Of a stretch of 64,000 nt of DNA, positions 1-64,000 are shown one piece after another. Source of the DNA: Sinohyriopsis cumingii. Lineage: Eukaryota > Mollusca > Bivalvia > Unionida > Unionidae. The first letter of the stretch is position 1; every line of letters starts with the position of its first letter. Under the pieces are notes generated by a model that was not told where the DNA came from, did not search any database, and saw nothing but the letters and a program-made list of their open reading frames with translations. The translations under genes were made by a program, and so were the position numbers. The stretch lies in the NCBI GenBank assembly GCA_028554795.2, contig CM068830.1, positions 44,517,837 through 44,581,836 of the forward strand, given 5' to 3'.

Positions 1-27
1 GTTCCAAATTTCAGTCAATTATTTAAA

Positions 28-443
28 GTGTTTCTTGATGCAATATGTAAGGGTTGGTTGAGTATTCATTCTGGAAGAGAAACATGCTGTGTATCATTGG
101 GTGTGGTATTTTTCTACAAAACGAAAAACGCACTTGAGAAATTTGTCCATGATCGAGAAGGAAAGTTTAGCTTTAATATAGGCTTTGCACGGTTTTATAG
201 TTCAGCCCCTTCTTCGATTATTGTATTCAGTGATCACAACAACTTATTTTCATTGACAAAAATGAAAAAGCAACAATCAAAGATTTTTCAGGTAGTGTTT
301 GATGTTTCAAGTATACAACATTGACGTTTAGACATATCAGGGGAAACAATAATCTGATTGGAGATGCACTCTCACGTGATTATTTATATTTTAAGCAAGT
401 AAGCGTAGTGTCATTAATAAGATATCTTCCGATACAATTTTGA
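28..443 (+). pseudogene. Ty3/gypsy-like retroelement RNase H fragment
   Basis: A reading frame from about 28 to 324 contains SDHNNLFSL, and after a +1 frame change near 315 it continues with FRHIRGNNN and DALSRDY. The SDH-x-L block and the closing ADALSR-like motif are the usual end of the RNase H domain of gypsy-type polyproteins. The upstream part of the polyprotein lies outside the window or is lost, no integrase follows, and there is a frame break, so this is a dead fragment. Family is inferred from motif order only; a DIRS-like relative is possible. Confidence 0.55.
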
Positions 444-544
444 TTATTATATTATCATATGTATATTTGACTAATATGCAAACGAAAAGCTTTATTGTGT
501 ACTCTTTCTTTTTCTTTATGAGGGGAGGTATTATGTATATCTGT

Positions 545-1557
545 ATATCTGTTGAAAGTGTAAGAAATGAGCCACTTTCCCAGGACAGAACAGTACCACA
601 ATGGCAACAAGACTCAGAAAGGTATTTTCACAGTCTATGTGGATGACTTTTTGAAACTGAAACAAGAAGCCAGCGGCTATCCTTCAAGGTGCCACACTCC
701 CGAAGACCAAACGAAATTCAAAGAGAAATACTGGGAGCAGGAAGGCATCACTTTAGATCACGTAGAGGAAAACGAAGGAAGGCGATCGTTGGCCAAAGTG
801 ATGTTAAATTGTTTGTGGGGCAAAATTGCACAACAACCGTGTTTACCCAAGACGGAGCATTTGACAGAACCTTCCCGTTACTTCCAGATCATTCACGACA
901 AAACCAAATACATGAAACATGTGGACGTCCTTCGTGAGGACATGACCTTAGTCAAATACGAAGAAGAACTGGACTTTGTAGAAGCCTACGAATTTGGAAA
1001 TGTCATCATTGTGGCTTACGTGACAACCCACGGTCGCTTAAAATTGTACGAAGCTTTAGAAGTGTTAGGAGATCGCGTCCTGTACTTTGACATGGACAGT
1101 TGCATCTACATCGATCGCCTGGGTCAACGTCACCCTGACATCGAAAGAGTCCGATTAGGAGCCTGGATAGACGAGCACCGCGACGACAAAATTTTTATGT
1201 TTTGCTAGTGGCGGTCCTAAAAATTACGGTTACGAATACAGGGACCGACAAGGAAAACTGCACACGGAGTGTAAAGTGAAAGGATTGACTCTCAAGTATC
1301 GCAAAAGTCGACTGATGAACTTTGGCGTATTGAAAGACGCCTTGCAGTCTGGACAGGATGAAAACTTTAAAGTGACCATCCGTGAATAGAACAAGATTGT
1401 ACGTTTACGCACACACCAAATCGTCTGTCGACCCTTGGAAAACGTTTATCAAATCGTGTTCCAGAAGAGAGCTCGGCTTCCCAACCACTTCACTTTAACG
1501 TACGTTCACGTCAATATTGGTCAGCATATAAAAAGGGACAACGTCCAAGACCGATAG
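545..1557 (+). pseudogene. Decayed Polinton DNA polymerase B, C-terminal third
   Basis: The translation matches, residue by residue, the C-terminal ~335 residues of the intact polymerase gene at 18789-22853, from the CHFP region through motif B (KVMLNCLWGK) and motif C to the final TAG. It is disabled by a frame shift near 1200 and an in-frame TAG near 1386. The motif C acidic pair is altered (YFDMDS instead of the DTDS form of the intact copy). The trailing sequence still carries a TATA-like ATATAAAAAG before 1557, as the intact gene does. This is an old, truncated relative of the element at 16511-36280. Confidence 0.85.
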
Positions 1558-2050
1558 TTCATTGTAACTACCAAGGTCAATCGAGAAAGATGAATCCTTT
1601 CAAACAGCAAGTATCGAGCGTAAGACTCAAGTCCAACAAGAAACTTAGGTGTGATGCTATGCCTCACGATTACATCATCAATGCAGTACGACATCTTAGT
1701 TGTTTATGTACTGACGCTATGACAAAATACGTGCAACCAGTGCAACTTCCAGACCGCAAGACTTTACCTTACGGACATGCTGATATCACTCAGGATAATA
1801 AAAAAAAGAAAAGAAAAAAAGAATGGCGCTTCATTGCGAGAACAAGAGACGAGAAAGAAACAGAAGGAACAAATATCATTGACCTCGTTCACCACCATAC
1901 CATCACAGCAAAGTGCGTCCAAGAAGGGAAAGGATTCAGCAGACCAAAAGGAGTATTTTAGCATCCAAATGACTGAGACAGTGACTTCGAGAAAATTTAG
2001 GACGACAACTTACCCCTTAAAGACTTCGCGTCTGACAACATTTTGACTGA
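1558..2050 (+). pseudogene. Scrambled Polinton remnants after the polymerase fragment
   Basis: Directly after the decayed polymerase an ATG at 1590 (MNPFK) sits in a context like the start of the BIR gene of the intact element (ATG 22886, same spacing from the polymerase stop). Around 1740-1815 the reading LPDRKTLPYGHADI resembles the polymerase C-terminus a second time, and around 1950-2030 a frame with YFSIQMTE and SRKFRTT resembles the polymerase N-terminus (YYSIRETE, SRKFRTT at about residues 62-80). The order C-end, C-end, N-end cannot come from one simple copy, so rearrangement or overlapping decayed copies are inferred. Confidence 0.5.
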
Positions 2051-2095
2051 GATTTCCTTAGACCATAAACAGCCCCCATATACTACTTGTGTGTT

Positions 2096-2219
2096 TGTGT
2101 ATGTATGTATGTATGTATGTATGTATGTATGTATGTATGTATGTATGTATGTATGTATGTATGTATGTATGTATGTATGTATGTATGTATGTATGTATGC
2201 ATGCATGCATGCATGCATG
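2096..2219. repeat. (TATG)n microsatellite with ATGC end
   Basis: About 30 copies of the tetranucleotide GTAT/TATG, ending in several ATGC units. It produces spurious repetitive open frames on both strands. Confidence 0.97.
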
Positions 2220-3450
2220 GAGGGATGGAGGGATTTTATATGGTATATATATAACCTTAAATTCACATAAAACTGGTCTGCAAGGATTTTACTGGTCTTT
2301 GCGGATTAAATATCTACGTAATGTGCACACATTCATCTTTCTCGATTTGACAATAATTCGGTTTTGCCGTGCAGTCTAAGCTCAATTATCGTGTCGAGGT
2401 CTCAAGTAACGAGGACAGACTGAATAGATCATTCATCTTGTATTTATGGTTCGGAGCTAGTATTAAAGCTAACGATGTCGCGTAAATTTCCATTTGTGAA
2501 TTTTTTTAACGTACATGGAAACATAACTGTTGACGTTTACCTTTATTTATTTATGCACAAATGTCATACATCAGTAAATATTTTCTTTGTGAAAATATAT
2601 TAACGTTGACTTATTTTAAAAATAAATAAATAAAATAAATAAATAAATGAACAAATACATAAATAGATGTTTACAAGGCATACAACTTCATCCAGTTTCG
2701 GTTCGAGTCTCGGGCTCGGCTGACGTGGGTACGCGGGAACGCTTGCCTGTAGCTTCTCGTGGGTCAATGGTTCTTCCCGGTGTTTTCCAGGGTTCTTCCT
2801 CCGCCAGTTATAATTAAAAAAATGGAATCGGAGGGATGAGAATTATCATTTAAGACAAAGGGCCATTCTGATATGTTTCTGTTTTTGCCTTTGTCTATTT
2901 TCCCTCGAGTTTCTGTAATATGCAGCAATTAGGGAGGCATTGACACAGAAGGCAAACTATTTCAAATAAATATTATTATTTGTACATCGCGAGGCTTCAT
3001 TGCTGGTCATTCATATAATGCTTCCTGTCTTGGAAAAATAATAACACTTCTAAAGGATTAACAAATTAAAATGCGCGGCTTGACCTATAGTGACGATCCA
3101 CAACTTTCTCAAGGATGAGTATTTATACCAACAAAATTAAATTTTCCGTTGTTTTTATTTTTCATTTCTAATTGTAACTTGGAAACGCATCACGCTTTAG
3201 CAAAGGTTCTAAATGATTAATATTGGATATTTAGCGTTCTAAAACAGCGAAAAGTAGAAGGAGGACGTGTCTGACATAGTTTTGTGTTCTTATCTTACAC
3301 TGGCAAATAAACTTAGGTCGAATTAAACACTCGGGCAGATTAATGCCTGAATTAACTGCTTATTAGGACTCAGTTTTTGATTTGTCTACCTCGCCTCCTT
3401 TGCACGGCAAAAATGCAACAGTTTTAGAGTTGTCGTTGGCGTTTGTTTGG
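2220..3450. other. Non-coding AT-rich sequence
   Basis: No supported gene. It holds one SINE fragment (2690-2812) and short A/T-rich runs such as AAATAAAT near 2620-2650. Confidence 0.6.
2690..2812 (+). mobile_element. SINE family B fragment, head region
   Basis: The stretch with GGTTCGAGTCTCGGGCTCGG, GGGTACGCGGGAACGCTTGCC and GTAGCTTCTCGTGGGTC is the plus-oriented form of the repeat seen reversed at 3452, 12531, 37343 and 37939. The GGTTCGAGTC block resembles a Pol III box B, so a tRNA-derived head is inferred. The 3' half is missing. Confidence 0.6.
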
Positions 3451-3451
3451 A

Positions 3452-3710
3452 TTTTTCTTTAGTGGTGGTGGTGGTGGTGGGGTAACACTATTACACAGTG
3501 CAAGATAGGTCATACATGACGGCCAAAATAATTGGTGGAGGAAGAACCCGAGAAAGCCCCGGTATAAACAACTGAATACTGGAAGCTACTGACAAGCCTC
3601 CTCAATTACCCACAATTGCCGAGTCCGAGACTCGAAACCACGATGACAGAGGTGAAATGGCAATGATCGGTAAAGGCACTTTGGACCACTGGGCCATCCA
3701 GGGTCCCTAC
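3452..3710 (-). mobile_element. SINE family B copy
   Basis: Reads in reverse as a box B-like tRNA-derived head (around 3620-3640) followed by the family body and a tail that appears on this strand as (GGT)n. Shares CAAGATAGG-TATACATG-CGGCCA, GAAGAACCCG and GAAGCTACTG blocks with the copies at 12531 and 37343. Confidence 0.7.
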
Positions 3711-3835
3711 CATTGTGAGAGTAATCATCGACTGAGAAAAGAAAACTAAAGCAAATAGTGTTTCCAATTTTTCATTAGTAAGTTATGTTCGTTATTGATC
3801 CAATTTAAATTATAAAATTCGCAGAAAAATTCGGT

Positions 3836-4135
3836 TGATTGATTGATTGATTGATTGGATTTACGTCGCGTGCGCCCAGAAGGGCATGTGCGACGGGTTT
3901 ATTCCCGCACAGCGGGGTGCTAAATGTTCCTGGGGGAAGGAATTAGTGTCACATCCCCCAGGCGTTTATGTGCTCAAGGAGCACTGCTAATTTAGCCGTC
4001 AGGTCGTAGGACTATATATCTCTAACGACCTGAATGAAGGGCTTTCATGAGTGGGAATGGGCCCAACACACACTCATTTTAACAATGAGTTGATTTCAGT
4101 CCGTATTTTCTGTAATATGTGTCGACCCAAGCAGT
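3836..4135. repeat. Structured repeat with (GATT)n edge and several hairpins
   Basis: Begins with (GATT)n and contains successive inverted repeats: GTCGCGTGCGCCC with GGGCATGTGCGAC (about 3865-3897), CTGGGGGA with TCCCCCAG (about 3930-3962) and CAGGTCGT with ACGACCTG (about 4000-4033). The simple-repeat edge would be a (CAAT)n tail on the minus strand, as in many SINEs. Family not recognised. Confidence 0.45.
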
Positions 4136-7100
4136 ATGTAACGCCCGTTGCGATTGGTCGCAACGATGACGTCACATCGGGACACCTACCTTGAGGCGGG
4201 TGGAAATTGTTCCACATCTCCGCCGTTATACGATGTCCGAGAGAGGCAAGAGAGCAAGGAACTCGGCAAGCCAGCCATGGATGTCGTGCACTCCCAAGAA
4301 CGTCAGTCCGTAATTAGTCAAATTTAGTCTAGTTGTACTAATAGACAATAAAAATAGCCAATAATGTGTTAGCCACCTGTGCAATTGGGTCAAATCAAAA
4401 CAAGTTGTAAAATGTTCCTGCGTCCTAACAATCGTAAAAAGTTTGGTCTCCGTTAGGTCACAAAAGGTTTGAATTTTGAACCGGTGGATTGACGGATCAC
4501 GTTATTGTACATAATAGTTTTATCGATACGGGATACCAAGCCAAAATGGTTCCCTGGATAAGAGGCATTATTGGTAGTATATAATTCGGTTCATACATTA
4601 GAGTTCATTTTGATTACTTTCCTGGAAATGGCATACCGTGAAGATTTATTTCTAAATGTCATAAAGGACGTTCGTAAACAATTCCGTTTTCTAAATATGG
4701 CACTGGAACTTGTCACAGTTTTACCTTCATATATCATACTCATGCTGGTTCCTGCCTACATGACTTCAAGTTTCCGATGTATATGCTGAGAGCAACCCAG
4801 CATGTTTGCTGAACAATAAACAACTACGTCATAGAATATGATATTGTTTTGATGATTACACCAGAGTTAACTGGATATACATAGACTTGTGAGTTTTTAA
4901 TGCACGTGATTTTTCCAAAGAAATACAACATTAATCTGTACGATACGCTGCAATCATATTTGGATAAATATAGTTTCTAAAACACTGCGTCTAATATTTC
5001 ATTAAGAAACAAGTTATCAAATGTGTGTGTCATACAATTATGTTTGCGTCATACAAATGTGTTTTTCATACAAATATGTGTGCGTCATTCAAATATGTGT
5101 TTCATACAAATATGTTTACGTCATGTAAACGTGTGTGTCATGCAAAAATGTGGGTACGACTAACCTAATAGTGATGGCAGCTATTAATTGGTCCTTTGCA
5201 GCACACACCCTATGAATACTGTGTAAACATAGTTTTAAAATAGAAACTGACATTTTTTAACGAAATTAATTTAGAAAATTGTATACGCTTTCTCACAAAT
5301 GTAAAAGCTTGATCTGTCCTGATTATAAAATTTTGATCAAGTTTACAGTAAGATACAAATTTTGATGCACTTCGACGGACTATCATGAAAATGGGGAAAA
5401 AATGGTCAGGTTTACATGCTCCCTTTGATGTGACAGTATTGTGGGTGCCTAGATTTGTTGTAACTTTTGGTACATGATCATACCTATGTTGTGTGTAATT
5501 TTTATTCATGACTGTAAATTGTAGTGGTATTCTATCAATAAAATAAAATACGTAGTTAATTTTTTGTCCAATGTATTGGTTCTATTTTTAAAACTATTGA
5601 GCTATAAATAGGTGTTGACAAGTTAAATGTAACCTATATATTGAAACTGTTGACACGTTTGGTATTGTTACCCATTGGCTGTGTTAAGTCGCGTGTATTC
5701 TTAGAGAATTAAGCTATTTTCCATTGCCTGGTGGGGATTTATATCAACCATTTTTTTCGTGCTCCAATTATGTATACTTAATGTATATTGTAAGATCAAG
5801 TGTATCCATGATTTTAAGTTGTAAAACGCGTATAAGTAGCAAGAACTCAAAGTTTTTAGAGTTTTCAATCGGAAATCTTCGCATTATATTATCATGCAGG
5901 TCAAGTGAAAATTTATATCAATAGAGATTTGATAAACAAATAAATAAACAAATAATTCTTTCCTGTTTTAGATCAGAATGTCAAATATAATTCGAGAGGA
6001 ATTTTTTATTTGGAATATTCATTGGAATTACTTAAGTGCACATTGGCTTTTGGATTAACACACTACTTTGGTATACGATAAACTCTTTCAAGGGCTGAAA
6101 TTCATCACTGTGTGACATCAAGACATCCAAGACTATTTCATTAGAGACAGTCTTTGTTGATTTGACTTAAATTGTCGGTTTTACATTCGGTCTGTTACAC
6201 AATTTAATACCTAGAGAGTAACTGTCCAAGCGTTCTAGATGAGGTATATTTAGTTTCTTGAGAACACAACATAAACTTGTTTCACTTTTGATGATAAAGT
6301 GACATCAGAAAACATGTAAAAATATCAGAAACTAATATATTTTTCACGCCGGCAATTTATGTGCATAGTCTCTTTGCGACACACATATTTATAACATTTA
6401 ACAATCAACATTTTCATTACATTAGGGTTTGCAAAATTAAAATGTAACAATTCACATTTTCAGTAGATTTGGGTTGGCGAAAATATAGTTTTCAGGACAA
6501 ATATTATATGTTTCATTAAAGGAAATTGGTCCCAAAATATAACGGAACGAATAGCCAATTTTGATCGCACAGTGCATTCCATCTAGCCGTAATTTTCTAG
6601 CAGATTTCTCCATCTTACGGTTTCAACTGGAAACCTGTGATTTTGAAATAATGCACTTCGTATATACAATTCCATATACAAAAAAAAAATGACTTTTCCG
6701 ACATGGATTATAGATCCTAAATGATTTTGATTTATATGATACGCAGAGTTAAAAAAAACCCACAAATATACAAAAGTATTGATATTACATCACCTTGACT
6801 TACAACTCTACTTTTTCTAAAGGGTTTGGACGCACTACAATTAACAAATACACTGCAAAAATGTTCGGTATGTAAGTTAGTAAGCCAAGTTTTCAATTTA
6901 ATAGCTAAATTCAACAATTTAATTATTAATACATCATGCAATGCGAAATTACAAGCCTTCAATGTTTCAAGCCTTGCCATACCAGTCGTACATTAACTTC
7001 AATATGATTGTAGACAGTTCTGTAAATTCAAAGCTGTAATTATTAGGCAATTCAATGTTTGATAAACCGTTGCAACTGCTTTTGAAGGAAAATCGATATG

Positions 7101-7731
7101 AGCTTTATATAGAAGAATGAGATAATCACTTTTGCAAACAACAACAACAACAACAACAACAAAACAAATAAACCCCAAATGAACAAGAACAACTCCTTTA
7201 TATATGGCTTGGAATAGAGAAATAGGCCTGTACTTGTCCGACACAATTCTGTCTTGTAGATTGACATTAGTATAGCCCTTATTCCACCCCTTTTGTTTAA
7301 TCATTTCATCATGGCTACCATCCTGTAATATAATTCAATACAAGTTTCATTAATTAGCTTGACCTCAATACATGTGTGTTATATGCAGTCGTTTTGATTT
7401 GCTGCAACACATTCGTTTTTATATTCCAGTTTAATCAGTTTCCAATGCCTAATGATTTTTTTTTAAATCATGTACATATTTGTAAACATTAAACACAGAA
7501 ACATTCGGATTGTATGGTATTTGATAAAGACTATACTAAAAATTCCGAATATTGGAATACGGTGCTAATATGAAAGTCGGTTTGCATTATTGTAGCAAAA
7601 TACGCCCGAAAGACGTCGCTTAATAATTTAAAAGATTGAACCTTAACTAATAAAAAGAAATATGACCGATGCGAACACTGTTTGGAAGACAAATTTATTC
7701 AATTACATTCATTTATAAAAAATATTTTGAC

Positions 7732-7732
<1 letters not shown>
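4136..7732. other. Non-coding AT-rich sequence
   Basis: No gene is supported; open frames here are short and lack recognisable domains. A degenerate short tandem repeat lies at about 5010-5155 and a (CAA)n run at about 7137-7165. Confidence 0.6.
5010..5155. repeat. Degenerate short tandem repeat
   Basis: Six or so imperfect copies of a unit like CATACAAATATGTGTGCGT, about 20-24 bp each. Confidence 0.7.

Positions 7733-7825
<93 letters not shown>
7733..7825. repeat. (TA)n microsatellite
   Basis: Uninterrupted AT/TA dinucleotide run of about 93 bp. Confidence 0.97.
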
Positions 7826-7829
<4 letters not shown>

Positions 7830-9281
7830 CAAGCCAGGGGTCTTGACTTGACCAAGCGGTGTCAAACCCTAGCGCGATTCCCGCAGGAAGTCATAAGTTA
7901 CCCCAAATTTCCAAAGACTTTCATACAACTTCAGTTGAAATTAGAAAGCTCGACGCGTCCTATACATAAATTTTACTCTCATCAATGCAAAGCCACAGAT
8001 CGCACAACCTGCCTAATATATATCAACCGCACATCTGCATGGTTTCTCTTCGTTAGGTTTCCGTACCGCCAACAGTTCACGCCGTAGAAACTGTACAAAT
8101 ATCCCTTAAGACAGGGAACTATTTTAACTACGCCACCTTAGGCCAGTAAAACTATGGTTTCCAGGCACATTTCTCCAATACAACTGCATCACATTTGCCA
8201 CTATGACGACATAAACGGTATCTTCCGAGTGCCTTCCTATTTATTCCTTTGTGTAATATACCGGTTTCCTACCGTAAATACTGCGACTGCAGTCACACCA
8301 GCAATGTAACCAACTAGATTTTAATAGGGACTAGGGTCACTCATTAGGTTTGGACCTGAATTCACTAATAGTGAACCAAGGCATCATGGAAACTCACTAA
8401 GACTTCACTCGGTGACGTTTGCTCCTAGTAATTGGCTAATTAAATAGTTAAATCAAAGGAAAACAAAATCAAATACGGAAGTCAAACGTCTGTGCCAATA
8501 AGAAAAATTAGGGAGAAATTAAAGACTCTTTGTCCGAAGTCATCCGAATGAAACTGTATGTTGAAGTATATCGGTGAGGATCACTAGCAGTCAATTCAAT
8601 GTATGAGCTTTTGTTATATTTGTGCACCTTTGAACATGACATAACAATTTTGCTTTAGAAGTTTATATTTAAATAAGAAAAGTTGATCACAGTAAAGCTG
8701 TAATAATTCTTAACGCTCATACCTTTGCCTCTTTTATGGGAATAACTTCATCCTACTTTACCATGACATGTCCCTTTGTTTCGTTGTTTCTCGCGTCAGG
8801 AACGGTTATCTCTCCCATTGTCACGTGTGATATCTTGAAGGTTAGCGACTCTCTGATTGGTCGAAAGCCGACAACGGATACGAATAAGCGGAAGACTGCA
8901 AAAATTTGCCTATTACTGAAGAAGAAATGGAGTCTTTTATGATTTTGAATTAATTTATTATTGTTAGACGGAAAAAACGCACACTACATGAAGATTAAGA
9001 AACTTGGAAAAGTCTAAAACAGTGTCTTTTTAGAACCTTCAAACATATGTTAACCCAAACCAATCAAAAACATGGCCGCCTTTCTTAATGTCACCATCAA
9101 GTTTAGAATTTTAGAAGATACAACATAAGCGAGATTTCATAAGCACTGACTCTTCTTCATTATCTTTTCGATCATAATGCCATACATTTTGGAGATAAGA
9201 TTAGATATTCTCTTAAAATTGTTTCTTTTCAACAAAGAATGAAGGCTAAATTTAGCAGCATATACACTTACCGTGTTGTTG
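7826..9281. other. Non-coding sequence
   Basis: Nothing beyond short chance open frames could be seen on either strand. Confidence 0.5.
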
Positions 9282-9458
9282 CACCGCTCCGGTGGCCTAG
9301 TGGTTAGAGCGTCCGCCTCGGATGCGGGAGGTCGTGGGTTCGATCCCCGGCCGAGTCATACCAAAGACATCACTATAAACTGCCACATTGCAGACATCGT
9401 AGCGATATGACTGAAAAATTGTTAAAGCTATGTTGAAATTCAAATCACACACACACAG
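9282..9458 (+). mobile_element. SINE family A copy, internally deleted
   Basis: Starts ACCGCTCCGGTGGCCTAGTGG, with a Pol III box A-like TGGCCTAGTGG and box B-like GGTTCGATCCC around 9337. The cloverleaf-like head has an anticodon-loop sequence CTCGGAT, so a tRNA-derived head (CGG anticodon position) is inferred. The body jumps from the head to the CATCACTATAAACTGCC block, lacking the middle ~120 bp present at 13562 and 41738, and ends in (CA)n. Confidence 0.85.
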
Positions 9459-9984
9459 GTGATTGTTTTCAAATCTACGTAATTCTCAGCAATATTACAT
9501 TAACATTGGATGCCATTTCATGTATAAAAAGTAAAGAAAAGATGATAAAAATTATCGTACCTTTTAATTAGATCCTCTGTTTATCCATGGATAATGATAT
9601 CATTCAAAGCCGAGGTTCATAGTTCGTGGTCTGATTAAATCAAGCAGTTCATATAATTCCAAACAACGGTCCGAACATCCTTTACTCATTCAGTAAACAC
9701 ATGCTAACAAAGATCAGTTCCGAATGAGCATCCACTTACCTTTCTGCAACATATAAATATATATCATTCCAGATGCCAAATTGCTTCAGTCTCCGTAGAA
9801 ATTAAAGATAACAGTGATAGAGTCGATTAATCTTCATACCTTAAATCACAGATATGTAGCCTTAAAAATTAATTATATAATTATAGTCTTAAAATATACA
9901 TAAACTATGCCAAGCGTCTATTAATATTGGATTAAAATTATCAGTGAAGAATATCTGCCATCCCGTCCATCCATTTCAAGGAGC

Positions 9985-9985
<1 letters not shown>

Positions 9986-10056
<71 letters not shown>

Positions 10057-10361
10057 GAGAGAGTTTAATTTTTAACGTAGCTTTAACAATTTCCAGTTAT
10101 ATCGCTACGATGCCTGTAGTGTGACGATTTATAGTGACGTCTAGCACTGGGGCATCATACCACAGACATGTGGCATCATGTACCACCCAATCACATTATC
10201 CTGACACAATCTGACCAGTCCTAACACTACCCTAATAATGCTGAATCCCAAGCGGCTAGTACCAGTTTTATAAATTTTTTGGTATGACTCGGCCCGGGTT
10301 CGAACTCGCGAGCTCCCGCATCCGAAGCTGTCACTCTAACCACTTAGGCAACCAGAGCGGT
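9986..10361 (-). mobile_element. SINE family A copy, reversed, with (GT)n(GA)n tail
   Basis: On the minus strand this reads: tRNA-like head (GACCGCTCTGGTTGCCTAAG from 10361, box B near 10305), family body, GCTACGTTAAAAATTAAA, then the tail, seen on the plus strand as (GT)n(GA)n at 9986-10062. Full length. Confidence 0.85.
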
Positions 10362-10859
10362 CAGCAGAGGTCAAATATATAGCGCAAAATGACCAACAAA
10401 TTATCGCCTAATATGCATCTAAGAGGCTGAGATATTTACGAAATTAGCCAGTTATTGAAGTGGATTACATATTTCTTGTACTTCTGGACCCAGTGAGTTT
10501 AAAATATGGGACCACGATTATCTTTCATATAAACACCTACACTTGTCTTTCTTTCTGTGTGTTTAACTCTTGCACAACAAGATTTGTATGTTCTTATTTT
10601 CTTTTAAAGCGCTTATCCCAATTTTTTTATTACGTTTTCCTTATTTCCGTCCTTGGACGGCCAGTTAACATAGTCTTGTTAGAAAGCATCAACGCTCAGA
10701 TCTGATTATTTTGTGAATGCAACAATTGTTTCAAGAAGTTTAAAGGAATTGCAAATCTAAATAAACAAGTGTCTTTTATTTATGTATACAAGCGGCAAAA
10801 TTATATCAGTCTTTGTCATTACTTTAACTCTAACACACCAACACTACCAACAAACCTTG
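10362..10859. other. Non-coding sequence
   Basis: No supported feature; the 81-codon open frame at 10460-10705 has no recognisable domain. Confidence 0.45.
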
Positions 10860-11372
10860 GTATCTGGCATGATAACGAACATGTGCAAATTAGCTATAGA
10901 AACTGCGTGATTGCATCATACTGAATGAGAATAACATGTATCATATCAACACCCGTGATAACTGGCAAGATAACAAACATGTGCAAATTAAACATAGCTA
11001 CAGCGTGACTGCATCATGCTGACAACGCATAGTATGTAACATATCACCAACCTTGATAATTGGCATCTTAACGAGCATGTGCAAACTAGCCATAGCAACA
11101 GTGTGATTGCATCATGCTGAATACGCAGATTATGTAGAGTATCAACAACCTTGATAACTGGCTTGATAATGAGCACGTGCAAACTAGCCATAGCAACAGT
11201 GTGATTGCATCATAATCATGCTGAATACGCAGAGTATGTAGAGTATCAACAACCTTGATAAATGGCTTGATAATGAGCGTGTGAAAACTAACCATGGCAA
11301 CACAGCGTGATTGCATTATGTTTAGTACGCATAGTATGTACCGTATCAACAGCCTTGATAACTGGCATCTTA
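10860..11372. repeat. Tandem array, ~99-bp unit, about five copies
   Basis: The block GTGCAAATTAGC / GTGCAAACTAGCC recurs near 10883, 10982, 11080, 11178 and 11280, each followed by a GTGATTGCATCATGCTGAAT-like stretch and CAACCTTGATAACTGGC. One diverged unit also occurs near 13205-13262. Open frames on the minus strand arise from the repeat. Confidence 0.9.
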
Positions 11373-11580
11373 AGGACACACGGTACTAATTATATGGAAA
11401 AGCGGGAACCAGCCTGGAAATGGGTGAGCACAAAATAGAGTATATATGAGTTTGGCTGGACAGGATTGGTTAATAATGTAAGTTATGTTTTAGGAAAAAG
11501 AATCTTTTGAGAGCTTATCCTAGTTGTAAGTATAAAAAAATAGAGACGTTGTGTTACTGATGGAATTACAGCCCTTTAAC
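11372..11580. repeat. Dispersed repeat, copy 1 (flanks the tandem array)
   Basis: Starts GGACACACGGTACTAATTAT and closely matches 12967-13180, including GGGAACCAGCCTGGAAATGG and the AAGAATCTTTTGAGAG block. Same orientation. A non-autonomous element made of a conserved arm plus tandem core repeats is inferred. Confidence 0.8.
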
Positions 11581-12530
11581 AGTCTTGAGTTTGGAACGCT
11601 CATTACTAACACGTGCACCTGACTCTTAGATGCGGAATTGAAAGCACATGTTTCAAACACATGCAGGTCCAGAAAATGTCGCGGCGCATATCATTTCTTC
11701 TACACAGAAGCAGACATCCAGGTTTCATCTATAATGATAAATATAGGCTTGATCATGTGCACTCAGAAATTTTAAGTTATTGACATTTTAATATCATGGT
11801 GTTCTCATAGGTTACTATGGGAACTGAATTACTACCGTGAGTCCTATAGACAGCTACAGCAATACAGTGACTCCACAAATGCAAGTGCACTTAACTTTAC
11901 TATAAATGCAGTCATATGGTTCTATTTGTGGATAACAAGCAAAACTAATATCTTTTGTAAACCACTTTCAGTGGGATATTAAACACCTATTCAGAAATAT
12001 TAACTGTTGCCAAGAAGGGGGATGGGGAACAGTGTGTAGATTTGACTATGTTAGGTGGAGTGTTTTGCACTTTGAATTATATCGAAGCAATACATATATA
12101 AAATTTATACAATTTACCATTTACAGAGTAATTATAGTAAGCTATATCATATTTCCTATTGTGTTTTGAAACAATACGTCAGATATGATCACTTCGGTAC
12201 CTTCCGCCATGCTTAATGGTGATGACCTCTCATGACTTTGCATCCCACTAATTTCTTTCAGTGAAAGTTTTGAAACTATATATTTCGCATTTTAATGGAC
12301 TTATGTCTGCTTTAATTTGAAAATATATGTCTTCTGTGACGAAGTTTAGGTAATTTTTGTCATATCAATCTATTTTTCTGTAATAATACATGTACATATA
12401 GATGGTGACCTTGACCTTTAACTCATTAATTACATAATATGACAAGGTTGGTAATATATTTCAGTATTATATTGAAGAGAGATAAATGGTGATATTAAAG
12501 CAGACGACTCCTATTAGACAGCTTTGTTTT
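11581..12530. other. Non-coding sequence between repeats
   Basis: No supported gene or repeat beyond AT-rich unique-looking sequence. Confidence 0.45.
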
Positions 12531-12757
12531 ATGTTTTTGTTTTGTTAGTGTTTAACGTCATTTTTCATCACAAGATAGGCTATACATGGCGGCCAGTATC
12601 AATGGTAGAGGAAGAACCCGGGAAAACCCCGGAAAGAAGCACCGATCCACGTGAAGCTACTGGCAAGCTTTCACATATACCTATATTGGCTGAACCCGAG
12701 ACTCGAACGCACGCAGAGAGAGGTGAGATGGTAATGATCCGTAACGGTAAGCGCATA
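12531..12757 (-). mobile_element. SINE family B copy
   Basis: Contains GTGTTTAACGTCATTTTTCA, CAAGATAGGCTATACATGGC, GAAGAACCCGGGAAAACC, GAAGCTACTGGCAAGC and, reversed, a box B-like GTTCGAGTCTCGGGTT. Head lies at the right, tail at the left. Confidence 0.85.
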
Positions 12758-12966
12758 TTTTAATATTCTGTTCTGATTTTCTTAAATAAAGCACACATAT
12801 TTAAATGTAGCCTGAAATGCGCCATTGCTCTTTAGCAGAGCATGAACTTGCAATATAATTTAATATTCACTAATGTAGTCTTTGACAAACAGAACTATGC
12901 ACATTGCTTACTTATATATTGAACTACTATAACCAGGGCTGTCAAGAAAATCAAAGAGTGGATATA

Positions 12967-13180
12967 GGACACACGGTACTAATTATATGAAAAAAAGATG
13001 GGAACCAGCCTGGAAATGGGTGAACGGAAAATAGAGTGTATATGGGTTTGTCTGGCCTGGATTGGTTAATAATACAAGCTATGTTTTAGGATAAAGAATC
13101 TTTTGAGAGATTATCCAAGCTGTAACTGAAAAATATAGAGACTGTTTTATTGATGGAATTTCAGTCCTTTTACTATAGGA
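12967..13180. repeat. Dispersed repeat, copy 2
   Basis: Direct copy of 11372-11580 with scattered substitutions; followed at 13200-13262 by a single diverged unit of the ~99-bp tandem repeat. Confidence 0.8.
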
Positions 13181-13561
13181 ACTGAATTATTACCGCGCGT
13201 CCGTGAGGAGCATGAGCAAACGAGGCATAGCAACAACGTGATAGCAACATAATGAATACAGATAACACCTATTACATCAACAAATCAGATTAACAAATAC
13301 TGATACAAATCACCGATACTCTTACGGCGTGTATCCAACAATGATTAGATCGCCAGCTCACCATGATTGCAGAGATGTCAATACTGAGTTTCCCAATCGA
13401 TTCACAAAACAGATAACCGATGACTTCATTACTCATGAGAATAATCTAGAGTCAACATAGTTTCTCCATAAAATCGATCAACACAGGTGGTGGTGGTGGT
13501 GGGGGGGGGGGGGAGAGAGAGAACACATATATTGTCCTAATATCCATTTGATTATGTAACA

Positions 13562-13890
13562 GGACCGCTCCTGTGGCCTAAGTGGTTAAAGCGACAGCCT
13601 CGGATGCGGGTTGTCGAGGGTTTGAACCCCAGCCGCGTCATAGCAAAGACTTACAAAAATGGTACAAGCAGCGGCCTCGGCTGGCGTTCAGCATTAAGAG
13701 GTTAATGTTATGACTGGTCGGCCTGGTGTCAGGATAATGTGACTGGGTGTGACATGATGCTACATATCTGCAGCATGATGCCCCAGTGCTAGACATCACT
13801 ATAAACTTCCTTACTGCAGACATTGTAACAATATGACTGAAAGTTTGTTAAAGTTGCGTTAAAATCCAAATCTCTCTCTCTCGCTCAGAA
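13562..13890 (+). mobile_element. SINE family A copy, full length
   Basis: Head GACCGCTCCTGTGGCCTAAG, box B-like region near 13620, body with GGTTAATGTTATGACTGGTCGG and CCCCAGTGCTAGACATCACT, then GTTAAAATCCAAATC and a (TC)n tail. Confidence 0.85.
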
Positions 13891-14906
13891 TTGGGATTTA
13901 AAAACAAAACACACATTGCATATAATTATCAGCGTTTGTGTCGTTTTTTTAAAATCCTAATTCTGAAATTTTTCAAGAACATAATGACATCAAATTATGA
14001 TCCGCCGAGATATCAAATACTAAAACTATCTGAACAACAAATGAAATGAAGCATTCACAGCAGTTTCTTGAACAAATGTGGTTAGAAGTGGATCGTGTTA
14101 TCAGGTTTAAAACTGAAAATGAAAATCTACATAGGATGCCGAAATGAAGAATTTCAAAGTTATATCGACAGTTTTTACATAATTTCACGCGGAACATATG
14201 TGATTCATTAGTGGAAGAACAACAAAAAAGATCACTAAACGTAGGACAACAGATGGAAAATGTAAGGGATGAATTGAAGAAGAAACTAGATGGGCAAAGT
14301 CTTTTCAATTTCGATCAAGAAGTATATCAGAAAAAAAATCAACGAAAAATAATATACTTCTTAAGCAGACTGAAAAACTTTAAAAAATTTACGAAAGAGT
14401 AAAGAAGAAAAAAGTCAACAAGTTGAACAAAACTTGAGAACATCATATGATCCATAAAGAACCGGAAAAGCAGCAGCAGCAGAAAAGCAGCAAATTATCT
14501 CAACAACAGTTTAAGGAACGACATGAAAGAAGTATTCGAAACCTAAAGAAACTACAGAAAGGAACAGGAATACACAATTAACACCTCCTAGAACACCAGT
14601 AAACCAAAGAGTCAACATAAATAGGAATTTTGTAAATTCAAATAAGGATCAACATAATAAACAACAGCGAAAAAACTTAACTCCTCTGGACACATAAAGA
14701 AGACATGCGCAGAAGCCGTAAAACGGGTGGAGGGGATCAGAAACAGTGACCATGAGAAAGACATTGATAAACCTGGTCAAGATTTTACAAGGACTAATAC
14801 AGATGACATCACAAGACGAAATAATAGGAGATTCCATAGATTCAAAAGTAGAAGAGAGTGGAAAAAAGAATAAAAAGCGAAGAAAACAAATTAAGGCAAA
14901 GAAACA
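13891..14906. other. Purine-rich region, possible 5' part of the Penelope-like element
   Basis: Open frames such as 14211-14402 are rich in Lys/Gln (MEEQQKRS) and coiled-coil-like, and the stretch up to 14900 continues with CAGCAG and Lys-rich frames on the plus strand. It may be the decayed upstream half of the ORF at 14907, but no domain confirms this. Confidence 0.3.
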
Positions 14907-16170
14907 TTGTTAAACCTCTCACGTGGAAGATTAACTGATAATGACTATATACTGTTAAGCAAAGGGCTAAAATTTTGTCCCAGACCAAAATGTCACAATA
15001 AAATTAAATTAGCTGAAAAAATGTTCAATTTTTCTAGACACGCAAAATTACATAATTTTTCATATGATAAAGCATACAACAATTCAGAGAGTAAATCGAA
15101 TTCTTTTCATTCTAAAAAAATGGGTTATTTTAACACAATTAAATCATCTTTTACACCACCTAGTGGACGTGATTCATATTTAGATTTTTATATTGACGCG
15201 ATCACAACAGTGATATTACATGGGAATCATCAAAAGCGATATTATTGTAAAATTTCTGAGGACGAAATTAAGTCTTTATATAATCTAATGAATGACGACA
15301 GTATAGTGATTAAAAATGCTGATAAATCAAACATTATCATTATGAATCGAGAAGATTATGTTAAAGAAGTTGAATGTCAATTAAATGAAAAATGCTACAA
15401 TAGAAATTAAATCGAAAATTGTAACATGCATTAATAAGATCGTTAAAAACAATAATTCCGTATATGAGGAATTTGATACTTTCCATCTTAACATACGTAC
15501 ACGTTAATTCTACATATTACCCAAAAGTCATAAAAATCCTGACCATAATTTACCTTTAAATTATCCAGGACGGCCCATTATATCAGGTTATAATTCATAT
15601 ACTGAAAACCTATCCAAGTTTACTGATAGTGTTTTACAACCTTTAATGAAATCACTTCCTTCATACATTAAAGATACTACTGATTTCATTAAAAAGTTGA
15701 AGTCTATTCCACAGCTATCTGAATCATAAGATGTAACATCACTATATACCAACATTCAGCATGCAGATGATATTGAAACGTGTAAATATGTTCTTGATAA
15801 CAATCCAAATAATAGCACAATATCTAGTGAAGATATTTATTTGTAAAATAAAAAAAGAATTATCTTCGAAAAAATTATTTTTAATTTAATAATACAAATT
15901 ACATCCAAATAATGGGTAGAGCAGTGGGTAGCCCCATGATTCCTTCATACGCTTCCCTTTTCATGGGTAAATTAGGAAAATATTTTCTTCAAAACGAAAC
16001 GTTTAATCCATCTGTTTGGTTTAGATTTCTAGATGACATATTTATGATCTGGAACCATTGAACTGAAGAACTGAAAATATTCATTGATCGCATAAATCAT
16101 TTTCACCCGACGATTAAATTTACTTATACTGCATCTGGTACGCATGTTTCATATTTTTCTTTTAAATTGA
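14907..16170 (+). pseudogene. Penelope-like element reverse transcriptase, decayed
   Basis: The first frame (14907-15410) reads LNLSRGRLTD, LSKGLKFCPRPKC, NADKSNIIIMNREDYVKEVE, the usual N-terminal part of Penelope-like ORFs. After its stop the homology goes on in other frames: YILPKSHKNP, PGRPIISGYNSYTE, LPSYIKDTTDFIKKL, DVTSLYTNI, and FRFLDDIFMIWN (about 16018-16056), which carries the catalytic DD pair. Stops at 15408, near 15730 and 15844 and frame changes show it is inactive. The GIY-YIG endonuclease end was not found. The Polinton inserted about 340 bp downstream. Confidence 0.8.
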
Positions 16171-16234
16171 TAAACTGTATATCCTTTATAACAATATTTA
16201 TGAGTATGACTGTCCGTCTCTATTTTTTATATAT

Positions 16235-16237
<3 letters not shown>

Positions 16238-16311
<74 letters not shown>
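16238..16311. repeat. (TC)n(AC)n compound microsatellite
   Basis: CT/TC dinucleotides to about 16275, then CA dinucleotides. Confidence 0.95.
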
Positions 16312-16313
<2 letters not shown>

Positions 16314-16504
16314 TTATGTAACATCGGTCTTTTTGAACGTATTATCTTACCTTAGCTCTCAGAAAATGTTTGTTTCATTTATGTCCAAACATTCAAGTAT
16401 ACTGAAATCTTACATAGCATCTTCATTCATTCCTGGTTAAAGTTGTTGGTAGGGCATATCAAAACAACAGAAAAATCTCCAACACGCTTTCCATACCTTA
16501 ATGC

Positions 16505-16510
16505 CTGGCT
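16505..16510. repeat. Target site duplication, left
   Basis: CTGGCT, identical to 36281-36286 just outside the other terminus. Confidence 0.93.
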
Positions 16511-16833
16511 AGTAGTGAATGGGGGCACCCTACGGACAATGGGAATTAGCATTAAAAAACCCCTTGGGCAAATCTACGGACAATGGAAATTTAACATGGA
16601 GAAAAATCGTGGGCAAATCTACGGACAAGGGGAATTAACATGGGAATAAATCGTGGGCCACTCTACGGACAAGGGGAATTTAACATGGTGATAAATCGTG
16701 GGTCACTCTACGGACAAGGGGAATTTAACATGGGATTTTTTTTAAAAAATTTTTTTAAAAAAAGGGGTAGGCAATTCAAAGACTATCTCTTTTCGAGAAA
16801 TATGGCTGGCCCTGAAAAGGGCCTTTGGGTTTT
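16511..16833 (+). repeat. Polinton left terminal inverted repeat
   Basis: Matches the reverse complement of 35958-36280 over 323 bp with about two substitutions seen (at 16809-16810 area and near 16788). The outer part consists of five ~44-45-bp subrepeats each starting ACGGACAA (16532, 16576, 16621, 16665, 16710), then A/T homopolymer blocks, then a histone-type stem-loop on the minus strand. TIR ends are where protein-primed replication would start; no terminal-protein site can be assigned from sequence. Confidence 0.95.
16808..16823 (-). terminator. Histone-type 3' stem-loop in left TIR
   Basis: Minus strand reads AACCCAAA, GGCCCTTTTCAGGGCC (6-bp stem, TTTC loop), AGCCA, then TTTCTCGAAAAGAGA as a possible purine-rich histone downstream element. 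It lies 25 nt after the stop of the minus-strand gene. Confidence 0.85.
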
Positions 16834-16848
16834 ATGTTAATGTATTCA

Positions 16849-17082
16849 TTAACATAAATGGCACCGCATTGGTCTTCTTCTTGTCCTTAGGCTGCGTCTT
16901 ACTGTTGGTCCGTACATCAGCACTCTTTTCAGGCATCCTTGTCTTTCGACGTAGATCCTACGTATCCACAGGCTGGTGTTTGTCCTGTGGACAACGGTCC
17001 ACTTCGATCGGACATACATGAGCAAGTCTGTCCGAAACATCATGGAAGACACAAGGGTGGATGACTCAACTGTAGTCCACAT
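16849..17082 (-). CDS. Small basic protein gene at left terminus (77 aa), unknown
   Basis: Not recognised. ATG at 17082, stop at 16849. The product is Arg-rich in its C-terminal half (RRSLRTRRRPMRC). What supports a real gene is the context: a minus-strand TATAAATA at 17127-17134 about 45-55 nt upstream, and a perfect histone-type stem-loop on the same strand beginning 25 nt after the stop (16823 down to 16808, inside the TIR). This is the same architecture as the other four terminal genes. Without those signals the ORF would be too short to call, and the overlapping plus-strand frame (16976-17161) has no such support. Confidence 0.5.
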   Translation of the reverse strand: MWTTVESSTLVSSMMFRTDLLMYVRSKWTVVHRTNTSLWIRRIYVERQGCLKRVLMYGPTVRRSLRTRRRPMRCHLC

Positions 17083-17126
17083 CTTGAAGCGACGAGAACA
17101 GGTGAATCAATGCATTGAACGGCGCT

Positions 17127-17134
17127 TATTTATA
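17127..17134 (-). promoter_or_regulatory. TATA box for the left minus-strand gene
   Basis: TATAAATA on the minus strand, 45-52 nt before the ATG at 17082. Confidence 0.55.
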
Positions 17135-17232
17135 GGCGGAGGAAGGATTGAAACGGATTGAGTTCATTTACCAATCCGAACACGCGTTACAGAATTCAGT
17201 CAGCTCGCATCCAATCCGAAGAGAGCAGTCTG

Positions 17233-17240
17233 TGACGTCA
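17233..17240. promoter_or_regulatory. Palindromic CRE/ATF-like site TGACGTCA
   Basis: Perfect 8-bp CREB/ATF consensus, ~60-70 nt upstream of the ATG at 17302 and just before a weak TATA-like AATATAGAT (17249-17257). Function is inferred from position only. Confidence 0.4.
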
Positions 17241-17301
17241 CGTAGTCAATATAGATTCGCTAGCGCTTGTGTGCAGTCAATCTATGCGACAGTGATTCAA
17301 C

Positions 17302-17883
17302 ATGACGGAAACTCAGAAAACGATCCAGTGGGGTGCACCAGCAGGGGAGACTGCCCAAGGGAACCCGGACTTACTTTCAGAAGAGGTGAATTGGGATTTT
17401 GTGGATTTTCTCTCCTCGCAAGAATTTGTTCCGGAACCTTCGTTACTTTCTTCATTACCGCAAGTGGAGAATTTTAGACAGAGACAGAAAGAAGAATTGG
17501 AGAAATTTATACAACGACAAAAGGAAGCGGAACAGGCTTTTCTCCTACAGCAACAGCAACAAGAAGAAGAGGTAAGAAAAAAACAACAGCAACAACAGCA
17601 AGAAGAAGTAGCAGCAAAGAAACAAGAGGGTGAAAATCAAACGGTCACGGTACTGTTGGACATTTTAGCGGAGTTAAGAAGTCTGAAACAAATGTATCAG
17701 ACTTCTTTATCACGACCGAAGAGAATACGACCTTCCCGAGCCAAACATGTCAACCCTGTGACTAAGCCTACCGTACCACCCTTAGTGATTTCAACCCAAT
17801 CATTATCATCATCAACATTACGCAGTCCAGAAGTAGGCCTTGGCCGTGGCAAAGGCTTAAGGCAGTTAAAATTGATTGCTTAA
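17302..17883 (+). CDS. Gln/Glu-rich coiled-coil protein (193 aa), unknown
   Basis: Not recognised. Residues ~1-50 are acidic (VNWDFVDFLSSQEF); residues ~55-115 are a long charged heptad-rich segment with Gln runs that should form a coiled coil; a short hydrophobic-heptad stretch follows (TVLLDILAELRSLKQMY, ~120); the last ~50 residues are basic and Ser/Pro-rich. ATG chosen because it is the first in frame after the TATA-like/CRE region. The stop is followed after 27 nt by a perfect histone-type stem-loop. Shares architecture, not clear sequence identity, with the three right-end genes. An oligomeric accessory or virion factor is possible, but no function is assigned. Confidence 0.8.
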   Translation: MTETQKTIQWGAPAGETAQGNPDLLSEEVNWDFVDFLSSQEFVPEPSLLSSLPQVENFRQRQKEELEKFIQRQKEAEQAFLLQQQQQEEEVRKKQQQQQQEEVAAKKQEGENQTVTVLLDILAELRSLKQMYQTSLSRPKRIRPSRAKHVNPVTKPTVPPLVISTQSLSSSTLRSPEVGLGRGKGLRQLKLIA

Positions 17884-17910
17884 ACTCACCCCTACACCAT
17901 GAAGAAAAAA

Positions 17911-17926
17911 GGCCCTTTTCAGGGCC
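17911..17926 (+). terminator. Histone-type 3' stem-loop after the 193-aa gene
   Basis: AAAAAA then GGCCCTTTTCAGGGCC then ACCCA: six-base stem, TTTC loop and both flanks agree with the metazoan histone mRNA 3' end. A purine-rich CGAAAAGAAATA follows at 17939-17950, where a histone downstream element would lie. Confidence 0.9.
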
Positions 17927-17950
17927 ACCCACATTTCTCGAAAAGAAATA

Positions 17951-18183
17951 CAATTTCAATTTGCCAATAACTCAAAAAAAAAACAAAAACTCACCCATGT
18001 TACCCTTTTAGTACGTGTCTGTGTATGAGTGCGTGAGTGTAGCTTCTTATTTTAAAATCACAACTCAAAGACACTTACCTTATATCATTCATTTATTCTT
18101 TTCTCCATTTTTTACAATCCAATTCACAATTTATAACACAACACTTTAATAAAAAGTTCATTAATTTCTTCTTTTCTCCTTTT
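17951..18183. other. Convergent intergenic region
   Basis: Lies between the 3' ends of the 193-aa gene (plus) and the zinc-knuckle gene (minus). TTTATT at 18092-18097 is an AATAAA signal on the minus strand, suitable for the zinc-knuckle gene. Confidence 0.5.
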
Positions 18184-18654
18184 TTAGTCTCTCTGTTTTT
18201 TGAATTTCTTCACCGTCACACTCTTTTCCTCTTCTTCCTCCTCGCTTTCTTCCCTTCTTCTTTTTTTCTCCTGTTTCTTTTTCTTCACCTGTCTTCTTTC
18301 TTCCTCAGAAGAATCCCTCTCTTCCTCTGAAGAATCCCTCTCTTCTTCTGAAGAATTCCTCTTTTCTTCTGACTCCTCTTGTTTCTTTTTTGGGCAATCT
18401 GGAGACCAATGTCCTTTTTCTTTACAATAATAACAGGTATCTTGACTTTTGTCTTTTTTATCCCCTGTTTTTTTTCTTTTTTGACGGTCTGGACACTCTG
18501 AAGACCAATGCCCTTTCTTCTGACAGATATAGCAAGTATCTTGACTTTTATCTCTAAAGGAAGGAGAGTAGTCCGTAGGCTGGTCTGAAGAGAATTTTCT
18601 AATGACCCCTCGCAAAGCTCTGACGAAACGTTCCATCTGGTCAGTCTCTTCCAT
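18184..18654 (-). CDS. Two-CCHC zinc-knuckle protein with acidic Ser/Glu tail
   Basis: From the ATG at 18654 (156 aa). Two CCHC zinc knuckles of the retroviral nucleocapsid/CNBP type: CYICQKKGHWSSEC and CYYCKEKGHWSPDC, separated by a Lys-rich linker, each fitting C-x2-C-x4-H-x4-C. After them come repeated SSEEERD units and a Lys/Arg-rich end with KKRRREESEEEEEEK. Such knuckles bind single-stranded nucleic acid, so a single-strand DNA or RNA binding role in replication or packaging is plausible. A further 16 codons are open upstream but start with GTG, so 18654 is preferred; a minus-strand TATATAAAA lies at 18709-18717, 55 nt upstream. The gene is divergent from polymerase, sharing a ~134-bp promoter region. 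Zinc knuckles are not a standard Polinton core gene. Confidence 0.85.
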   Translation of the reverse strand: MEETDQMERFVRALRGVIRKFSSDQPTDYSPSFRDKSQDTCYICQKKGHWSSECPDRQKRKKTGDKKDKSQDTCYYCKEKGHWSPDCPKKKQEESEEKRNSSEEERDSSEEERDSSEEERRQVKKKKQEKKRRREESEEEEEEKSVTVKKFKKQRD

Positions 18655-18708
18655 CGTTGTGCTCGACTTGAGAGTGAAATGAATAGTGAAAGGACAAGAC
18701 ACACACCC

Positions 18709-18717
18709 TTTTATATA
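18709..18717 (-). promoter_or_regulatory. TATA box of zinc-knuckle gene
   Basis: TATATAAAA on the minus strand, 55 nt upstream of the ATG at 18654; half of a bidirectional promoter with 18735-18741. Confidence 0.7.
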
Positions 18718-18734
18718 CGCTGGTCTGCTATGAC

Positions 18735-18741
18735 TATAAAG
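18735..18741 (+). promoter_or_regulatory. TATA box of polymerase gene
   Basis: TATAAAG, 48-54 nt upstream of the polymerase ATG at 18789. Confidence 0.7.
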
Positions 18742-18788
18742 TAGTTTATGGTGTTTGAATTTGAGTCATTTGACTTTTTGCTTTCAAG

Positions 18789-21700
18789 ATGAAACGATCC
18801 CATTCATTCGAGAAGAAAGAAGAAGAAAGTAAGAGGCAGAAACGTGATCTATCGCCTCGTACCAGGGCTGAAATCTTGGCACAAATTCATGCCAGTGATT
18901 TTGAAGAGGACATGAGTGAACCAGAATCCGAACCCTCTAAACCAAGTTCACCACCCTTAGTCAACCCTGAAAAGTACTATTCCATTCGAGAGACCGAAAA
19001 GCGCTCCTCTAGAAAATTTAGAACCACGGCTTACAAATACACGGTGAAGTTTAAAGATTTCAAGGCTGAAGTGCCGTTAGAGAAAGCAGAAGTGTTCATC
19101 ACCGAGGTGTGGGATTCTTTGCTCACTGCACTCAAGCGACAATGTCAACCCAAAGAAGACGATCGCTTGAGACTTTCCATACAACACGACGGTTTGAAAT
19201 CCCCTGTTTGGATCGAGTTTAGCACCCCTGCAGAATTAACTGCTTCCAAAGTCATGGACAAGATTCAACACGTACAACAATCTAATGATCAGTTTGACAT
19301 CACCGATGGTAAAGCCACACTGGACATGACCCACGTCTCTCCTCCTCAAGGGACAGGACGCAAAAAGATGTTATTGGTGGACTACCTTCGCAACACCAAA
19401 ACAAGTCTCGTCCGAATTGACAACCTTCATGACCAGATGTGCTTAGCCCGTGCCATCGTGGTGGGACGAACCTATGCCAACAAGAACGACACGGTAGAAT
19501 GGAAAAGAACCTGGGACACTATTCAACGTTCCGACCGAGCCAAACAACGAAATGAAGCAGAACTCCTGTTACAACAAGCCGGACTGCCCAAAGACACACC
19601 CTGCGGCATTCCTGAGATGCAAAAATTGCAAGATGTCCTAGCTCCACGATACACCTTGAAAGTGCACCCTCAAGAAGTGCGCGGACCTCTATTGTTTCGA
19701 GGGCAAGACTTTAAGGACGGAAAATACATTCATGTCTATTATCACGATGACCATTTCGATACGATTACCACTATCACTGGATTCCTGGGATACAGTTATT
19801 ACTGTGAGAAATGTGACCATGGTTATAACAATCGAGAGCAACACAAGCATTGTGGATCGAAATGCACAGGATGTTTGGCCTCTTCACCCTGTCTGAGCGA
19901 AGGACCAGTGCCTTGTTCCACTTGTCTGCGCACGTTTGTCAGCCCTACCTGTTACCAACAACATTTGAAGACGCAAGGTTCACAGAAGAAATGCGCTTGT
20001 CAACTGCTGAGATTGTGCCCCGCGTGTGGACAAGGCATACGTACCAATAGTGTCAAGGCACACGTATGTTCAGGAAAGAAAAAATGTCTCATTTGTCACC
20101 ACATCGTGGACTTGGAACACCAATGTTACGTGCAAAAGTACCAACCCCCACCAGAGAAAGAGGACGGTCACAAGAAGAAAGGCAATTTCATCTTTTTCGA
20201 TTTCGAATGCATGCAAGAGACTGGCATTCACATTCCTAATTTCTGCGTGGCTCATCGAGCGTGCGAGAAGTGTATTCAAGAACCTATCTTCAGTTATTGC
20301 CCTCACTGCAGCAAAATTCCTGGAGGGCGTGAAAAAATCTTTCGGGGACCGAACACGTTAGCCGATTTTGCCCAATGGGTCTTAGACCCCGTCGAAAAGA
20401 CGTGGAGCCAAGAGGACGTCGAACGTTACGGAGATTGTCATCGTCATGCCACGGTGATGGCTCACAATTTCTCCGGATACGATGGACAGTTTCTTCTCAG
20501 ATACTATACGGAACAAGGCACCGAGCGTCCTAAAGTGACTTTGAACGGAGCCAAAATCATTTTCATGCAAGTGGGACAAGTGCAGTTTAAAGATTCGATG
20601 AGCTATTTGGCCATGCCTTTGAGTCGAATGCCTAAAACGTTTGGAATGACAGAAATGGCTAAAGGGTACTTTCCACACTTTTTCAATACGGAAGCCAATC
20701 AACACGCCGTTCTACCCCATTTACCAGAGGCTCACTATTACGACCCCGACAACATGCGTACCGAACAACGAGAAGCTTTCTACGCTTGGTACCAGGCTCA
20801 CGCCTCGGACCCTTTCGACTTTCAGGAAGAAATGCTAAAGTATTGTCGTTCCGACGTGGACATTTTACGGCGTTGCTGTGGAAAATTTCGAGAACTGTTC
20901 ATGGAACACGGAGGGGTCGATCCTTTGAAAGAAGCTTGCACCATTGCCAAAGCGTGTTCCTTAGTGTATCGACAACGATTCATGCCTGAAAACACCGTGG
21001 CTGTCATCAGCCCTCAAACGACCCACTTTGTCAAACGTCAATACTCTGTCAAAGCCCTACGTTGGTTACATTACTTGTGCGACAAGGAAGACAAGTGGAT
21101 TCAGCATGCCCGCAACGGAGGAGGCGAAAAGACCATCGGAACGTATTCGGTAGATGGCTGGGACTTAGAAAACCCCAAGATCGTGTACGAGTTTAACGGT
21201 TGTTTATTTCACGGATGTCCCGTCTGTTACCCTGACCGTGGCACTAAAAATCAGTTTTTGCAACGAACCATGGAAGACTTGTACCAGGACACTTGTCAGC
21301 GACGCCTAAAGTTAGAACAGCAAGGATACCAAGTGGTGGAAATGTGGGAACACGAGTACGATCACCGTATGAAAACTGATCCCGAGTTTAAACGCCTCGT
21401 GGAAAGTTACCAGTTCATGGACCCGCTGAACCCGAGGGATAGTTTGTACGGAGGAAGGACCAATGCCACCTGTTTGCTGTACCAAGCCGACGAAGAGAAA
21501 GGAGAAGAAATCAAATACTTGGACGTGTGTTCGCTGTATCCCTACGTGTGCAAATATTGTCGCTTTCCTGTAGGGCACCCGCAATTGCTGACTGAACACA
21601 TCGACCTAAAAAACATTCGACAATACGAAGGCTTGATCAAGTGCAAAGTTTTGCCTCCCACGAACCTATACCATCCCGTCTTACCTCACCATTGTCAAGG

Positions 21701-22853
21701 CAAACTGATGTTTCCCTTGTGTCGTACTTGTGCCGAAACGTGCAACCAAGACCAACCTTGCCATCACAGCCAGGAAGAACGGGCCTTGACGGGAACTTGG
21801 GTCAGCGTAGAATTGTTCAAAGCTCTGGACATGGGATACCAACTGTTAGAAGTGTACGAAATTTGCCACTTTCCCAAGACACAACAGTACCACAAGGGTG
21901 ACCCCACGCAGAAAGGCATTTTCGCAGACTACGTGGATGCCTTTTTGAAACTGAAACAAGAAGTCAGCGGCTATCCTTCCTGGTGTCACACTCCCGAAGA
22001 CCAAATACAATTCAAAGAGAAATACTACGAACAAGAAGGCATCACTTTAGACCACATCGAGAAAAACGAAGGCAGGCGATCGTTTGCCAAAGTGATGTTA
22101 AATTGCTTGTGGGGTAAAATGGCACAACGACCGTGTTTACCCAAGACGGAATATTTGACAGAACCTTCCCGCTACTTCCAGATGATTCACGACAAAACCA
22201 AATACATGAAACACGTGGACGTCGTTCGAGAGAATTTGATCTTGGTCAATTACGAAGAAGATCTGGACTTTGTACAAGACGACCCTTTTGGAAATGTCAT
22301 CATTGCGGCTTACGTGACAGCCCATGCTCGCTTAAAATTGTACGAAGCTTTAGAACTGTTAGAAGAACGCGTCCTGTACTTTGACACGGACAGTTGCATT
22401 TACATTCATCACCCGATTCAACATCACCCTGACATCGAAGGAGACCGTTTAGGAGCCTGGACAGACGAGCATCCCGACGACAAGATTCTAAGTTTCGTCA
22501 GTGGCGGTCCCAAAAATTACGGCTACGAATACCGGGACAAACAAGGAGAAGTGCACACGACGTGCAAAGTGAAAGGACTGACTCTGAATTATCGTACCAG
22601 TCGAGTGGTCAACTTTGGGGTATTGAAAGAAGCCTTGCAATCGGGAGAGGATGGAAACTTTAAAGTGACCACCTACCAACCGAACAAAATTGTACGTTTA
22701 CCCACTCACCACATCGTCAGTCGACCCTTGGAAAAAGTCTATCAAATCGTGTACCAGAAGCGAGTGAGACTTCCCAATCATTTCACCTTACCGTACGGTC
22801 ACACCGGTATTGGTCTGTATATAAAAAAAAGGAACCCTAGGCAAGACCGATAG
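18789..22853 (+). CDS. polB: Protein-primed family B DNA polymerase (Polinton type)
   Basis: 1354 aa, usual size for Polinton polymerases. The N-terminal ~330 residues are charged and poorly recognisable. Residues ~338-455 form a Cys/His-rich zinc region (YYCEKCDHGYNN, CSTCLRTF, CPACGQGI). The 3'-5' exonuclease follows: Exo I FFDFEC (D471, E473), Exo II HNFSGYDGQFLLRY (~558), Exo III YCRSDVDIL (~685). Polymerase motif A is YLDVCSLYP (D912), motif B is KVMLNCLWGK (K1101), motif C is YFDTDSC (D1199 and D1201). All catalytic residues are present, so the enzyme should be active and would replicate the element from a terminal protein at the TIRs. Transcribed from its own TATA box; its 3' end contains the TATA of the next gene. 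Confidence 0.97.
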   Translation: MKRSHSFEKKEEESKRQKRDLSPRTRAEILAQIHASDFEEDMSEPESEPSKPSSPPLVNPEKYYSIRETEKRSSRKFRTTAYKYTVKFKDFKAEVPLEKAEVFITEVWDSLLTALKRQCQPKEDDRLRLSIQHDGLKSPVWIEFSTPAELTASKVMDKIQHVQQSNDQFDITDGKATLDMTHVSPPQGTGRKKMLLVDYLRNTKTSLVRIDNLHDQMCLARAIVVGRTYANKNDTVEWKRTWDTIQRSDRAKQRNEAELLLQQAGLPKDTPCGIPEMQKLQDVLAPRYTLKVHPQEVRGPLLFRGQDFKDGKYIHVYYHDDHFDTITTITGFLGYSYYCEKCDHGYNNREQHKHCGSKCTGCLASSPCLSEGPVPCSTCLRTFVSPTCYQQHLKTQGSQKKCACQLLRLCPACGQGIRTNSVKAHVCSGKKKCLICHHIVDLEHQCYVQKYQPPPEKEDGHKKKGNFIFFDFECMQETGIHIPNFCVAHRACEKCIQEPIFSYCPHCSKIPGGREKIFRGPNTLADFAQWVLDPVEKTWSQEDVERYGDCHRHATVMAHNFSGYDGQFLLRYYTEQGTERPKVTLNGAKIIFMQVGQVQFKDSMSYLAMPLSRMPKTFGMTEMAKGYFPHFFNTEANQHAVLPHLPEAHYYDPDNMRTEQREAFYAWYQAHASDPFDFQEEMLKYCRSDVDILRRCCGKFRELFMEHGGVDPLKEACTIAKACSLVYRQRFMPENTVAVISPQTTHFVKRQYSVKALRWLHYLCDKEDKWIQHARNGGGEKTIGTYSVDGWDLENPKIVYEFNGCLFHGCPVCYPDRGTKNQFLQRTMEDLYQDTCQRRLKLEQQGYQVVEMWEHEYDHRMKTDPEFKRLVESYQFMDPLNPRDSLYGGRTNATCLLYQADEEKGEEIKYLDVCSLYPYVCKYCRFPVGHPQLLTEHIDLKNIRQYEGLIKCKVLPPTNLYHPVLPHHCQGKLMFPLCRTCAETCNQDQPCHHSQEERALTGTWVSVELFKALDMGYQLLEVYEICHFPKTQQYHKGDPTQKGIFADYVDAFLKLKQEVSGYPSWCHTPEDQIQFKEKYYEQEGITLDHIEKNEGRRSFAKVMLNCLWGKMAQRPCLPKTEYLTEPSRYFQMIHDKTKYMKHVDVVRENLILVNYEEDLDFVQDDPFGNVIIAAYVTAHARLKLYEALELLEERVLYFDTDSCIYIHHPIQHHPDIEGDRLGAWTDEHPDDKILSFVSGGPKNYGYEYRDKQGEVHTTCKVKGLTLNYRTSRVVNFGVLKEALQSGEDGNFKVTTYQPNKIVRLPTHHIVSRPLEKVYQIVYQKRVRLPNHFTLPYGHTGIGLYIKKRNPRQDR
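22818..22826 (+). promoter_or_regulatory. TATA box of the BIR gene, inside polymerase 3' end
   Basis: TATATAAAA within the last codons of the polymerase gene, 60-68 nt before the ATG at 22886. The same arrangement persists in the decayed copy near 1530. Confidence 0.65.
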
Positions 22854-22885
22854 TTCATTGTGACTACCAAGACCGAGCGAACAAG

Positions 22886-23629
22886 ATGAATACTTTGAAA
22901 AAGACATCGTTTCAGTTTGGGGATTGTAAAAAAGTTGTATCTTCCTCTAGTGTGACTAATACTGGATGGATAAGACCCATGCATTGCGACGGAAAATGTC
23001 CGGAAGGAAACTGCGATTGTCCATGTGGTTACCATTGTAATTGCGTAACGGAGTTTGCAGACGAGTGCGATTGTGAGCCTTGCGATGGGACCGATGCTGT
23101 ACGTTGTGACCTGAGCGATGCCGTAAAGCATCATGGGAACTTTAGTGCCCCTACCCCTATCATGGAAAGTGATGCTGTGCGTGTCAAACCTGTGGGGTGC
23201 GAAAGCGATGCTGCTCGTCCTCTTGGACATTTTACTGGGTTTCGTTTTAAAGGGGAATGTTCACCTTCACGTCTACCCCCCTACGGATGTCATCCAGCCC
23301 TGAGCAAACTCCTGTTCATGTCACCCAACCCTCATCGAAACGAACCTGTGAAAGACGAATATTCGTTTCCTGTGCGTTTGTCGGAATACTGCGACTTTGA
23401 AAATCGTCTTCAATCGTTCAAAGGAAAATGACCAAAGTATCTGGGAGGACCGACCCCCGAAGAATTAGCCAGAGCCGGATTTTTCTACTTGGGCGAAGGA
23501 GATAAAGTCAAGTGCTTCAGTTGCGGTGTGTCACTTCACCACTGGGAACCGCAAGATTCGGCCTACGTAGAACATGCTCGATGGTCACCGAATTGTCATT
23601 ACTTACCTTTAGTGGGACCGAGACATTGA
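22886..23629 (+). pseudogene. BIR-domain (IAP-like) accessory gene interrupted by one TGA
   Basis: The first 181 codons run to a TGA at 23429-23431; the same frame then stays open for 65 further codons to a TGA at 23627-23629. The C-terminal part spanning that stop is a baculovirus IAP repeat: DFENRLQSF before it, then ELARAGFFYLG, DKVKCFSCGVSLHHWE and EHARWSPNC, fitting the zinc ligands C-x2-C-x16-H-x6-C. The TGA sits at the place where BIR domains normally carry a conserved Trp. BIR proteins bind caspases or signalling partners, so an anti-apoptotic role, acquired from a host or virus, is inferred. Residues ~33-70 are very Cys-rich (CDGKCPEGNCDCPC). No RING finger is present. Either a recent nonsense mutation or readthrough explains the structure. 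Confidence 0.85.
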
Positions 23630-23657
23630 AGTAACTTCTTACCATAATCATCTGTTC

Positions 23658-24113
23658 ATGGATACTTTACAAGAGAACATTTGTGCTTTGCCTGTGGAGT
23701 TGAGAGAACGCATTTACCGAGAGCTGGTCAAAATACAAGTGAAACGTAAAGAACAATTGCATCCGATACGTCACCGGTGTTTGAACCACTGGTACCTTCA
23801 GGCTATACAAGGACTGATTCAATTGAAAGTGTTCCATTGGACAGACATTGATCAACGATCTCCTGGTTATAAAAAGGATTGGTTTGGTATGGACGATTCT
23901 ATCTACTACATTGTAAACGTATTGCATCGAATTCCAGAGGAAGAGTTAACGAATTACCAACATCTTGAACACAATGTCAACTTGGTGAAAGAGGAAACTT
24001 CTGAACGAATTGTAATGTGTAGATTAGTGACTCAACGATTTAAATTTGACACTGAAGTGAAACCATGTTTGTGCAAAGAGTACATTTCTTGTGTCAGACC
24101 AAAGAGGATTTAG
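23658..24113 (+). CDS. F-box-like accessory protein, paralogue 1 (151 aa)
   Basis: Begins MDTLQENICALPVELRERIY; the LP-x-EL-x3-I-x3-L pattern resembles the first part of an F-box, which recruits SCF ubiquitin ligases, but the match is short and only suggestive. Its first ~47 residues are nearly identical to those of the next gene (24126-24644), while the remaining ~100 residues are strongly diverged. It starts 28 nt after the BIR gene and ends 12 nt before its paralogue, so a common transcript is likely. If it is an F-box protein, the variable C-terminal half would choose the target. Otherwise unknown. Confidence 0.75.
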   Translation: MDTLQENICALPVELRERIYRELVKIQVKRKEQLHPIRHRCLNHWYLQAIQGLIQLKVFHWTDIDQRSPGYKKDWFGMDDSIYYIVNVLHRIPEEELTNYQHLEHNVNLVKEETSERIVMCRLVTQRFKFDTEVKPCLCKEYISCVRPKRI

Positions 24114-24125
24114 TATTACCTATTC

Positions 24126-24644
24126 ATGGATACTTTGCTAGAGAACATTCGTGCTTTGCCTGAGGAGTTGAGAGAAAGGATTTACCGAGAGCTGGTGAAA
24201 ATACAAGTGAAACGTAAAGAACAATTGCATCCGTTACGTCACCAGATCTTTAACCACTGGTACCTGAATGGTATAAGAGAACTGATTCGTCAGAAATTCT
24301 TTCAATGGTCAGACATTGTTCAACACTTTGAGGTCGCTAATGATCGACATGTTCATGATTATGGTTACTTCGAGATTCACCTAGTGCAACGCATTGAGGA
24401 AGACAAGTTAAAGGATTACAAACATATTTTACGTGGAATCTACTTAGAGGAAGAGGAAACACCTAAACGAACTCTGACGTTTCGGTTACAGTATGCAAGA
24501 TTTAGATTCCCTACTGGAGAACGAAGATCTCTGGCTAGAAAGTACGTCTATTGCATCCGAAAAAAAGAGAATATAAAAACAGGCTGCCATGCCACGGTTT
24601 ATGTCACATGTCATCCAACAGATTCCGTGGAAGGAACTCAATGA
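24126..24644 (+). CDS. F-box-like accessory protein, paralogue 2 (172 aa)
   Basis: Tandem duplicate of the preceding gene: MDTLLENIRALPEELRERIY and KIQVKRKEQLHPLRH are shared almost exactly, then similarity drops while general features (Trp/His-rich HWYL, an acidic LEEEE stretch, basic C-terminus) persist. F-box-like N-terminus as for paralogue 1, with the same uncertainty. The end of this gene contains a TATA-like ATATAAAAAC (24571-24580) and overlaps the next reading frame. Confidence 0.75.
   Translation: MDTLLENIRALPEELRERIYRELVKIQVKRKEQLHPLRHQIFNHWYLNGIRELIRQKFFQWSDIVQHFEVANDRHVHDYGYFEIHLVQRIEEDKLKDYKHILRGIYLEEEETPKRTLTFRLQYARFRFPTGERRSLARKYVYCIRKKENIKTGCHATVYVTCHPTDSVEGTQ
24571..24580 (+). 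promoter_or_regulatory. TATA-like element before the small ORF
   Basis: ATATAAAAAC, inside the end of F-box-like paralogue 2. It is only 18-30 nt ahead of the candidate starts at 24589 and 24601, close for a TATA box. Confidence 0.4.
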
Positions 24645-24813
24645 CCATATTCAAACCGTGGATCATTACCATCAATTATTACAAGAACTGTATCCATTCA
24701 ATTTGGGACGACAAGTGGTGTGTGTCTTAGTGACTTGTTTTTTGGAATTTCGTTTACCAGCCGATTCTTTGTGGACTCTTTACGATCAGTACTTACCACC
24801 TCCATGGCCTTAA
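24589..24813 (+). CDS. Small unknown protein (74 aa)
   Basis: Not recognised. Overlaps the end of F-box-like paralogue 2 by 56 nt and the start of the next gene by 10 nt. A hydrophobic stretch RQVVCVLVTCFLEF lies at ~42-55 and the end is Pro/Trp-rich (YDQYLPPPWP). An alternative start is the ATG at 24601, which would fit a TATA box at 24571 better. Compact overlaps at both ends favour a genuine gene. Confidence 0.55.
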   Translation: MPRFMSHVIQQIPWKELNDHIQTVDHYHQLLQELYPFNLGRQVVCVLVTCFLEFRLPADSLWTLYDQYLPPPWP

Positions 24814-25314
24814 ATGGTCACGAAAAACTCCTTTTGCTCAAAGCCTTGCGTTTTCATCTGGATACTTCTCGACCTCTACGGGAAAAAAAGATTCGTCAAC
24901 TTTTAGCTACCCAAGACGTGTATGACGATGTGTGTGTAGCTTGTGACTTACATCCCCATTGGACAGATGTCCGTGCCTGGAAAGAATGGGATTTTGAGGC
25001 TTGGACCCAAGAAGTGGCCCAGTATGCACGAGAGTTGTTCAAGGAAAAAAGTTACTTTTCAACCCGTGTTAGTGACGGTGCCAGAAGAACCCGTCACCCA
25101 GGACAGGACTGTCGTGGACAGACCTGAAAGACCCTTTCGGGAGGACACTTGTGTGACCTTACCCCCTGTTGAACTGGTTAGAACATTACCCAAAAGATGT
25201 GATTGTTGTACAGACACTTGTGTTTATTCCACGTTCATCGTTATCATGTGCCTTTTATCCTTGTACTTAAGCCTTTGGCTTTTATGTATTTTTGTCTTTC
25301 GTATTCATGTTTGA
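24804..25314 (+). pseudogene. C-terminally membrane-anchored accessory protein, apparently frameshifted
   Basis: Two overlapping frames: 24804-25127 (starts MALNGHEKLLLLKAL, helical, Trp-rich) and a +1 frame open from 24943 to 25314. The second frame supplies a Cys cluster (CDCCTDTC) and a strongly hydrophobic tail (FIVIMCLLSLYLSLWLLCIF) that looks like a C-terminal membrane anchor. The frames would join at an A6 run at 25045-25050 if one base differed, so a one-base indel is the simplest reading; two separate overlapping genes or programmed frameshifting are alternatives. A poly(A) signal AATAAA follows at 25327. No family recognised. Confidence 0.6.
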
Positions 25315-25326
25315 AAAAAAACATTC

Positions 25327-25332
25327 AATAAA
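25327..25332 (+). terminator. Polyadenylation signal AATAAA
   Basis: Canonical hexamer 13 nt after the stop at 25314 and 15 nt before the ATPase TATA box, ending the accessory block. Confidence 0.7.
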
Positions 25333-25347
25333 CGTGTTCTGAAAAAG

Positions 25348-25356
25348 TATATAAAC
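25348..25356 (+). promoter_or_regulatory. TATA box of ATPase gene
   Basis: TATATAAAC, 47-55 nt upstream of the ATG at 25403. Confidence 0.75.
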
Positions 25357-25402
25357 TCTTGTCTTGTTTGTTTTTCGTGTCACAAGTGACATTTCTCACA
25401 CC

Positions 25403-26146
25403 ATGGCTACCTCTGCTGTCTCTGCTCCCTCTTCCTCTACTGTCAAAGTCATCGACGAACACTTAGATCGTGCCAGTTGGGAGGCTTTGTATCTTCGCCA
25501 TCCCTTTAACATGCTCATTGCTGGACCTAGCGGTTCAGGCAAAACCGAATTCGTCAAACGTTTGATCGAACATAAACATCATTTGATCGATCGGCCCCCT
25601 CAACGGATCGTGTGGTGTTACAAAGAGTGGCAATCGGCGTACAACCTCTTGCGAGAAAGTCAAGGCGATTCCATCGTGTTTGTGGAAGGCATTCCTAAAG
25701 AAGACGATGGCATCGTCTCTGACTCCCGTCTAACCCATTTGGTCATTTTCGACGACATGTTAGGAGAAGACGAAGAAGAAATTAAATTGTGGTTTACGCG
25801 CAAAGGGCATCACCGTAATGCCAGTGTCGTTTACATCACCCAAAATTTGTTTCAACAAAGTAAAGCCCATCGCACCATCAGTCTCAATGCGCATTACGTG
25901 GTCTTGTTTAAAAGCCCTCGAGATAAATCGCAAGTGCAAGTCTTAGCCAAACAGTTAGGAACGCCTTGGCTGACTCAGGCGTACGACGATGCCACTCAAA
26001 CGCCACACGCCTATTTACTCGTCGATTTGAAACCTACGACTCCCGAGGATTTGCGATTTCGTACCCACTTGTTTCACCACTGGTGCCAAGACGGAGGGCC
26101 TGTCCTGTACACGTCTCCGTCCTCGACTTCATTTCACTCCCCATGA
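25403..26146 (+). CDS. Genome-packaging ATPase (FtsK/HerA-type, A32-like)
   Basis: 247 aa from the ATG at 25403; an in-frame extension upstream uses a TTG and would overlap the TATA box, so it is not preferred. Walker A is GPSGSGKT at residues 41-48 and Walker B is HLVIFDDM (D117, D118). A later sensor-like VVYITQN at ~145 (Asn) and the RKGHHRN block fit the packaging ATPases of Polintons, adintoviruses and virophages. The role would be to pump the element's DNA into capsids. Has its own TATA box, with the preceding transcript ending at 25327. Confidence 0.95.
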   Translation: MATSAVSAPSSSTVKVIDEHLDRASWEALYLRHPFNMLIAGPSGSGKTEFVKRLIEHKHHLIDRPPQRIVWCYKEWQSAYNLLRESQGDSIVFVEGIPKEDDGIVSDSRLTHLVIFDDMLGEDEEEIKLWFTRKGHHRNASVVYITQNLFQQSKAHRTISLNAHYVVLFKSPRDKSQVQVLAKQLGTPWLTQAYDDATQTPHAYLLVDLKPTTPEDLRFRTHLFHHWCQDGGPVLYTSPSSTSFHSP

Positions 26147-26154
26147 AAAAAATC

Positions 26155-26162
26155 TATAAAAA
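26155..26162 (+). promoter_or_regulatory. TATA box of 314-aa basic protein gene
   Basis: TATAAAAA, 39-46 nt upstream of the ATG at 26201. Confidence 0.7.
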
Positions 26163-26200
26163 CCTCAGACCCTTTTTCGTCTGTCTCACACAGTGTGAAC

Positions 26201-27145
26201 ATGACGTCCCTTCAGTCTCATCTTCCCGTCAAATTGATTCGTGCCTTGTATGGCATCAGTCGAGAAAAAGATCTACAAACACGAGCCCGTGTCTTAGAAG
26301 CTAGTCTCAAAGAAGTCTTACGATGGTTCACGGTGACGGCACGTCAATTACTCCAAGGAATCATTCAGATTCCTCATCAAACCCAACGCTTTTTCGATCG
26401 AAACAAAGTCGCTTTGGTCCAACTGGCCGATCCCCGCATCGACACTCAAACCAAAAAACAAATCATTTTGAAACCTGGAGGGAGCGGTACTCTAGGAGGG
26501 GTCATCATTCGCTCACTCTTAAGATGGGATCCTAATGCCCCCAAAGTTATCCCCAAGACAAAAGTTCAACGAAGCCCCAAGAAGAAAAAGAAAAAGACCA
26601 AGTCCCCAAGAAGAATAACTTCTCCAGTGGCAGGACCCTCCTCTTACCAGACACCACCCCGGAAAAAGAAAAGAAGCCCCCAGAAAAAGAAACAGAGAAA
26701 AAGTCCTCAGAAAAAGAAAAGTCCACAGAAGAAAACTAGTCGCAAGAGAGGCACTTCGGCCAGGACGCAACCTTACACTCGCAAACCACGACCTGCCACA
26801 TCGTCTCCGGCAGCCTCACGTTTGTCCACTTCTCCGTTGATGTCACCAGGAACTGAAGAGTACTTGGAGACGTTGATCACACCAAGAACTTCTCCGTTGA
26901 TGACCCCCAAAAGAACTTCCCCAGTGGCAGGACCTTCCAATTTAGCGGCAGTGGCTGCTGCTCACAAAGTACCTTCTCCCAAAATCAAAGTTCAAGAAAG
27001 ATCGGGCATGTTACAAAGTTTACTGGATTTGTCCAAGCAAGAACTGGCTCGATTTAGTCCGTTACGTACCCCTGCACGACGTGTCATGCCTGTCCTCAAA
27101 CTGATAAAACGTAAAGACAATCAGTGGCGACGCGTTCCAGTATAA
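26201..27145 (+). CDS. Large basic core-like protein (314 aa)
   Basis: Start at ATG 26201 (MTSLQSHLPVK); two upstream codons begin with GTG and are not used. Residues 1-~105 are folded-looking and include the block KKQIILKPGGSGTLGGVIIRSLL. From ~110 the chain is very basic, with runs such as SPKKKKKKTKSP and repeated KKSPQKK, and two imperfect repeats RTSPLMTPKRTSPVAGPS-like. The composition suits a DNA-condensing core protein, comparable in role to adenovirus core proteins. The K-K-x-I/L-x-x-x-GG block resembles that in the next gene, so the two may be related. Exact family not recognised. Confidence 0.8.
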   Translation: MTSLQSHLPVKLIRALYGISREKDLQTRARVLEASLKEVLRWFTVTARQLLQGIIQIPHQTQRFFDRNKVALVQLADPRIDTQTKKQIILKPGGSGTLGGVIIRSLLRWDPNAPKVIPKTKVQRSPKKKKKKTKSPRRITSPVAGPSSYQTPPRKKKRSPQKKKQRKSPQKKKSPQKKTSRKRGTSARTQPYTRKPRPATSSPAASRLSTSPLMSPGTEEYLETLITPRTSPLMTPKRTSPVAGPSNLAAVAAAHKVPSPKIKVQERSGMLQSLLDLSKQELARFSPLRTPARRVMPVLKLIKRKDNQWRRVPV

Positions 27146-27148
27146 AAA
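27141..27148 (+). promoter_or_regulatory. TATA box of 128-aa protein gene
   Basis: TATAAAAA overlapping the stop of the preceding gene, 57-64 nt upstream of ATG 27205. Confidence 0.7.
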
Positions 27149-27204
27149 AGGCCTGTGACCAAGTAGGGTATCAGTGTTTTTTAGGTGCTCCTAAAGACTC
27201 AAAG

Positions 27205-27591
27205 ATGTCACCCTCCAGAAAACCCCAAGGAAAGAAAAGAAAAGGACTGCCACCACGTTTAGCCAAACATGGGGACCTGTTATCTGTCCTGTCCAAAGCT
27301 TCTCCACCCCTACGAAAAAAACTCATTCAAACAGCCTCCAAAGAGGTCATCGATACCGTGTGCGAATGTTGTTTGAACGTTTTGAAAGGCACGATCCCTT
27401 TGTCCAAACACCAGAAACAATGCTTAGGCAAACATCGTCACGTTCTTCGGAAAATGGTTCAAAAGAAAATTCCCATTCGTCAAAAAAAGAAGATGTTAGT
27501 GCAACGTGGAGGCATTTTGCCTCTCTTGTTAGGTCCCATACTGAAAGGAGTCTTGGGAACCATGTTGGGAGGACTGGTGGGAGCAAGATAA
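27205..27591 (+). CDS. Basic virion-type protein with hydrophobic Gly-rich C-terminus (128 aa)
   Basis: Start ATG 27205; the in-frame GTG extension upstream covers the TATA box and is rejected. Basic throughout, with a Cys motif VCECCLNVLKGTIPLSKHQK (~52-71), an RQKKKMLVQRGG block (~98) and a strongly hydrophobic, Gly-rich end (LPLLLGPILKGVLGTMLGG). This layout is common next to Polinton and adintovirus integrase/capsid genes and recalls the small core/membrane-active adenovirus proteins (pX/pVI type). A late virion role is inferred. Confidence 0.8.
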   Translation: MSPSRKPQGKKRKGLPPRLAKHGDLLSVLSKASPPLRKKLIQTASKEVIDTVCECCLNVLKGTIPLSKHQKQCLGKHRHVLRKMVQKKIPIRQKKKMLVQRGGILPLLLGPILKGVLGTMLGGLVGAR

Positions 27592-27640
27592 AAAGGCCAT
27601 CGGAAGTCCCAAGATCTCAGAATTCACCCCTGACAACCCC

Positions 27641-28282
27641 ATGGAAGGACGAAAACTAGCTTTAGTGCCTTACAAACGATGGATGGAATACCATCGGTGG
27701 CAAGAACAACGCACCCCGCATTTACCTCCCAATCCCAATTTGAGCGAGATGTCCCAGTTACAACACGAATTGCAATCCTTGCTGGATCGCCAAGATTTGT
27801 CCGAAACAGAAAAATCGCAAAAGTACGGTCAACTCTTGCAACGACTGCAACTCTTTCACCAGAAAGCTTTAGACGAAACAACTCTACCCACTTTGAAAGA
27901 TTTTAAGACCTTGATGAAAAGTCCAGCACCATCACCAGTACCAGTACCAGTACCACCAGTTCCCCTGACCAAGACAGAAAAAGGAAAAGAAGAAGAAGAA
28001 GAAGGGTTTCAAACTCCATCAGAAAAAGTACGCAAGTTAACAACACCACCTACCTCCAGAATTGGATGGATTAAAAAGATGATGGCCACCCCTTCTTCCT
28101 CACAAGAGAAAAAGAAAGTGAAGACAGAAGTGAAGACAGAAGTGAAACAAGAACCGATATCCCCCGCTCAGACATCCTCCTCTTCGACACCTATTGCTGG
28201 CCGCACACGCAAAGCCTTGCAATCCAAGAAAATACCCCAAGAGAAAAAGAGTAGCCTCTTCCAAGAGTGGGTGCCTTATTAA
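27641..28282 (+). CDS. Putative structural protein upstream of integrase (213 aa)
   Basis: Starts MEGRKLALVPYKRWMEYHRW; a short N-terminal K-L-x-LVP-x-x-R/Y-W motif followed by helical, Gln/Leu-rich sequence (~35-85) is typical of an unnamed Polinton gene lying between the core proteins and the integrase. The second half is low-complexity: Pro/Val repeats, KEEEEEG, and KVKTEVKTEVKQEP repeats, ending FQEWVPY. A weak TATA-like GATAAAAAGG lies at 27587-27596. Function unknown; virion protein suspected. Confidence 0.75.
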   Translation: MEGRKLALVPYKRWMEYHRWQEQRTPHLPPNPNLSEMSQLQHELQSLLDRQDLSETEKSQKYGQLLQRLQLFHQKALDETTLPTLKDFKTLMKSPAPSPVPVPVPPVPLTKTEKGKEEEEEGFQTPSEKVRKLTTPPTSRIGWIKKMMATPSSSQEKKKVKTEVKTEVKQEPISPAQTSSSSTPIAGRTRKALQSKKIPQEKKSSLFQEWVPY

Positions 28283-28303
28283 CACACCAACACAAAATAA
28301 AAA

Positions 28304-29416
28304 ATGGAAAAAGTCTTAGCCAGCATTTACTACGATCCCTCCCATCCTGCAGGTTACGCAGGAGTTCAAAAATTGTTTCGTGCTGCCAAAACGCGACTGA
28401 AAAGTCTCCGTTTACCTCAAGTGCAACGATGGTTACAAGAACAAGTTACCTACACTTTACACAAACCCATTCGACGCAAGTTTGCCAGAAGTCGCACCCG
28501 AGTGGAAGGCATCGATCATCAATGGCAAGCCGATTTAGCCGATGTCTCTCATTTGGCCAGCTACAATCGTGGCTACAAATATTTGTTTTGTGTCATCGAC
28601 GTCTTTTCCAAATTTGCCTGGGTCGTACCCTTGACTTCCAAATCGAGCAGTGAGTTAGTGCGAGCCCTGCAACGGGTGTTGAAACAAAGCGGTCGTCACC
28701 CTCTTCGATGGCAAACGGACAAAGGCACCGAATTTCTGAACCAAGCTTTCCAAAAAGAATTAAAGAAACGTGACATTCATTTTTTTACCACCGAGAATCC
28801 AGAAACCAAAGCCAGCATCGTGGAACGTTTTCAACGCACTTTGAAAGAACGCATGTGGAAATATTTTACGCATCACCACACTCTGAAGTACATCGACATC
28901 TTACCGCATCTGGTGCAAGCGTACAACCAATCTTACCATCGAAGCATCGGACGTGCCCCGCAAGACGTGACTCCCGACAACGAAGTGCTGGTGTTCGAGC
29001 GCCTGTTCGGTACGTCCCCGACGAGGGCTGTCCCCAAGAAAAGTGGAGAGTTGACCGTAGGAGATTGGGTGCGCATTGGCAAAACCAAACGCACTTTCGA
29101 CAAAGGTTACTTACCTAACTGGACGACCGAACTGTTTCGGGTCACTGGACGAGTACATGGCCGTCATCCTGCCGTCTATAAATTGGAAGACATGAACGGA
29201 GAAGTACTCAAAGGAACGTTTTATTTGCCCGAGTTACAACGTGTCACCAAAAAAGAAGACGACGTGTACGACATCGAAAGCATTCTCGAACGCAGAACCC
29301 GTAAAGTGGGCAAACGACGTGTCAAAGAAGTCAAAGTACGTTGGAAAGGATATCCACCCAGTTTCGATTCTTGGATCGACGCTTCGCAAGTCATCGACTA
29401 TAAAAAGAAGAAGTGA
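28304..29416 (+). CDS. int: Chromodomain integrase (retrovirus-type, DDE)
   Basis: 370 aa. Catalytic core has WQADLADV (D77), QTDKGTEF (D139) and ASIVERFQ (E174), the D,D,E triad of retroviral integrases with 34 residues between the last two. The C-terminal ~50 residues (~318-367) form a chromodomain: VYDIESILERR, VRWKGYPPSFDSWI with the aromatic/Trp positions retained, which would direct insertion by binding methylated histone tails. The HHCC zinc finger is not obvious. This enzyme makes the 6-bp target duplications seen at the ends. The gene is fully open and 5 nt ahead of the next ATG. Confidence 0.97.
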   Translation: MEKVLASIYYDPSHPAGYAGVQKLFRAAKTRLKSLRLPQVQRWLQEQVTYTLHKPIRRKFARSRTRVEGIDHQWQADLADVSHLASYNRGYKYLFCVIDVFSKFAWVVPLTSKSSSELVRALQRVLKQSGRHPLRWQTDKGTEFLNQAFQKELKKRDIHFFTTENPETKASIVERFQRTLKERMWKYFTHHHTLKYIDILPHLVQAYNQSYHRSIGRAPQDVTPDNEVLVFERLFGTSPTRAVPKKSGELTVGDWVRIGKTKRTFDKGYLPNWTTELFRVTGRVHGRHPAVYKLEDMNGEVLKGTFYLPELQRVTKKEDDVYDIESILERRTRKVGKRRVKEVKVRWKGYPPSFDSWIDASQVIDYKKKK

Positions 29417-29421
29417 CCATC

Positions 29422-29835
29422 ATGCCCTTTCACACAGCAGCAGACGCAGCTACGTCGACCAGTCCTTCTTCCCCTAGTTCTTCTGTGCAAGATTTACAAA
29501 AACAACCCTTGTGGGTGTGGTGTGGAGAACGTGTGCCTAAAACGCAAATCGTCTTTTTCTGCCAAATCTTCGTGGTGTATTGTGTCATCGGGGCAGCCAT
29601 CGCCAATTTGAGTTTGCAACAAGGAGACAAACAATTGTGGACCATTTTATTGAGCAGTTGCATCGGTTACCTGCTTCCCAATCCCTCCCTGAAATTCTCC
29701 TCGAACGGGAACGTTGTGTCCAGTGCCAGTGCCAGTCACCAGTCCAACCACAATCAGAACCCCATTTTGGGCGGAGACACACCTCTGACATCCACTAATA
29801 TTCCCTCGGACAGCCACAGAACTCTAGAATTATGA
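29422..29835 (+). CDS. Two-TM membrane protein of the capsid gene cluster (137 aa)
   Basis: ATG at 29422 (an upstream GTG overlapping the integrase stop is not preferred). A Ser-rich N-terminus is followed by WVWCGERVPKTQIVFFC and a hydrophobic segment (~38-58), then a second segment ending in SSCIGYLLPNPSLKF (~70-90), and a Ser/Asn/His-rich tail. A small membrane protein with a GYLLPNP-like motif is a regular neighbour of Polinton capsid genes. Its stop overlaps the next gene's start (ATGA at 29832-29835), so the two are probably translated from one message. Role in the virion membrane or assembly is inferred. Confidence 0.7.
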   Translation: MPFHTAADAATSTSPSSPSSSVQDLQKQPLWVWCGERVPKTQIVFFCQIFVVYCVIGAAIANLSLQQGDKQLWTILLSSCIGYLLPNPSLKFSSNGNVVSSASASHQSNHNQNPILGGDTPLTSTNIPSDSHRTLEL

Positions 29836-30755
29836 GTCACCAAAACCAATTTTACTTGACCTTACCCAGTGACAGTTCCATGGAGGTGTTTCCCAATAAC
29901 ACGTTGTGCTGTTACACGGCCAAATTACCTCAAGCCATCCCCTTAGATCACGAAGCCCATTGGGAAGTGGCTTTAGTGGAAATGATTCACCCAACCCAAG
30001 TCCTCAATGTCCTTCCCAATCAAAATGTTTTTGATGTGGAAGTTCATGACGAGCAAATGCAACAGTGGATGGATAGCAATGTCAAATATGACAAGAAAAC
30101 CCGTGCACAAAAGTACACCATCTATCACTTGTTCATTCCCCCAGGCTATTATTTTAGTGGTCAACATTTGGTCAGCACCATAACCTCCAGGTTTAATGTC
30201 GTGTTTCTGAAAGCTTTAGAGCATGTCAACAAAAGTGTCACCATGGAGTACCACAAAGCAGCTCGTCGCTTCTTGATGAAATTTGAACGAAGTAAAATCC
30301 TGTCCATTTTATTTTGTCCTGAATTGTTTGACATGTTGGGCGGAGACATGGACATGAGAAAGGCCATGCTCAAGAAAAACGAATTACCCATCGTTTACGA
30401 CAACGAGTCTTTTAGCAAGTTATTTCGTGCCCCGGTAGAACTGAACCAAGGACTGAATTTGATGTTCGTGTATTCCGATGTGGTGGAGTACAACGTAGTG
30501 GGACACACCTCCGTACCGTTACTGCGTGTCATTCCTTTCAAAGTGGATTCTGCCACGAACGCTGACGAAGAAGGTGGAAACACTTACCACGTCCACCGCG
30601 AATTTGTCCATCCTCACTATTTGCCTGTCAGCAAGTCGTATTTGGACACGGTCAACATTGCTATAAAAGGAGATTTGGGACAAAATATTCCATTCACCAA
30701 AGGAAAAGTCACGGTGAAACTCCATTTTCGAAAACGGTTCTCTCACGATTCGTAA
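29832..30755 (+). CDS. Minor capsid (penton-like) protein
   Basis: 307 aa. Starts MSHQNQFYLTLPSDSSMEVF and continues FPNNTLCCYTAKLP, then a beta-rich chain with WEVALVEMIHP, typical of the single jelly-roll penton-like protein that Polintons carry next to the hexon-like gene. Acts at capsid vertices. The assignment is from N-terminal pattern, length and position; structure prediction was not possible here. Begins within the stop of the membrane protein gene. Confidence 0.8.
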   Translation: MSHQNQFYLTLPSDSSMEVFPNNTLCCYTAKLPQAIPLDHEAHWEVALVEMIHPTQVLNVLPNQNVFDVEVHDEQMQQWMDSNVKYDKKTRAQKYTIYHLFIPPGYYFSGQHLVSTITSRFNVVFLKALEHVNKSVTMEYHKAARRFLMKFERSKILSILFCPELFDMLGGDMDMRKAMLKKNELPIVYDNESFSKLFRAPVELNQGLNLMFVYSDVVEYNVVGHTSVPLLRVIPFKVDSATNADEEGGNTYHVHREFVHPHYLPVSKSYLDTVNIAIKGDLGQNIPFTKGKVTVKLHFRKRFSHDS

Positions 30756-30762
30756 GTAAGTC

Positions 30763-31179
30763 ATGTATCCAGTGTACCGAGGGGTGGCTCGACAGCGAGG
30801 ACACGGTTTAGGAGACATGTTAAAATCGGCCTTTCGTTCGGTGGCCCCGGTGTTGAAACCGATGGTGACACGCGGATTGCACGCCTTGAAAGATGCGGCA
30901 CTGACGCAAGGCAAAGAATTTCTCCAAAATGTCATCATCGACAAACAAAACCCTAAAGAAGCCTTCATGAGGGCAGGCAAAAATGTCTTGCTGCAAACGG
31001 GTAAAGACATTTTGGGCCGACGAGACACACCTATAAATGCCCTGCACGATACCGAGTCAAGCATTCAGCAAGGACAAGGCAGAAAGAGACGAAGAAGAAA
31101 ACACCCCTTCACCAGACTTCAAGCGAGAAAGGCCAAGAAAAGAAGAACCGTACGAGACTTAGACGTTTTCGATTATTGA
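30763..31179 (+). CDS. Basic pVI/pX-like virion protein (138 aa)
   Basis: MYPVYRGVARQRGHGLGDML leads into an amphipathic helical region (~18-75) and a strongly basic C-terminus (RKRRRRKHPF, RKAKKRRT). It lies between the two capsid genes, 7 nt after penton and 15 nt before hexon. The small size, Gly/Arg N-terminus and basic tail are like the adenovirus cement/core proteins pVI and pX, which are cut by the viral protease, but no cleavage site is assigned. A TATAAATG at 31032-31039 inside this gene may serve the hexon gene. Confidence 0.7.
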   Translation: MYPVYRGVARQRGHGLGDMLKSAFRSVAPVLKPMVTRGLHALKDAALTQGKEFLQNVIIDKQNPKEAFMRAGKNVLLQTGKDILGRRDTPINALHDTESSIQQGQGRKRRRRKHPFTRLQARKAKKRRTVRDLDVFDY

Positions 31180-31194
31180 GAAAAGAGACAAAAA

Positions 31195-32505
31195 ATGATG
31201 CACCGAGAATCTTGCGCCTGTTCCAAGACGGAACTGGATCTGTTTGCCATGCCCCCCACCATGATGACCATGCAAGAATCCCAATGGGTGGAATTTCACC
31301 CCGTCTCCTCATTGACAGCCTCAGCTCCCATCGAGTTTGAAATCAAAGGACAGCCCGAAGATTACATCGATCTGAATAGCAGTTACTTGTACTTGAAAGT
31401 CAAACTTGTCGATGAGGACAATTCGACCCTAGATGGGGATGAGGTAATAGCTCCCGTCAACAATTTCATGCATTCCTTGTTTAGCGGAGTGGACTTGTAC
31501 TTGAACAACAAACTGGTCAGCAGCAGCATGGATACTTACCCTTATCGAGCGTACCTGGAAAATCTCTTGACGTACGGAATAGACGCCAAGAACACTCATC
31601 TCAATGCCTGTGTGGTATGGGAAGCTGACGAAGCTGAAAAGTTTGAAAATTTAGAAACTGATGAAAAGAAAGAAAACAATGACGGATTTATAGAACGAAG
31701 AAAGAGAATCAAAGATGGACAGAGTTTAGAACTGATGGATCGTTTACATCTGGACATGTGGTTGCAAGAGAAATATTTACTAAACGGGGTCAATGTCCGC
31801 CTGAGACTGAATCGGAGCAGTGCCGCTTTCCATTTGATAGGTAATACTGTTTGCAAAACTGTCATCGAGGAAGCCAGGCTCTACGTACGTCGTGTGGAAG
31901 TGTTACCTAAAGTGGGTAACGACATCAGTCAAACGTTGAGCAGAACGACAGCCAAGTATCCCATACGACGCGTGGAAGTGAAAACCTTCACCATTCCCAA
32001 GGGACAACGATCCATGATCGAAGATCATCTGTTCCAAGGACAGCTACCCAAGCGTTTGATCGTTGGTATCGTCGAAAATGAAGCCTTCAACGGAGCTTTG
32101 GCTAAAAATCCTTTCTACTTTCAACACTTTGGCGTGTCCAAGATCGAAGTCAGTCGCGATGGCAAGACCTTGTGTACCCGACCCTTTGAGCCTGACTTTG
32201 AGAAGAAGAATTACTTGAGATCGTACTTGTCCCTGTACGAAGCCACCGGTCAGTTAGGAACCAACACCAGTCACGGTATTACGTACGAGGATTATGTAGG
32301 AGGCTATGCTTTGTGGGCTTTCGATTTCACTCCAGACCAAGGCAGCGACGAGGGACATTTCCACCCTATAAAATCAGGCCAGATTCGTGTGGAAATTCAG
32401 TTTGCAAACCGAGACCCTGATGTAACGGTGAACGTCATCCTGTATGCAGAATTCGATAATACCATAGAAATCAACAGTTTGAGAGAAGTCATCCTAGATT
32501 ACTAG
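31195..32505 (+). CDS. Major capsid protein (hexon-like, double jelly-roll candidate)
   Basis: 436 aa; two adjacent ATGs (31195, 31198). The N-terminal part LDLFAMPPTMMTMQESQWVE and FEIKGQPEDYIDLNSSYLYL, then FSGVDLYLNNKLV, matches the widespread Polinton/adintovirus hexon-like family (often named F54H12.2-like in animal genome annotation). Such proteins form trimeric double jelly-roll capsomers. Length is typical and the frame is open. Neighbouring penton, pVI-like, ATPase and protease genes complete a capsid-assembly set. Confidence 0.88.
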   Translation: MMHRESCACSKTELDLFAMPPTMMTMQESQWVEFHPVSSLTASAPIEFEIKGQPEDYIDLNSSYLYLKVKLVDEDNSTLDGDEVIAPVNNFMHSLFSGVDLYLNNKLVSSSMDTYPYRAYLENLLTYGIDAKNTHLNACVVWEADEAEKFENLETDEKKENNDGFIERRKRIKDGQSLELMDRLHLDMWLQEKYLLNGVNVRLRLNRSSAAFHLIGNTVCKTVIEEARLYVRRVEVLPKVGNDISQTLSRTTAKYPIRRVEVKTFTIPKGQRSMIEDHLFQGQLPKRLIVGIVENEAFNGALAKNPFYFQHFGVSKIEVSRDGKTLCTRPFEPDFEKKNYLRSYLSLYEATGQLGTNTSHGITYEDYVGGYALWAFDFTPDQGSDEGHFHPIKSGQIRVEIQFANRDPDVTVNVILYAEFDNTIEINSLREVILDY

Positions 32506-32511
32506 AAAGCC

Positions 32512-33000
32512 ATGGAAGACTGTTGTCCCTCTTTACCTAGTGAAGAAACTTTGGAGATGGAATGTAAGGAGACCGTGGAAGGAGAAGAAGATATCATGAT
32601 GAAGTCGAGATGGCCAGAACAAGAAGCCCATTTAGTCTCCTGTTTTGCCAAACACTTGGTCGACAAAATAACAGAATTGATTAAGAAAAATTGCTATGGA
32701 TGTCAAAACGATCATCCCAGTCAAATTCAACACGATAAATGCCTGATGTTGAGTCAAGAAGAAAAATTGGACGAGTATCTGGACGAAGCTTGGAGTCTCA
32801 TCTCGAACAAAGACGTGTTGCATCAGTGGTATAAAGACTTGCGTGAACATTCTTGTCCACCATTAACCACTCAAGAGATCCATCGTATCGAAGCTCTCCT
32901 GAATCAGAGTGAGGAAACAGAACGAATAACCGTTTATTCGTCAGACATTTTCAAGCAAAAAGTCAGGATCGAATTGACGACTTATTATTACCTGTGGTGA
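32512..33000 (+). CDS. Acidic protein with Cys/His cluster (162 aa)
   Basis: Starts 6 nt after hexon. Acidic N-terminus (EETLEMECKETVEGEED), then KKNCYGCQNDHPSQIQHDKC at ~59-79, a possible zinc-binding C-x2-C-x3-H-x5-H-x2-C cluster, then helical sequence ending TTYYYLW. An ORF with this C-x2-C ... HPSQ ... H pattern is commonly seen near Polinton capsid genes, function unknown. Possible promoter TATAAAAT at 32367-32374 in hexon. Confidence 0.7.
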   Translation: MEDCCPSLPSEETLEMECKETVEGEEDIMMKSRWPEQEAHLVSCFAKHLVDKITELIKKNCYGCQNDHPSQIQHDKCLMLSQEEKLDEYLDEAWSLISNKDVLHQWYKDLREHSCPPLTTQEIHRIEALLNQSEETERITVYSSDIFKQKVRIELTTYYYLW

Positions 33001-33023
33001 AGAAGAAGAAAAAACACAAAACA

Positions 33024-33584
33024 ATGGATACCTGGGAACTTTATTACCTTTTGAACCACAGTTCGTATACAGCTTCTTGGAATCCTGTCGTCTGTGCTAA
33101 AGATGAACTCCCTCATCGCAAACCTAAAGACCATCAAGCTTACGTGATCAACACGGACGATAGTCATCTCCCAGGAACCCACTGGGTAGCCGTCTACTTT
33201 CCTCAAGAAGGATGTGTGGAATATTTCGATTCGTACGGATTGCCCCCTTTGGAAGACGATATCATCGACTTTATGAGAAGAAATGCTCAAACCACCCGAT
33301 TCAATAACGTGAAATTACAAGGCACAGATTCCTTGGTGTGTGGACAGTACTGTGTGTATTTTCTGCATCATCGCAGCCTGGGCTATTCCTTAGAACATTT
33401 AGTGACTCATTTTGATCCTCGTTCTTCTGCTAGAAATGATGTGAAAGTAGATCGATGGTTTTGTGACCATTATGCTTATCTTTTGTCTCAAGCTAGGAAA
33501 CGTAGTGTCCATCAATGGCCTAATGATTTCCAACAGTGGAAATCACAATTTCATTCACAACGTTGTAAGCCTTGTTTAAAGTAG
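33024..33584 (+). CDS. Adenain-like maturation cysteine protease
   Basis: 186 aa from the ATG at 33024 (MDTWELYYLLNHS); the in-frame GTG at 32994 overlaps the previous stop and adds only a Lys-rich leader. Family C5/ULP1-like catalytic residues: His in GTHWVAVYF (H53), Asp in EYFDSYG (D69), and the nucleophile in LVCGQYCVYF (C110, with C106 as the preceding Cys), with a Gln upstream (Q99 region) for the oxyanion hole. Cleaves virion precursor proteins during maturation. The stop is followed ~105 nt later by AATAAA, closing the late cluster. Confidence 0.93.
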   Translation: MDTWELYYLLNHSSYTASWNPVVCAKDELPHRKPKDHQAYVINTDDSHLPGTHWVAVYFPQEGCVEYFDSYGLPPLEDDIIDFMRRNAQTTRFNNVKLQGTDSLVCGQYCVYFLHHRSLGYSLEHLVTHFDPRSSARNDVKVDRWFCDHYAYLLSQARKRSVHQWPNDFQQWKSQFHSQRCKPCLK

Positions 33585-33689
33585 ATTGTATTTGAAGAAA
33601 AAAATGTTTGTGATTTGAAAAAAATTGTTTGATGTTATAGTGTTGGATTATTGTTAAAAATGTTGTTGTTTAGTGTTAAGTGATTTTTG

Positions 33690-33695
33690 AATAAA
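33690..33695 (+). terminator. Polyadenylation signal AATAAA after protease
   Basis: Canonical hexamer 105 nt after the protease stop, in an A/T-rich trailer; likely ends the capsid-protease transcripts. Confidence 0.65.
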
Positions 33696-33813
33696 AAAAT
33701 GTTGTGTTTAGAAAAAAATGCCTTTGTCTTTTGTTTAGCTATAAGAATGTTGGATTGATGCTCTTTCATTTCTTACTATCACTCTCATGAACGTTGCGGC
33801 TCGAAAACCGTGT

Positions 33814-33850
33814 GGGGGATGTTTTCCTTCACGTCCGCGCTTTCACTTTA
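33814..33850 (+). promoter_or_regulatory. Shared promoter block, copy 1
   Basis: GGGGGATGTTTTCCTTCACG then TCCGCGC, followed by TTTCACTTTAAGAACC with a TATA-like TTTAAGAA, 55-90 nt upstream of ATG 33906. Matches copies at 34683, 35415 and 35485. Confidence 0.75.
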
Positions 33851-33905
33851 AGAACCGGGTTGTTCCCAGTCTAGCCATCCATTGTCGACTCATCCTCCTA
33901 AGAAG

Positions 33906-34268
33906 ATGTGCTCCAAACTAGCTAAGCTCAACGAAGCCTACGTGAATTTGCATAGGGTCAGACACAGTCTGATACCGAAGCCAGAAGAAATAGAGAATGT
34001 GAGAATGTTAAAAATCACTGAAGACCTGATAGAAGAGCTCTTCAGAGAAGAAATGAACAGGGAGAAAGAAGAATGGACAGAGAAGTACAGACTTCAGAGA
34101 CAGCAGCAACAGCAGCAACAGCAACAACAGCAGCAGCAGCAACCTGAAGCTGACAGAGGCTTTGTCGATTGTCGTATCGACACCAAAGAATTCTTCTTCT
34201 CTTTTCGAAGAAGCAGACCTATCGCCAGAAAGTCTATCCTCAGAGGACATCGCATTCTTAGAAACTAA
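33906..34268 (+). CDS. Right-end cassette gene 1: poly-Gln coiled-coil protein (120 aa)
   Basis: ATG 33906 (an upstream in-frame TTG is not preferred). The N-terminal ~40 residues (MCSKLAKLNEAYVNLHRV) are helical with regular Leu spacing, then an acidic/Lys-rich helix leads to a run of about 15 Gln, and a basic end (FRRSRPIARKS). Not recognised. Preceded by the shared promoter block and followed, 29 nt after the stop, by a histone-type stem-loop. Overall plan resembles cassettes 2 and 3 although sequence identity is low. Gln run length may vary between copies. Confidence 0.75.
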   Translation: MCSKLAKLNEAYVNLHRVRHSLIPKPEEIENVRMLKITEDLIEELFREEMNREKEEWTEKYRLQRQQQQQQQQQQQQQQPEADRGFVDCRIDTKEFFFSFRRSRPIARKSILRGHRILRN

Positions 34269-34297
34269 AAAGAATGCCATAGCAAAACAAAAAAAAC

Positions 34298-34313
34298 AGC
34301 CCTTTTCAGGGCT
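34298..34313 (+). terminator. Histone-type 3' stem-loop, cassette 1
   Basis: AAAAAAC, then AGCCCTTTTCAGGGCT (perfect 6-bp stem, TTTC loop), then ACCCA. Purine-rich AGAAAAGAAATAA follows at 34325-34337. Confidence 0.9.
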
Positions 34314-34318
34314 ACCCA

Positions 34319-34630
34319 ATACTCTAGAAAAGAAATAACCATCAATTTGCCAATGTGTGTAGGTAGAGTAGTGTGAAAATAAACACTAACTCTTTTTCAA
34401 AAAAAGTGAGAGTATGTGTTTGTGTGTTTGTGTGATTGTGTTTGTAAGTGATAAAGTAGGTTGGTGTGGATAGTAGATTAAAATGATGTTTGTTTTTTTT
34501 GGCTGTTAGAGGTGTATATTTGGAGTTAGATTGGATTGCTTTGAGTATGTGGATAGTCTATTGAAGTGATTTATAAAAAATTTTACAATAGTGATGGGTA
34601 GCATAAAAAAGTGAGTGAATGTTTCTTTTA
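34319..34630. repeat. Duplicated 3' flank of cassette 1
   Basis: CAATTTGCCAATGTGTGTAG, GTAGAGTAGTGTGAA and AAACACTAACTCTTTTT plus a GT-rich tract are repeated after cassette 2 (35199-35370) at an ~880-bp offset, so cassettes were duplicated with their 3' flanks. No ORF. Confidence 0.7.
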
Positions 34631-34682
34631 GGTCCGCGCGTTGTTTGGTCATGATCTAGGTAAGATGAATTTTATGTTTTTA

Positions 34683-34723
34683 GGGGGATGTTTTCCTTCA
34701 CGTACGCGCTTTCACTATAAATT
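34683..34723 (+). promoter_or_regulatory. Shared promoter block, copy 2, with TATA
   Basis: GGGGGATGTTTTCCTTCACG then TACGCGCTTTCAC, with TATAAATT at 34716-34723, ~51 nt before ATG 34774. Upstream at 34631-34682 is a degenerate second copy of the block core (GTCCGCGCGTTG, GGTCATGATCTAGGTAAGAT). Confidence 0.8.
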
Positions 34724-34773
34724 GAAACTCGTTCGGCAGTCCAGCTACCCTTGTTGATTGATCAACACCAAAA

Positions 34774-35148
34774 ATGAACACGAGACTGGAGAAACTGTTG
34801 GAACTTCATGTGCATCTGGAATATGCCAGGCGCATATTAAATGAACTGGCCGCGGAAGCCATTGTCGAGGAGGGAAGGATAAGAGAGGAGGAAAGAAGAA
34901 ACAAAGAAGAGGAGGAGAGAAGATATAAAGAAGAAGAGGAAAGAAGATACAAAGAGGAGGAGAGAAGATACAAAGAAGAGGAGGAGGAGAAGGAAAAGGA
35001 GAGAAGAAAAAATTTCAGAATCCCAGAGAGCGAAAATTGGGATTCTGAAGCGACATATCCTGCCTCTGCTCTCTCCCCCCAAAAGGTAAAAAGTAACTGG
35101 GGGATAAGATGTGTATGTGGCGCCAGGCCTGGAAGGTGCCACCATTAA
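34774..35148 (+). CDS. Right-end cassette gene 2: Glu/Lys/Arg-rich coiled-coil protein (124 aa)
   Basis: MNTRLEKLLELHVHLEYARR forms a Leu-heptad helix; residues ~40-85 are repeats of the type RRYKEEEE that would continue as a long charged helix; the end is Ser/Pro and Gly/Cys-containing (CVCGARPGRC). Not recognised. Flanked by the shared promoter and, 29 nt after the stop, the histone-type stem-loop. Probably a diverged duplicate of cassettes 1 and 3. Confidence 0.75.
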   Translation: MNTRLEKLLELHVHLEYARRILNELAAEAIVEEGRIREEERRNKEEEERRYKEEEERRYKEEERRYKEEEEEKEKERRKNFRIPESENWDSEATYPASALSPQKVKSNWGIRCVCGARPGRCHH

Positions 35149-35177
35149 CCAGGTGTCCATGAAGTTCCAAACAAAAC

Positions 35178-35193
35178 AGCCCTTTTCAGGGCT
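35178..35193 (+). terminator. Histone-type 3' stem-loop, cassette 2
   Basis: Same 16-nt stem-loop as cassette 1 with ACCCA after it and AGAAAAGAAATAA at 35205-35217. Confidence 0.9.
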
Positions 35194-35414
35194 ACCCAAT
35201 ACTCTAGAAAAGAAATAACGATCGATTTGCCAATGTGTGTAGGTAGAGTAGTGTGAATATAAACACTAACTCTTTTTAAAAGATGTGAGGGTATGTGTTT
35301 GTGTGTTTGAGTGTTTGTAAGAGCTGAGGTATGTTTGTGTGAATAGTAGATTATGGGTTTCTTAGCGTATGTGGAGAGTATGGTTTGGGTTATATTATAT
35401 GAAATGAAAAAGTA

Positions 35415-35524
35415 GGGGGATGTTTTCCTTCACGTACGCGCGTTGTTGGGTCATGATCTAGGTAAGATCCATTTTATGTTTTTAGGGGGATGTTTTCCTT
35501 CACGTACGCGCTTTAAGTATAAGA
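35415..35524 (+). promoter_or_regulatory. Doubled promoter block of cassette 3
   Basis: The GGGGGATGTTTTCCTTCACG block occurs at 35415 and again at 35485, 70 bp apart, separated by GGTCATGATCTAGGTAAGAT and ATTTTATGTTTTTA. TATAAG at 35518-35524 is ~40 nt before ATG 35564. Confidence 0.8.
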
Positions 35525-35563
35525 ACCCACAGTATTCGTCGTTCAAACCATTCTTCATAGAAG

Positions 35564-35908
35564 ATGGCTTCAAACCACCTGGATAAATTTCAATCATTGC
35601 AAGACGTCCTTGACAATTTGGGAATGATAGAACAAATGCTCGTACGACTAGTTGAAGATCACTATTCTTATAGTCAGCATAGAGTAAAAATGGAAATTAA
35701 TAATTTAAGAAAAGCAAAGGATATGATAAGTGGTGTAATGAAGGAAATAAAGGAGGAGAAGGAGGATGAAGAAGAAAGGACAAGGATGAGAGCATGGAAT
35801 GAAAAAATTGAAAAAGAAGAAGAAAATGAGAAGAGGAAGAAAGAAGAAGAGGAGGAAGAGAAGAAAGAAGAGGAGGAGAAAAAAAAAGAAGAAAAAGAGT
35901 GTAGGTGA
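35564..35908 (+). CDS. Right-end cassette gene 3: Glu/Lys-rich coiled-coil protein (114 aa)
   Basis: N-terminal helix with regular Leu/Met (FQSLQDVLDNLGMIEQMLVR), then DHYSYSQHRVKMEINNLRKA, then an almost pure Glu/Lys helix to the end. Not recognised. Preceded by the doubled promoter block. The stop is followed after 59 nt by the stem-loop embedded in the right TIR, so the TIR provides this gene's 3' end. Confidence 0.72.
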   Translation: MASNHLDKFQSLQDVLDNLGMIEQMLVRLVEDHYSYSQHRVKMEINNLRKAKDMISGVMKEIKEEKEDEEERTRMRAWNEKIEKEEENEKRKKEEEEEEKKEEEEKKKEEKECR

Positions 35909-35957
35909 GAAAATAAGAAGTTGGTGGAGGAAAAGAAGAAATTAGAAGCAGAAGAAG

Positions 35958-36280
35958 AAAACCCAAAGGCCCTTTTCAGGACCAGCCATATTTCTCGAAA
36001 AGTGATAGTCTTTGAATTGCCTACCCCTTTTTTTAAAAAAATTTTTTAAAAAAAATCCCATGTTAAATTCCCCTTGTCCGTAGAGTGACCCACGATTTAT
36101 CACCATGTTAAATTCCCCTTGTCCGTAGAGTGGCCCACGATTTATTCCCATGTTAATTCCCCTTGTCCGTAGATTTGCCCACGATTTTTCTCCATGTTAA
36201 ATTTCCATTGTCCGTAGATTTGCCCAAGGGGTTTTTTAATGCTAATTCCCATTGTCCGTAGGGTGCCCCCATTCACTACT
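35958..36280 (-). repeat. Polinton right terminal inverted repeat
   Basis: Inverted copy of 16511-16833, same length, same A/T block lengths, same five subrepeats (seen here as TTGTCCGT on the plus strand). Inner end carries the 3' stem-loop of the last plus-strand gene. Confidence 0.95.
35968..35983 (+). terminator. Histone-type 3' stem-loop in right TIR (one mismatch)
   Basis: AACCCAAA, GGCCCTTTTCAGGACC, AGCCA, with CTCGAAAAGTGATA downstream. One substitution relative to the left TIR breaks the third stem pair (C-A). Confidence 0.8.
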
Positions 36281-36286
36281 CTGGCT
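36281..36286. repeat. Target site duplication, right
   Basis: CTGGCT, identical to 16505-16510. Confidence 0.93.
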
Positions 36287-37340
36287 TCCATTTTAAAAAG
36301 TATTTATGTGGGTGTTTCAACCAAAAGGTTAATCTACTTGGTCTTTCTAAATCTATGCCGCAAATATATTAAAAAAATTTTTGCTTTTTTTTAAAGGTGC
36401 AATTCCCTTATTAAAGCTGTACAGTTTTAAAGATACTTCGTCAATCATGTTTAAAAGTTTAGACCACGCTATAAGTTGTTTTCTTTTTGTTTTATAAAAA
36501 AAATCCTTTAAAATGCTTAAACAAACTTTTTTAAACAGCATGTTATTTAGATCAAACAAATATGTGAAGGTCAAAACATTTAATATGAAAAACAGGAGCT
36601 CATCAATGCTTTAAATGTTTTTTTTTTTATATTAACAAAATTGTTGTTTATGCCGTGTCAAAGTGATTGTACGCCCTTTGTGGGCTAAATTGATTATTCA
36701 TTAGCCCCTTCAAGGTTCAATTTTTATTTTGCAAAATACAATAAGTTTTGAAATAATCGCTGTTTCGACACGTCAAATCTGGATGAGATTTACAAAGTTG
36801 ATCATAAACGTACTTTTTATGAATATTCTTGAAATTGATCTTAAGACACTCGCGATTCTGAAAGAACTGATTAGTATTTATTTTGTTCTAATATATCATT
36901 TGTCAATGGTTCAGTATCTGCGTAAAAAATTGAGGTATTCCAAATGGAAATTGTACTTTTACACCAAAATAGCGTGCACCGATCATTTCTTACAATGGCA
37001 CAGACGTAGGCTTCCGTCTCCGTTGAAATATATTTTAGGCAAGAATTATTCAAGGAAGGATACAGAGGGGCAACCAGAAAATTACGATGTGGGCAGGGGG
37101 AAATGATCAGAAGTTATACGTGCAGTAGCGTACTATGTTTGGTGTGGGGTGAGAGGGAGGGGAGGATGGGGCGGTTGCCCCGGGTGCCAGAGGTCTTGGG
37201 GCGCCTAAAGAACTTTGGGCCATCATCGTCACCCCGGGAGTCATTTAACATTAGTATGCCACTATATACGTGTAAGCAAAAAAAAACGAGTATTAGACTC
37301 TCTCAGAAAATTATGCATGCTTTCTTAATGATTTTAATCT
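36287..37340. other. Non-coding flank
   Basis: A/T-rich sequence with no recognised gene; the 125-codon frame at 36729-37106 has no domain. A GC-rich patch near 37140-37210 (GGGCGGTTGCCCCGGG) stands out. Confidence 0.45.
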
Positions 37341-37342
37341 GA

Positions 37343-37611
37343 CATGTTGTTGTTGTTGTTGTAGGGTTTAACGCCATTTTTCAGCACAAGATAGGCTATA
37401 CATGGCAACCAGTATAACTGGTGGATGACGAACCCTCGAAAACTCAGGGAAGTACGACCGACCCACGAGAAGCTACTGGCAAGCTTTCTCACGTACCCAC
37501 GTAATCCAAGCCTGAGACCGAGCCAGAGACTTGAACCCAAGCAGACAGAGGTGAGATGGCAGTGATTTGGAACGGTGAGCGCTTTTGACCACTCGGCCTC
37601 TCGGGGCACCA
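37343..37611 (-). mobile_element. SINE family B copy, full length
   Basis: (GTT)n at the left (a (CAA)n tail on the minus strand), then GGTTTAACGCCATTTTTCAG, CAAGATAGGCTATACATGGC, GAGAAGCTACTGGCAAGC and the reversed tRNA-like head ending near GGGGCACC. Confidence 0.88.
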
Positions 37612-37938
37612 CATGTTTACAAATGACTTTCTGTACATATACAGTATTAAATACTTAACTGTTGTTTCATCTCCACCTTCACCCCGTCATGCTTATATGT
37701 CATGAACTTCATTTATGAGACACTTAACGATACATTTGTATAATAGTTTATTGTTCCCCACAAATAATTAGCACGAAAACCCGTGATATAATTTAGGTTC
37801 TGCTCCTCTCATACATTGCTTATTACGTACAATACTGAAAAGGCTTTATACCAAACTTTCGCTCTAGTCTTGTCTTACTTATACTTAAACTTTATTTTTG
37901 TTATTACTTTAAGTTTTCCAAATAGTCGTAACGGAATA

Positions 37939-38137
37939 GTTGTTGTTGTTGTTTTGGGTTTAACGCCATTTCTCAGCGCAAGATAGGTTGTTCATAATGG
38001 TCAGTTTAACTAGCATCGGAAGAACCCGAGGTAAATCCCGATAAGAACTTGAGACTCGAACTCACGCGGACAGAGGTGAGATAGCAGTGATCGGCAAATA
38101 CGAGCGCTTTAGAGCACTGCCACCCGAGCCCACGTAA
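37939..38137 (-). mobile_element. SINE family B copy, internally deleted
   Basis: Same family: (GTT)n, GGTTTAACGCCATTTCTCAG, CAAGATAGG, GAAGAACCCGAGG, then directly the head region GAACTTGAGACTCGAACTC; the middle is missing. Confidence 0.8.
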
Positions 38138-40195
38138 CGGAATGGTCGTCGAAGTGATTCTTTATTAGTCAAAAAAGAAAAGAATAATGTAACATAAACA
38201 TTGTACTGTTTTCAGTTCAAAAGATAAAATACATACTTTTCGCATGATTTTGTTCCAATTGATTCAGAAAAAGACAAGTTTAAGTATATTTTGAATATAT
38301 TGAAACTTTCGAAGACAGTTACGGAATAAAATAGGAGAAGTTATGCAAATGGTCATAGCTAGAGAAAAAAAGATACTAGGCGCTTCCAAAATTATGCCAA
38401 TATCATGATTGTGGCCGTACAACCGTATAAGGAATTTCAATGAATACAATGAGTACAGCCTTATAAAGAATTTCTTTGAAGACCATGAATACAACCGTAT
38501 GAGGAATTGCTTTGAAGGCAGTTAGTACAAAGGAATAAGGAACTGGTTTGAAGACAATTAATTTTGACAAGGGAAGGTGTCAAGTAAATATCAAGTTACA
38601 AGATCTATGATATTAACTGACCAATTTTCACAGAACACGGGGGTAGGCTTGGGTGTTATCATTTTGTGTCTGGTACTCTATGATCTAAACAAGCAAAGTC
38701 GAAACTTGGAGGACATACTTTTAAATTTGTTTTAAAATTTATTTTAGCACACTTCAGATTCATGAAATATAACGTGGAATTGATCTCTTAGAATTTAAAT
38801 ATATGAAAAAGTGAATGTATGCTGAACAAGACACACTTCATTACATTGAAAGTCAGGAAAGCTTTAAAGAAAAAATATTTTTAAAAAAAGAAACAAAAGA
38901 GAAAATCAATTGCATTATCTTGACATGGATTATCGAAACAAATTTCCAGAAACGGTAAAACTAAAATGCATTAAGAACAGTGATATTGAAACAAAATTGC
39001 AAGTTGCATTGTGGAAATAATGGTCTCCCACCTTATACCCAACTCAACCATGCATCCCACAGACTAAAGCAATGCATACGTTATTTGCAACAGAATAATA
39101 AGCGAGTTGAAAGTTTTCATCTTTTCCTCGACGAAATGATTGATTTCATTCATACTGGTGACAATACCATGTTTCCGCTTCACTCGTCAAATAATTATGT
39201 GTACCTACTCAGAACACGTATATTTTATTTGTGTTACATATTTTGCCAAGGCGAAAGCCGTCGATTTAGAGTTGTCTGCTCCTTTATGTGCCAGTGTGAT
39301 CAACTGCTGCATTACTGCATTGGTAAAAAGTTCCTGAAATTTGCATTAATCATTTTTTGATAACGACATGTTTTACGAATTTAGCTCGTTGACACCATGC
39401 TTCAAATTTTTTATTTTGCCGAAGTAATTACTGTATTCGTACAAAATGGCATGTATATTTTGTTAACACATTTCTTGCGCGGATTGATACCGTTGAAGTG
39501 GAGCATTTAGAAATAGAACAAAGTTGTTGCATCTAGCAGACTTCAGGGCGACAGATCTTTAAATACAAGATTTTAATGATTTTCGATTTTCATTTTCTTT
39601 AGTTTGACACGAAAGCGTAACTGTTTGTGTGACCTTAGCAAGCTTGCAGCACAACTCAGGGGAAAATGTTGTATCCAATTTTTGGTTGTCACTTATTTTC
39701 TTTTTCAATCAACACGCAATTTGTCCATCGTTTTCAACAGAACTGTAATGCGAATGGCAATTGTTGCTTAACAATTGTATCACGATTTTTTTTCTTCGAA
39801 AATAGTATGTACAGTTTCTCGTAGTTTATTACAGAAATACAGGTGACAAATATCAACAAGTGTTTTAAGTTCGGTTACTTATCGTTTCCATAATTGATCT
39901 AGAACATTATCAAAACATTAGTAGTTGAAGTCTAGTTTTCGCTGTTTGGAGTTCGTTTCTAGGTATTTTGGTGATTGCACCTCATTCATTGTAAATCTAA
40001 AGATCTGCACGAGAAAGGGAGGAATAGAGAAAAGGAGCATAAGGAAAACAAAAATTACAACAGCCATAAATATTACGATACAGCTTTGAATAACATACAT
40101 CAAGGCATATATATTTCCTAAATGGGAGGAAAGTAGTTACAAAAGGGATATCGCTACTGTGGCAATATCATCTTTCTAACACTGATACATTTCAA
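38138..40195. other. Non-coding sequence
   Basis: No supported gene. The 126-codon frame at 38980-39360 was inspected and no domain was recognised. Includes the short tandem repeat at 38414-38557. Confidence 0.45.
38414..38557. repeat. 36-bp tandem repeat, four diverged copies
   Basis: Units like GTACAACCGTATAAGGAATT followed by TGAAGACAATGA-like ends recur every 36 bp. Confidence 0.75.
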
Positions 40196-40198
40196 TAT

Positions 40199-40273
40199 CA
40201 GATGGATGGATGATGGATGGATGGGTGGATTGATGGGTGGGTGGGTGGATAGTTAGGTAGGTAGGTAGGTAGG

Positions 40274-40334
<61 letters not shown>

Positions 40335-40337
40335 TGA
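40199..40337. repeat. (GATG)(GGTG)(GGTA)(GATA)n microsatellite
   Basis: Series of related tetranucleotides, longest part (GATA)n. Confidence 0.95.
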
Positions 40338-40685
40338 TAGTATTGTGGATATGCGCATTATTTTAAATATACAGAGATTATTTCAAATCACGTGGCACTT
40401 TAATGGATTTGGTATCATTCCTAATCTTGCACATTCTAAGCATATATTACTCTGTTCAATACTGACAGAGTAAAACAAGGATTTTAATGTATTTTTGTAA
40501 GTAGTAATTAACTTACTTTATAGATTGATTGATTTGCTACCCCAACACACAACTCAGCCACACATTTTAGAGAAAACTTGAAAACCTTTTGTGACAAAAT
40601 CTCATCTTTTCGTTACATTCTCAATTGAACATGGAAATAGTGCCAAATTTTCTCATTATAAGCAGCATCATCATCAATTTAAAAT

Positions 40686-41737
40686 TAGTATCATAATAAG
40701 TATATCATTCTCATTTTCAAAGTAGTATAAATATAAGTAATATCAGTATCATTTTCAAAGTAGTATCATTATAAGTAATATCAGTATCCTTTTCATAGTA
40801 GTATCATTATAAGTAATATCAGTATCCTTTTCAAAGTAGTATCATTATAAGTAATATCAGTATCATTTTCAAAGTAGTATCATTATAAGTAATATCAGTA
40901 TCCTTTTCAAAGTAGTATCATTATAAGTAATATCAGTATCCTTTTCAAAGTAGTATCATTATAAGTAATATCTGTATCCTTTTCATAGTAGTATCATAAT
41001 AAGTATATCATTCTCATTTTCAAAGTAGTATAAATATAAGTAATATCAGTAACATTTTCAAAGTAGTATCATTATAAGTAATATCAGTATCCTTTTCAAA
41101 GTAGTATCATTATAAGTAATATCAGTATCCTTTTCAAAGTAGTATCATTATAAGTAATATCAGTATCCTTTTCAAAGTAGTATCATTATAAGTAATATCA
41201 GTATCCTTTTCAAAGTAGTATCATTATAAGTAATATCAGTATCCTTTTCAAAGTAGTATCATTATAAGTAATATCTGTATCCTTTTCATAGTAGTATCAT
41301 AATAAGTATATCATTCTCATTTTCAAAGTAGTATAAATGTAAGTAATATCAGTATCATTTTCAAAGTAGTATCATTATAAGTAATATCAGTATCATTTTC
41401 AAAGTAGTATCATTATAAGTAATATCAGTATCCTTTTCAAAGTAGTATCATTATAAGTAATATCAGTATCATTTTCAAAGTAGTATCATTATAAGTAATA
41501 TCAGTATCATTTTCAAAGTAGTATCATTATAAGTAATATCAGTATCCTTTTCAAAGTAGTATCATTATAAGTAATATCAGTATCCTTTTCAAAGTAGCAT
41601 CATTATAAGTAATATCAGTATCCTTTTCAAAGTAGTATCATTATAAGTAATATCTGTATCCTTTTCAAAGTAGTATCATTATAAGTAATATCAGTATCCT
41701 TTTCATAGTAGTATCATTATAGGTAGTATCAGTATTT
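40686..41737. repeat. ~38-bp satellite with ~303-bp higher-order period
   Basis: About 27 monomers of the form GTAGTATCATTATAAGTAAT then ATCAGTATCCTTTTCAAA. A distinctive variant pair (AGTATCATAATAAGTATATC, GTAGTATAAATATAAG) recurs at 40687, 40990 and 41293, i.e. every ~303 bp or eight monomers. Confidence 0.93.
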
Positions 41738-42058
41738 ACCGCTCCGGTGGTCTAGTGGTTAGAGCGTCCGCCTCGGATGCGGGAGGTCGGGGGTTAGATC
41801 CCCGGCGAGTCATGTCAAAGACTTATAAAAATGGCACTAACATCTGCCTCGCTTGGCGCCCAGCGTTGAGAGGTTAGTGTTAGGACTGGTCGGCCTCGCG
41901 TCAGGTTAACGTGACTGGGTGGGAAATCAGGCTACTTGCTGCGGCATGATGCCCCAGTGCTATACATCACTATAAACTGCCATATGCCAGACATCGATAT
42001 GAATGAAAAATAGTTAAAGCTACGTTAAAAATCCAAATCACACACACGCACACACGTA
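41738..42058 (+). mobile_element. SINE family A copy inserted in the satellite
   Basis: ACCGCTCCGGTGGTCTAGTGG head, GGTCGGGGGTTAGATCCCCG box B-like region, family body with CCCCAGTGCTATACATCACT, end CAAATCACACACACGCACAC. Satellite sequence lies on both sides. Confidence 0.9.
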
Positions 42059-42825
42059 CACATTATCAGCATCATTTTCAAAGTAGTATCATTTTAAGTA
42101 GAATCGGTATCATTTTATGGAGGTATCATTATAAGTAATATCAATATCATTTGTAATGTAGTATCATTTTAAATGTATTACCATTATAAGTAATATCAGT
42201 ATCATTTGTAATGTAGTATCATTTTAAATGTATTACCATTATAAGTAATATCAGTATCATTTGTAATGTAGTATCATTTTAAATGCATTACCATTATAAG
42301 TAATATCAATATCATTTGTAATGTAGTATCATTTTAAATGCATTACCATTATAAGTAATATCAATATCATTTGTAATGTAGTATCATTTTAAATGCATTA
42401 CCATTATAAGTAATATCAATATCATTTGTAATGTAGTATCATTTTAAATGTATTACCATTATAAGTAATATCAATATCATTTGTAATGTAGTATCATTTT
42501 AAATGTATTACCATTATAAGTAATATCAGTATCAGTTCAAAATAATATCATTATAAGTGGTATCAGTATCATTTTATGGCAGTATCGTTATAAGTAATAT
42601 CAGTATAATTTTCATATTAATATCATTATACATAATATCAGTACCATTTTCAAAGTAGTGTCATTATAAGTAATATCAATATCATTTTCAAAATCACTAT
42701 AAGTAGTATCAGTATAATTTTCAAAGTAGCACCATTATAAAAAATATCAGTATTATTTCATGGTAGTATCATTAGAAGTAACATCAGTATCATTTTCAAA
42801 CTAAAATCATTATAATGCGAAATAA
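42059..42825. repeat. Satellite, second array, 55-bp unit
   Basis: Units of TATCATTTGTAATGTAGTAT, CATTTTAAATGTATTACC and ATTATAAGTAATATCA at 55-bp spacing between about 42130 and 42530, grading into diverged ~38-bp type monomers to 42825. Related to the first array but rearranged. Confidence 0.88.
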
Positions 42826-42986
42826 ACGAACGCTCAGGCAAAACTACCCTTCAATGATTTTATGCGGAGAAAATGAAGCATAGTTACCTTTAATACAAGC
42901 GAAAAATGTTTACAATGAGATTTAATACAAAGAAACGTTTTCATCCTTACTTATCTTATCTTCCGCTGCGGATGCCACGATCAAAT

Positions 42987-43141
42987 CAGGGGTCTCGTAC
43001 GGCCCGCCAACCTGTACTCCTTGGCCCGCAAAATAATTAGCATTACACGTTGTCATGAGAGATAACAAAGGTGGTCAGGCTCTCGGGCCATCGAAAATGC
43101 CTTCATGCGGCCCTCAGGGTGGTTTAAGGTTGAGACCCCTG
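42987..43141. mobile_element. hAT-like MITE
   Basis: 155 bp with inverted ends CAGGGGTCTC (42987) and GAGACCCCTG (43141), non-coding. The ends look like hAT-superfamily termini; a clear 8-bp target duplication was not found. A diverged relative lies at 61785-61944. Confidence 0.6.
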
Positions 43142-43155
43142 ATCAAGATCGAGCC

Positions 43156-46100
43156 TTTTTTTGTTGGCATCCGTTAGTCTCGAGAGACGATGGAACTGCG
43201 CATATGTGAGATGTCCCGGTTGGTGGTTGTGCAGCGTCTGCTGTGGCTATGTAGTCCAGCGCGGGAGTGGCAGTCCTTGCTGCACTTGCTGCACTTGAAG
43301 GTTGCGTCTGGTGTTGGTTGGAGCTGCTTCTTCTTCCTCTGCGATCGTTTTTTATCAGTTAGCAAGCGTAGCTTGTCCTGTCCGGCTTTCAGACCAGTGA
43401 TCAGAGCATGTCGCCAGCTTGATCTGCCTAGAGCGAGCTCTTCCCAGGTGTTGACATAGATGTCAAGGGCTTTCATGTCGTGATTGCAGACATCCTTGAA
43501 GCGGAGATGTGGCCGTCCGATCGACCTTTTGCCAGAGGCGAGTTCCGAATAAAGAATGTCTTTGGGGATCCGTCCGTCATCCATCCGACGTACATGGCCC
43601 AACCATCTGATGCGACGTTGGCGGAGGAGTGTGACCATGCTGGGAATCTTGGCACGCTCGAGCACCTCGTTGTTTGTTACTCGATCGTTCCAGGTGATCC
43701 CGCGTATGCGTCGGAGGCATCGCATGTGAAAGGCGCTCAGTCTTTTCTCTTGTGAGACGTACAGAGTCCAGGTTTCACTGACGTACATGAGAGTGCTTGG
43801 CACGCAGGCACAGTACACGGTGATCTTAGTGTTCAGGGTCAGCATGCTGTTGTTCCACACTCTCTGCGACAATCTGGAGAGAGTTGTTGATGCCTTTCCG
43901 ATCCGCTTGTTGAGCACAGCATCGAGTGAGAGGTTGTTGGTGATGGTAGAGCCGAGGTACATGAAGTGACTGACATCCTCAAGTTCGTAGTTGTTGATGA
44001 TGATGCTTGGGGGTCCGCGTCCTGAGCCATCGCGTTTGTTTTCTTTAGGCCTATGGTTAACCCAAACTCATCACATGCTTTAGCAAAGCGGTCCATCAGG
44101 CCCTGAAGTTCAGCTTCTGTGTGGGTGGTTAGAGCAGCATCGTCTGCGAAGAGTATGTCCCTGATGGTGACTTCACGCACTTTGCTGTTTGCCTTCAGTC
44201 GTGCCAGGTTGAACAGTCTGCCGTCTGATCGCTTGTGCAGGTAAATCCCTTCTGTGGACGTTCCAAAGGCGTGTTTGAGCAGGACTGCGAAGAAGATGCC
44301 GAAGAGCGTGGGGGCAAGGACTCAGCCCTGTTTAACTCCACTGCGGCTGTCAAAGGGGTCGGATGTTAAGCCATCGTACTGCACTGTGCCTTTTATGTCA
44401 TCGTGGAAGGACTGGATCATGCTTAGCAGCTTTGGAGGGCAACCAATTTTCGCCAGGATTATGAAGAGTCCGTCTCTGCTGACCAGATCGGATGCCTTGG
44501 TGAGGTCGATAAAGGCCAGGAAGAGGGGTCTGTGTTGTTCTCTACATTTTCCTGCAGTTACCTGACGGCGAAGATCATGTCGATTGTGGACCTCTCTGCG
44601 CGGACCCCGCACTGCGACTCTGGGTACACTCTGTCAGCAAGCGTCTGCAGTCTGTTTAGGAAAACGCGTGCGAAAACTTTACCCACGATGCTGAGAAGTG
44701 ATATGCCCCTGTAGTTGTTGCAATCGCTTCTGTCGCCCTTGTTCTTGTACAGGGTTATGATGTTAGCGTCTCTCATATCCTGAGGCACTGCACCCTCGTC
44801 CCCACACTGGCAGAGGAGGTCGTGCAGGTGTGTGAGCAGCACGCTACATCCGCACTTTATGAGTTCTGCTGAGATACCATCCTTTCCTGGGGCTTTACCT
44901 ATTGTTGACACATCTTAGCCCCATCCCAGCACATAGAGCTGGCTAGAACTTAGAAGTGACACCCTGATTATATCTAAAAGTGTATTCAGTGTGGGTTGAC
45001 CCTGTCCTCCCATAATACATCTGTATATGTTCATTGTATAAAACAATAATGTCAATTATAAATTTTGCAGGGTTAATTTCTTTTTTATCATCATATTTGT
45101 AAGTTTTTTTAAATTACATAAAACCAAAATCTTATGTACTTTCCGACCTCCATTAGGACTTTTAGAGGTCCGAGTTCCATAAGTTTGGACTTCCGATTTA
45201 GGGTCGTACTATTGTCCCAGCGACATGTTAATGTCATGGGCCAATTTCCTCCCCCTTTTTTTCCTTTTATTATGTTTTTTATTTAGTTGACTTTGCCAGA
45301 GTCATTTAGTCCCATTTATTATTATTTTATTATCTTGTTCTCCTTTTTTTCCATGTATGTATTTTTTATATTGGCTTATCTATATCAAATGGTTCCAGTC
45401 TTTTCTTAAGTAAGTATATAAGAATAATAAGTGTGTATATATGTTTGTATGTTTGTATGTAGTGTAGGGGTTTTTATAGTATGCCATAGCATACTGTATA
45501 TTATTGGATTTTTTAAATGGTGAGGGTTTTTTTATAGTTGAAAACATTGGCACATTTTAGTACGTATATCTTAATTCGGGGTAATTCTCCCTTCCCCGTT
45601 TGTCAAACAGGGAGTTGAGATGTATTAAATTTTGATTGATGTACCCTAGCACTTTGTACTTCTAATCGTTATGTATACGTTATGTAGTATTACATATTCA
45701 TTAGATTCCTATTTCGGTTGAGTCAAATTGTTTACGTTCGTAGAACGTATATACATGTGATAGGTCTTAGTATGTTAAATGCATTCAATTGTGTATTATT
45801 TTCCTCAAGAACGGATTTCAGTGTATACCACTGGGAAAATTTTGCTTCGGACCCATCTTCATGGAATGACCCGTGGGCAAAATTGCCGCATGGCGCGACA
45901 GATGAATTTAGAGTTGAATCGAGCGTTTTCTGCCAACAAACAGCGGGATTCTCTGTAATGGAATAATTGGTTCTCAAATCTATGTCCAGATGGAAAAAGT
46001 CCGTCTGAGTCCGTCTGGACGTCGCTGGTATTACATCAGGCTTCTTCATTTATATAGAAACGTTTTAGTGAGTTGAATTTGGAATAAGATGGTTATACAG

Positions 46101-48440
46101 CTGTGGCAGAGATTCCATCATCAGAAACTTCAATAAACGTCTGAGATGAACTCTCTGTCACAATCATTGTTCGTCTATTTTAATTACTTTCCAAATTTGA
46201 AAGTTCTATTAAACTGTGATATCTCATTATCAAGTTATAATTTTAAGGTTAAATCAATAGTATCTTAATGGAAATTTCCATTATTTTTGGTTATATTCAA
46301 TTTTATTGTATTAATTATAAGGAAGAGGGTAGCGGATGAAATCCCTTTCGGGTATCATTTCTCGTATGATTTTCCATCCCATGCCTCGTCTTTATTTATA
46401 TATGAATCTTCAAGTCACAATGGTCTAAAATTAAATAATTTGTATTTATGTATTTAAAATATAAGGGAGGGGGAGCAATTATGAGTCCCTTTCGGGTGTC
46501 ACTTATATGATCTCTCATATGGCATCCCGACCTTATTTATAATTTGAAATGTAAAATTTGAAATTAAGTTAAATTACAGGAAAATGTTTTTCCATTTATT
46601 ATAGCAGAGGGATCTCTGCAGGCCCCTTTTGGGGATCATGATGATCTCCTGTTTTGATCCCTCTACTAGATTCTTCATATAAGATGATAAATTGAATTTT
46701 GTATTCAATCATATTTGTTTTGCTTGAGTTGGATGTGGAGGAGTCCTGACGGGTCTTGTTAAAGAATCAGATATGATCTGTCCCTCTTGCAGCCCCGCAA
46801 CAGCTTGTTATGAAGTAGGTCAAATCCTTTTGTACTGGTCAATGAAGCTACAACGGCGGCAGACTTTACCTGAGGACAGTTTCTCTAAGGCCTTCTTTAG
46901 TTCGGCTACAGTAGGTTTCTCGTCCAGTTCGGCCATGAGAGGGAGGTTATCAATGGTGCTAAGGGCATCATTGGTCAAGTGGTTCTCTTTGGAGTACAGT
47001 TCAGAGTAGTATTCCACCCAAAGCTCCATCTGTTTGCCCTTGTTGTGGATGGTATCGCCTTTGGCAGACTTCAGTGGTGCTGACACTTTCTTCGTGGGAC
47101 CCATTGCTTTCTTTATGCCATCGTACATGCCTCTGATGTTTCCGATATCTGCTGATGACTGGATACTCTGACAGAGCTGAAGCCAGTATTCACTGGCACA
47201 CTGCCGTGCTAATCTCTGCACTTTGCTTCTGGTAGACCTGTATGCCTTTAGTGTCTTCAGGCGGGGGGGGGGGGTCACTTGTATTGCAGGTGAGCACTGC
47301 GACGCTCTTCTATGGCTGGCATGAGTGTGGCAGAGTTAGCCTCAAACCAGTCATTATTCTTTGATTGCTTCTTACCAAAGATCCATGTGGCTGTGCTGTA
47401 CGCAGTCTCTCTGATGTGATCTCATCTTTCTTTGGCACTGCCGTTGTGGGGTTCTGAATCAAACGTCTTGGAAAGAGCATAGGTGAATTCCTCAGTCTTG
47501 TCTGGATGTGATGTTTTGCTCACATCAATGCGTGGTTTACCCGCTTGCCTTGAGCGGTGGATCGTCCTCGGCTGAAGCTTCATTTTGCAGCACACCAGCG
47601 GGTGGTCGGTGTCGCAGTCAGCACTGTGGAAGGTACGGGTAAGAAGCACACCCTTCATGGCTGACCGTCTTGTAATGATCAAGTTCAGCTGGTGCAAGTG
47701 TTTAGACCGGGGATGCCTCCAAGACACTTTGTGCTGTGGCTTCGTCTGAAAGAATGAATTAGTGATGCTGAGATCGTGGTACGAGCACATCTCTAGAAGG
47801 CGCTGCCCATTCTCATTCATCTTCCCAACACCAAACTTGCCAAGACAGGAGGGCCAAGAGTCATGGTCGGCACCCACCCTAGCATTGAAGTCGCCCAGCA
47901 AAATCAAGTTATTTTCCTTGGGAATTTTGTCGATGAGCGAGTTTAACTCATCGTAAAACTCATCCTTGGTATCTGTGGAGGATCTTAGTGTGGGAGCGTA
48001 AACGCTGATCAGGTTGACAGGCCCGTTTGTGGTGTGGAGGTGGAGGGATAGCAGTCTTCCATTTCCTTGTTGGCAGGGTTCTATCATCCCCAGCAGAGTG
48101 TTCCTGACAGCTAATCCAATACCAAACTCTCTGGCTTCGTCCGTGCTCTTTCCTTGCCAGAAGAATGTGTAGTAGTTCCTTTCTCTGAGGGACCCGGAAT
48201 ATGGTAGTCGTGTCTCCTGTAGTGAGGCGATGTCGACCTGGAGTCTTACAAATTCGTTGTTGATGACTGAAGTCTTTTGAACATCACTGATTGTCTGGAG
48301 ATCATCTGAAAGCCCAGTCAGCATGGTCCGGACATTCCATGTACCTAGCTTGAGGATTGAAGGTTTCCTTGTTGGTTTACTTTTGTTATTTCTTGGTGCA
48401 GTAGTTGCAGTCCGCTTGTCAGGTACTCTCGTACCTTAAG
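43156..48440 (-). pseudogene. Decayed non-LTR retrotransposon (LINE) with endonuclease, RT and C2H2 end
   Basis: Minus strand, from about 48440: LGTWNVRTM, SLQETRL, LLGDFNARVG and SWRHPRSKH mark an apurinic-type (EEP) endonuclease (47422-48400). RT pieces: LEKLSSGK (46868), then GKAPGKDGIS, LYKNKGDRSDCNNYRGISLL (44558-44911), LAFIDLTKASD, DSRSGVKQG (44322-44612) and ILFADDAALT (the catalytic DD, ~44150). The C-terminal part (43174-43962) ends in a C2H2 finger FKCSKCSKDCHSRAGLHSHS. A very short 3' end TCGTCTCTCGAGACTAACGG precedes an A7 run (43156-43162). Frame shifts (for example the G run at 47265) and a 1,963-bp insertion inactivate it. Clade not assigned. Confidence 0.85.
44901..46863. mobile_element. 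1,963-bp insertion in the LINE, 8-bp target duplication, family unknown
   Basis: CTTTACCT is present at 44893-44900 and 46864-46871. Removing the insert and one copy restores continuous LINE reading across the SSGK/APGKDG junction. No inverted terminal repeats, LTRs or poly(A) were seen at the exact ends. Contains no long ORF. It carries three similar segments with CCCTTTCGGG or CCCCTTTTGGGG hairpins (about 46324, 46465, 46605). Confidence 0.75.
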
Positions 48441-49240
48441 CCTTACGCACTCAGCAAGGCAGGCGAACTGTGGCGGGACGGCACCTTATTGGCTGGAAGC
48501 TGTCCAGTTTGAGGCTGGCGGTAGCTGTCCAGTGAAACCTGTTGGTCTCTCTGACCGTTAGAGGGCAACCCCTGGCGTCTGGCTCTACGCCAATCGAGTG
48601 GTGACTTCTAACCGGTAAACTGCTGCTTCCCGTATTGTGTCGACGCTGTGGAGCGAAGCTGGAGTGTCCTCTCCAGGGCGCAAGCCTGGGCAGGGTGATA
48701 TGGAGAATCAACTGTTGCCCATGCAGCTGATTCCCGTTCTCTACGCAGCTGATGGATCCAAGGGAAAGGACAAGCCAATACGTCATGGAACCAGCTACGT
48801 CGCAGGAGGTGCCGAGATGAATGAAATCAATGCCAAGTCGCCTTAGGGACTCCGTCTCCGGATTTTCTGTTTGGGTTTACTCCCTTAGCCTTTCCCATGA
48901 GAGGGTATAGTCGCAAGGCAGCGATGGTTTGAAATCGGAGTTTACTTTCTCCTAGATGGGCGACCACCCAAGGTTAACAAGCCCCATCTGCCCGAAGCAT
49001 CTATTTTTGAGGGGCCAGAAACTCGCCTGTCATCCCTTCTCCAGTCAGTTTATACCGGTTCCGCCACTCGTGAAGGCCTGGAGCTGGATTTGGTTGTCAG
49101 AGGCTCTAACAGACGTAAGCCATTGGGAGATTTCCAAGGGAAATGAGTGCGTATCTCCCACATCCGCCCCCGGCGATGACAACCCTTGGAACCCAAGATC
49201 GAGCCATTGAATAAAGAACTGAGGTATGCTTCTGTCAACA
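48441..49240 (-). other. Probable 5' leader of the LINE
   Basis: GC-richer than its surroundings and continuous with the endonuclease ORF on the minus strand; no separate gene recognised. The boundary with flanking DNA is uncertain. Confidence 0.35.
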
Positions 49241-50237
49241 GTCACAACTGAAACTGAGGACTTTTATTTCCGGTTAGTTACCTCTATTATGAGCTTCTAA
49301 AATGGCCTACATTATGTACCTATCTACCATCAAACAGGCTAGATAGTTATAACTCATTCCAAGCGGAACGGAACTCGTGCCTCCACCCTTTTCCTGTCTC
49401 TCTTGCACAGGGCCATACATTCAGCCCACAAAAGGACGAAACAAAGTCGAAGGTCGAAGGAAAGGACTCGATATCTACACAAATTTATTCCGTAGGCACA
49501 CAGCATTTATGGTTAACTTATATTAATAAACCCAGTGGATTATATTTATATACGAAATGTTTATATAGCGCAATAATACGCATATATAAAAATTCTCGCG
49601 AGCGTCTGCAGTTAATTTTAGATCAATGATCACTTTCCACACATTAATCATTAATGACGTGTGAAAATAACGATAACAAGTATTAATAATTCTCGTTTTC
49701 TAAATGAATTTAATATGGTACACATTTGCATCACAATCCTTCTGCTTTAAGTTTCCCCTCCCCTCTCATACATAACTGACAAACTACTCAGAAATGTGGA
49801 GTGAGAGAGAAAAGGAATTAAGGCCGGAAATAGAAATTACACCAATTAAACTCCAAGGACATGGTTCGTCTTAACGATATGTGTGCACTTTTCTTGGGAT
49901 TTATCTACAGTGTTTATCAATGATACAAAGTTGCAAACCATGTCGAAATTATACGGCAAATTCGTCGGTTACGTGGTACACATACTATGACGTATTTAAT
50001 GTTTTGTTGTTGTTGTTGTTTCTTAAACATATTATAATGTTGTAACAATCGATTATTACTAATTAAATATGAAAAATTCTGAAGGACCCCCCCCATTTCT
50101 CTCTCTCTCTGGACCATGGTAGCAAGATACGGGCTAAAATCTATGGAATGACGAGCGTAGAGGATTTTCGTTTGTGTCATCCCACGATCTCTCTGCACTT
50201 ATGAATGATGGCAAAAGTTAGGTCTAAACGATCAAAG

Positions 50238-50242
<5 letters not shown>

Positions 50243-50283
<41 letters not shown>
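50243..50283. repeat. (GA)n microsatellite
   Basis: Pure GA dinucleotides. Confidence 0.95.
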
Positions 50284-50286
<3 letters not shown>

Positions 50287-50894
50287 ATGTTCGGTGGTAC
50301 TGTTACTAAATGAGAATAATGACTTAGATAAGCTGTATATATATGGAAAATATTTTAACTACCTCTTGTTGGTTCGTCATTTCGCTTAGTTTCTAATCCA
50401 CTTTACTTTACATACGCCGGTACGGGAATAGCTAAACTTTCATGTGAAAATCGTAGCTAACCATGTGTTTGTAGTGCTCTACTTTTATCATTAAAACCAT
50501 CTTTCATGTTAAAATCATAAGTGTATATTATACTGATTTAATCAATGTGAAGAAAAATGGAAACTAAAAAAGAAAACAACCAACTTATTAATATGCAAAG
50601 GTGATTGTGAATAGCCACAAAAGGCATAGAACTACATTTTGTAGCGGACGCACTTGGAGATATGAGGAGTTCATTAACTCGGTCAATATACAGCTGCCTG
50701 TAGTAAATTTTAATTCCATTCAAAGGGCAAATACATTAATTTGTATGTGATATAAATAAAATATATGTACAGTATGTACGCTGTATCAGTGATATACCAC
50801 TCGTTGTAAAAATTTTTCTTTAAAAGGAAACTTGGCAAGCCTAGTTTCCTTTTAATGAAAGGTTTCTACGTCTCGTCGTATATCATTGATACAG

Positions 50895-51164
<270 letters not shown>

Positions 51165-52119
51165 CACAAGAAGAAACTAATCATTGATACAGTTTGAAGC
51201 GTGGAAGACTATTAACAATCCCCTTTGTGTGTCAGAGTAACAGACAGACATATTAGAGGATTAGAGAGTATCCATGCTGAAATTGCAACGTAATTGTCGC
51301 ACAGTATTAACATACAAATATTAATTTGTATGGTCAACATTGCTCGTTTTCTAGCGGCAAGCTCTACATGATATTTCGATCTCAAAATTAAATATATTGC
51401 AATCACGTTCCAGTAATATTTGCAACGCTCAAGCCTGTATTAAATTTGTGGGAACTTTCGCAAGGTCTTGATGAAAGCTTTACTGATATGTTTCCTTAGA
51501 ACTGAAAGTATAAATAGCTCCTGATTTCTGTTTACATAATGCAAAGAAAATCTACCAGACAATTGTCTCTACAGAGAATTGCGAAGAATGATTTGGACGT
51601 TACTTTGTATTACTTGTGAATTCTGGCAGCGGCGTTAAAAAAAGCAGATGGCGTTGAACACGACGTGATTATTTATATTGACATTTGGAAAGGAACTTTG
51701 GTCCAATTACAAAAAGTCGATAGCATGCAATGAATTTGATTGCGATTACGTTGTTGCTCAGTTGCTAAGAAAAAGTATGCATTTACACCCACGATCTGTA
51801 TCAGACATTTTGATAAATTTAACCACTGGAGAGGTTTATGTCACTTTCGGTTTCGGTCTCGCAGGAAACTTGCGTGCTTGTGGGTTTTACAAGTAATCTT
51901 AGGAAATGACTACCTCGCTTGCGGAATTAATCTACCTAAAAAGTGACAGTGTCCGAAGGTTTAGGAATTTTAGTTTGACAGCGGAATCCGGAATAATTAA
52001 TAAAGATCAGAACACATTATAATTAGGCAACATTTGTTTTTTCGTTTCATCAGGTTAGGAATCGGTAATATGGTGTTGAAGATATAAGCATTTTGATTCC
52101 AGTGGAATACATTACACAG

Positions 52120-52290
52120 CGCTTAACATAAACTGTACACGCAAGATATAGACATCAAGGGTCTGCAATAACTGTACACGCAAGATACAAACAGCAACGG
52201 TTTGCAATAATTCTACACGCAAGACACGGACAACAACCGTCTGCAATAATTCTACAAGACAGATATGGATATCGACGTTCTGCAATAACT
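52120..52290. repeat. 39-bp tandem repeat, about four copies
   Basis: CTGCAATAACTGTACACGCA-type units at 52163, 52202, 52241 and 52280, with a partial unit before. Confidence 0.85.
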
Positions 52291-53113
52291 GAAAAGACGA
52301 TGAGCCGATTTCGTCTTGTAATTCATCGTTAAAACAGACATTTAATATCATTACTCCCTGGTTTCGCGAACACAAATTATTTTTAATAAAATTCAATGTA
52401 TACCGAGCTGAGCTTTACCAAATGAGTAGACACGTTTGGGTTTACTGCAAACAATGGTTAGGAATAAGCAAAACCAACTTTCGCTGATGAGTAGAATTAT
52501 GTACTAGTAGCTGTTTTTTTTTCTCCCTTGATGACCATTAATCAAAACAGTGTTTAAGATGTTTGGAATATATTAAAGGTTATTAATGTTGATAAAATGA
52601 AAACAAAACAGAAAAGAGAAACACTGTAAGGGCTGTATATAGACATTTTAATTATTATCATAAATGTTGCAAATTATAAGTGAGTAATGTCGTTAAGGAA
52701 GGATATTACAGACCCTAATCTAACACTTTGCAGCTCTTCTCCTATCGCTGTCAGTCATACACTTGCACTGAAGACAAATAATTCAATAAAGCACATATTC
52801 ATTAACAGGATATCCTCTTTCGTCAATTCATTTACATGCTAAAGAGGAAGGAAGTAAAAGAAAACACATGTCTAAATGGCATTGTCATTTCTTGGACTTT
52901 TACAAGCAAACCAACCGAACCATATTGTAAACATAAGTATCTTAAAGCATTGCGTTTTTTGCCATCCACCAGGTAGCATTCGAACAGATCACTCATCTGT
53001 AAACTGGATATCACGTTAGGACTAAAGGAATCTACAAATAGTTCCACACCTAATTAAGGTCAATGTGTAAGACACTGGGACACTTTATTATATATATTCT
53101 CATTTTCTATACT

Positions 53114-53420
53114 ACCGTTTCGGTGGCCTAAGTGGTCAAACCATCCGCCTCGGATGGGTGTGGTCGCGGGGTCGAACTCTGGCCGAGTCATTCCAAAGAC
53201 TTATGAAAATGGTACTTGGAGCTGGCTCGCTTGGTGTTCAGTATTAAGAGGTTAGTGTTAGGATTGGTGGAACTTGTGTCAGGGTAGTGGGAATGGGTGG
53301 GGCATGATGCTACATGTCTGCGGCTTGATACCCCAGTGCTAGACATCAATATAAACTGCCACACATCAGACATCGTAGAGATATCACTAGAAAATTGTTA
53401 AAGCTACTTAAAAATCAAAA

Positions 53421-53453
<33 letters not shown>

Positions 53454-53455
53454 AA
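53114..53455 (+). mobile_element. SINE family A copy, full length
   Basis: ACCGTTTCGGTGGCCTAAGTGG head, box B-like GTCGAACTC near 53172, CCCCAGTGCTAGACATCA body block, and (TC)n(AC)n tail. Confidence 0.85.
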
Positions 53456-53549
53456 ACTCGTTTTCTATACTAACGATACAGTACAAGATATAGCTCTAGA
53501 TACATATCGCTGTGTACATCATTGTGCAAGACTTCTAGATTATTGGTGT

Positions 53550-54445
53550 GGTCCCTCTCAGACTTGCATCATAGAGAGGACCCCCTAGTCCCTAAATTTG
53601 AATGGGTTTTTATGTTTTTATGTTTTCCCCATAATGTATGTGTTTTTTGTGACAAGTCAGATAGAAACTGGATTTTATGAATTTTGATCTAGAGTTTATA
53701 CACCGCCCTACGCCAGTGTTTTAATGCTCTTTGACCCTGGCTGGTCTCAGAGTTTTAGTTACGAGAGTGACACGTGTCAGGGATAGTTGTTGTCCAGTAT
53801 ATATGATTATATGTTGTCTTTGTATTTTTGTATGGACTAGCTAAAGTGTCAAATTCCTTGAGTCGTTATTTAGTTATGGTGATTCCTATCTGAGAATAAA
53901 TTTGCATTGTGGCTTGGGAGGTTCGGCATAGGCATTTGGCTTTATGTGTTCGCATGCTTCCGCGACAGAGGCCAATACCGTCTTTCCCTGGTTTATAAAT
54001 CCTCTCATAATGCGATTCGATGTGTGTACGGTGTGTTTTCTAGAAAGGTGGATAATTTGAACATAATTATAGACGGGAAAGGAAAAGGACTAGATGTTTT
54101 ATTGGTCGGTGCATGTTGCTGTGTGTCTTATATCTCGTATTCTTAGTACAGTTTTTGTGTTCCCCGTGTTTATGTTGTCATAATGTTCTTATTTTGACCT
54201 TACCTTTTGGGAGATCCTGTACGACCCGTACTACCTTGCGTAAGCCCCATAGCGTAGGCGTCGTACCCTCATATGCTCCATAATCAGCAAGGTCAACACC
54301 GTGCCCCATTGTATTTGTACATTTTGTTTCTACTATTAAATATTATGTTAATTATATGAGGTATTCAATGTTTTTGTATTATTATGTTAAGTACATTTTA
54401 AGCCGGCCTGTCCTTTATGAGGGGTTGGCTTAAATAAAAAAAATA
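53550..54445 (+). mobile_element. Possible retroelement 3' fragment
   Basis: Plus-oriented, GC-moderate non-coding stretch ending in a hairpin-like AGCCGGCCTGTCC ... GGGGTTGGCTTAAATAAAAA and an A-rich tail at 54432-54470, as at LINE 3' ends. No ORF; the call rests on the tail only. Confidence 0.3.
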
Positions 54446-54990
54446 AAAAACAAAATTACAAAAAATTAAATAGCTGATTTCGGAGGACCTCTAGAATTTT
54501 GATATAATTTCTTACTGTATTTACATCAATTCACTTAGAGGTGGTTTACTCTAATTGCTTTAAGTATCATTTCTTGCTGTCTTCATTACTGAATTAATAT
54601 AGCTTATTAATTCCGAATAAATATTTATATCAGTAATGCTATTTGTATAAAGTAAATGTTTGGCTTCTACTACGCTATTTTTTTAATTATTTTATTTGTA
54701 AGTGGGTATCTATCTGAATCGTTATTTGAGCTGGTTGGCTGGTGGGTTGGTTGGTTGGTAGGTACCAAGGTACTTTTAAGTCTGTTCATACGTACATACA
54801 AAAATACATACCAACATACATACATACATACATGCATACATACATACATACATACATACATACGTACATGGAACCACATCAGTACGTTAAAAAGCGAAAC
54901 ATAAAGTCACAAAGAATAAGTACTACAGTATGAGCAATAACTGTACTTTACAAAGGCATCACTCAATCGGACAGAAGCAGAAGAATATGT

Positions 54991-55030
<40 letters not shown>

Positions 55031-55900
55031 CAGACAGATAGTGACAGTAAGACAAAAGTAGTATGAACTGTTCGTCAAGTGCGAGCTGTAACTATGTAGG
55101 TTATCCAGCAAAGTTATCACCTTGCGTTTTCCGGGTCAGACTGCGGTATTTGTTTGATTTGCACACATTTGCATTGTTGTGGGACACGTTGGAACTTTTC
55201 ATATTCCACATCACAATTTGTTTTTTTTTTTTTATCGTTGAGACGGTGACGAACAGTGCTCACATACAATTATCGAGCATGTGAGCATTGTTCATCTTCC
55301 ACACGCCTTGTCCCCCACTGAATTGTGTTAGAAAGTGGCAAATCAAGTGTTACAGGCTTGTTAACATTGTTCATCTTCCACACGCATTGTCCCCCACTGA
55401 ATTGTGTTAGAAAGTGACAAATCAAGTGTTACAGGCTTGTCATCAGATATTTGTTCAGACATGATAGAACAACTATTAACAACCTTGATTTATCCTTCAG
55501 GCATAAAACGTGTCTTAACGACTTTCTTATTATTAGTATATTTATATCTGTATTTCCTAATATTTCCATTAAGGCATCTATTAAATTGTTAGTTTTTATT
55601 AATGATGCTATAAAGTTTCAGTTGTTTATCTTATTATAGTTCATCTGGTGTCTTAAGTGTTTAAAGATTTAGTCTTAGAATTATGTCAAAGGTCTTAGAT
55701 TGTGCAATAATTTTGTTAATTTTATTAGCAATACCGTTTGTATTCATAGTCAAAATTTGCAGGTTTATTCCGTACATCTTGGCTATGTCAATGCAGGCCA
55801 TGCAGGTTTATTCCGTCCATCTTGGCTATGTCAAAGGTATTAAACTATAACGGTGTTAAGAAGATATAGTTATGAAAGTTAAATATTTTTTATATAGTTA
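54446..55900. other. Non-coding sequence with simple repeats
   Basis: (CATA)n at about 54790-54866, (GA)n at 54997-55027, a 79-bp tandem duplication at 55286-55443 and a 42-bp duplication at about 55759-55835. No gene supported. Confidence 0.55.
55286..55443. repeat. 79-bp tandem duplication
   Basis: CATTGTTCATCTTCCACACG ... TTACAGGCTTGT occurs twice in direct succession with three or so differences. Confidence 0.9.
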
Positions 55901-55904
55901 TTTA

Positions 55905-57330
55905 GTTGTTAGCAGTTTTCTTGGCCCTGTATTCCTCTATGCTTAATATTCTTTTTTTGTCATCTCTTGTTAGGGATACGGTACGACATCTTGCTGGTTC
56001 CTGTTGCTGTTTTTTTTTTGTCCCTACACGGGGTTCTAATATTCCTAGGACCTTCTTGTCTGGGGATCTGTGTTTACGTATAAATTCAACTACTTCCACT
56101 TCCGTTGGTGTTCTGGGTGTAGACGTTTTCCTTTTTCTTTTGTTAGGAACTTTTGGAGATGACGCATTAAAACTGCATGTTTTGACCTTTAAGTATTTGG
56201 TATTGTCTTCCTTTTCAGATTTCTGCGTTTGAATAGGGGATTCCGTGGTGTATTAAATGTTTCATGTCTCTTCTATTGACGTTGTGGTAGGATTTTTATT
56301 GGTAGGGCTTGCCTGCATACTTTCGCATGCTAGGATGTTGTCTGTATATTTGTGGGTTACTTTCTCCAAATTGTGGTTCGACCAATATATAATTAAGAGC
56401 AGTGTATTATCCCCCAACAGTATTGCTTCCTTCTCCTTTTTCTTTTGTTGTTGTTTCCTGGCTCTTTGTCTTGTTTTCTTTCTTTCTGCGGAGCTGGTCT
56501 GATTCGCAAACCCCCACTTAGCTGATTCGTCTGGAGTGGTATTCTCTGAAATGTCACATATCTCCTTCTCTGGTATGTCATGATGTATTTGCGACGTATT
56601 CTCCTACGTTTTTGGGGTTTTTTTCCTGATCGTCTACCGGTTCCGGGACTGTTTGCAGTGCATGTTCTGTGTATGCGTCAGTTGTGGTGGCTACTGCAGC
56701 ATACGTTTTGGCTGATGTGTGTTTCTGCATCTGATATTGGCATTCACGAGGAAGATGTCCAGTGGCTCCACATCGGTTACATTTTCGATGATGTTGGCAT
56801 CCTTTATACCAGGATTAAACCATGAAACCCAGAACCTAAAAGAAAGGTGAAATCTTATTGACATCGTCCGGTGAGACACTCAGTATCCTCACCCCTGTAT
56901 ATACTGAGGGGAATCCCCAGTAGGTAGCAATATGTGATTTCAGTACCTTAACTCCACATTGTTTTCTCTAGTTTTGTTTAGAGTTCTTTCGTCAGAACTA
57001 CCGGTTGTAGTTTCGAGAAGTGAATTTCCGTCATATTTCCCCCAATGACTTAATAAGTGGCGGTGGTGCGTAAATCTTGATTGGTTTTCCTCTTAATTCA
57101 ATGGATTGGTTATTCGCGTATTGGGGGACGTCACCCATGGCAAATAGGAAGAAGAACCCTCTGCCTCCATTTTGCAGTCCCAGTATATCGCTGGTTTTTG
57201 TCTCTCTTCCCACCAAGTGCTATAGTACTTCTGCTGGTCGAGGTCTCTCGCCTTCCGCAAAGCTATATAGGTCCAGTACTTGACAACCGGGCGTCCTATA
57301 TGCAAGAATCATCCTACCTTGCACAGTTTC
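55905..57330 (-). pseudogene. L1/Tx1-like LINE ORF1 (gag-like) remnant
   Basis: On the minus strand, around 56800-56730, a frame reads CNRCGATGHLPREC, a CCHC zinc knuckle as in ORF1 proteins of L1/Tx1-type LINEs. It is flanked by gag-like pieces (YIQG, RFWVSWFNPGIK) and a Lys-rich end at 55905-56099. Several stops and frame changes are present. It lies 3' of the ORF2 remnant at 58290-61300, so the two cannot be one element in normal order. Confidence 0.6.
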
Positions 57331-57914
57331 ATTTATGGCTGTGGGGACGTAGCTTTTGTGTGTTAGCCATGAAATAAATGATTAGCCTATCCGATACAAA
57401 AACGGTGTACTACAGGATTGTCATAAAAAAATAAACCTATTGTTTTATAGCGTGTTGGCATGTGTCGTTCCTCGCATTAGTTAAATTCTAGAATGAGGCC
57501 GGCTGTGCTCGAGTGGGGGTCCACACTTTCTTTATTTAATTGTATTTCTTTCCGACTCGATTTTGGCTGCCTCTTTATTACTTAACCTATTAACCAAAGG
57601 TCCAAAAGGGTTTAAAGAAATTTCCATAGGAGGGAAAAGAACTATACAGTAAAGGAACTGTATAGTTAGATAGGACAGGTATAGAAGATTATTAGTTGCC
57701 AACTAGCCTATTCCTCTGTTTTTCTGTATGGTCTGCTAGTTTTCAACGTGGGGTGTTTTTCCCAGACTATTTCATGGGCCTGTTCACTTCGCGTAGCGCC
57801 ATGTGACATAGCCCCATGACGTCATTGCCCCGTATTCCCCCCCCCCCCCACATAGATTCCCCGTCCCATCCACTGGTTTTGTTTTCTTAACCCTAGTAAA
57901 ACTTAAGTACATTT

Positions 57915-58225
57915 TAATTTAGGTCCGGGTTAAGGGATGGGGTGAGGGCTCCAGCCCGCACACTGACGGTGGCACATCCCTAATAGGTAGCAAAGAGAAG
58001 TTCCCCTTCCCCATCCCATTCCTTTTCTTTATTTCAGTAATTTTAAAATGTGAGATATTACCAATGGGATTTAAATTGGCTCTTAATTTGATAATTTGGA
58101 TGATTAAAGAGAGTGAGAACACATGTCTGAGTTGAGGGATGAGGTGGGGGCTCTGGCCCGCACACTGGCAGTAGCACACCCCTAATGGGTAGCAAACCAA
58201 AGCGCACCCTCCCATCCCTCCTCAT
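57915..58225 (-). repeat. Two ~180-bp repeated units, possible LINE 5' leader monomers
   Basis: GGGATGGGGTGAGGGCTCCAG with GCACATCCCTAATAGGTAGC (57935) and GGGATGAGGTGGGGGCTCTG with GCACACCCCTAATGGGTAGC (58135) are the same unit twice. They lie just upstream, on the minus strand, of the ORF1 remnant. Confidence 0.6.
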
Positions 58226-58289
58226 GGTGTCTTACACCCTCTACATACAAGTTATGCATAGATTTATTTAGCCTACTTGTTTATTTGTA

Positions 58290-58877
58290 TTATTTGCTCG
58301 CATGCCATCATGATCTCAATTATGTATTCAATGACCTTAAAAATTGTGCTTTTGTCAAAATCTCCATCTAGGAAGAGTATGTTATTCCTTCAGTACCGTT
58401 CTCTTTTGCAGATCTCTATAATTAATTGTATTCTTTGGTCTTTTCTTTTTTCGCATTGTGTGATTACATGGTTTTTAGTAAAGTAAGCTCTTTTGCACAA
58501 AGGGCATTTAGGTATTGATTTTATCATATGTTTACTTAATGCAACATCCCCAGTTAGCCATGCATTGTGAAGGTATTTAAAAATTAGGCTTTGTAATTTT
58601 AGTGATTTGATTTGGGACCAGTGCCCCCACACTCTTAGCCAATTAACACCCCTGCTTTTTTGCTCTATTTTACATCTAATGTTTTTAGTTATTTCCTCCC
58701 TTATCCAGTTATATGTTTCCTCTTTCTTTTTATTCCACAAATCCTTTTTTGTTCTCTAAATTTAATTATGAGATCTTTAATATTCCTAAATTTTCTCGGT
58801 ACCTCCAGTTTTTTCATGAATTGCTTGTTTTGTATATATCTGGTCTGTTTTTTAAGGCTAAAACCAAACCAGAATAG

Positions 58878-58937
<60 letters not shown>

Positions 58938-61300
58938 GGCTTCTCATGGAGCCTTTGGTTCTACATTTATCGTTTTGAATCTGTTCAGTTTATTTGTGCA
59001 AATTAGTAGTAGTGGGCTCGATAGTGCTAACCCCCTCTTCTGTTTGATCTATACAGAGTTTCCTTTCTTATACAGTGTGTTTTAAAGCCCCATATAAAGT
59101 TTATTATTTCATTATCTATTTTATTCAATAATTTATTTTCTATATCTACTGATTTCATGATGTAGTTCATATTCGAGTAGAAGTATGTTTTGGCCACTTG
59201 GGCCCGCTCCATTAAGCATAATGGCGTTTGTGCCCAGATGTTTATATTTTCCTTTATTTTCCTCAGCATGCACTTATAGTTTTCTTCACCATCATTTTCC
59301 CCAAAGTAAACTCCTAGCGCTTTTACCATCTTTTTCACTAGTTGTGGTGGGAGTCCTGGGTGGTTACCCCACCAGTTGCCTATTTTTAATATTTCTGTTT
59401 TATCATGGTTTATCTTAGATCCAGATGCTTTGCCAAAGTTTTCAAATTCTTCTACTAGGTATTGGTAGGATCTGGTATCTTTTATAAAGTTGGTGCAATC
59501 ATCTGCATGCTGGAGCATTCTGATCTCATACCGTAAGTAGGGGATTTTTATCCTTTCAATTTATTTCTTGTTTCTTATCCTATGGCTTAAGATTTCAATC
59601 GCTAGTACATATAATAGCATAAACAGTGGGCAGCCTTGCCTCACCGATCTTTGTATTCAAATTATTTTGTGATAGCGCCTTTTACCTGTACTTTTGAGGT
59701 TATCTTTTTGTACAGGATTAAGGTCCACCTTTAAATTTGTTTTCCAAAACCAAATTTTTCTAAAACGTTTTGTGTATAGTTGTGTTCTAATCTTTCGAAA
59801 GCTTTTTCTTGGTAGAAAAGTGCACCTTTCTGACCTGTTTCATTTATGTAATTTATTACTGCTCTTAAATTTATAATGTTATTTTAAATATTTCTACCCT
59901 TTCCATCACAAGTTTGATATATGTTTAAGATTTTCCCTATTCCTATTTTTATTCGATTCGCTAAGATCCTATTTAAAATTTTGTAATCCAGATTTAAGAG
60001 GGAGATGGGCCTGCAATTTTTAAGATCTTTGTCTCCTTTCCATTTGTACATAATAGTTATAATACCTTCCCTCATAGTTATTGTCATTGTATCATTTTTT
60101 AAGAAAATATTGTTGTATAGTATTTCTAGGATCGGCGATAACACACCGTGGAATCTTTGATAGAATTCCGCGGTGAGTCCATCTCCACCTGGCGCATTTT
60201 CTTTAGCTAATTGTTTAATTGTTGTATTAATTTCTTCTGTCGAGATGAGATCGCCACATATGTCCCTATGTTCTGCTGATACCATCTCGCACTGTACTTC
60301 CTCTGGGTAACTATCTATGATATTGTTATCAGTTTGTTGCACATTGTAAAGGTCTTTGTAATACTGTAGGACACACTCCATAATGTCATTCTTTTCTTTT
60401 AATTCTTTATTGTTATCTTTTATCTTTTCCAGTTTCTTTTTCCCTCCATTCCTTATTTCTTCCCTTTTTTATAATCCTTCAGCTTTTTTAAATATAATTG
60501 TGTGAATTTTCCTGCTTAATGCTCCTTCCTTTATTTTCCTCTTCTTCTATTTCTTTTAATCTTTTTTTCCCCTTTTTTTCTGTTCATTCCTCTGTATTAG
60601 TTTGTTCTAATTGTGATTTAATTATCTGTTTTTTCATATTGATTAATTCTTTCCTTCTTCTTGCATAGGCAATTGCGGTTTCTTTAATATCATATTTTAT
60701 TTATCCCATTCTTCAATTATGTTTATATGCTTGAATCTGAAATTTGTTATATCCCTCTTTGTCATTTCTATATATTCTCTTACTTCTAGTATTTTATTGT
60801 TAATCTTCCATATCCCTTTCCCCCATTGACTCCTATTTTTAATTAATACTTCTAATATTATTACATTGTGGTTCGATATTTTAAATTTTAATATTTCTGA
60901 TTTTTGTATTGGTTTGTTCGTAATTTGTGACGAAAAATCTGCTCGCTTTGTCTCCATATTCATATGTGTATTCCGTTCTTAACAGATTTAGTCTTCTATA
61001 CAGATCTACTACTTTATTCTTAGATATTAAATTTTCCATTTCATTTTTAATTTTTATGTCGTTTGGGGTTAACTATCTACATCTGAAGTTCTATCTATAC
61101 TTTCCTCCACCCAGTTAAAGTCGCCTCCTATAATTAAATTATCCATAGAAAAGTTGTTTAAATATTTATCTAAGTTTTCTATAAAATCTCTTCTTTTGTT
61201 CCTTTTCACAGGAACGTAAATATTTATTAGATGAGTTTTATCAATCGATATATGTATCATCCTTCCTCTAAAATCTGTCCCTTCGTCCTTTCTTTCCCAC
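58290..61300 (-). pseudogene. Decayed L1/Tx1-like LINE ORF2
   Basis: Minus strand: endonuclease pieces INIYVPVKRNKR and LIIGGDFNWVEE (61069-61260), its end FKISNHNVIILEV and GKGIWKINNKIL (60697-60963). RT pieces: ENAPGGDGLTAEFYQRF, WKGDKDLKNCRPISLLNLDYKI (59884-60381), QHADDCTNFIKD (catalytic DD, ~59500) and SKINHDKTEIL. A C-terminal CPLCKRAYFTKNHVITQC Cys/His motif is at 58390-58740. Frame shifts, stops and a (CA)n expansion at 58879-58929 show inactivity. Confidence 0.85.
58879..58929. repeat. (CA)n microsatellite within LINE ORF2
   Basis: Pure CA run followed by a short TA run. Confidence 0.95.
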
Positions 61301-62851
61301 GTCCAGTTCCTTTTATTTTTAACTATTATTGTTACCCCCCTCTAACATCATCTTGTACAAAGTCATTAATAATAACTATCGCATTTAGTTCTCTTTCTAT
61401 CGTACTTTGCATTTCTTTAATTAGCTTATTATGAGTTTCTTGTAAAATATTATATCGTATTCAGTTAGTTTTATCAAGTTCTTAACTTTATGATAATTTA
61501 TCCCATCTAAATTGGTCGGTGTACGTGTGGTTGGTGTGGGATATCTTTCACTAGGAACTATTACCTCCCTTTTGTAGGTTCTATGGTCACTGTAAACTAG
61601 TTATTCTTCTTGTCAGTTTATCTTCCATGTACGACAGCATGTTATGTCGCTTAAAAGTTAATGACGCTATCTCTAAGCAATGAAGGTACAAACAAATTAT
61701 CATGTAACGACACATCTTCTCTGTCCCCGCAATTTGTTCTGCACAAATCTCGTTGACGAGATGACGCGATGTTATTGTATATGACAGGGTTCTCAAACTC
61801 AAACCACCTTGCGAGCAGCATGAGGACATTTTAGATTGCCCAAGGGTCGCACCACCTTTGTTATCTCTCATGACACCTTGTGACGCCAATCCTTCGCGGG
61901 CAACAGGATATGGCTTGGCAGGCCGCGTATTTGAGACCACTCTGGTACATGACGTCGCACGAATCATCTTAGATAGAGGATAGTTGTTATTTCAATGACT
62001 TAGATCTTACGAGGTTTTTCATGCAATACAAAATCATCTAAAATTTAGGCAAACTCAAATATTACCTTTTCTACTATATTAAGAATATATAAGGAATCTT
62101 TAAATAGAAACTCGTTAGTGCCCGCGATATCGAATTAAAAGAAATAAAACCCAAACAAAACAAAACAAAACAAATTGTTCTAGTTATCGTATGTCCTTGG
62201 GGTTACAAATGCCAAAAGACAGAACAACTTACTGTGTTGATGTGCTGACGAAATTTAATATTTATTCAGCATTTAACTTTTTTAAATGCATAAACTAACG
62301 TATCCCATTGCAAATTAAAAACAGAAAATAAATACACAAAACATTACAAACATTTATATGCACGTACCAACACGTATGATTTAACCGGTGCTAATAAAAC
62401 GGTAGATATATCAAAACGGACCTGAACTAGATGTTTTTTCCGCCCAGAAATAGGCGCTTTCTTCAATATGCATCCTAACTGTATCACCTTTGCATCATCT
62501 TGAAGAGGAAGGTTTGAGCTTGAAGAATGGTTTTTTTTTTTTTTGAATATCTGTTTCTATTTACAAAGCTATAAAATGTAACAGAAATAGATCTGGGTCA
62601 ACAAAATTGTAAATTTTAGTCAAATTTAGAACCTTAAGAGTTTTCTTGAACAGGTAACGATCTAAATCATGTCTTTATTTCTTAACGATCTCACCTAAAA
62701 GGAGATTTAAAAATTAAAAAGTGGGGTGAGGGTTGCCCTAAAAATAAGCACATCTGACTTTAATTGACCATTCAATAGATATGTATTTGTATTATAAATT
62801 ATTGTCCGAATATTGAACAAAACACACCCTCACTCTACCCCTAAAAGAATA
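61301..62851. other. Non-coding sequence with MITE
   Basis: Upstream remnants of the LINE to about 61580, the hAT-like MITE at 61785-61944 and otherwise AT-rich DNA with no supported gene. Confidence 0.45.
61785..61944. mobile_element. hAT-like MITE, diverged copy
   Basis: Begins CAGGGTTCTCAAAC and ends TTTGAGACCACTCTGG, an imperfect inverted pair. The interior CACCACCTTTGTTATCTCTC matches, in reverse, AGAGATAACAAAGGTGGT of the copy at 42987-43141. Confidence 0.6.
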
Positions 62852-63170
62852 ACCGCTCCGGTGTTCTATTGGTTAGAGCGCCCGCCTCGAATGCGGGAGG
62901 TCGCGGGTTCGAACCCCGGCCAAGCCATATCAAAGACTTATAAAAATGTTACTTGCAGCAGCCTTGCTAGACGCTCAGCATCAGAAGGTTAGAGTTAGGA
63001 CTGGTTGGCCTGGTGTCAGGATAATGTGACTAGCTGAGACATCATGTTACATGTGCAGCATGATGCCACGGTGCTGGACATCACTAAACTTTCACACTGC
63101 AGACATCATAGCGATATGACTGAAAAATTGTTAAAGCTACGATAAAAATCTAAATCACCCACACAGTTAT
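62852..63170 (+). mobile_element. SINE family A copy, full length
   Basis: ACCGCTCCGGTGTTCTATTGG head, GGTTCGAACCCCGG box B, GGTTAGAGTTAGGACTGGTTGG body and TCTAAATCACCCACAC end. Confidence 0.9.
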
Positions 63171-64000
63171 TGAATAAACACACACAAATTTAAAACGTTT
63201 TTTTGACCTGCGAAAGCAAACTTTCTTATAATGGTAATATCATTCTATGTTGTTCAAAGTAGAATGTGTTCACGGTGCAAAAAAGTACATTTGTTATAAC
63301 TAACCATTGATGTTAATGGTTGAAATTTGTGAAAGTGCTGACTGGTATGGTATTATCATTTTAGGTCAGTTAACTCACATGTGTGTAAACCAAGTACCTT
63401 CCAACCTTTGAATATATTCTGAATGGCAATCACCTTTCAAAACTGTCTGCAAAATGTACTGTTACTTGATTGAATCTGATATCCGTTTTAAATATGAGGA
63501 ATACCGACCTGGACCTAATTTCATAAATTGTGACGTACTTTTTATTAGTCACAATGTATGATATCATCACTTTTTTAGATCTTTAACTATAATTGTTGAC
63601 ATCTTCTAATATGTTGTCCTCAGTGAATAGAAATTTATAATATTTTACCGTTAGTCTATATTTGCTTTAAAATGTCTCTGTTGACCCTTTGCTAATCGCC
63701 AGTACCTACATTACCTCAGCAATGGAAGCACGAATCAAATTAGACCGATACACTAGCCCTTCACACGTGATGATATTGATTTTCGGGTGAGGGGCTGATA
63801 TCACCTAATCATTAAAAGCTGCAATTATCTGCACCAAATTTTGCTGCACACATAGGTGAACATGTTGTACACTTGCCGGCATTTCTCTTGGCTGTGCAGC
63901 TACCGTCGGCTGAAGGGTTCTTTTGGTGACGTAGATTATATTTCCTGAACAAATCATATGTTTGGTGACTTGTAAATCCACCTGGAATAGCACAACCATC
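63171..64000. other. Non-coding sequence
   Basis: Nothing recognisable on either strand. Confidence 0.45.

Follow-up and report, generated by a model that had tools for sequence, protein, structure and literature searches.

The window analyzed here is a 64,000-nt stretch of Sinohyriopsis cumingii DNA (GCA_028554795.2, CM068830.1:44,517,837-44,581,836, forward strand), and all positions are given relative to it. It holds a Polinton, bounded by inverted repeats of 323 bp and a target duplication of 6 bp, and this one element carries all five of the stem-loops described below. The duplicated target site, CTGGCT, lies directly outside both element ends (16505..16510 on the left and 36281..36286 on the right), and the left terminal inverted repeat (16511..16833) matches the reversed right repeat (35958..36280) at 321 of 323 positions. 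Inverted repeats and 6-bp duplications are shared with the intact vertebrate Mavericks described in PMC8097293. Pfam matches in the window were found for three genes expected of a Polinton/Maverick: a DNA polymerase B gene (18789..22853, plus strand; PF03175, E 1.9e-41), a packaging ATPase gene (25364..26146, plus; PF04665, E 1.5e-7) and an integrase gene with rve and chromodomain matches (28304..29416, plus; PF00665, E 2.6e-14; PF00385, E 1.1e-7). Together with the repeats and the target duplication, these genes bear out the sequence-only reading, which had called the element a Polinton. For the capsid protein and the protease there are two putative genes. A probable major capsid protein gene (31195..32505, plus) was assigned from its place and size and has no Pfam match; 864 relatives of its product were found, and among the 120 listed, those with animal names are molluscs. 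The putative protease gene (32994..33584, plus), the last of the core block, has a weak, below-cut-off match to the adenovirus endoprotease (PF00770, E 0.009). A zinc-knuckle gene (18184..18702, minus; PF00098, E 1.7e-13) lies near the left end. Neither it nor the protease gene is followed by a stem-loop, and both have an AATAAA on their 3' side (18092..18097, minus, and 33690..33695, plus, respectively).

Five further genes lie toward the ends of the element and are referred to here as the outer genes. Gene 1 (16849..17082, minus) encodes 77 aa and reads outward, while gene 2 (17302..17883, plus) encodes a Gln-rich protein of 193 aa with 20 relatives in the protein database. At the right end are gene 3 (33882..34268, plus; listed from a TTG, with the first ATG at 33906), gene 4 (34774..35148, plus; 124 aa) and gene 5 (35564..35908, plus; 114 aa). 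A motif, TTTTCCTTCACGTNCGCGC, stands 5' of gene 3 (33822..33840, plus) and recurs at 34691, 35423 and 35493, 5' of genes 4 and 5, giving four matches in the window versus 0.04 expected. The test for selection took in genes 1 to 4 and left out gene 5. In all four, dN was below dS, with ratios of median dN to median dS of 0.16 for gene 1 (26 intact copies), 0.37 for gene 2 (29 copies), 0.13 for gene 3 (12 copies) and 0.19 for gene 4 (18 copies; median dS 0.72). The gene 5 protein as query found none of 7975 scored candidates at E 0.001. No outer gene of the window reads as a histone, in agreement with the sequence-only reading; the Pfam scan was confined to genes other than these five.

Each outer gene is followed on its coding strand by a stem-loop that is matched by the covariance model of the histone 3' stem-loop (RF00032; gathering score 34 bits; E-values are from a search of 21 kb with 4227 families). 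Stem-loop 1 (GGCCCTTTTCAGGGCC; 16808..16823, minus), at the inner edge of the left inverted repeat, lies 25 nt past the gene 1 stop and scores 35.6 bits (match 16828-16783). Stem-loop 2 has the same sequence (17911..17926, plus), lies 27 nt past the gene 2 stop and scores 41.2 bits (match 17906-17950). Stem-loops 3 and 4, both AGCCCTTTTCAGGGCT (34298..34313 and 35178..35193, plus), each lie 29 nt past the stop and score 31.0 bits (E 2.1e-5 in both cases). Stem-loop 5 (GGCCCTTTTCAGGACC; 35968..35983, plus), at the inner edge of the right inverted repeat and 59 nt past the gene 5 stop, contains one C.A mismatch and scores 26.2 bits (E 0.0013). A purine-rich downstream element, with GAAAAG starting 13 nt past the hairpin, is present at all five sites: GAAAAGAGAT at 16785..16794 (minus), GAAAAGAAAT at 17940..17949, 34327..34336 and 35207..35216 (plus), and GAAAAGTGAT at 35997..36006 (plus). 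The positions, strands, distances from the stop codons, stem-loop flanks and purine-rich elements are all as the sequence-only reading had described them. Its claim of a 6-bp stem held for four of the five hairpins: when folded, stem-loops 1-4 form a 6-bp stem and a 4-nt loop (-9.0 to -11.4 kcal/mol), but the full stem is not formed in stem-loop 5, which has the C.A mismatch.

A covariance-model scan and comparison with shuffled sequence had been proposed as checks. RF00032 matched at five of five sites, with two over the gathering score and three under it; no further match over that score was found in the 64 kb, nor any at E ≤5 in 16000-37000. The plain 16-mer pattern with up to two mismatches gave eight matches versus 3.2 expected per 64 kb, a number reached in 2 of 100 shuffles. 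Three of the eight (13942, 22619 and 25901) look like chance, the five hairpins described here making up the others, and the pattern alone is therefore weak evidence; the recurrence of the stem-loops in other copies, on the other hand, was not equalled in shuffled sequence (see below). The five hairpins are also not independent, because stem-loops 1 and 5 are inverted-repeat copies of each other and stem-loops 3 and 4 lie within a 114-bp repeat.

Comparison with the host's own histone genes, another proposed check, came out in favor of the likeness. The host H3, H2B, H2A, H1 and H4 genes lie in one tandem unit, and all five have a hairpin followed 13-14 nt on by GAAAAG, the spacing in the element being 13 nt. 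The host H2B hairpin is the same 16-mer as stem-loops 1 and 2, and the two host histone signals that were scanned scored 38.2 and 35.9 bits with RF00032, no better than the 41.2 bits reached in the element. By eye, the likeness appears to continue past GAAAAG into a TTTCAATTTGCC-like block. The 3' ends of the outer genes are thus like those of replication-dependent histone mRNAs in hairpin, loop, flanks, position soon after the stop codon and spacing of GAAAAG, but the genes differ in that they are non-histone, sit in a mobile element and are known from sequence alone.

To count recurrence, a stem-loop was scored within 200 nt past the stop with up to three mismatches to the 16-mer, using copies not chosen by that stem-loop. 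It was present in 14/15 copies of gene 3, 27/30 of gene 4, 9/11 of gene 5 and 3/3 each of genes 1 and 2, with GAAAAG 12-14 nt past the stem-loop in 54 of these 56 sites; shuffling each copy 20 times produced no stem-loop at them. Within the same distance, no stem-loop was found after the protease gene (0/15), the zinc-knuckle gene (0/11) or the gene preceding the protease (0/15), and AATAAA or ATTAAA followed the protease gene in 15/15 copies and the zinc-knuckle gene in 10/12. Over the same 200 nt, a poly(A) hexamer was found at the outer genes in 4/15 copies of gene 3, 1/30 of gene 4 and 3/19 of gene 5, as well as in 9/31 of gene 1 and 13/26 of gene 2; nine of those at gene 2 are within 20 nt of the stop and so precede the hairpin. 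The right ends of 18 other copies, first found via the left-end stem-loop, were located by distance from the polymerase gene. In 15 of them genes 3 and 4 are present, each followed by a stem-loop; the terminal stem-loop was found in 17 of the 18, and 14 of those 17 have the stem complete at six pairs. For gene 4, whose copies were chosen without reference to any stem-loop, the stem-loop columns are 0.93 identical and the flanking stretches 0.51 to 0.95. The high stem-loop identity at genes 1, 2 and 5 is inflated: a high-scoring stem-loop was the basis for choosing many of their loci, and every locus was picked with the pattern allowing up to two mismatches. Some other stretches near these three genes are as conserved as their stem-loops. 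The first pair of the stem is G-C in most cases; at genes 3 and 4 it is A-U.

We propose, with a probability of roughly 0.85, that the outer genes of this Polinton borrow the host's histone-type 3'-end processing. The sequence-only reading had suggested as much, and the likeness to host histone ends and the keeping of the signals across copies support it. Host factors would cut the nascent outer-gene RNA a few bases past the hairpin, presumably upon binding of SLBP and U7, and the resulting mRNAs would be short, without poly(A) and made mainly during the cell's DNA replication. The zinc-knuckle and protease genes would end via poly(A) hexamers instead, and two 3'-end pathways appear to share the genes of the element between them. 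It is probable, if less firmly so, that SLBP/U7 histone processing serves the outer genes, which would therefore be made when the cell copies its DNA, with the core genes on the poly(A) pathway. Such S-phase coupling may time the outer genes to the period when element DNA can be copied. The poly(A) hexamers at some outer genes (genes 1, 2 and 5, and the AATAAA past stem-loop 3) count against this explanation. Further points against it are the C.A mismatch in stem-loop 5, the repeats that relate stem-loops 1 and 5 and stem-loops 3 and 4, the negative searches for host U7 and SLBP, and the lack of RF00032 matches in five contigs with distant Polinton pieces (see below).

Three other origins for the hairpins were weighed. 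Chance is taken as refuted: although the loose pattern yields 3.2 matches per 64 kb in shuffles, the E-values of the three right-end stem-loops (2.1e-5, 2.1e-5 and 1.3e-3) and the reappearance of the hairpins at matching sites in other copies, unmatched by shuffles, leave it a negligible probability. A role in DNA, namely in replication, packaging or integration at the element ends, with the histone likeness incidental, would suit the position of stem-loops 1 and 5 at the repeats' inner edges. However, stem-loops 2, 3 and 4 are not part of the inverted repeats, every one of the five hairpins comes 25-59 nt after a stop codon on the coding strand, and loop, flanks and downstream element match at the host's spacing, making such a role very improbable. 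It is likewise improbable that the signals are passive leftovers, that is, ends of histone genes once captured and since propagated by copying and repeat conversion, with no present role. The apparent continuation of the likeness past GAAAAG speaks for such leftovers, as does the placement of two signals in the inverted repeats and two in the 114-bp repeat; yet at gene 4, which has a median dS of 0.72, the stem-loop keeps 0.93 identity while its surroundings drop to 0.51-0.78, and the hexamer follows that gene in one of 30 copies versus 15 of 15 for the protease.

More plausible, though still doubtful, is that the outer genes have dual 3' ends and, like some histone genes, can yield histone-type mRNA in some cells and polyadenylated mRNA in others. 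This is a variant of the borrowed-processing explanation, and both can hold together. The AATAAA past stem-loop 3 (34378..34383, plus) is a possible back-up poly(A) signal, and the hexamers at genes 1 and 2 would fit as well, but the gene 4 count speaks against it, and hexamers are short enough for some to occur by chance. PMC9756948 describes poly(A) and histone-type signals that overlap in human H2AC18, and the title of PMC7807067 names dual processing of H2A.X mRNA. In C. elegans histone genes, according to PMC1924863, a hairpin can lie near a poly(A) hexamer while the RNA ends 3-6 nt past the hairpin. Such proximity is likewise seen in the element, but every worm gene there carries one or more hexamers or variants, unlike gene 4.

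The histone 3'-end pathway is generally regarded as serving histone mRNAs almost alone. Adintoviruses are animal DNA viruses with Polinton-type genes. No published description of histone-type 3' ends in Polintons was found in open-licence PubMed Central, and one may exist elsewhere; neither PMC8097293 nor PMC4028283 uses the terms 'histone', 'stem-loop' or 'polyadenyl' in its main text. The element differs from known Polintons/Mavericks in having five outer genes with such ends. If the borrowed-processing explanation is right, the histone 3'-end pathway would be open to takeover by a mobile element for five of its genes. A cis signal by itself would link this virus-like element to S phase, and SLBP and U7 would have substrates in nature other than histone mRNAs. 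Spread over many copies in one animal genome, the outer genes would then form an entire class of non-histone genes subject to histone-type processing.

Among the best candidates in the host genome, 75 of 75 scored RF00032 matches exceeded the gathering score and 71 of the 75 adjoin genes of this Polinton kind. Queries for the core histones H2A, H2B, H3 and H4 (without H1) hit none of these 75 loci in the 2.4-3 kb stretches fetched, so an RF00032 match in an animal genome need not mark a histone gene and should not be taken as proof of one. A search for host U7 with RF00066 found none, and a pattern search gave 22 matches versus 16 with the reversed pattern, none of the eight inspected having a convincing 3' hairpin. 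A family search for the host SLBP domain found none and was equally silent in every control genome.

Farther afield, five contigs from bacterial MAGs with distant and perhaps incomplete Polinton pieces had no RF00032 match at E ≤0.5 and no visible inverted repeats, so that they carry no weight on how general the signal is. The putative capsid protein, used as a query both by itself and in aligned form, had no relative among viral contigs. Two pattern scans of viral contigs gave one contig each, and both matches are taken as chance, one being a hairpin without GAAAAG (24.8 bits) and the other lying, by eye, inside an open frame that is absent from the list of complete ORFs. A decayed relative of the element, with no match in 10 kb at its far end, has a gene 1 that is 42% alike and polymerase pieces that are 28-50% alike; a stem-loop lies 25 nt past its gene 1 stop, with GAAAAG 13 nt behind the stem-loop.

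The Polinton occupies positions 16511-36280 and is bounded by 323-bp terminal inverted repeats, identical at 321 of 323 positions, and by a 6-bp target duplication (CTGGCT). When the element was scanned against Pfam, matches were obtained for polymerase B, the packaging ATPase, a chromodomain integrase and a zinc-knuckle protein; the match of the putative protease fell below the cut-off, and the putative capsid gene had none. The capsid protein has 864 relatives in total. Among the best 120 of these, the closest are 78-87% identical, those assigned to a named animal belong to clam, oysters and a periwinkle and share 43-54% identity, and one lies in a bacterial MAG; these relatives make a mollusc the probable host. 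Five direct repeats spaced at 44-45 bp were also observed inside each terminal inverted repeat (16521-16733 and 36066-36269).

The sequence-only reading had placed five 16-nt histone-type stem-loops at the ends of five Polinton genes, numbered here 1 to 5 with their stem-loops: 16808-16823 on the minus strand, and 17911-17926, 34298-34313, 35178-35193 and 35968-35983 on the plus strand. All five are present on the coding strand, at the claimed distances of 25, 27, 29, 29 and 59 nt from the stop codons. The Rfam model of the histone 3' stem-loop (RF00032) matches every one of them, two above its gathering score of 34 (41.2 and 35.6 bits) and three below it (31.0, 31.0 and 26.2 bits; E-values of 2.1e-5, 2.1e-5 and 1.3e-3). 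The 6-bp stem attributed to all five proved right for four in this copy, because the fifth contains a C.A mismatch and does not form the full fold. The two outermost genes read outward and are followed by stem-loops 1 and 5, each of which sits at the inner edge of an inverted repeat; the other three stem-loops (2, 3 and 4) are not part of the repeats. A 19-nt motif, TTTTCCTTCACGTNCGCGC, was noted upstream of genes 3, 4 and 5 (33822-33840, 34691-34709, 35423-35441 and 35493-35511). At up to 3 mismatches it is absent from the rest of the window, with 0.04 occurrences expected by chance, and it is perhaps a common promoter element of these genes.

Histone genes of the host (genome size 2.90 Gb) are arranged as tandemly repeated units, each about 8.3 kb long; one of these, obtained as four pieces, was examined. 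The hairpins at the gene ends are GGCCCTTTTTAGGGCC for both H3 and H4, GGCCCTTTTCAGGGCC for H2B, GGCCCTTTTAAGGGCC for H2A and GGTCCTTTTCAGGACC for H1, this last gene being named from where it lies in the unit and from a lysine-rich end, with no family match behind the name. Stem-loops 1 and 2 of the element are identical to the H2B hairpin. The downstream element GAAAAG follows the hairpin by 13-14 nt in all five host genes of the unit and by 13 nt in all five element genes, so that the comparison with host histone genes proposed in the sequence-only reading shows agreement in both hairpin kind and GAAAAG spacing. Two scanned host histone signals scored 38.2 and 35.9 bits with RF00032, not above the best of the element. 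Judged by eye, a TTTCAATTTGCC-like block past GAAAAG also seems to be common to the histone and element ends.

The same model was run over the whole host genome, scoring the best candidates only, and all 75 places scored were above the cut-off. These loci were taken with 1.2-1.5 kb on either side, and a Polinton gene of this kind was present in 64 of 68 and in 7 of 7 of them. The other four (L018, L032, L050 and L062) gave no match to the Polinton queries or to the histone queries; L032 and L062 carry an additional stem-loop of the kind seen after genes 3 and 4. No locus had a match to H2A, H2B, H3 or H4 within the 1.2-1.5 kb on each side, weaker-scoring host histone signals being missing from the 75 because only the best candidates were scored. 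Because these loci had been picked for a stem-loop, the right ends of 18 copies first found via the left-end stem-loop were retrieved according to how far they should lie from the polymerase gene. In 15 of the 18, genes 3 and 4 are present and both have a stem-loop behind them; a terminal stem-loop was found in 17, and 14 of these have every one of the six pairs; one copy (L076) had nothing at its right end. Elsewhere in the window, the translation of an ORF at 567-1208 resembles, by eye, a portion of the polymerase B encoded at 18789-22853, and this is apparently a second, decayed Polinton piece.

The 3' ends were then compared in copies not selected for the stem-loop in question, by looking in the 200 nt after the stop for the best-matching 16-mer, with no more than 3 mismatches allowed. 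A stem-loop was found after gene 3 in 14/15 copies, gene 4 in 27/30, gene 5 in 9/11 and genes 1 and 2 in 3/3 each, and was reached in 0 of 20 shuffles per copy. GAAAAG stood 12-14 nt beyond it in 13/14, 26/27, 9/9, 3/3 and 3/3 cases, respectively. The core genes covered were the protease gene (stem-loop 0/15, poly(A) hexamer 15/15), the zinc-knuckle gene (0/11 and 10/12) and the gene preceding the protease (0/15 and 1/15). Hexamers followed gene 4 in 1/30 copies, gene 3 in 4/15, gene 5 in 3/19, gene 1 in 9/31 and gene 2 in 13/26, 9 of these 13 lying within 20 nt of the stop. Given these hexamer and stem-loop counts, the contrast with the protease gene is clean for gene 4, fairly clean for gene 3 and not clean for gene 2.

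Among 14 distinct gene 4 sequences, in whose choice the stem-loop played no part, pairwise identity was 0.93 in the stem-loop, 0.84 in the region around GAAAAG and between 0.51 and 0.95 in flanking stretches. The stem-loop values for genes 1, 2 and 5 (0.97-0.99, flanks 0.41 to 0.98) are inflated because a high-scoring stem-loop was what most of the loci had been selected by; in four distinct gene 2 sequences selected otherwise, stem-loop identity was 0.92. These figures support selection on the stem-loop without proving it. For the genes covered, dN was well below dS, with ratios of medians of 0.16, 0.37, 0.13 and 0.19 for genes 1 to 4 and 0.32 for the protease, in intact-frame copies only, which favours low values. 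At the first pair of the stem, 124 of 195 contexts have G-C, 50 have A-U and 9 have a half-way state (A.C or G.U), some of the 195 rows not being stem-loops. The A-U pair is associated with genes 3 and 4, and the change may have been one event. Beside one copy lies a decayed, distant Polinton (L085, 3090-3352), with a gene 1 that is 42% alike and polymerase pieces that are 28-50% alike; its far end was not found within the 10 kb fetched. This relative, too, has a stem-loop, 25 nt past the stop of gene 1, with GAAAAG another 13 nt on, so the arrangement seems to predate this Polinton family.

In histone 3'-end formation, the hairpin is bound by SLBP, the downstream element is paired by the U7 snRNP, and the RNA is cut between the two (PMC9756948, PMC1924863). 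Since the element carries both signals, spaced as in the host, the most economical interpretation is that the five outer-gene transcripts are processed by host factors in the manner of histone transcripts. SLBP would bind the element hairpins and the U7 snRNP the GAAAAG element, with cleavage between them, and we infer that the resulting RNAs would lack poly(A) and be coupled to S phase. The histone pathway is active chiefly in S phase, so the outer genes would be timed to the period when element DNA can be copied. Searches of the host genome found neither U7, which is short, nor the SLBP domain, which may be split by introns and was also without a match in control genomes. In open-licence PubMed Central, no work was found joining 'Polinton' with 'histone mRNA' or 'histone stem-loop', and further literature searches brought up nothing pertinent; signal and element are each of a known kind, and their union appears to be new.

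Other features were also observed. A tRNA match at 9286-9358 (35.5 bits) is perhaps a SINE, and ORFs at 43174-48324 and 58390-60381 (minus strand) resemble, by eye, remains of a LINE reverse transcriptase and endonuclease. A weak match to the twister-P1 ribozyme (28.9 bits against a gathering score of 67.2) follows the capsid gene on a Polinton piece from the MAG of a mussel symbiont (L071, 11734-11798) and is probably due to chance.
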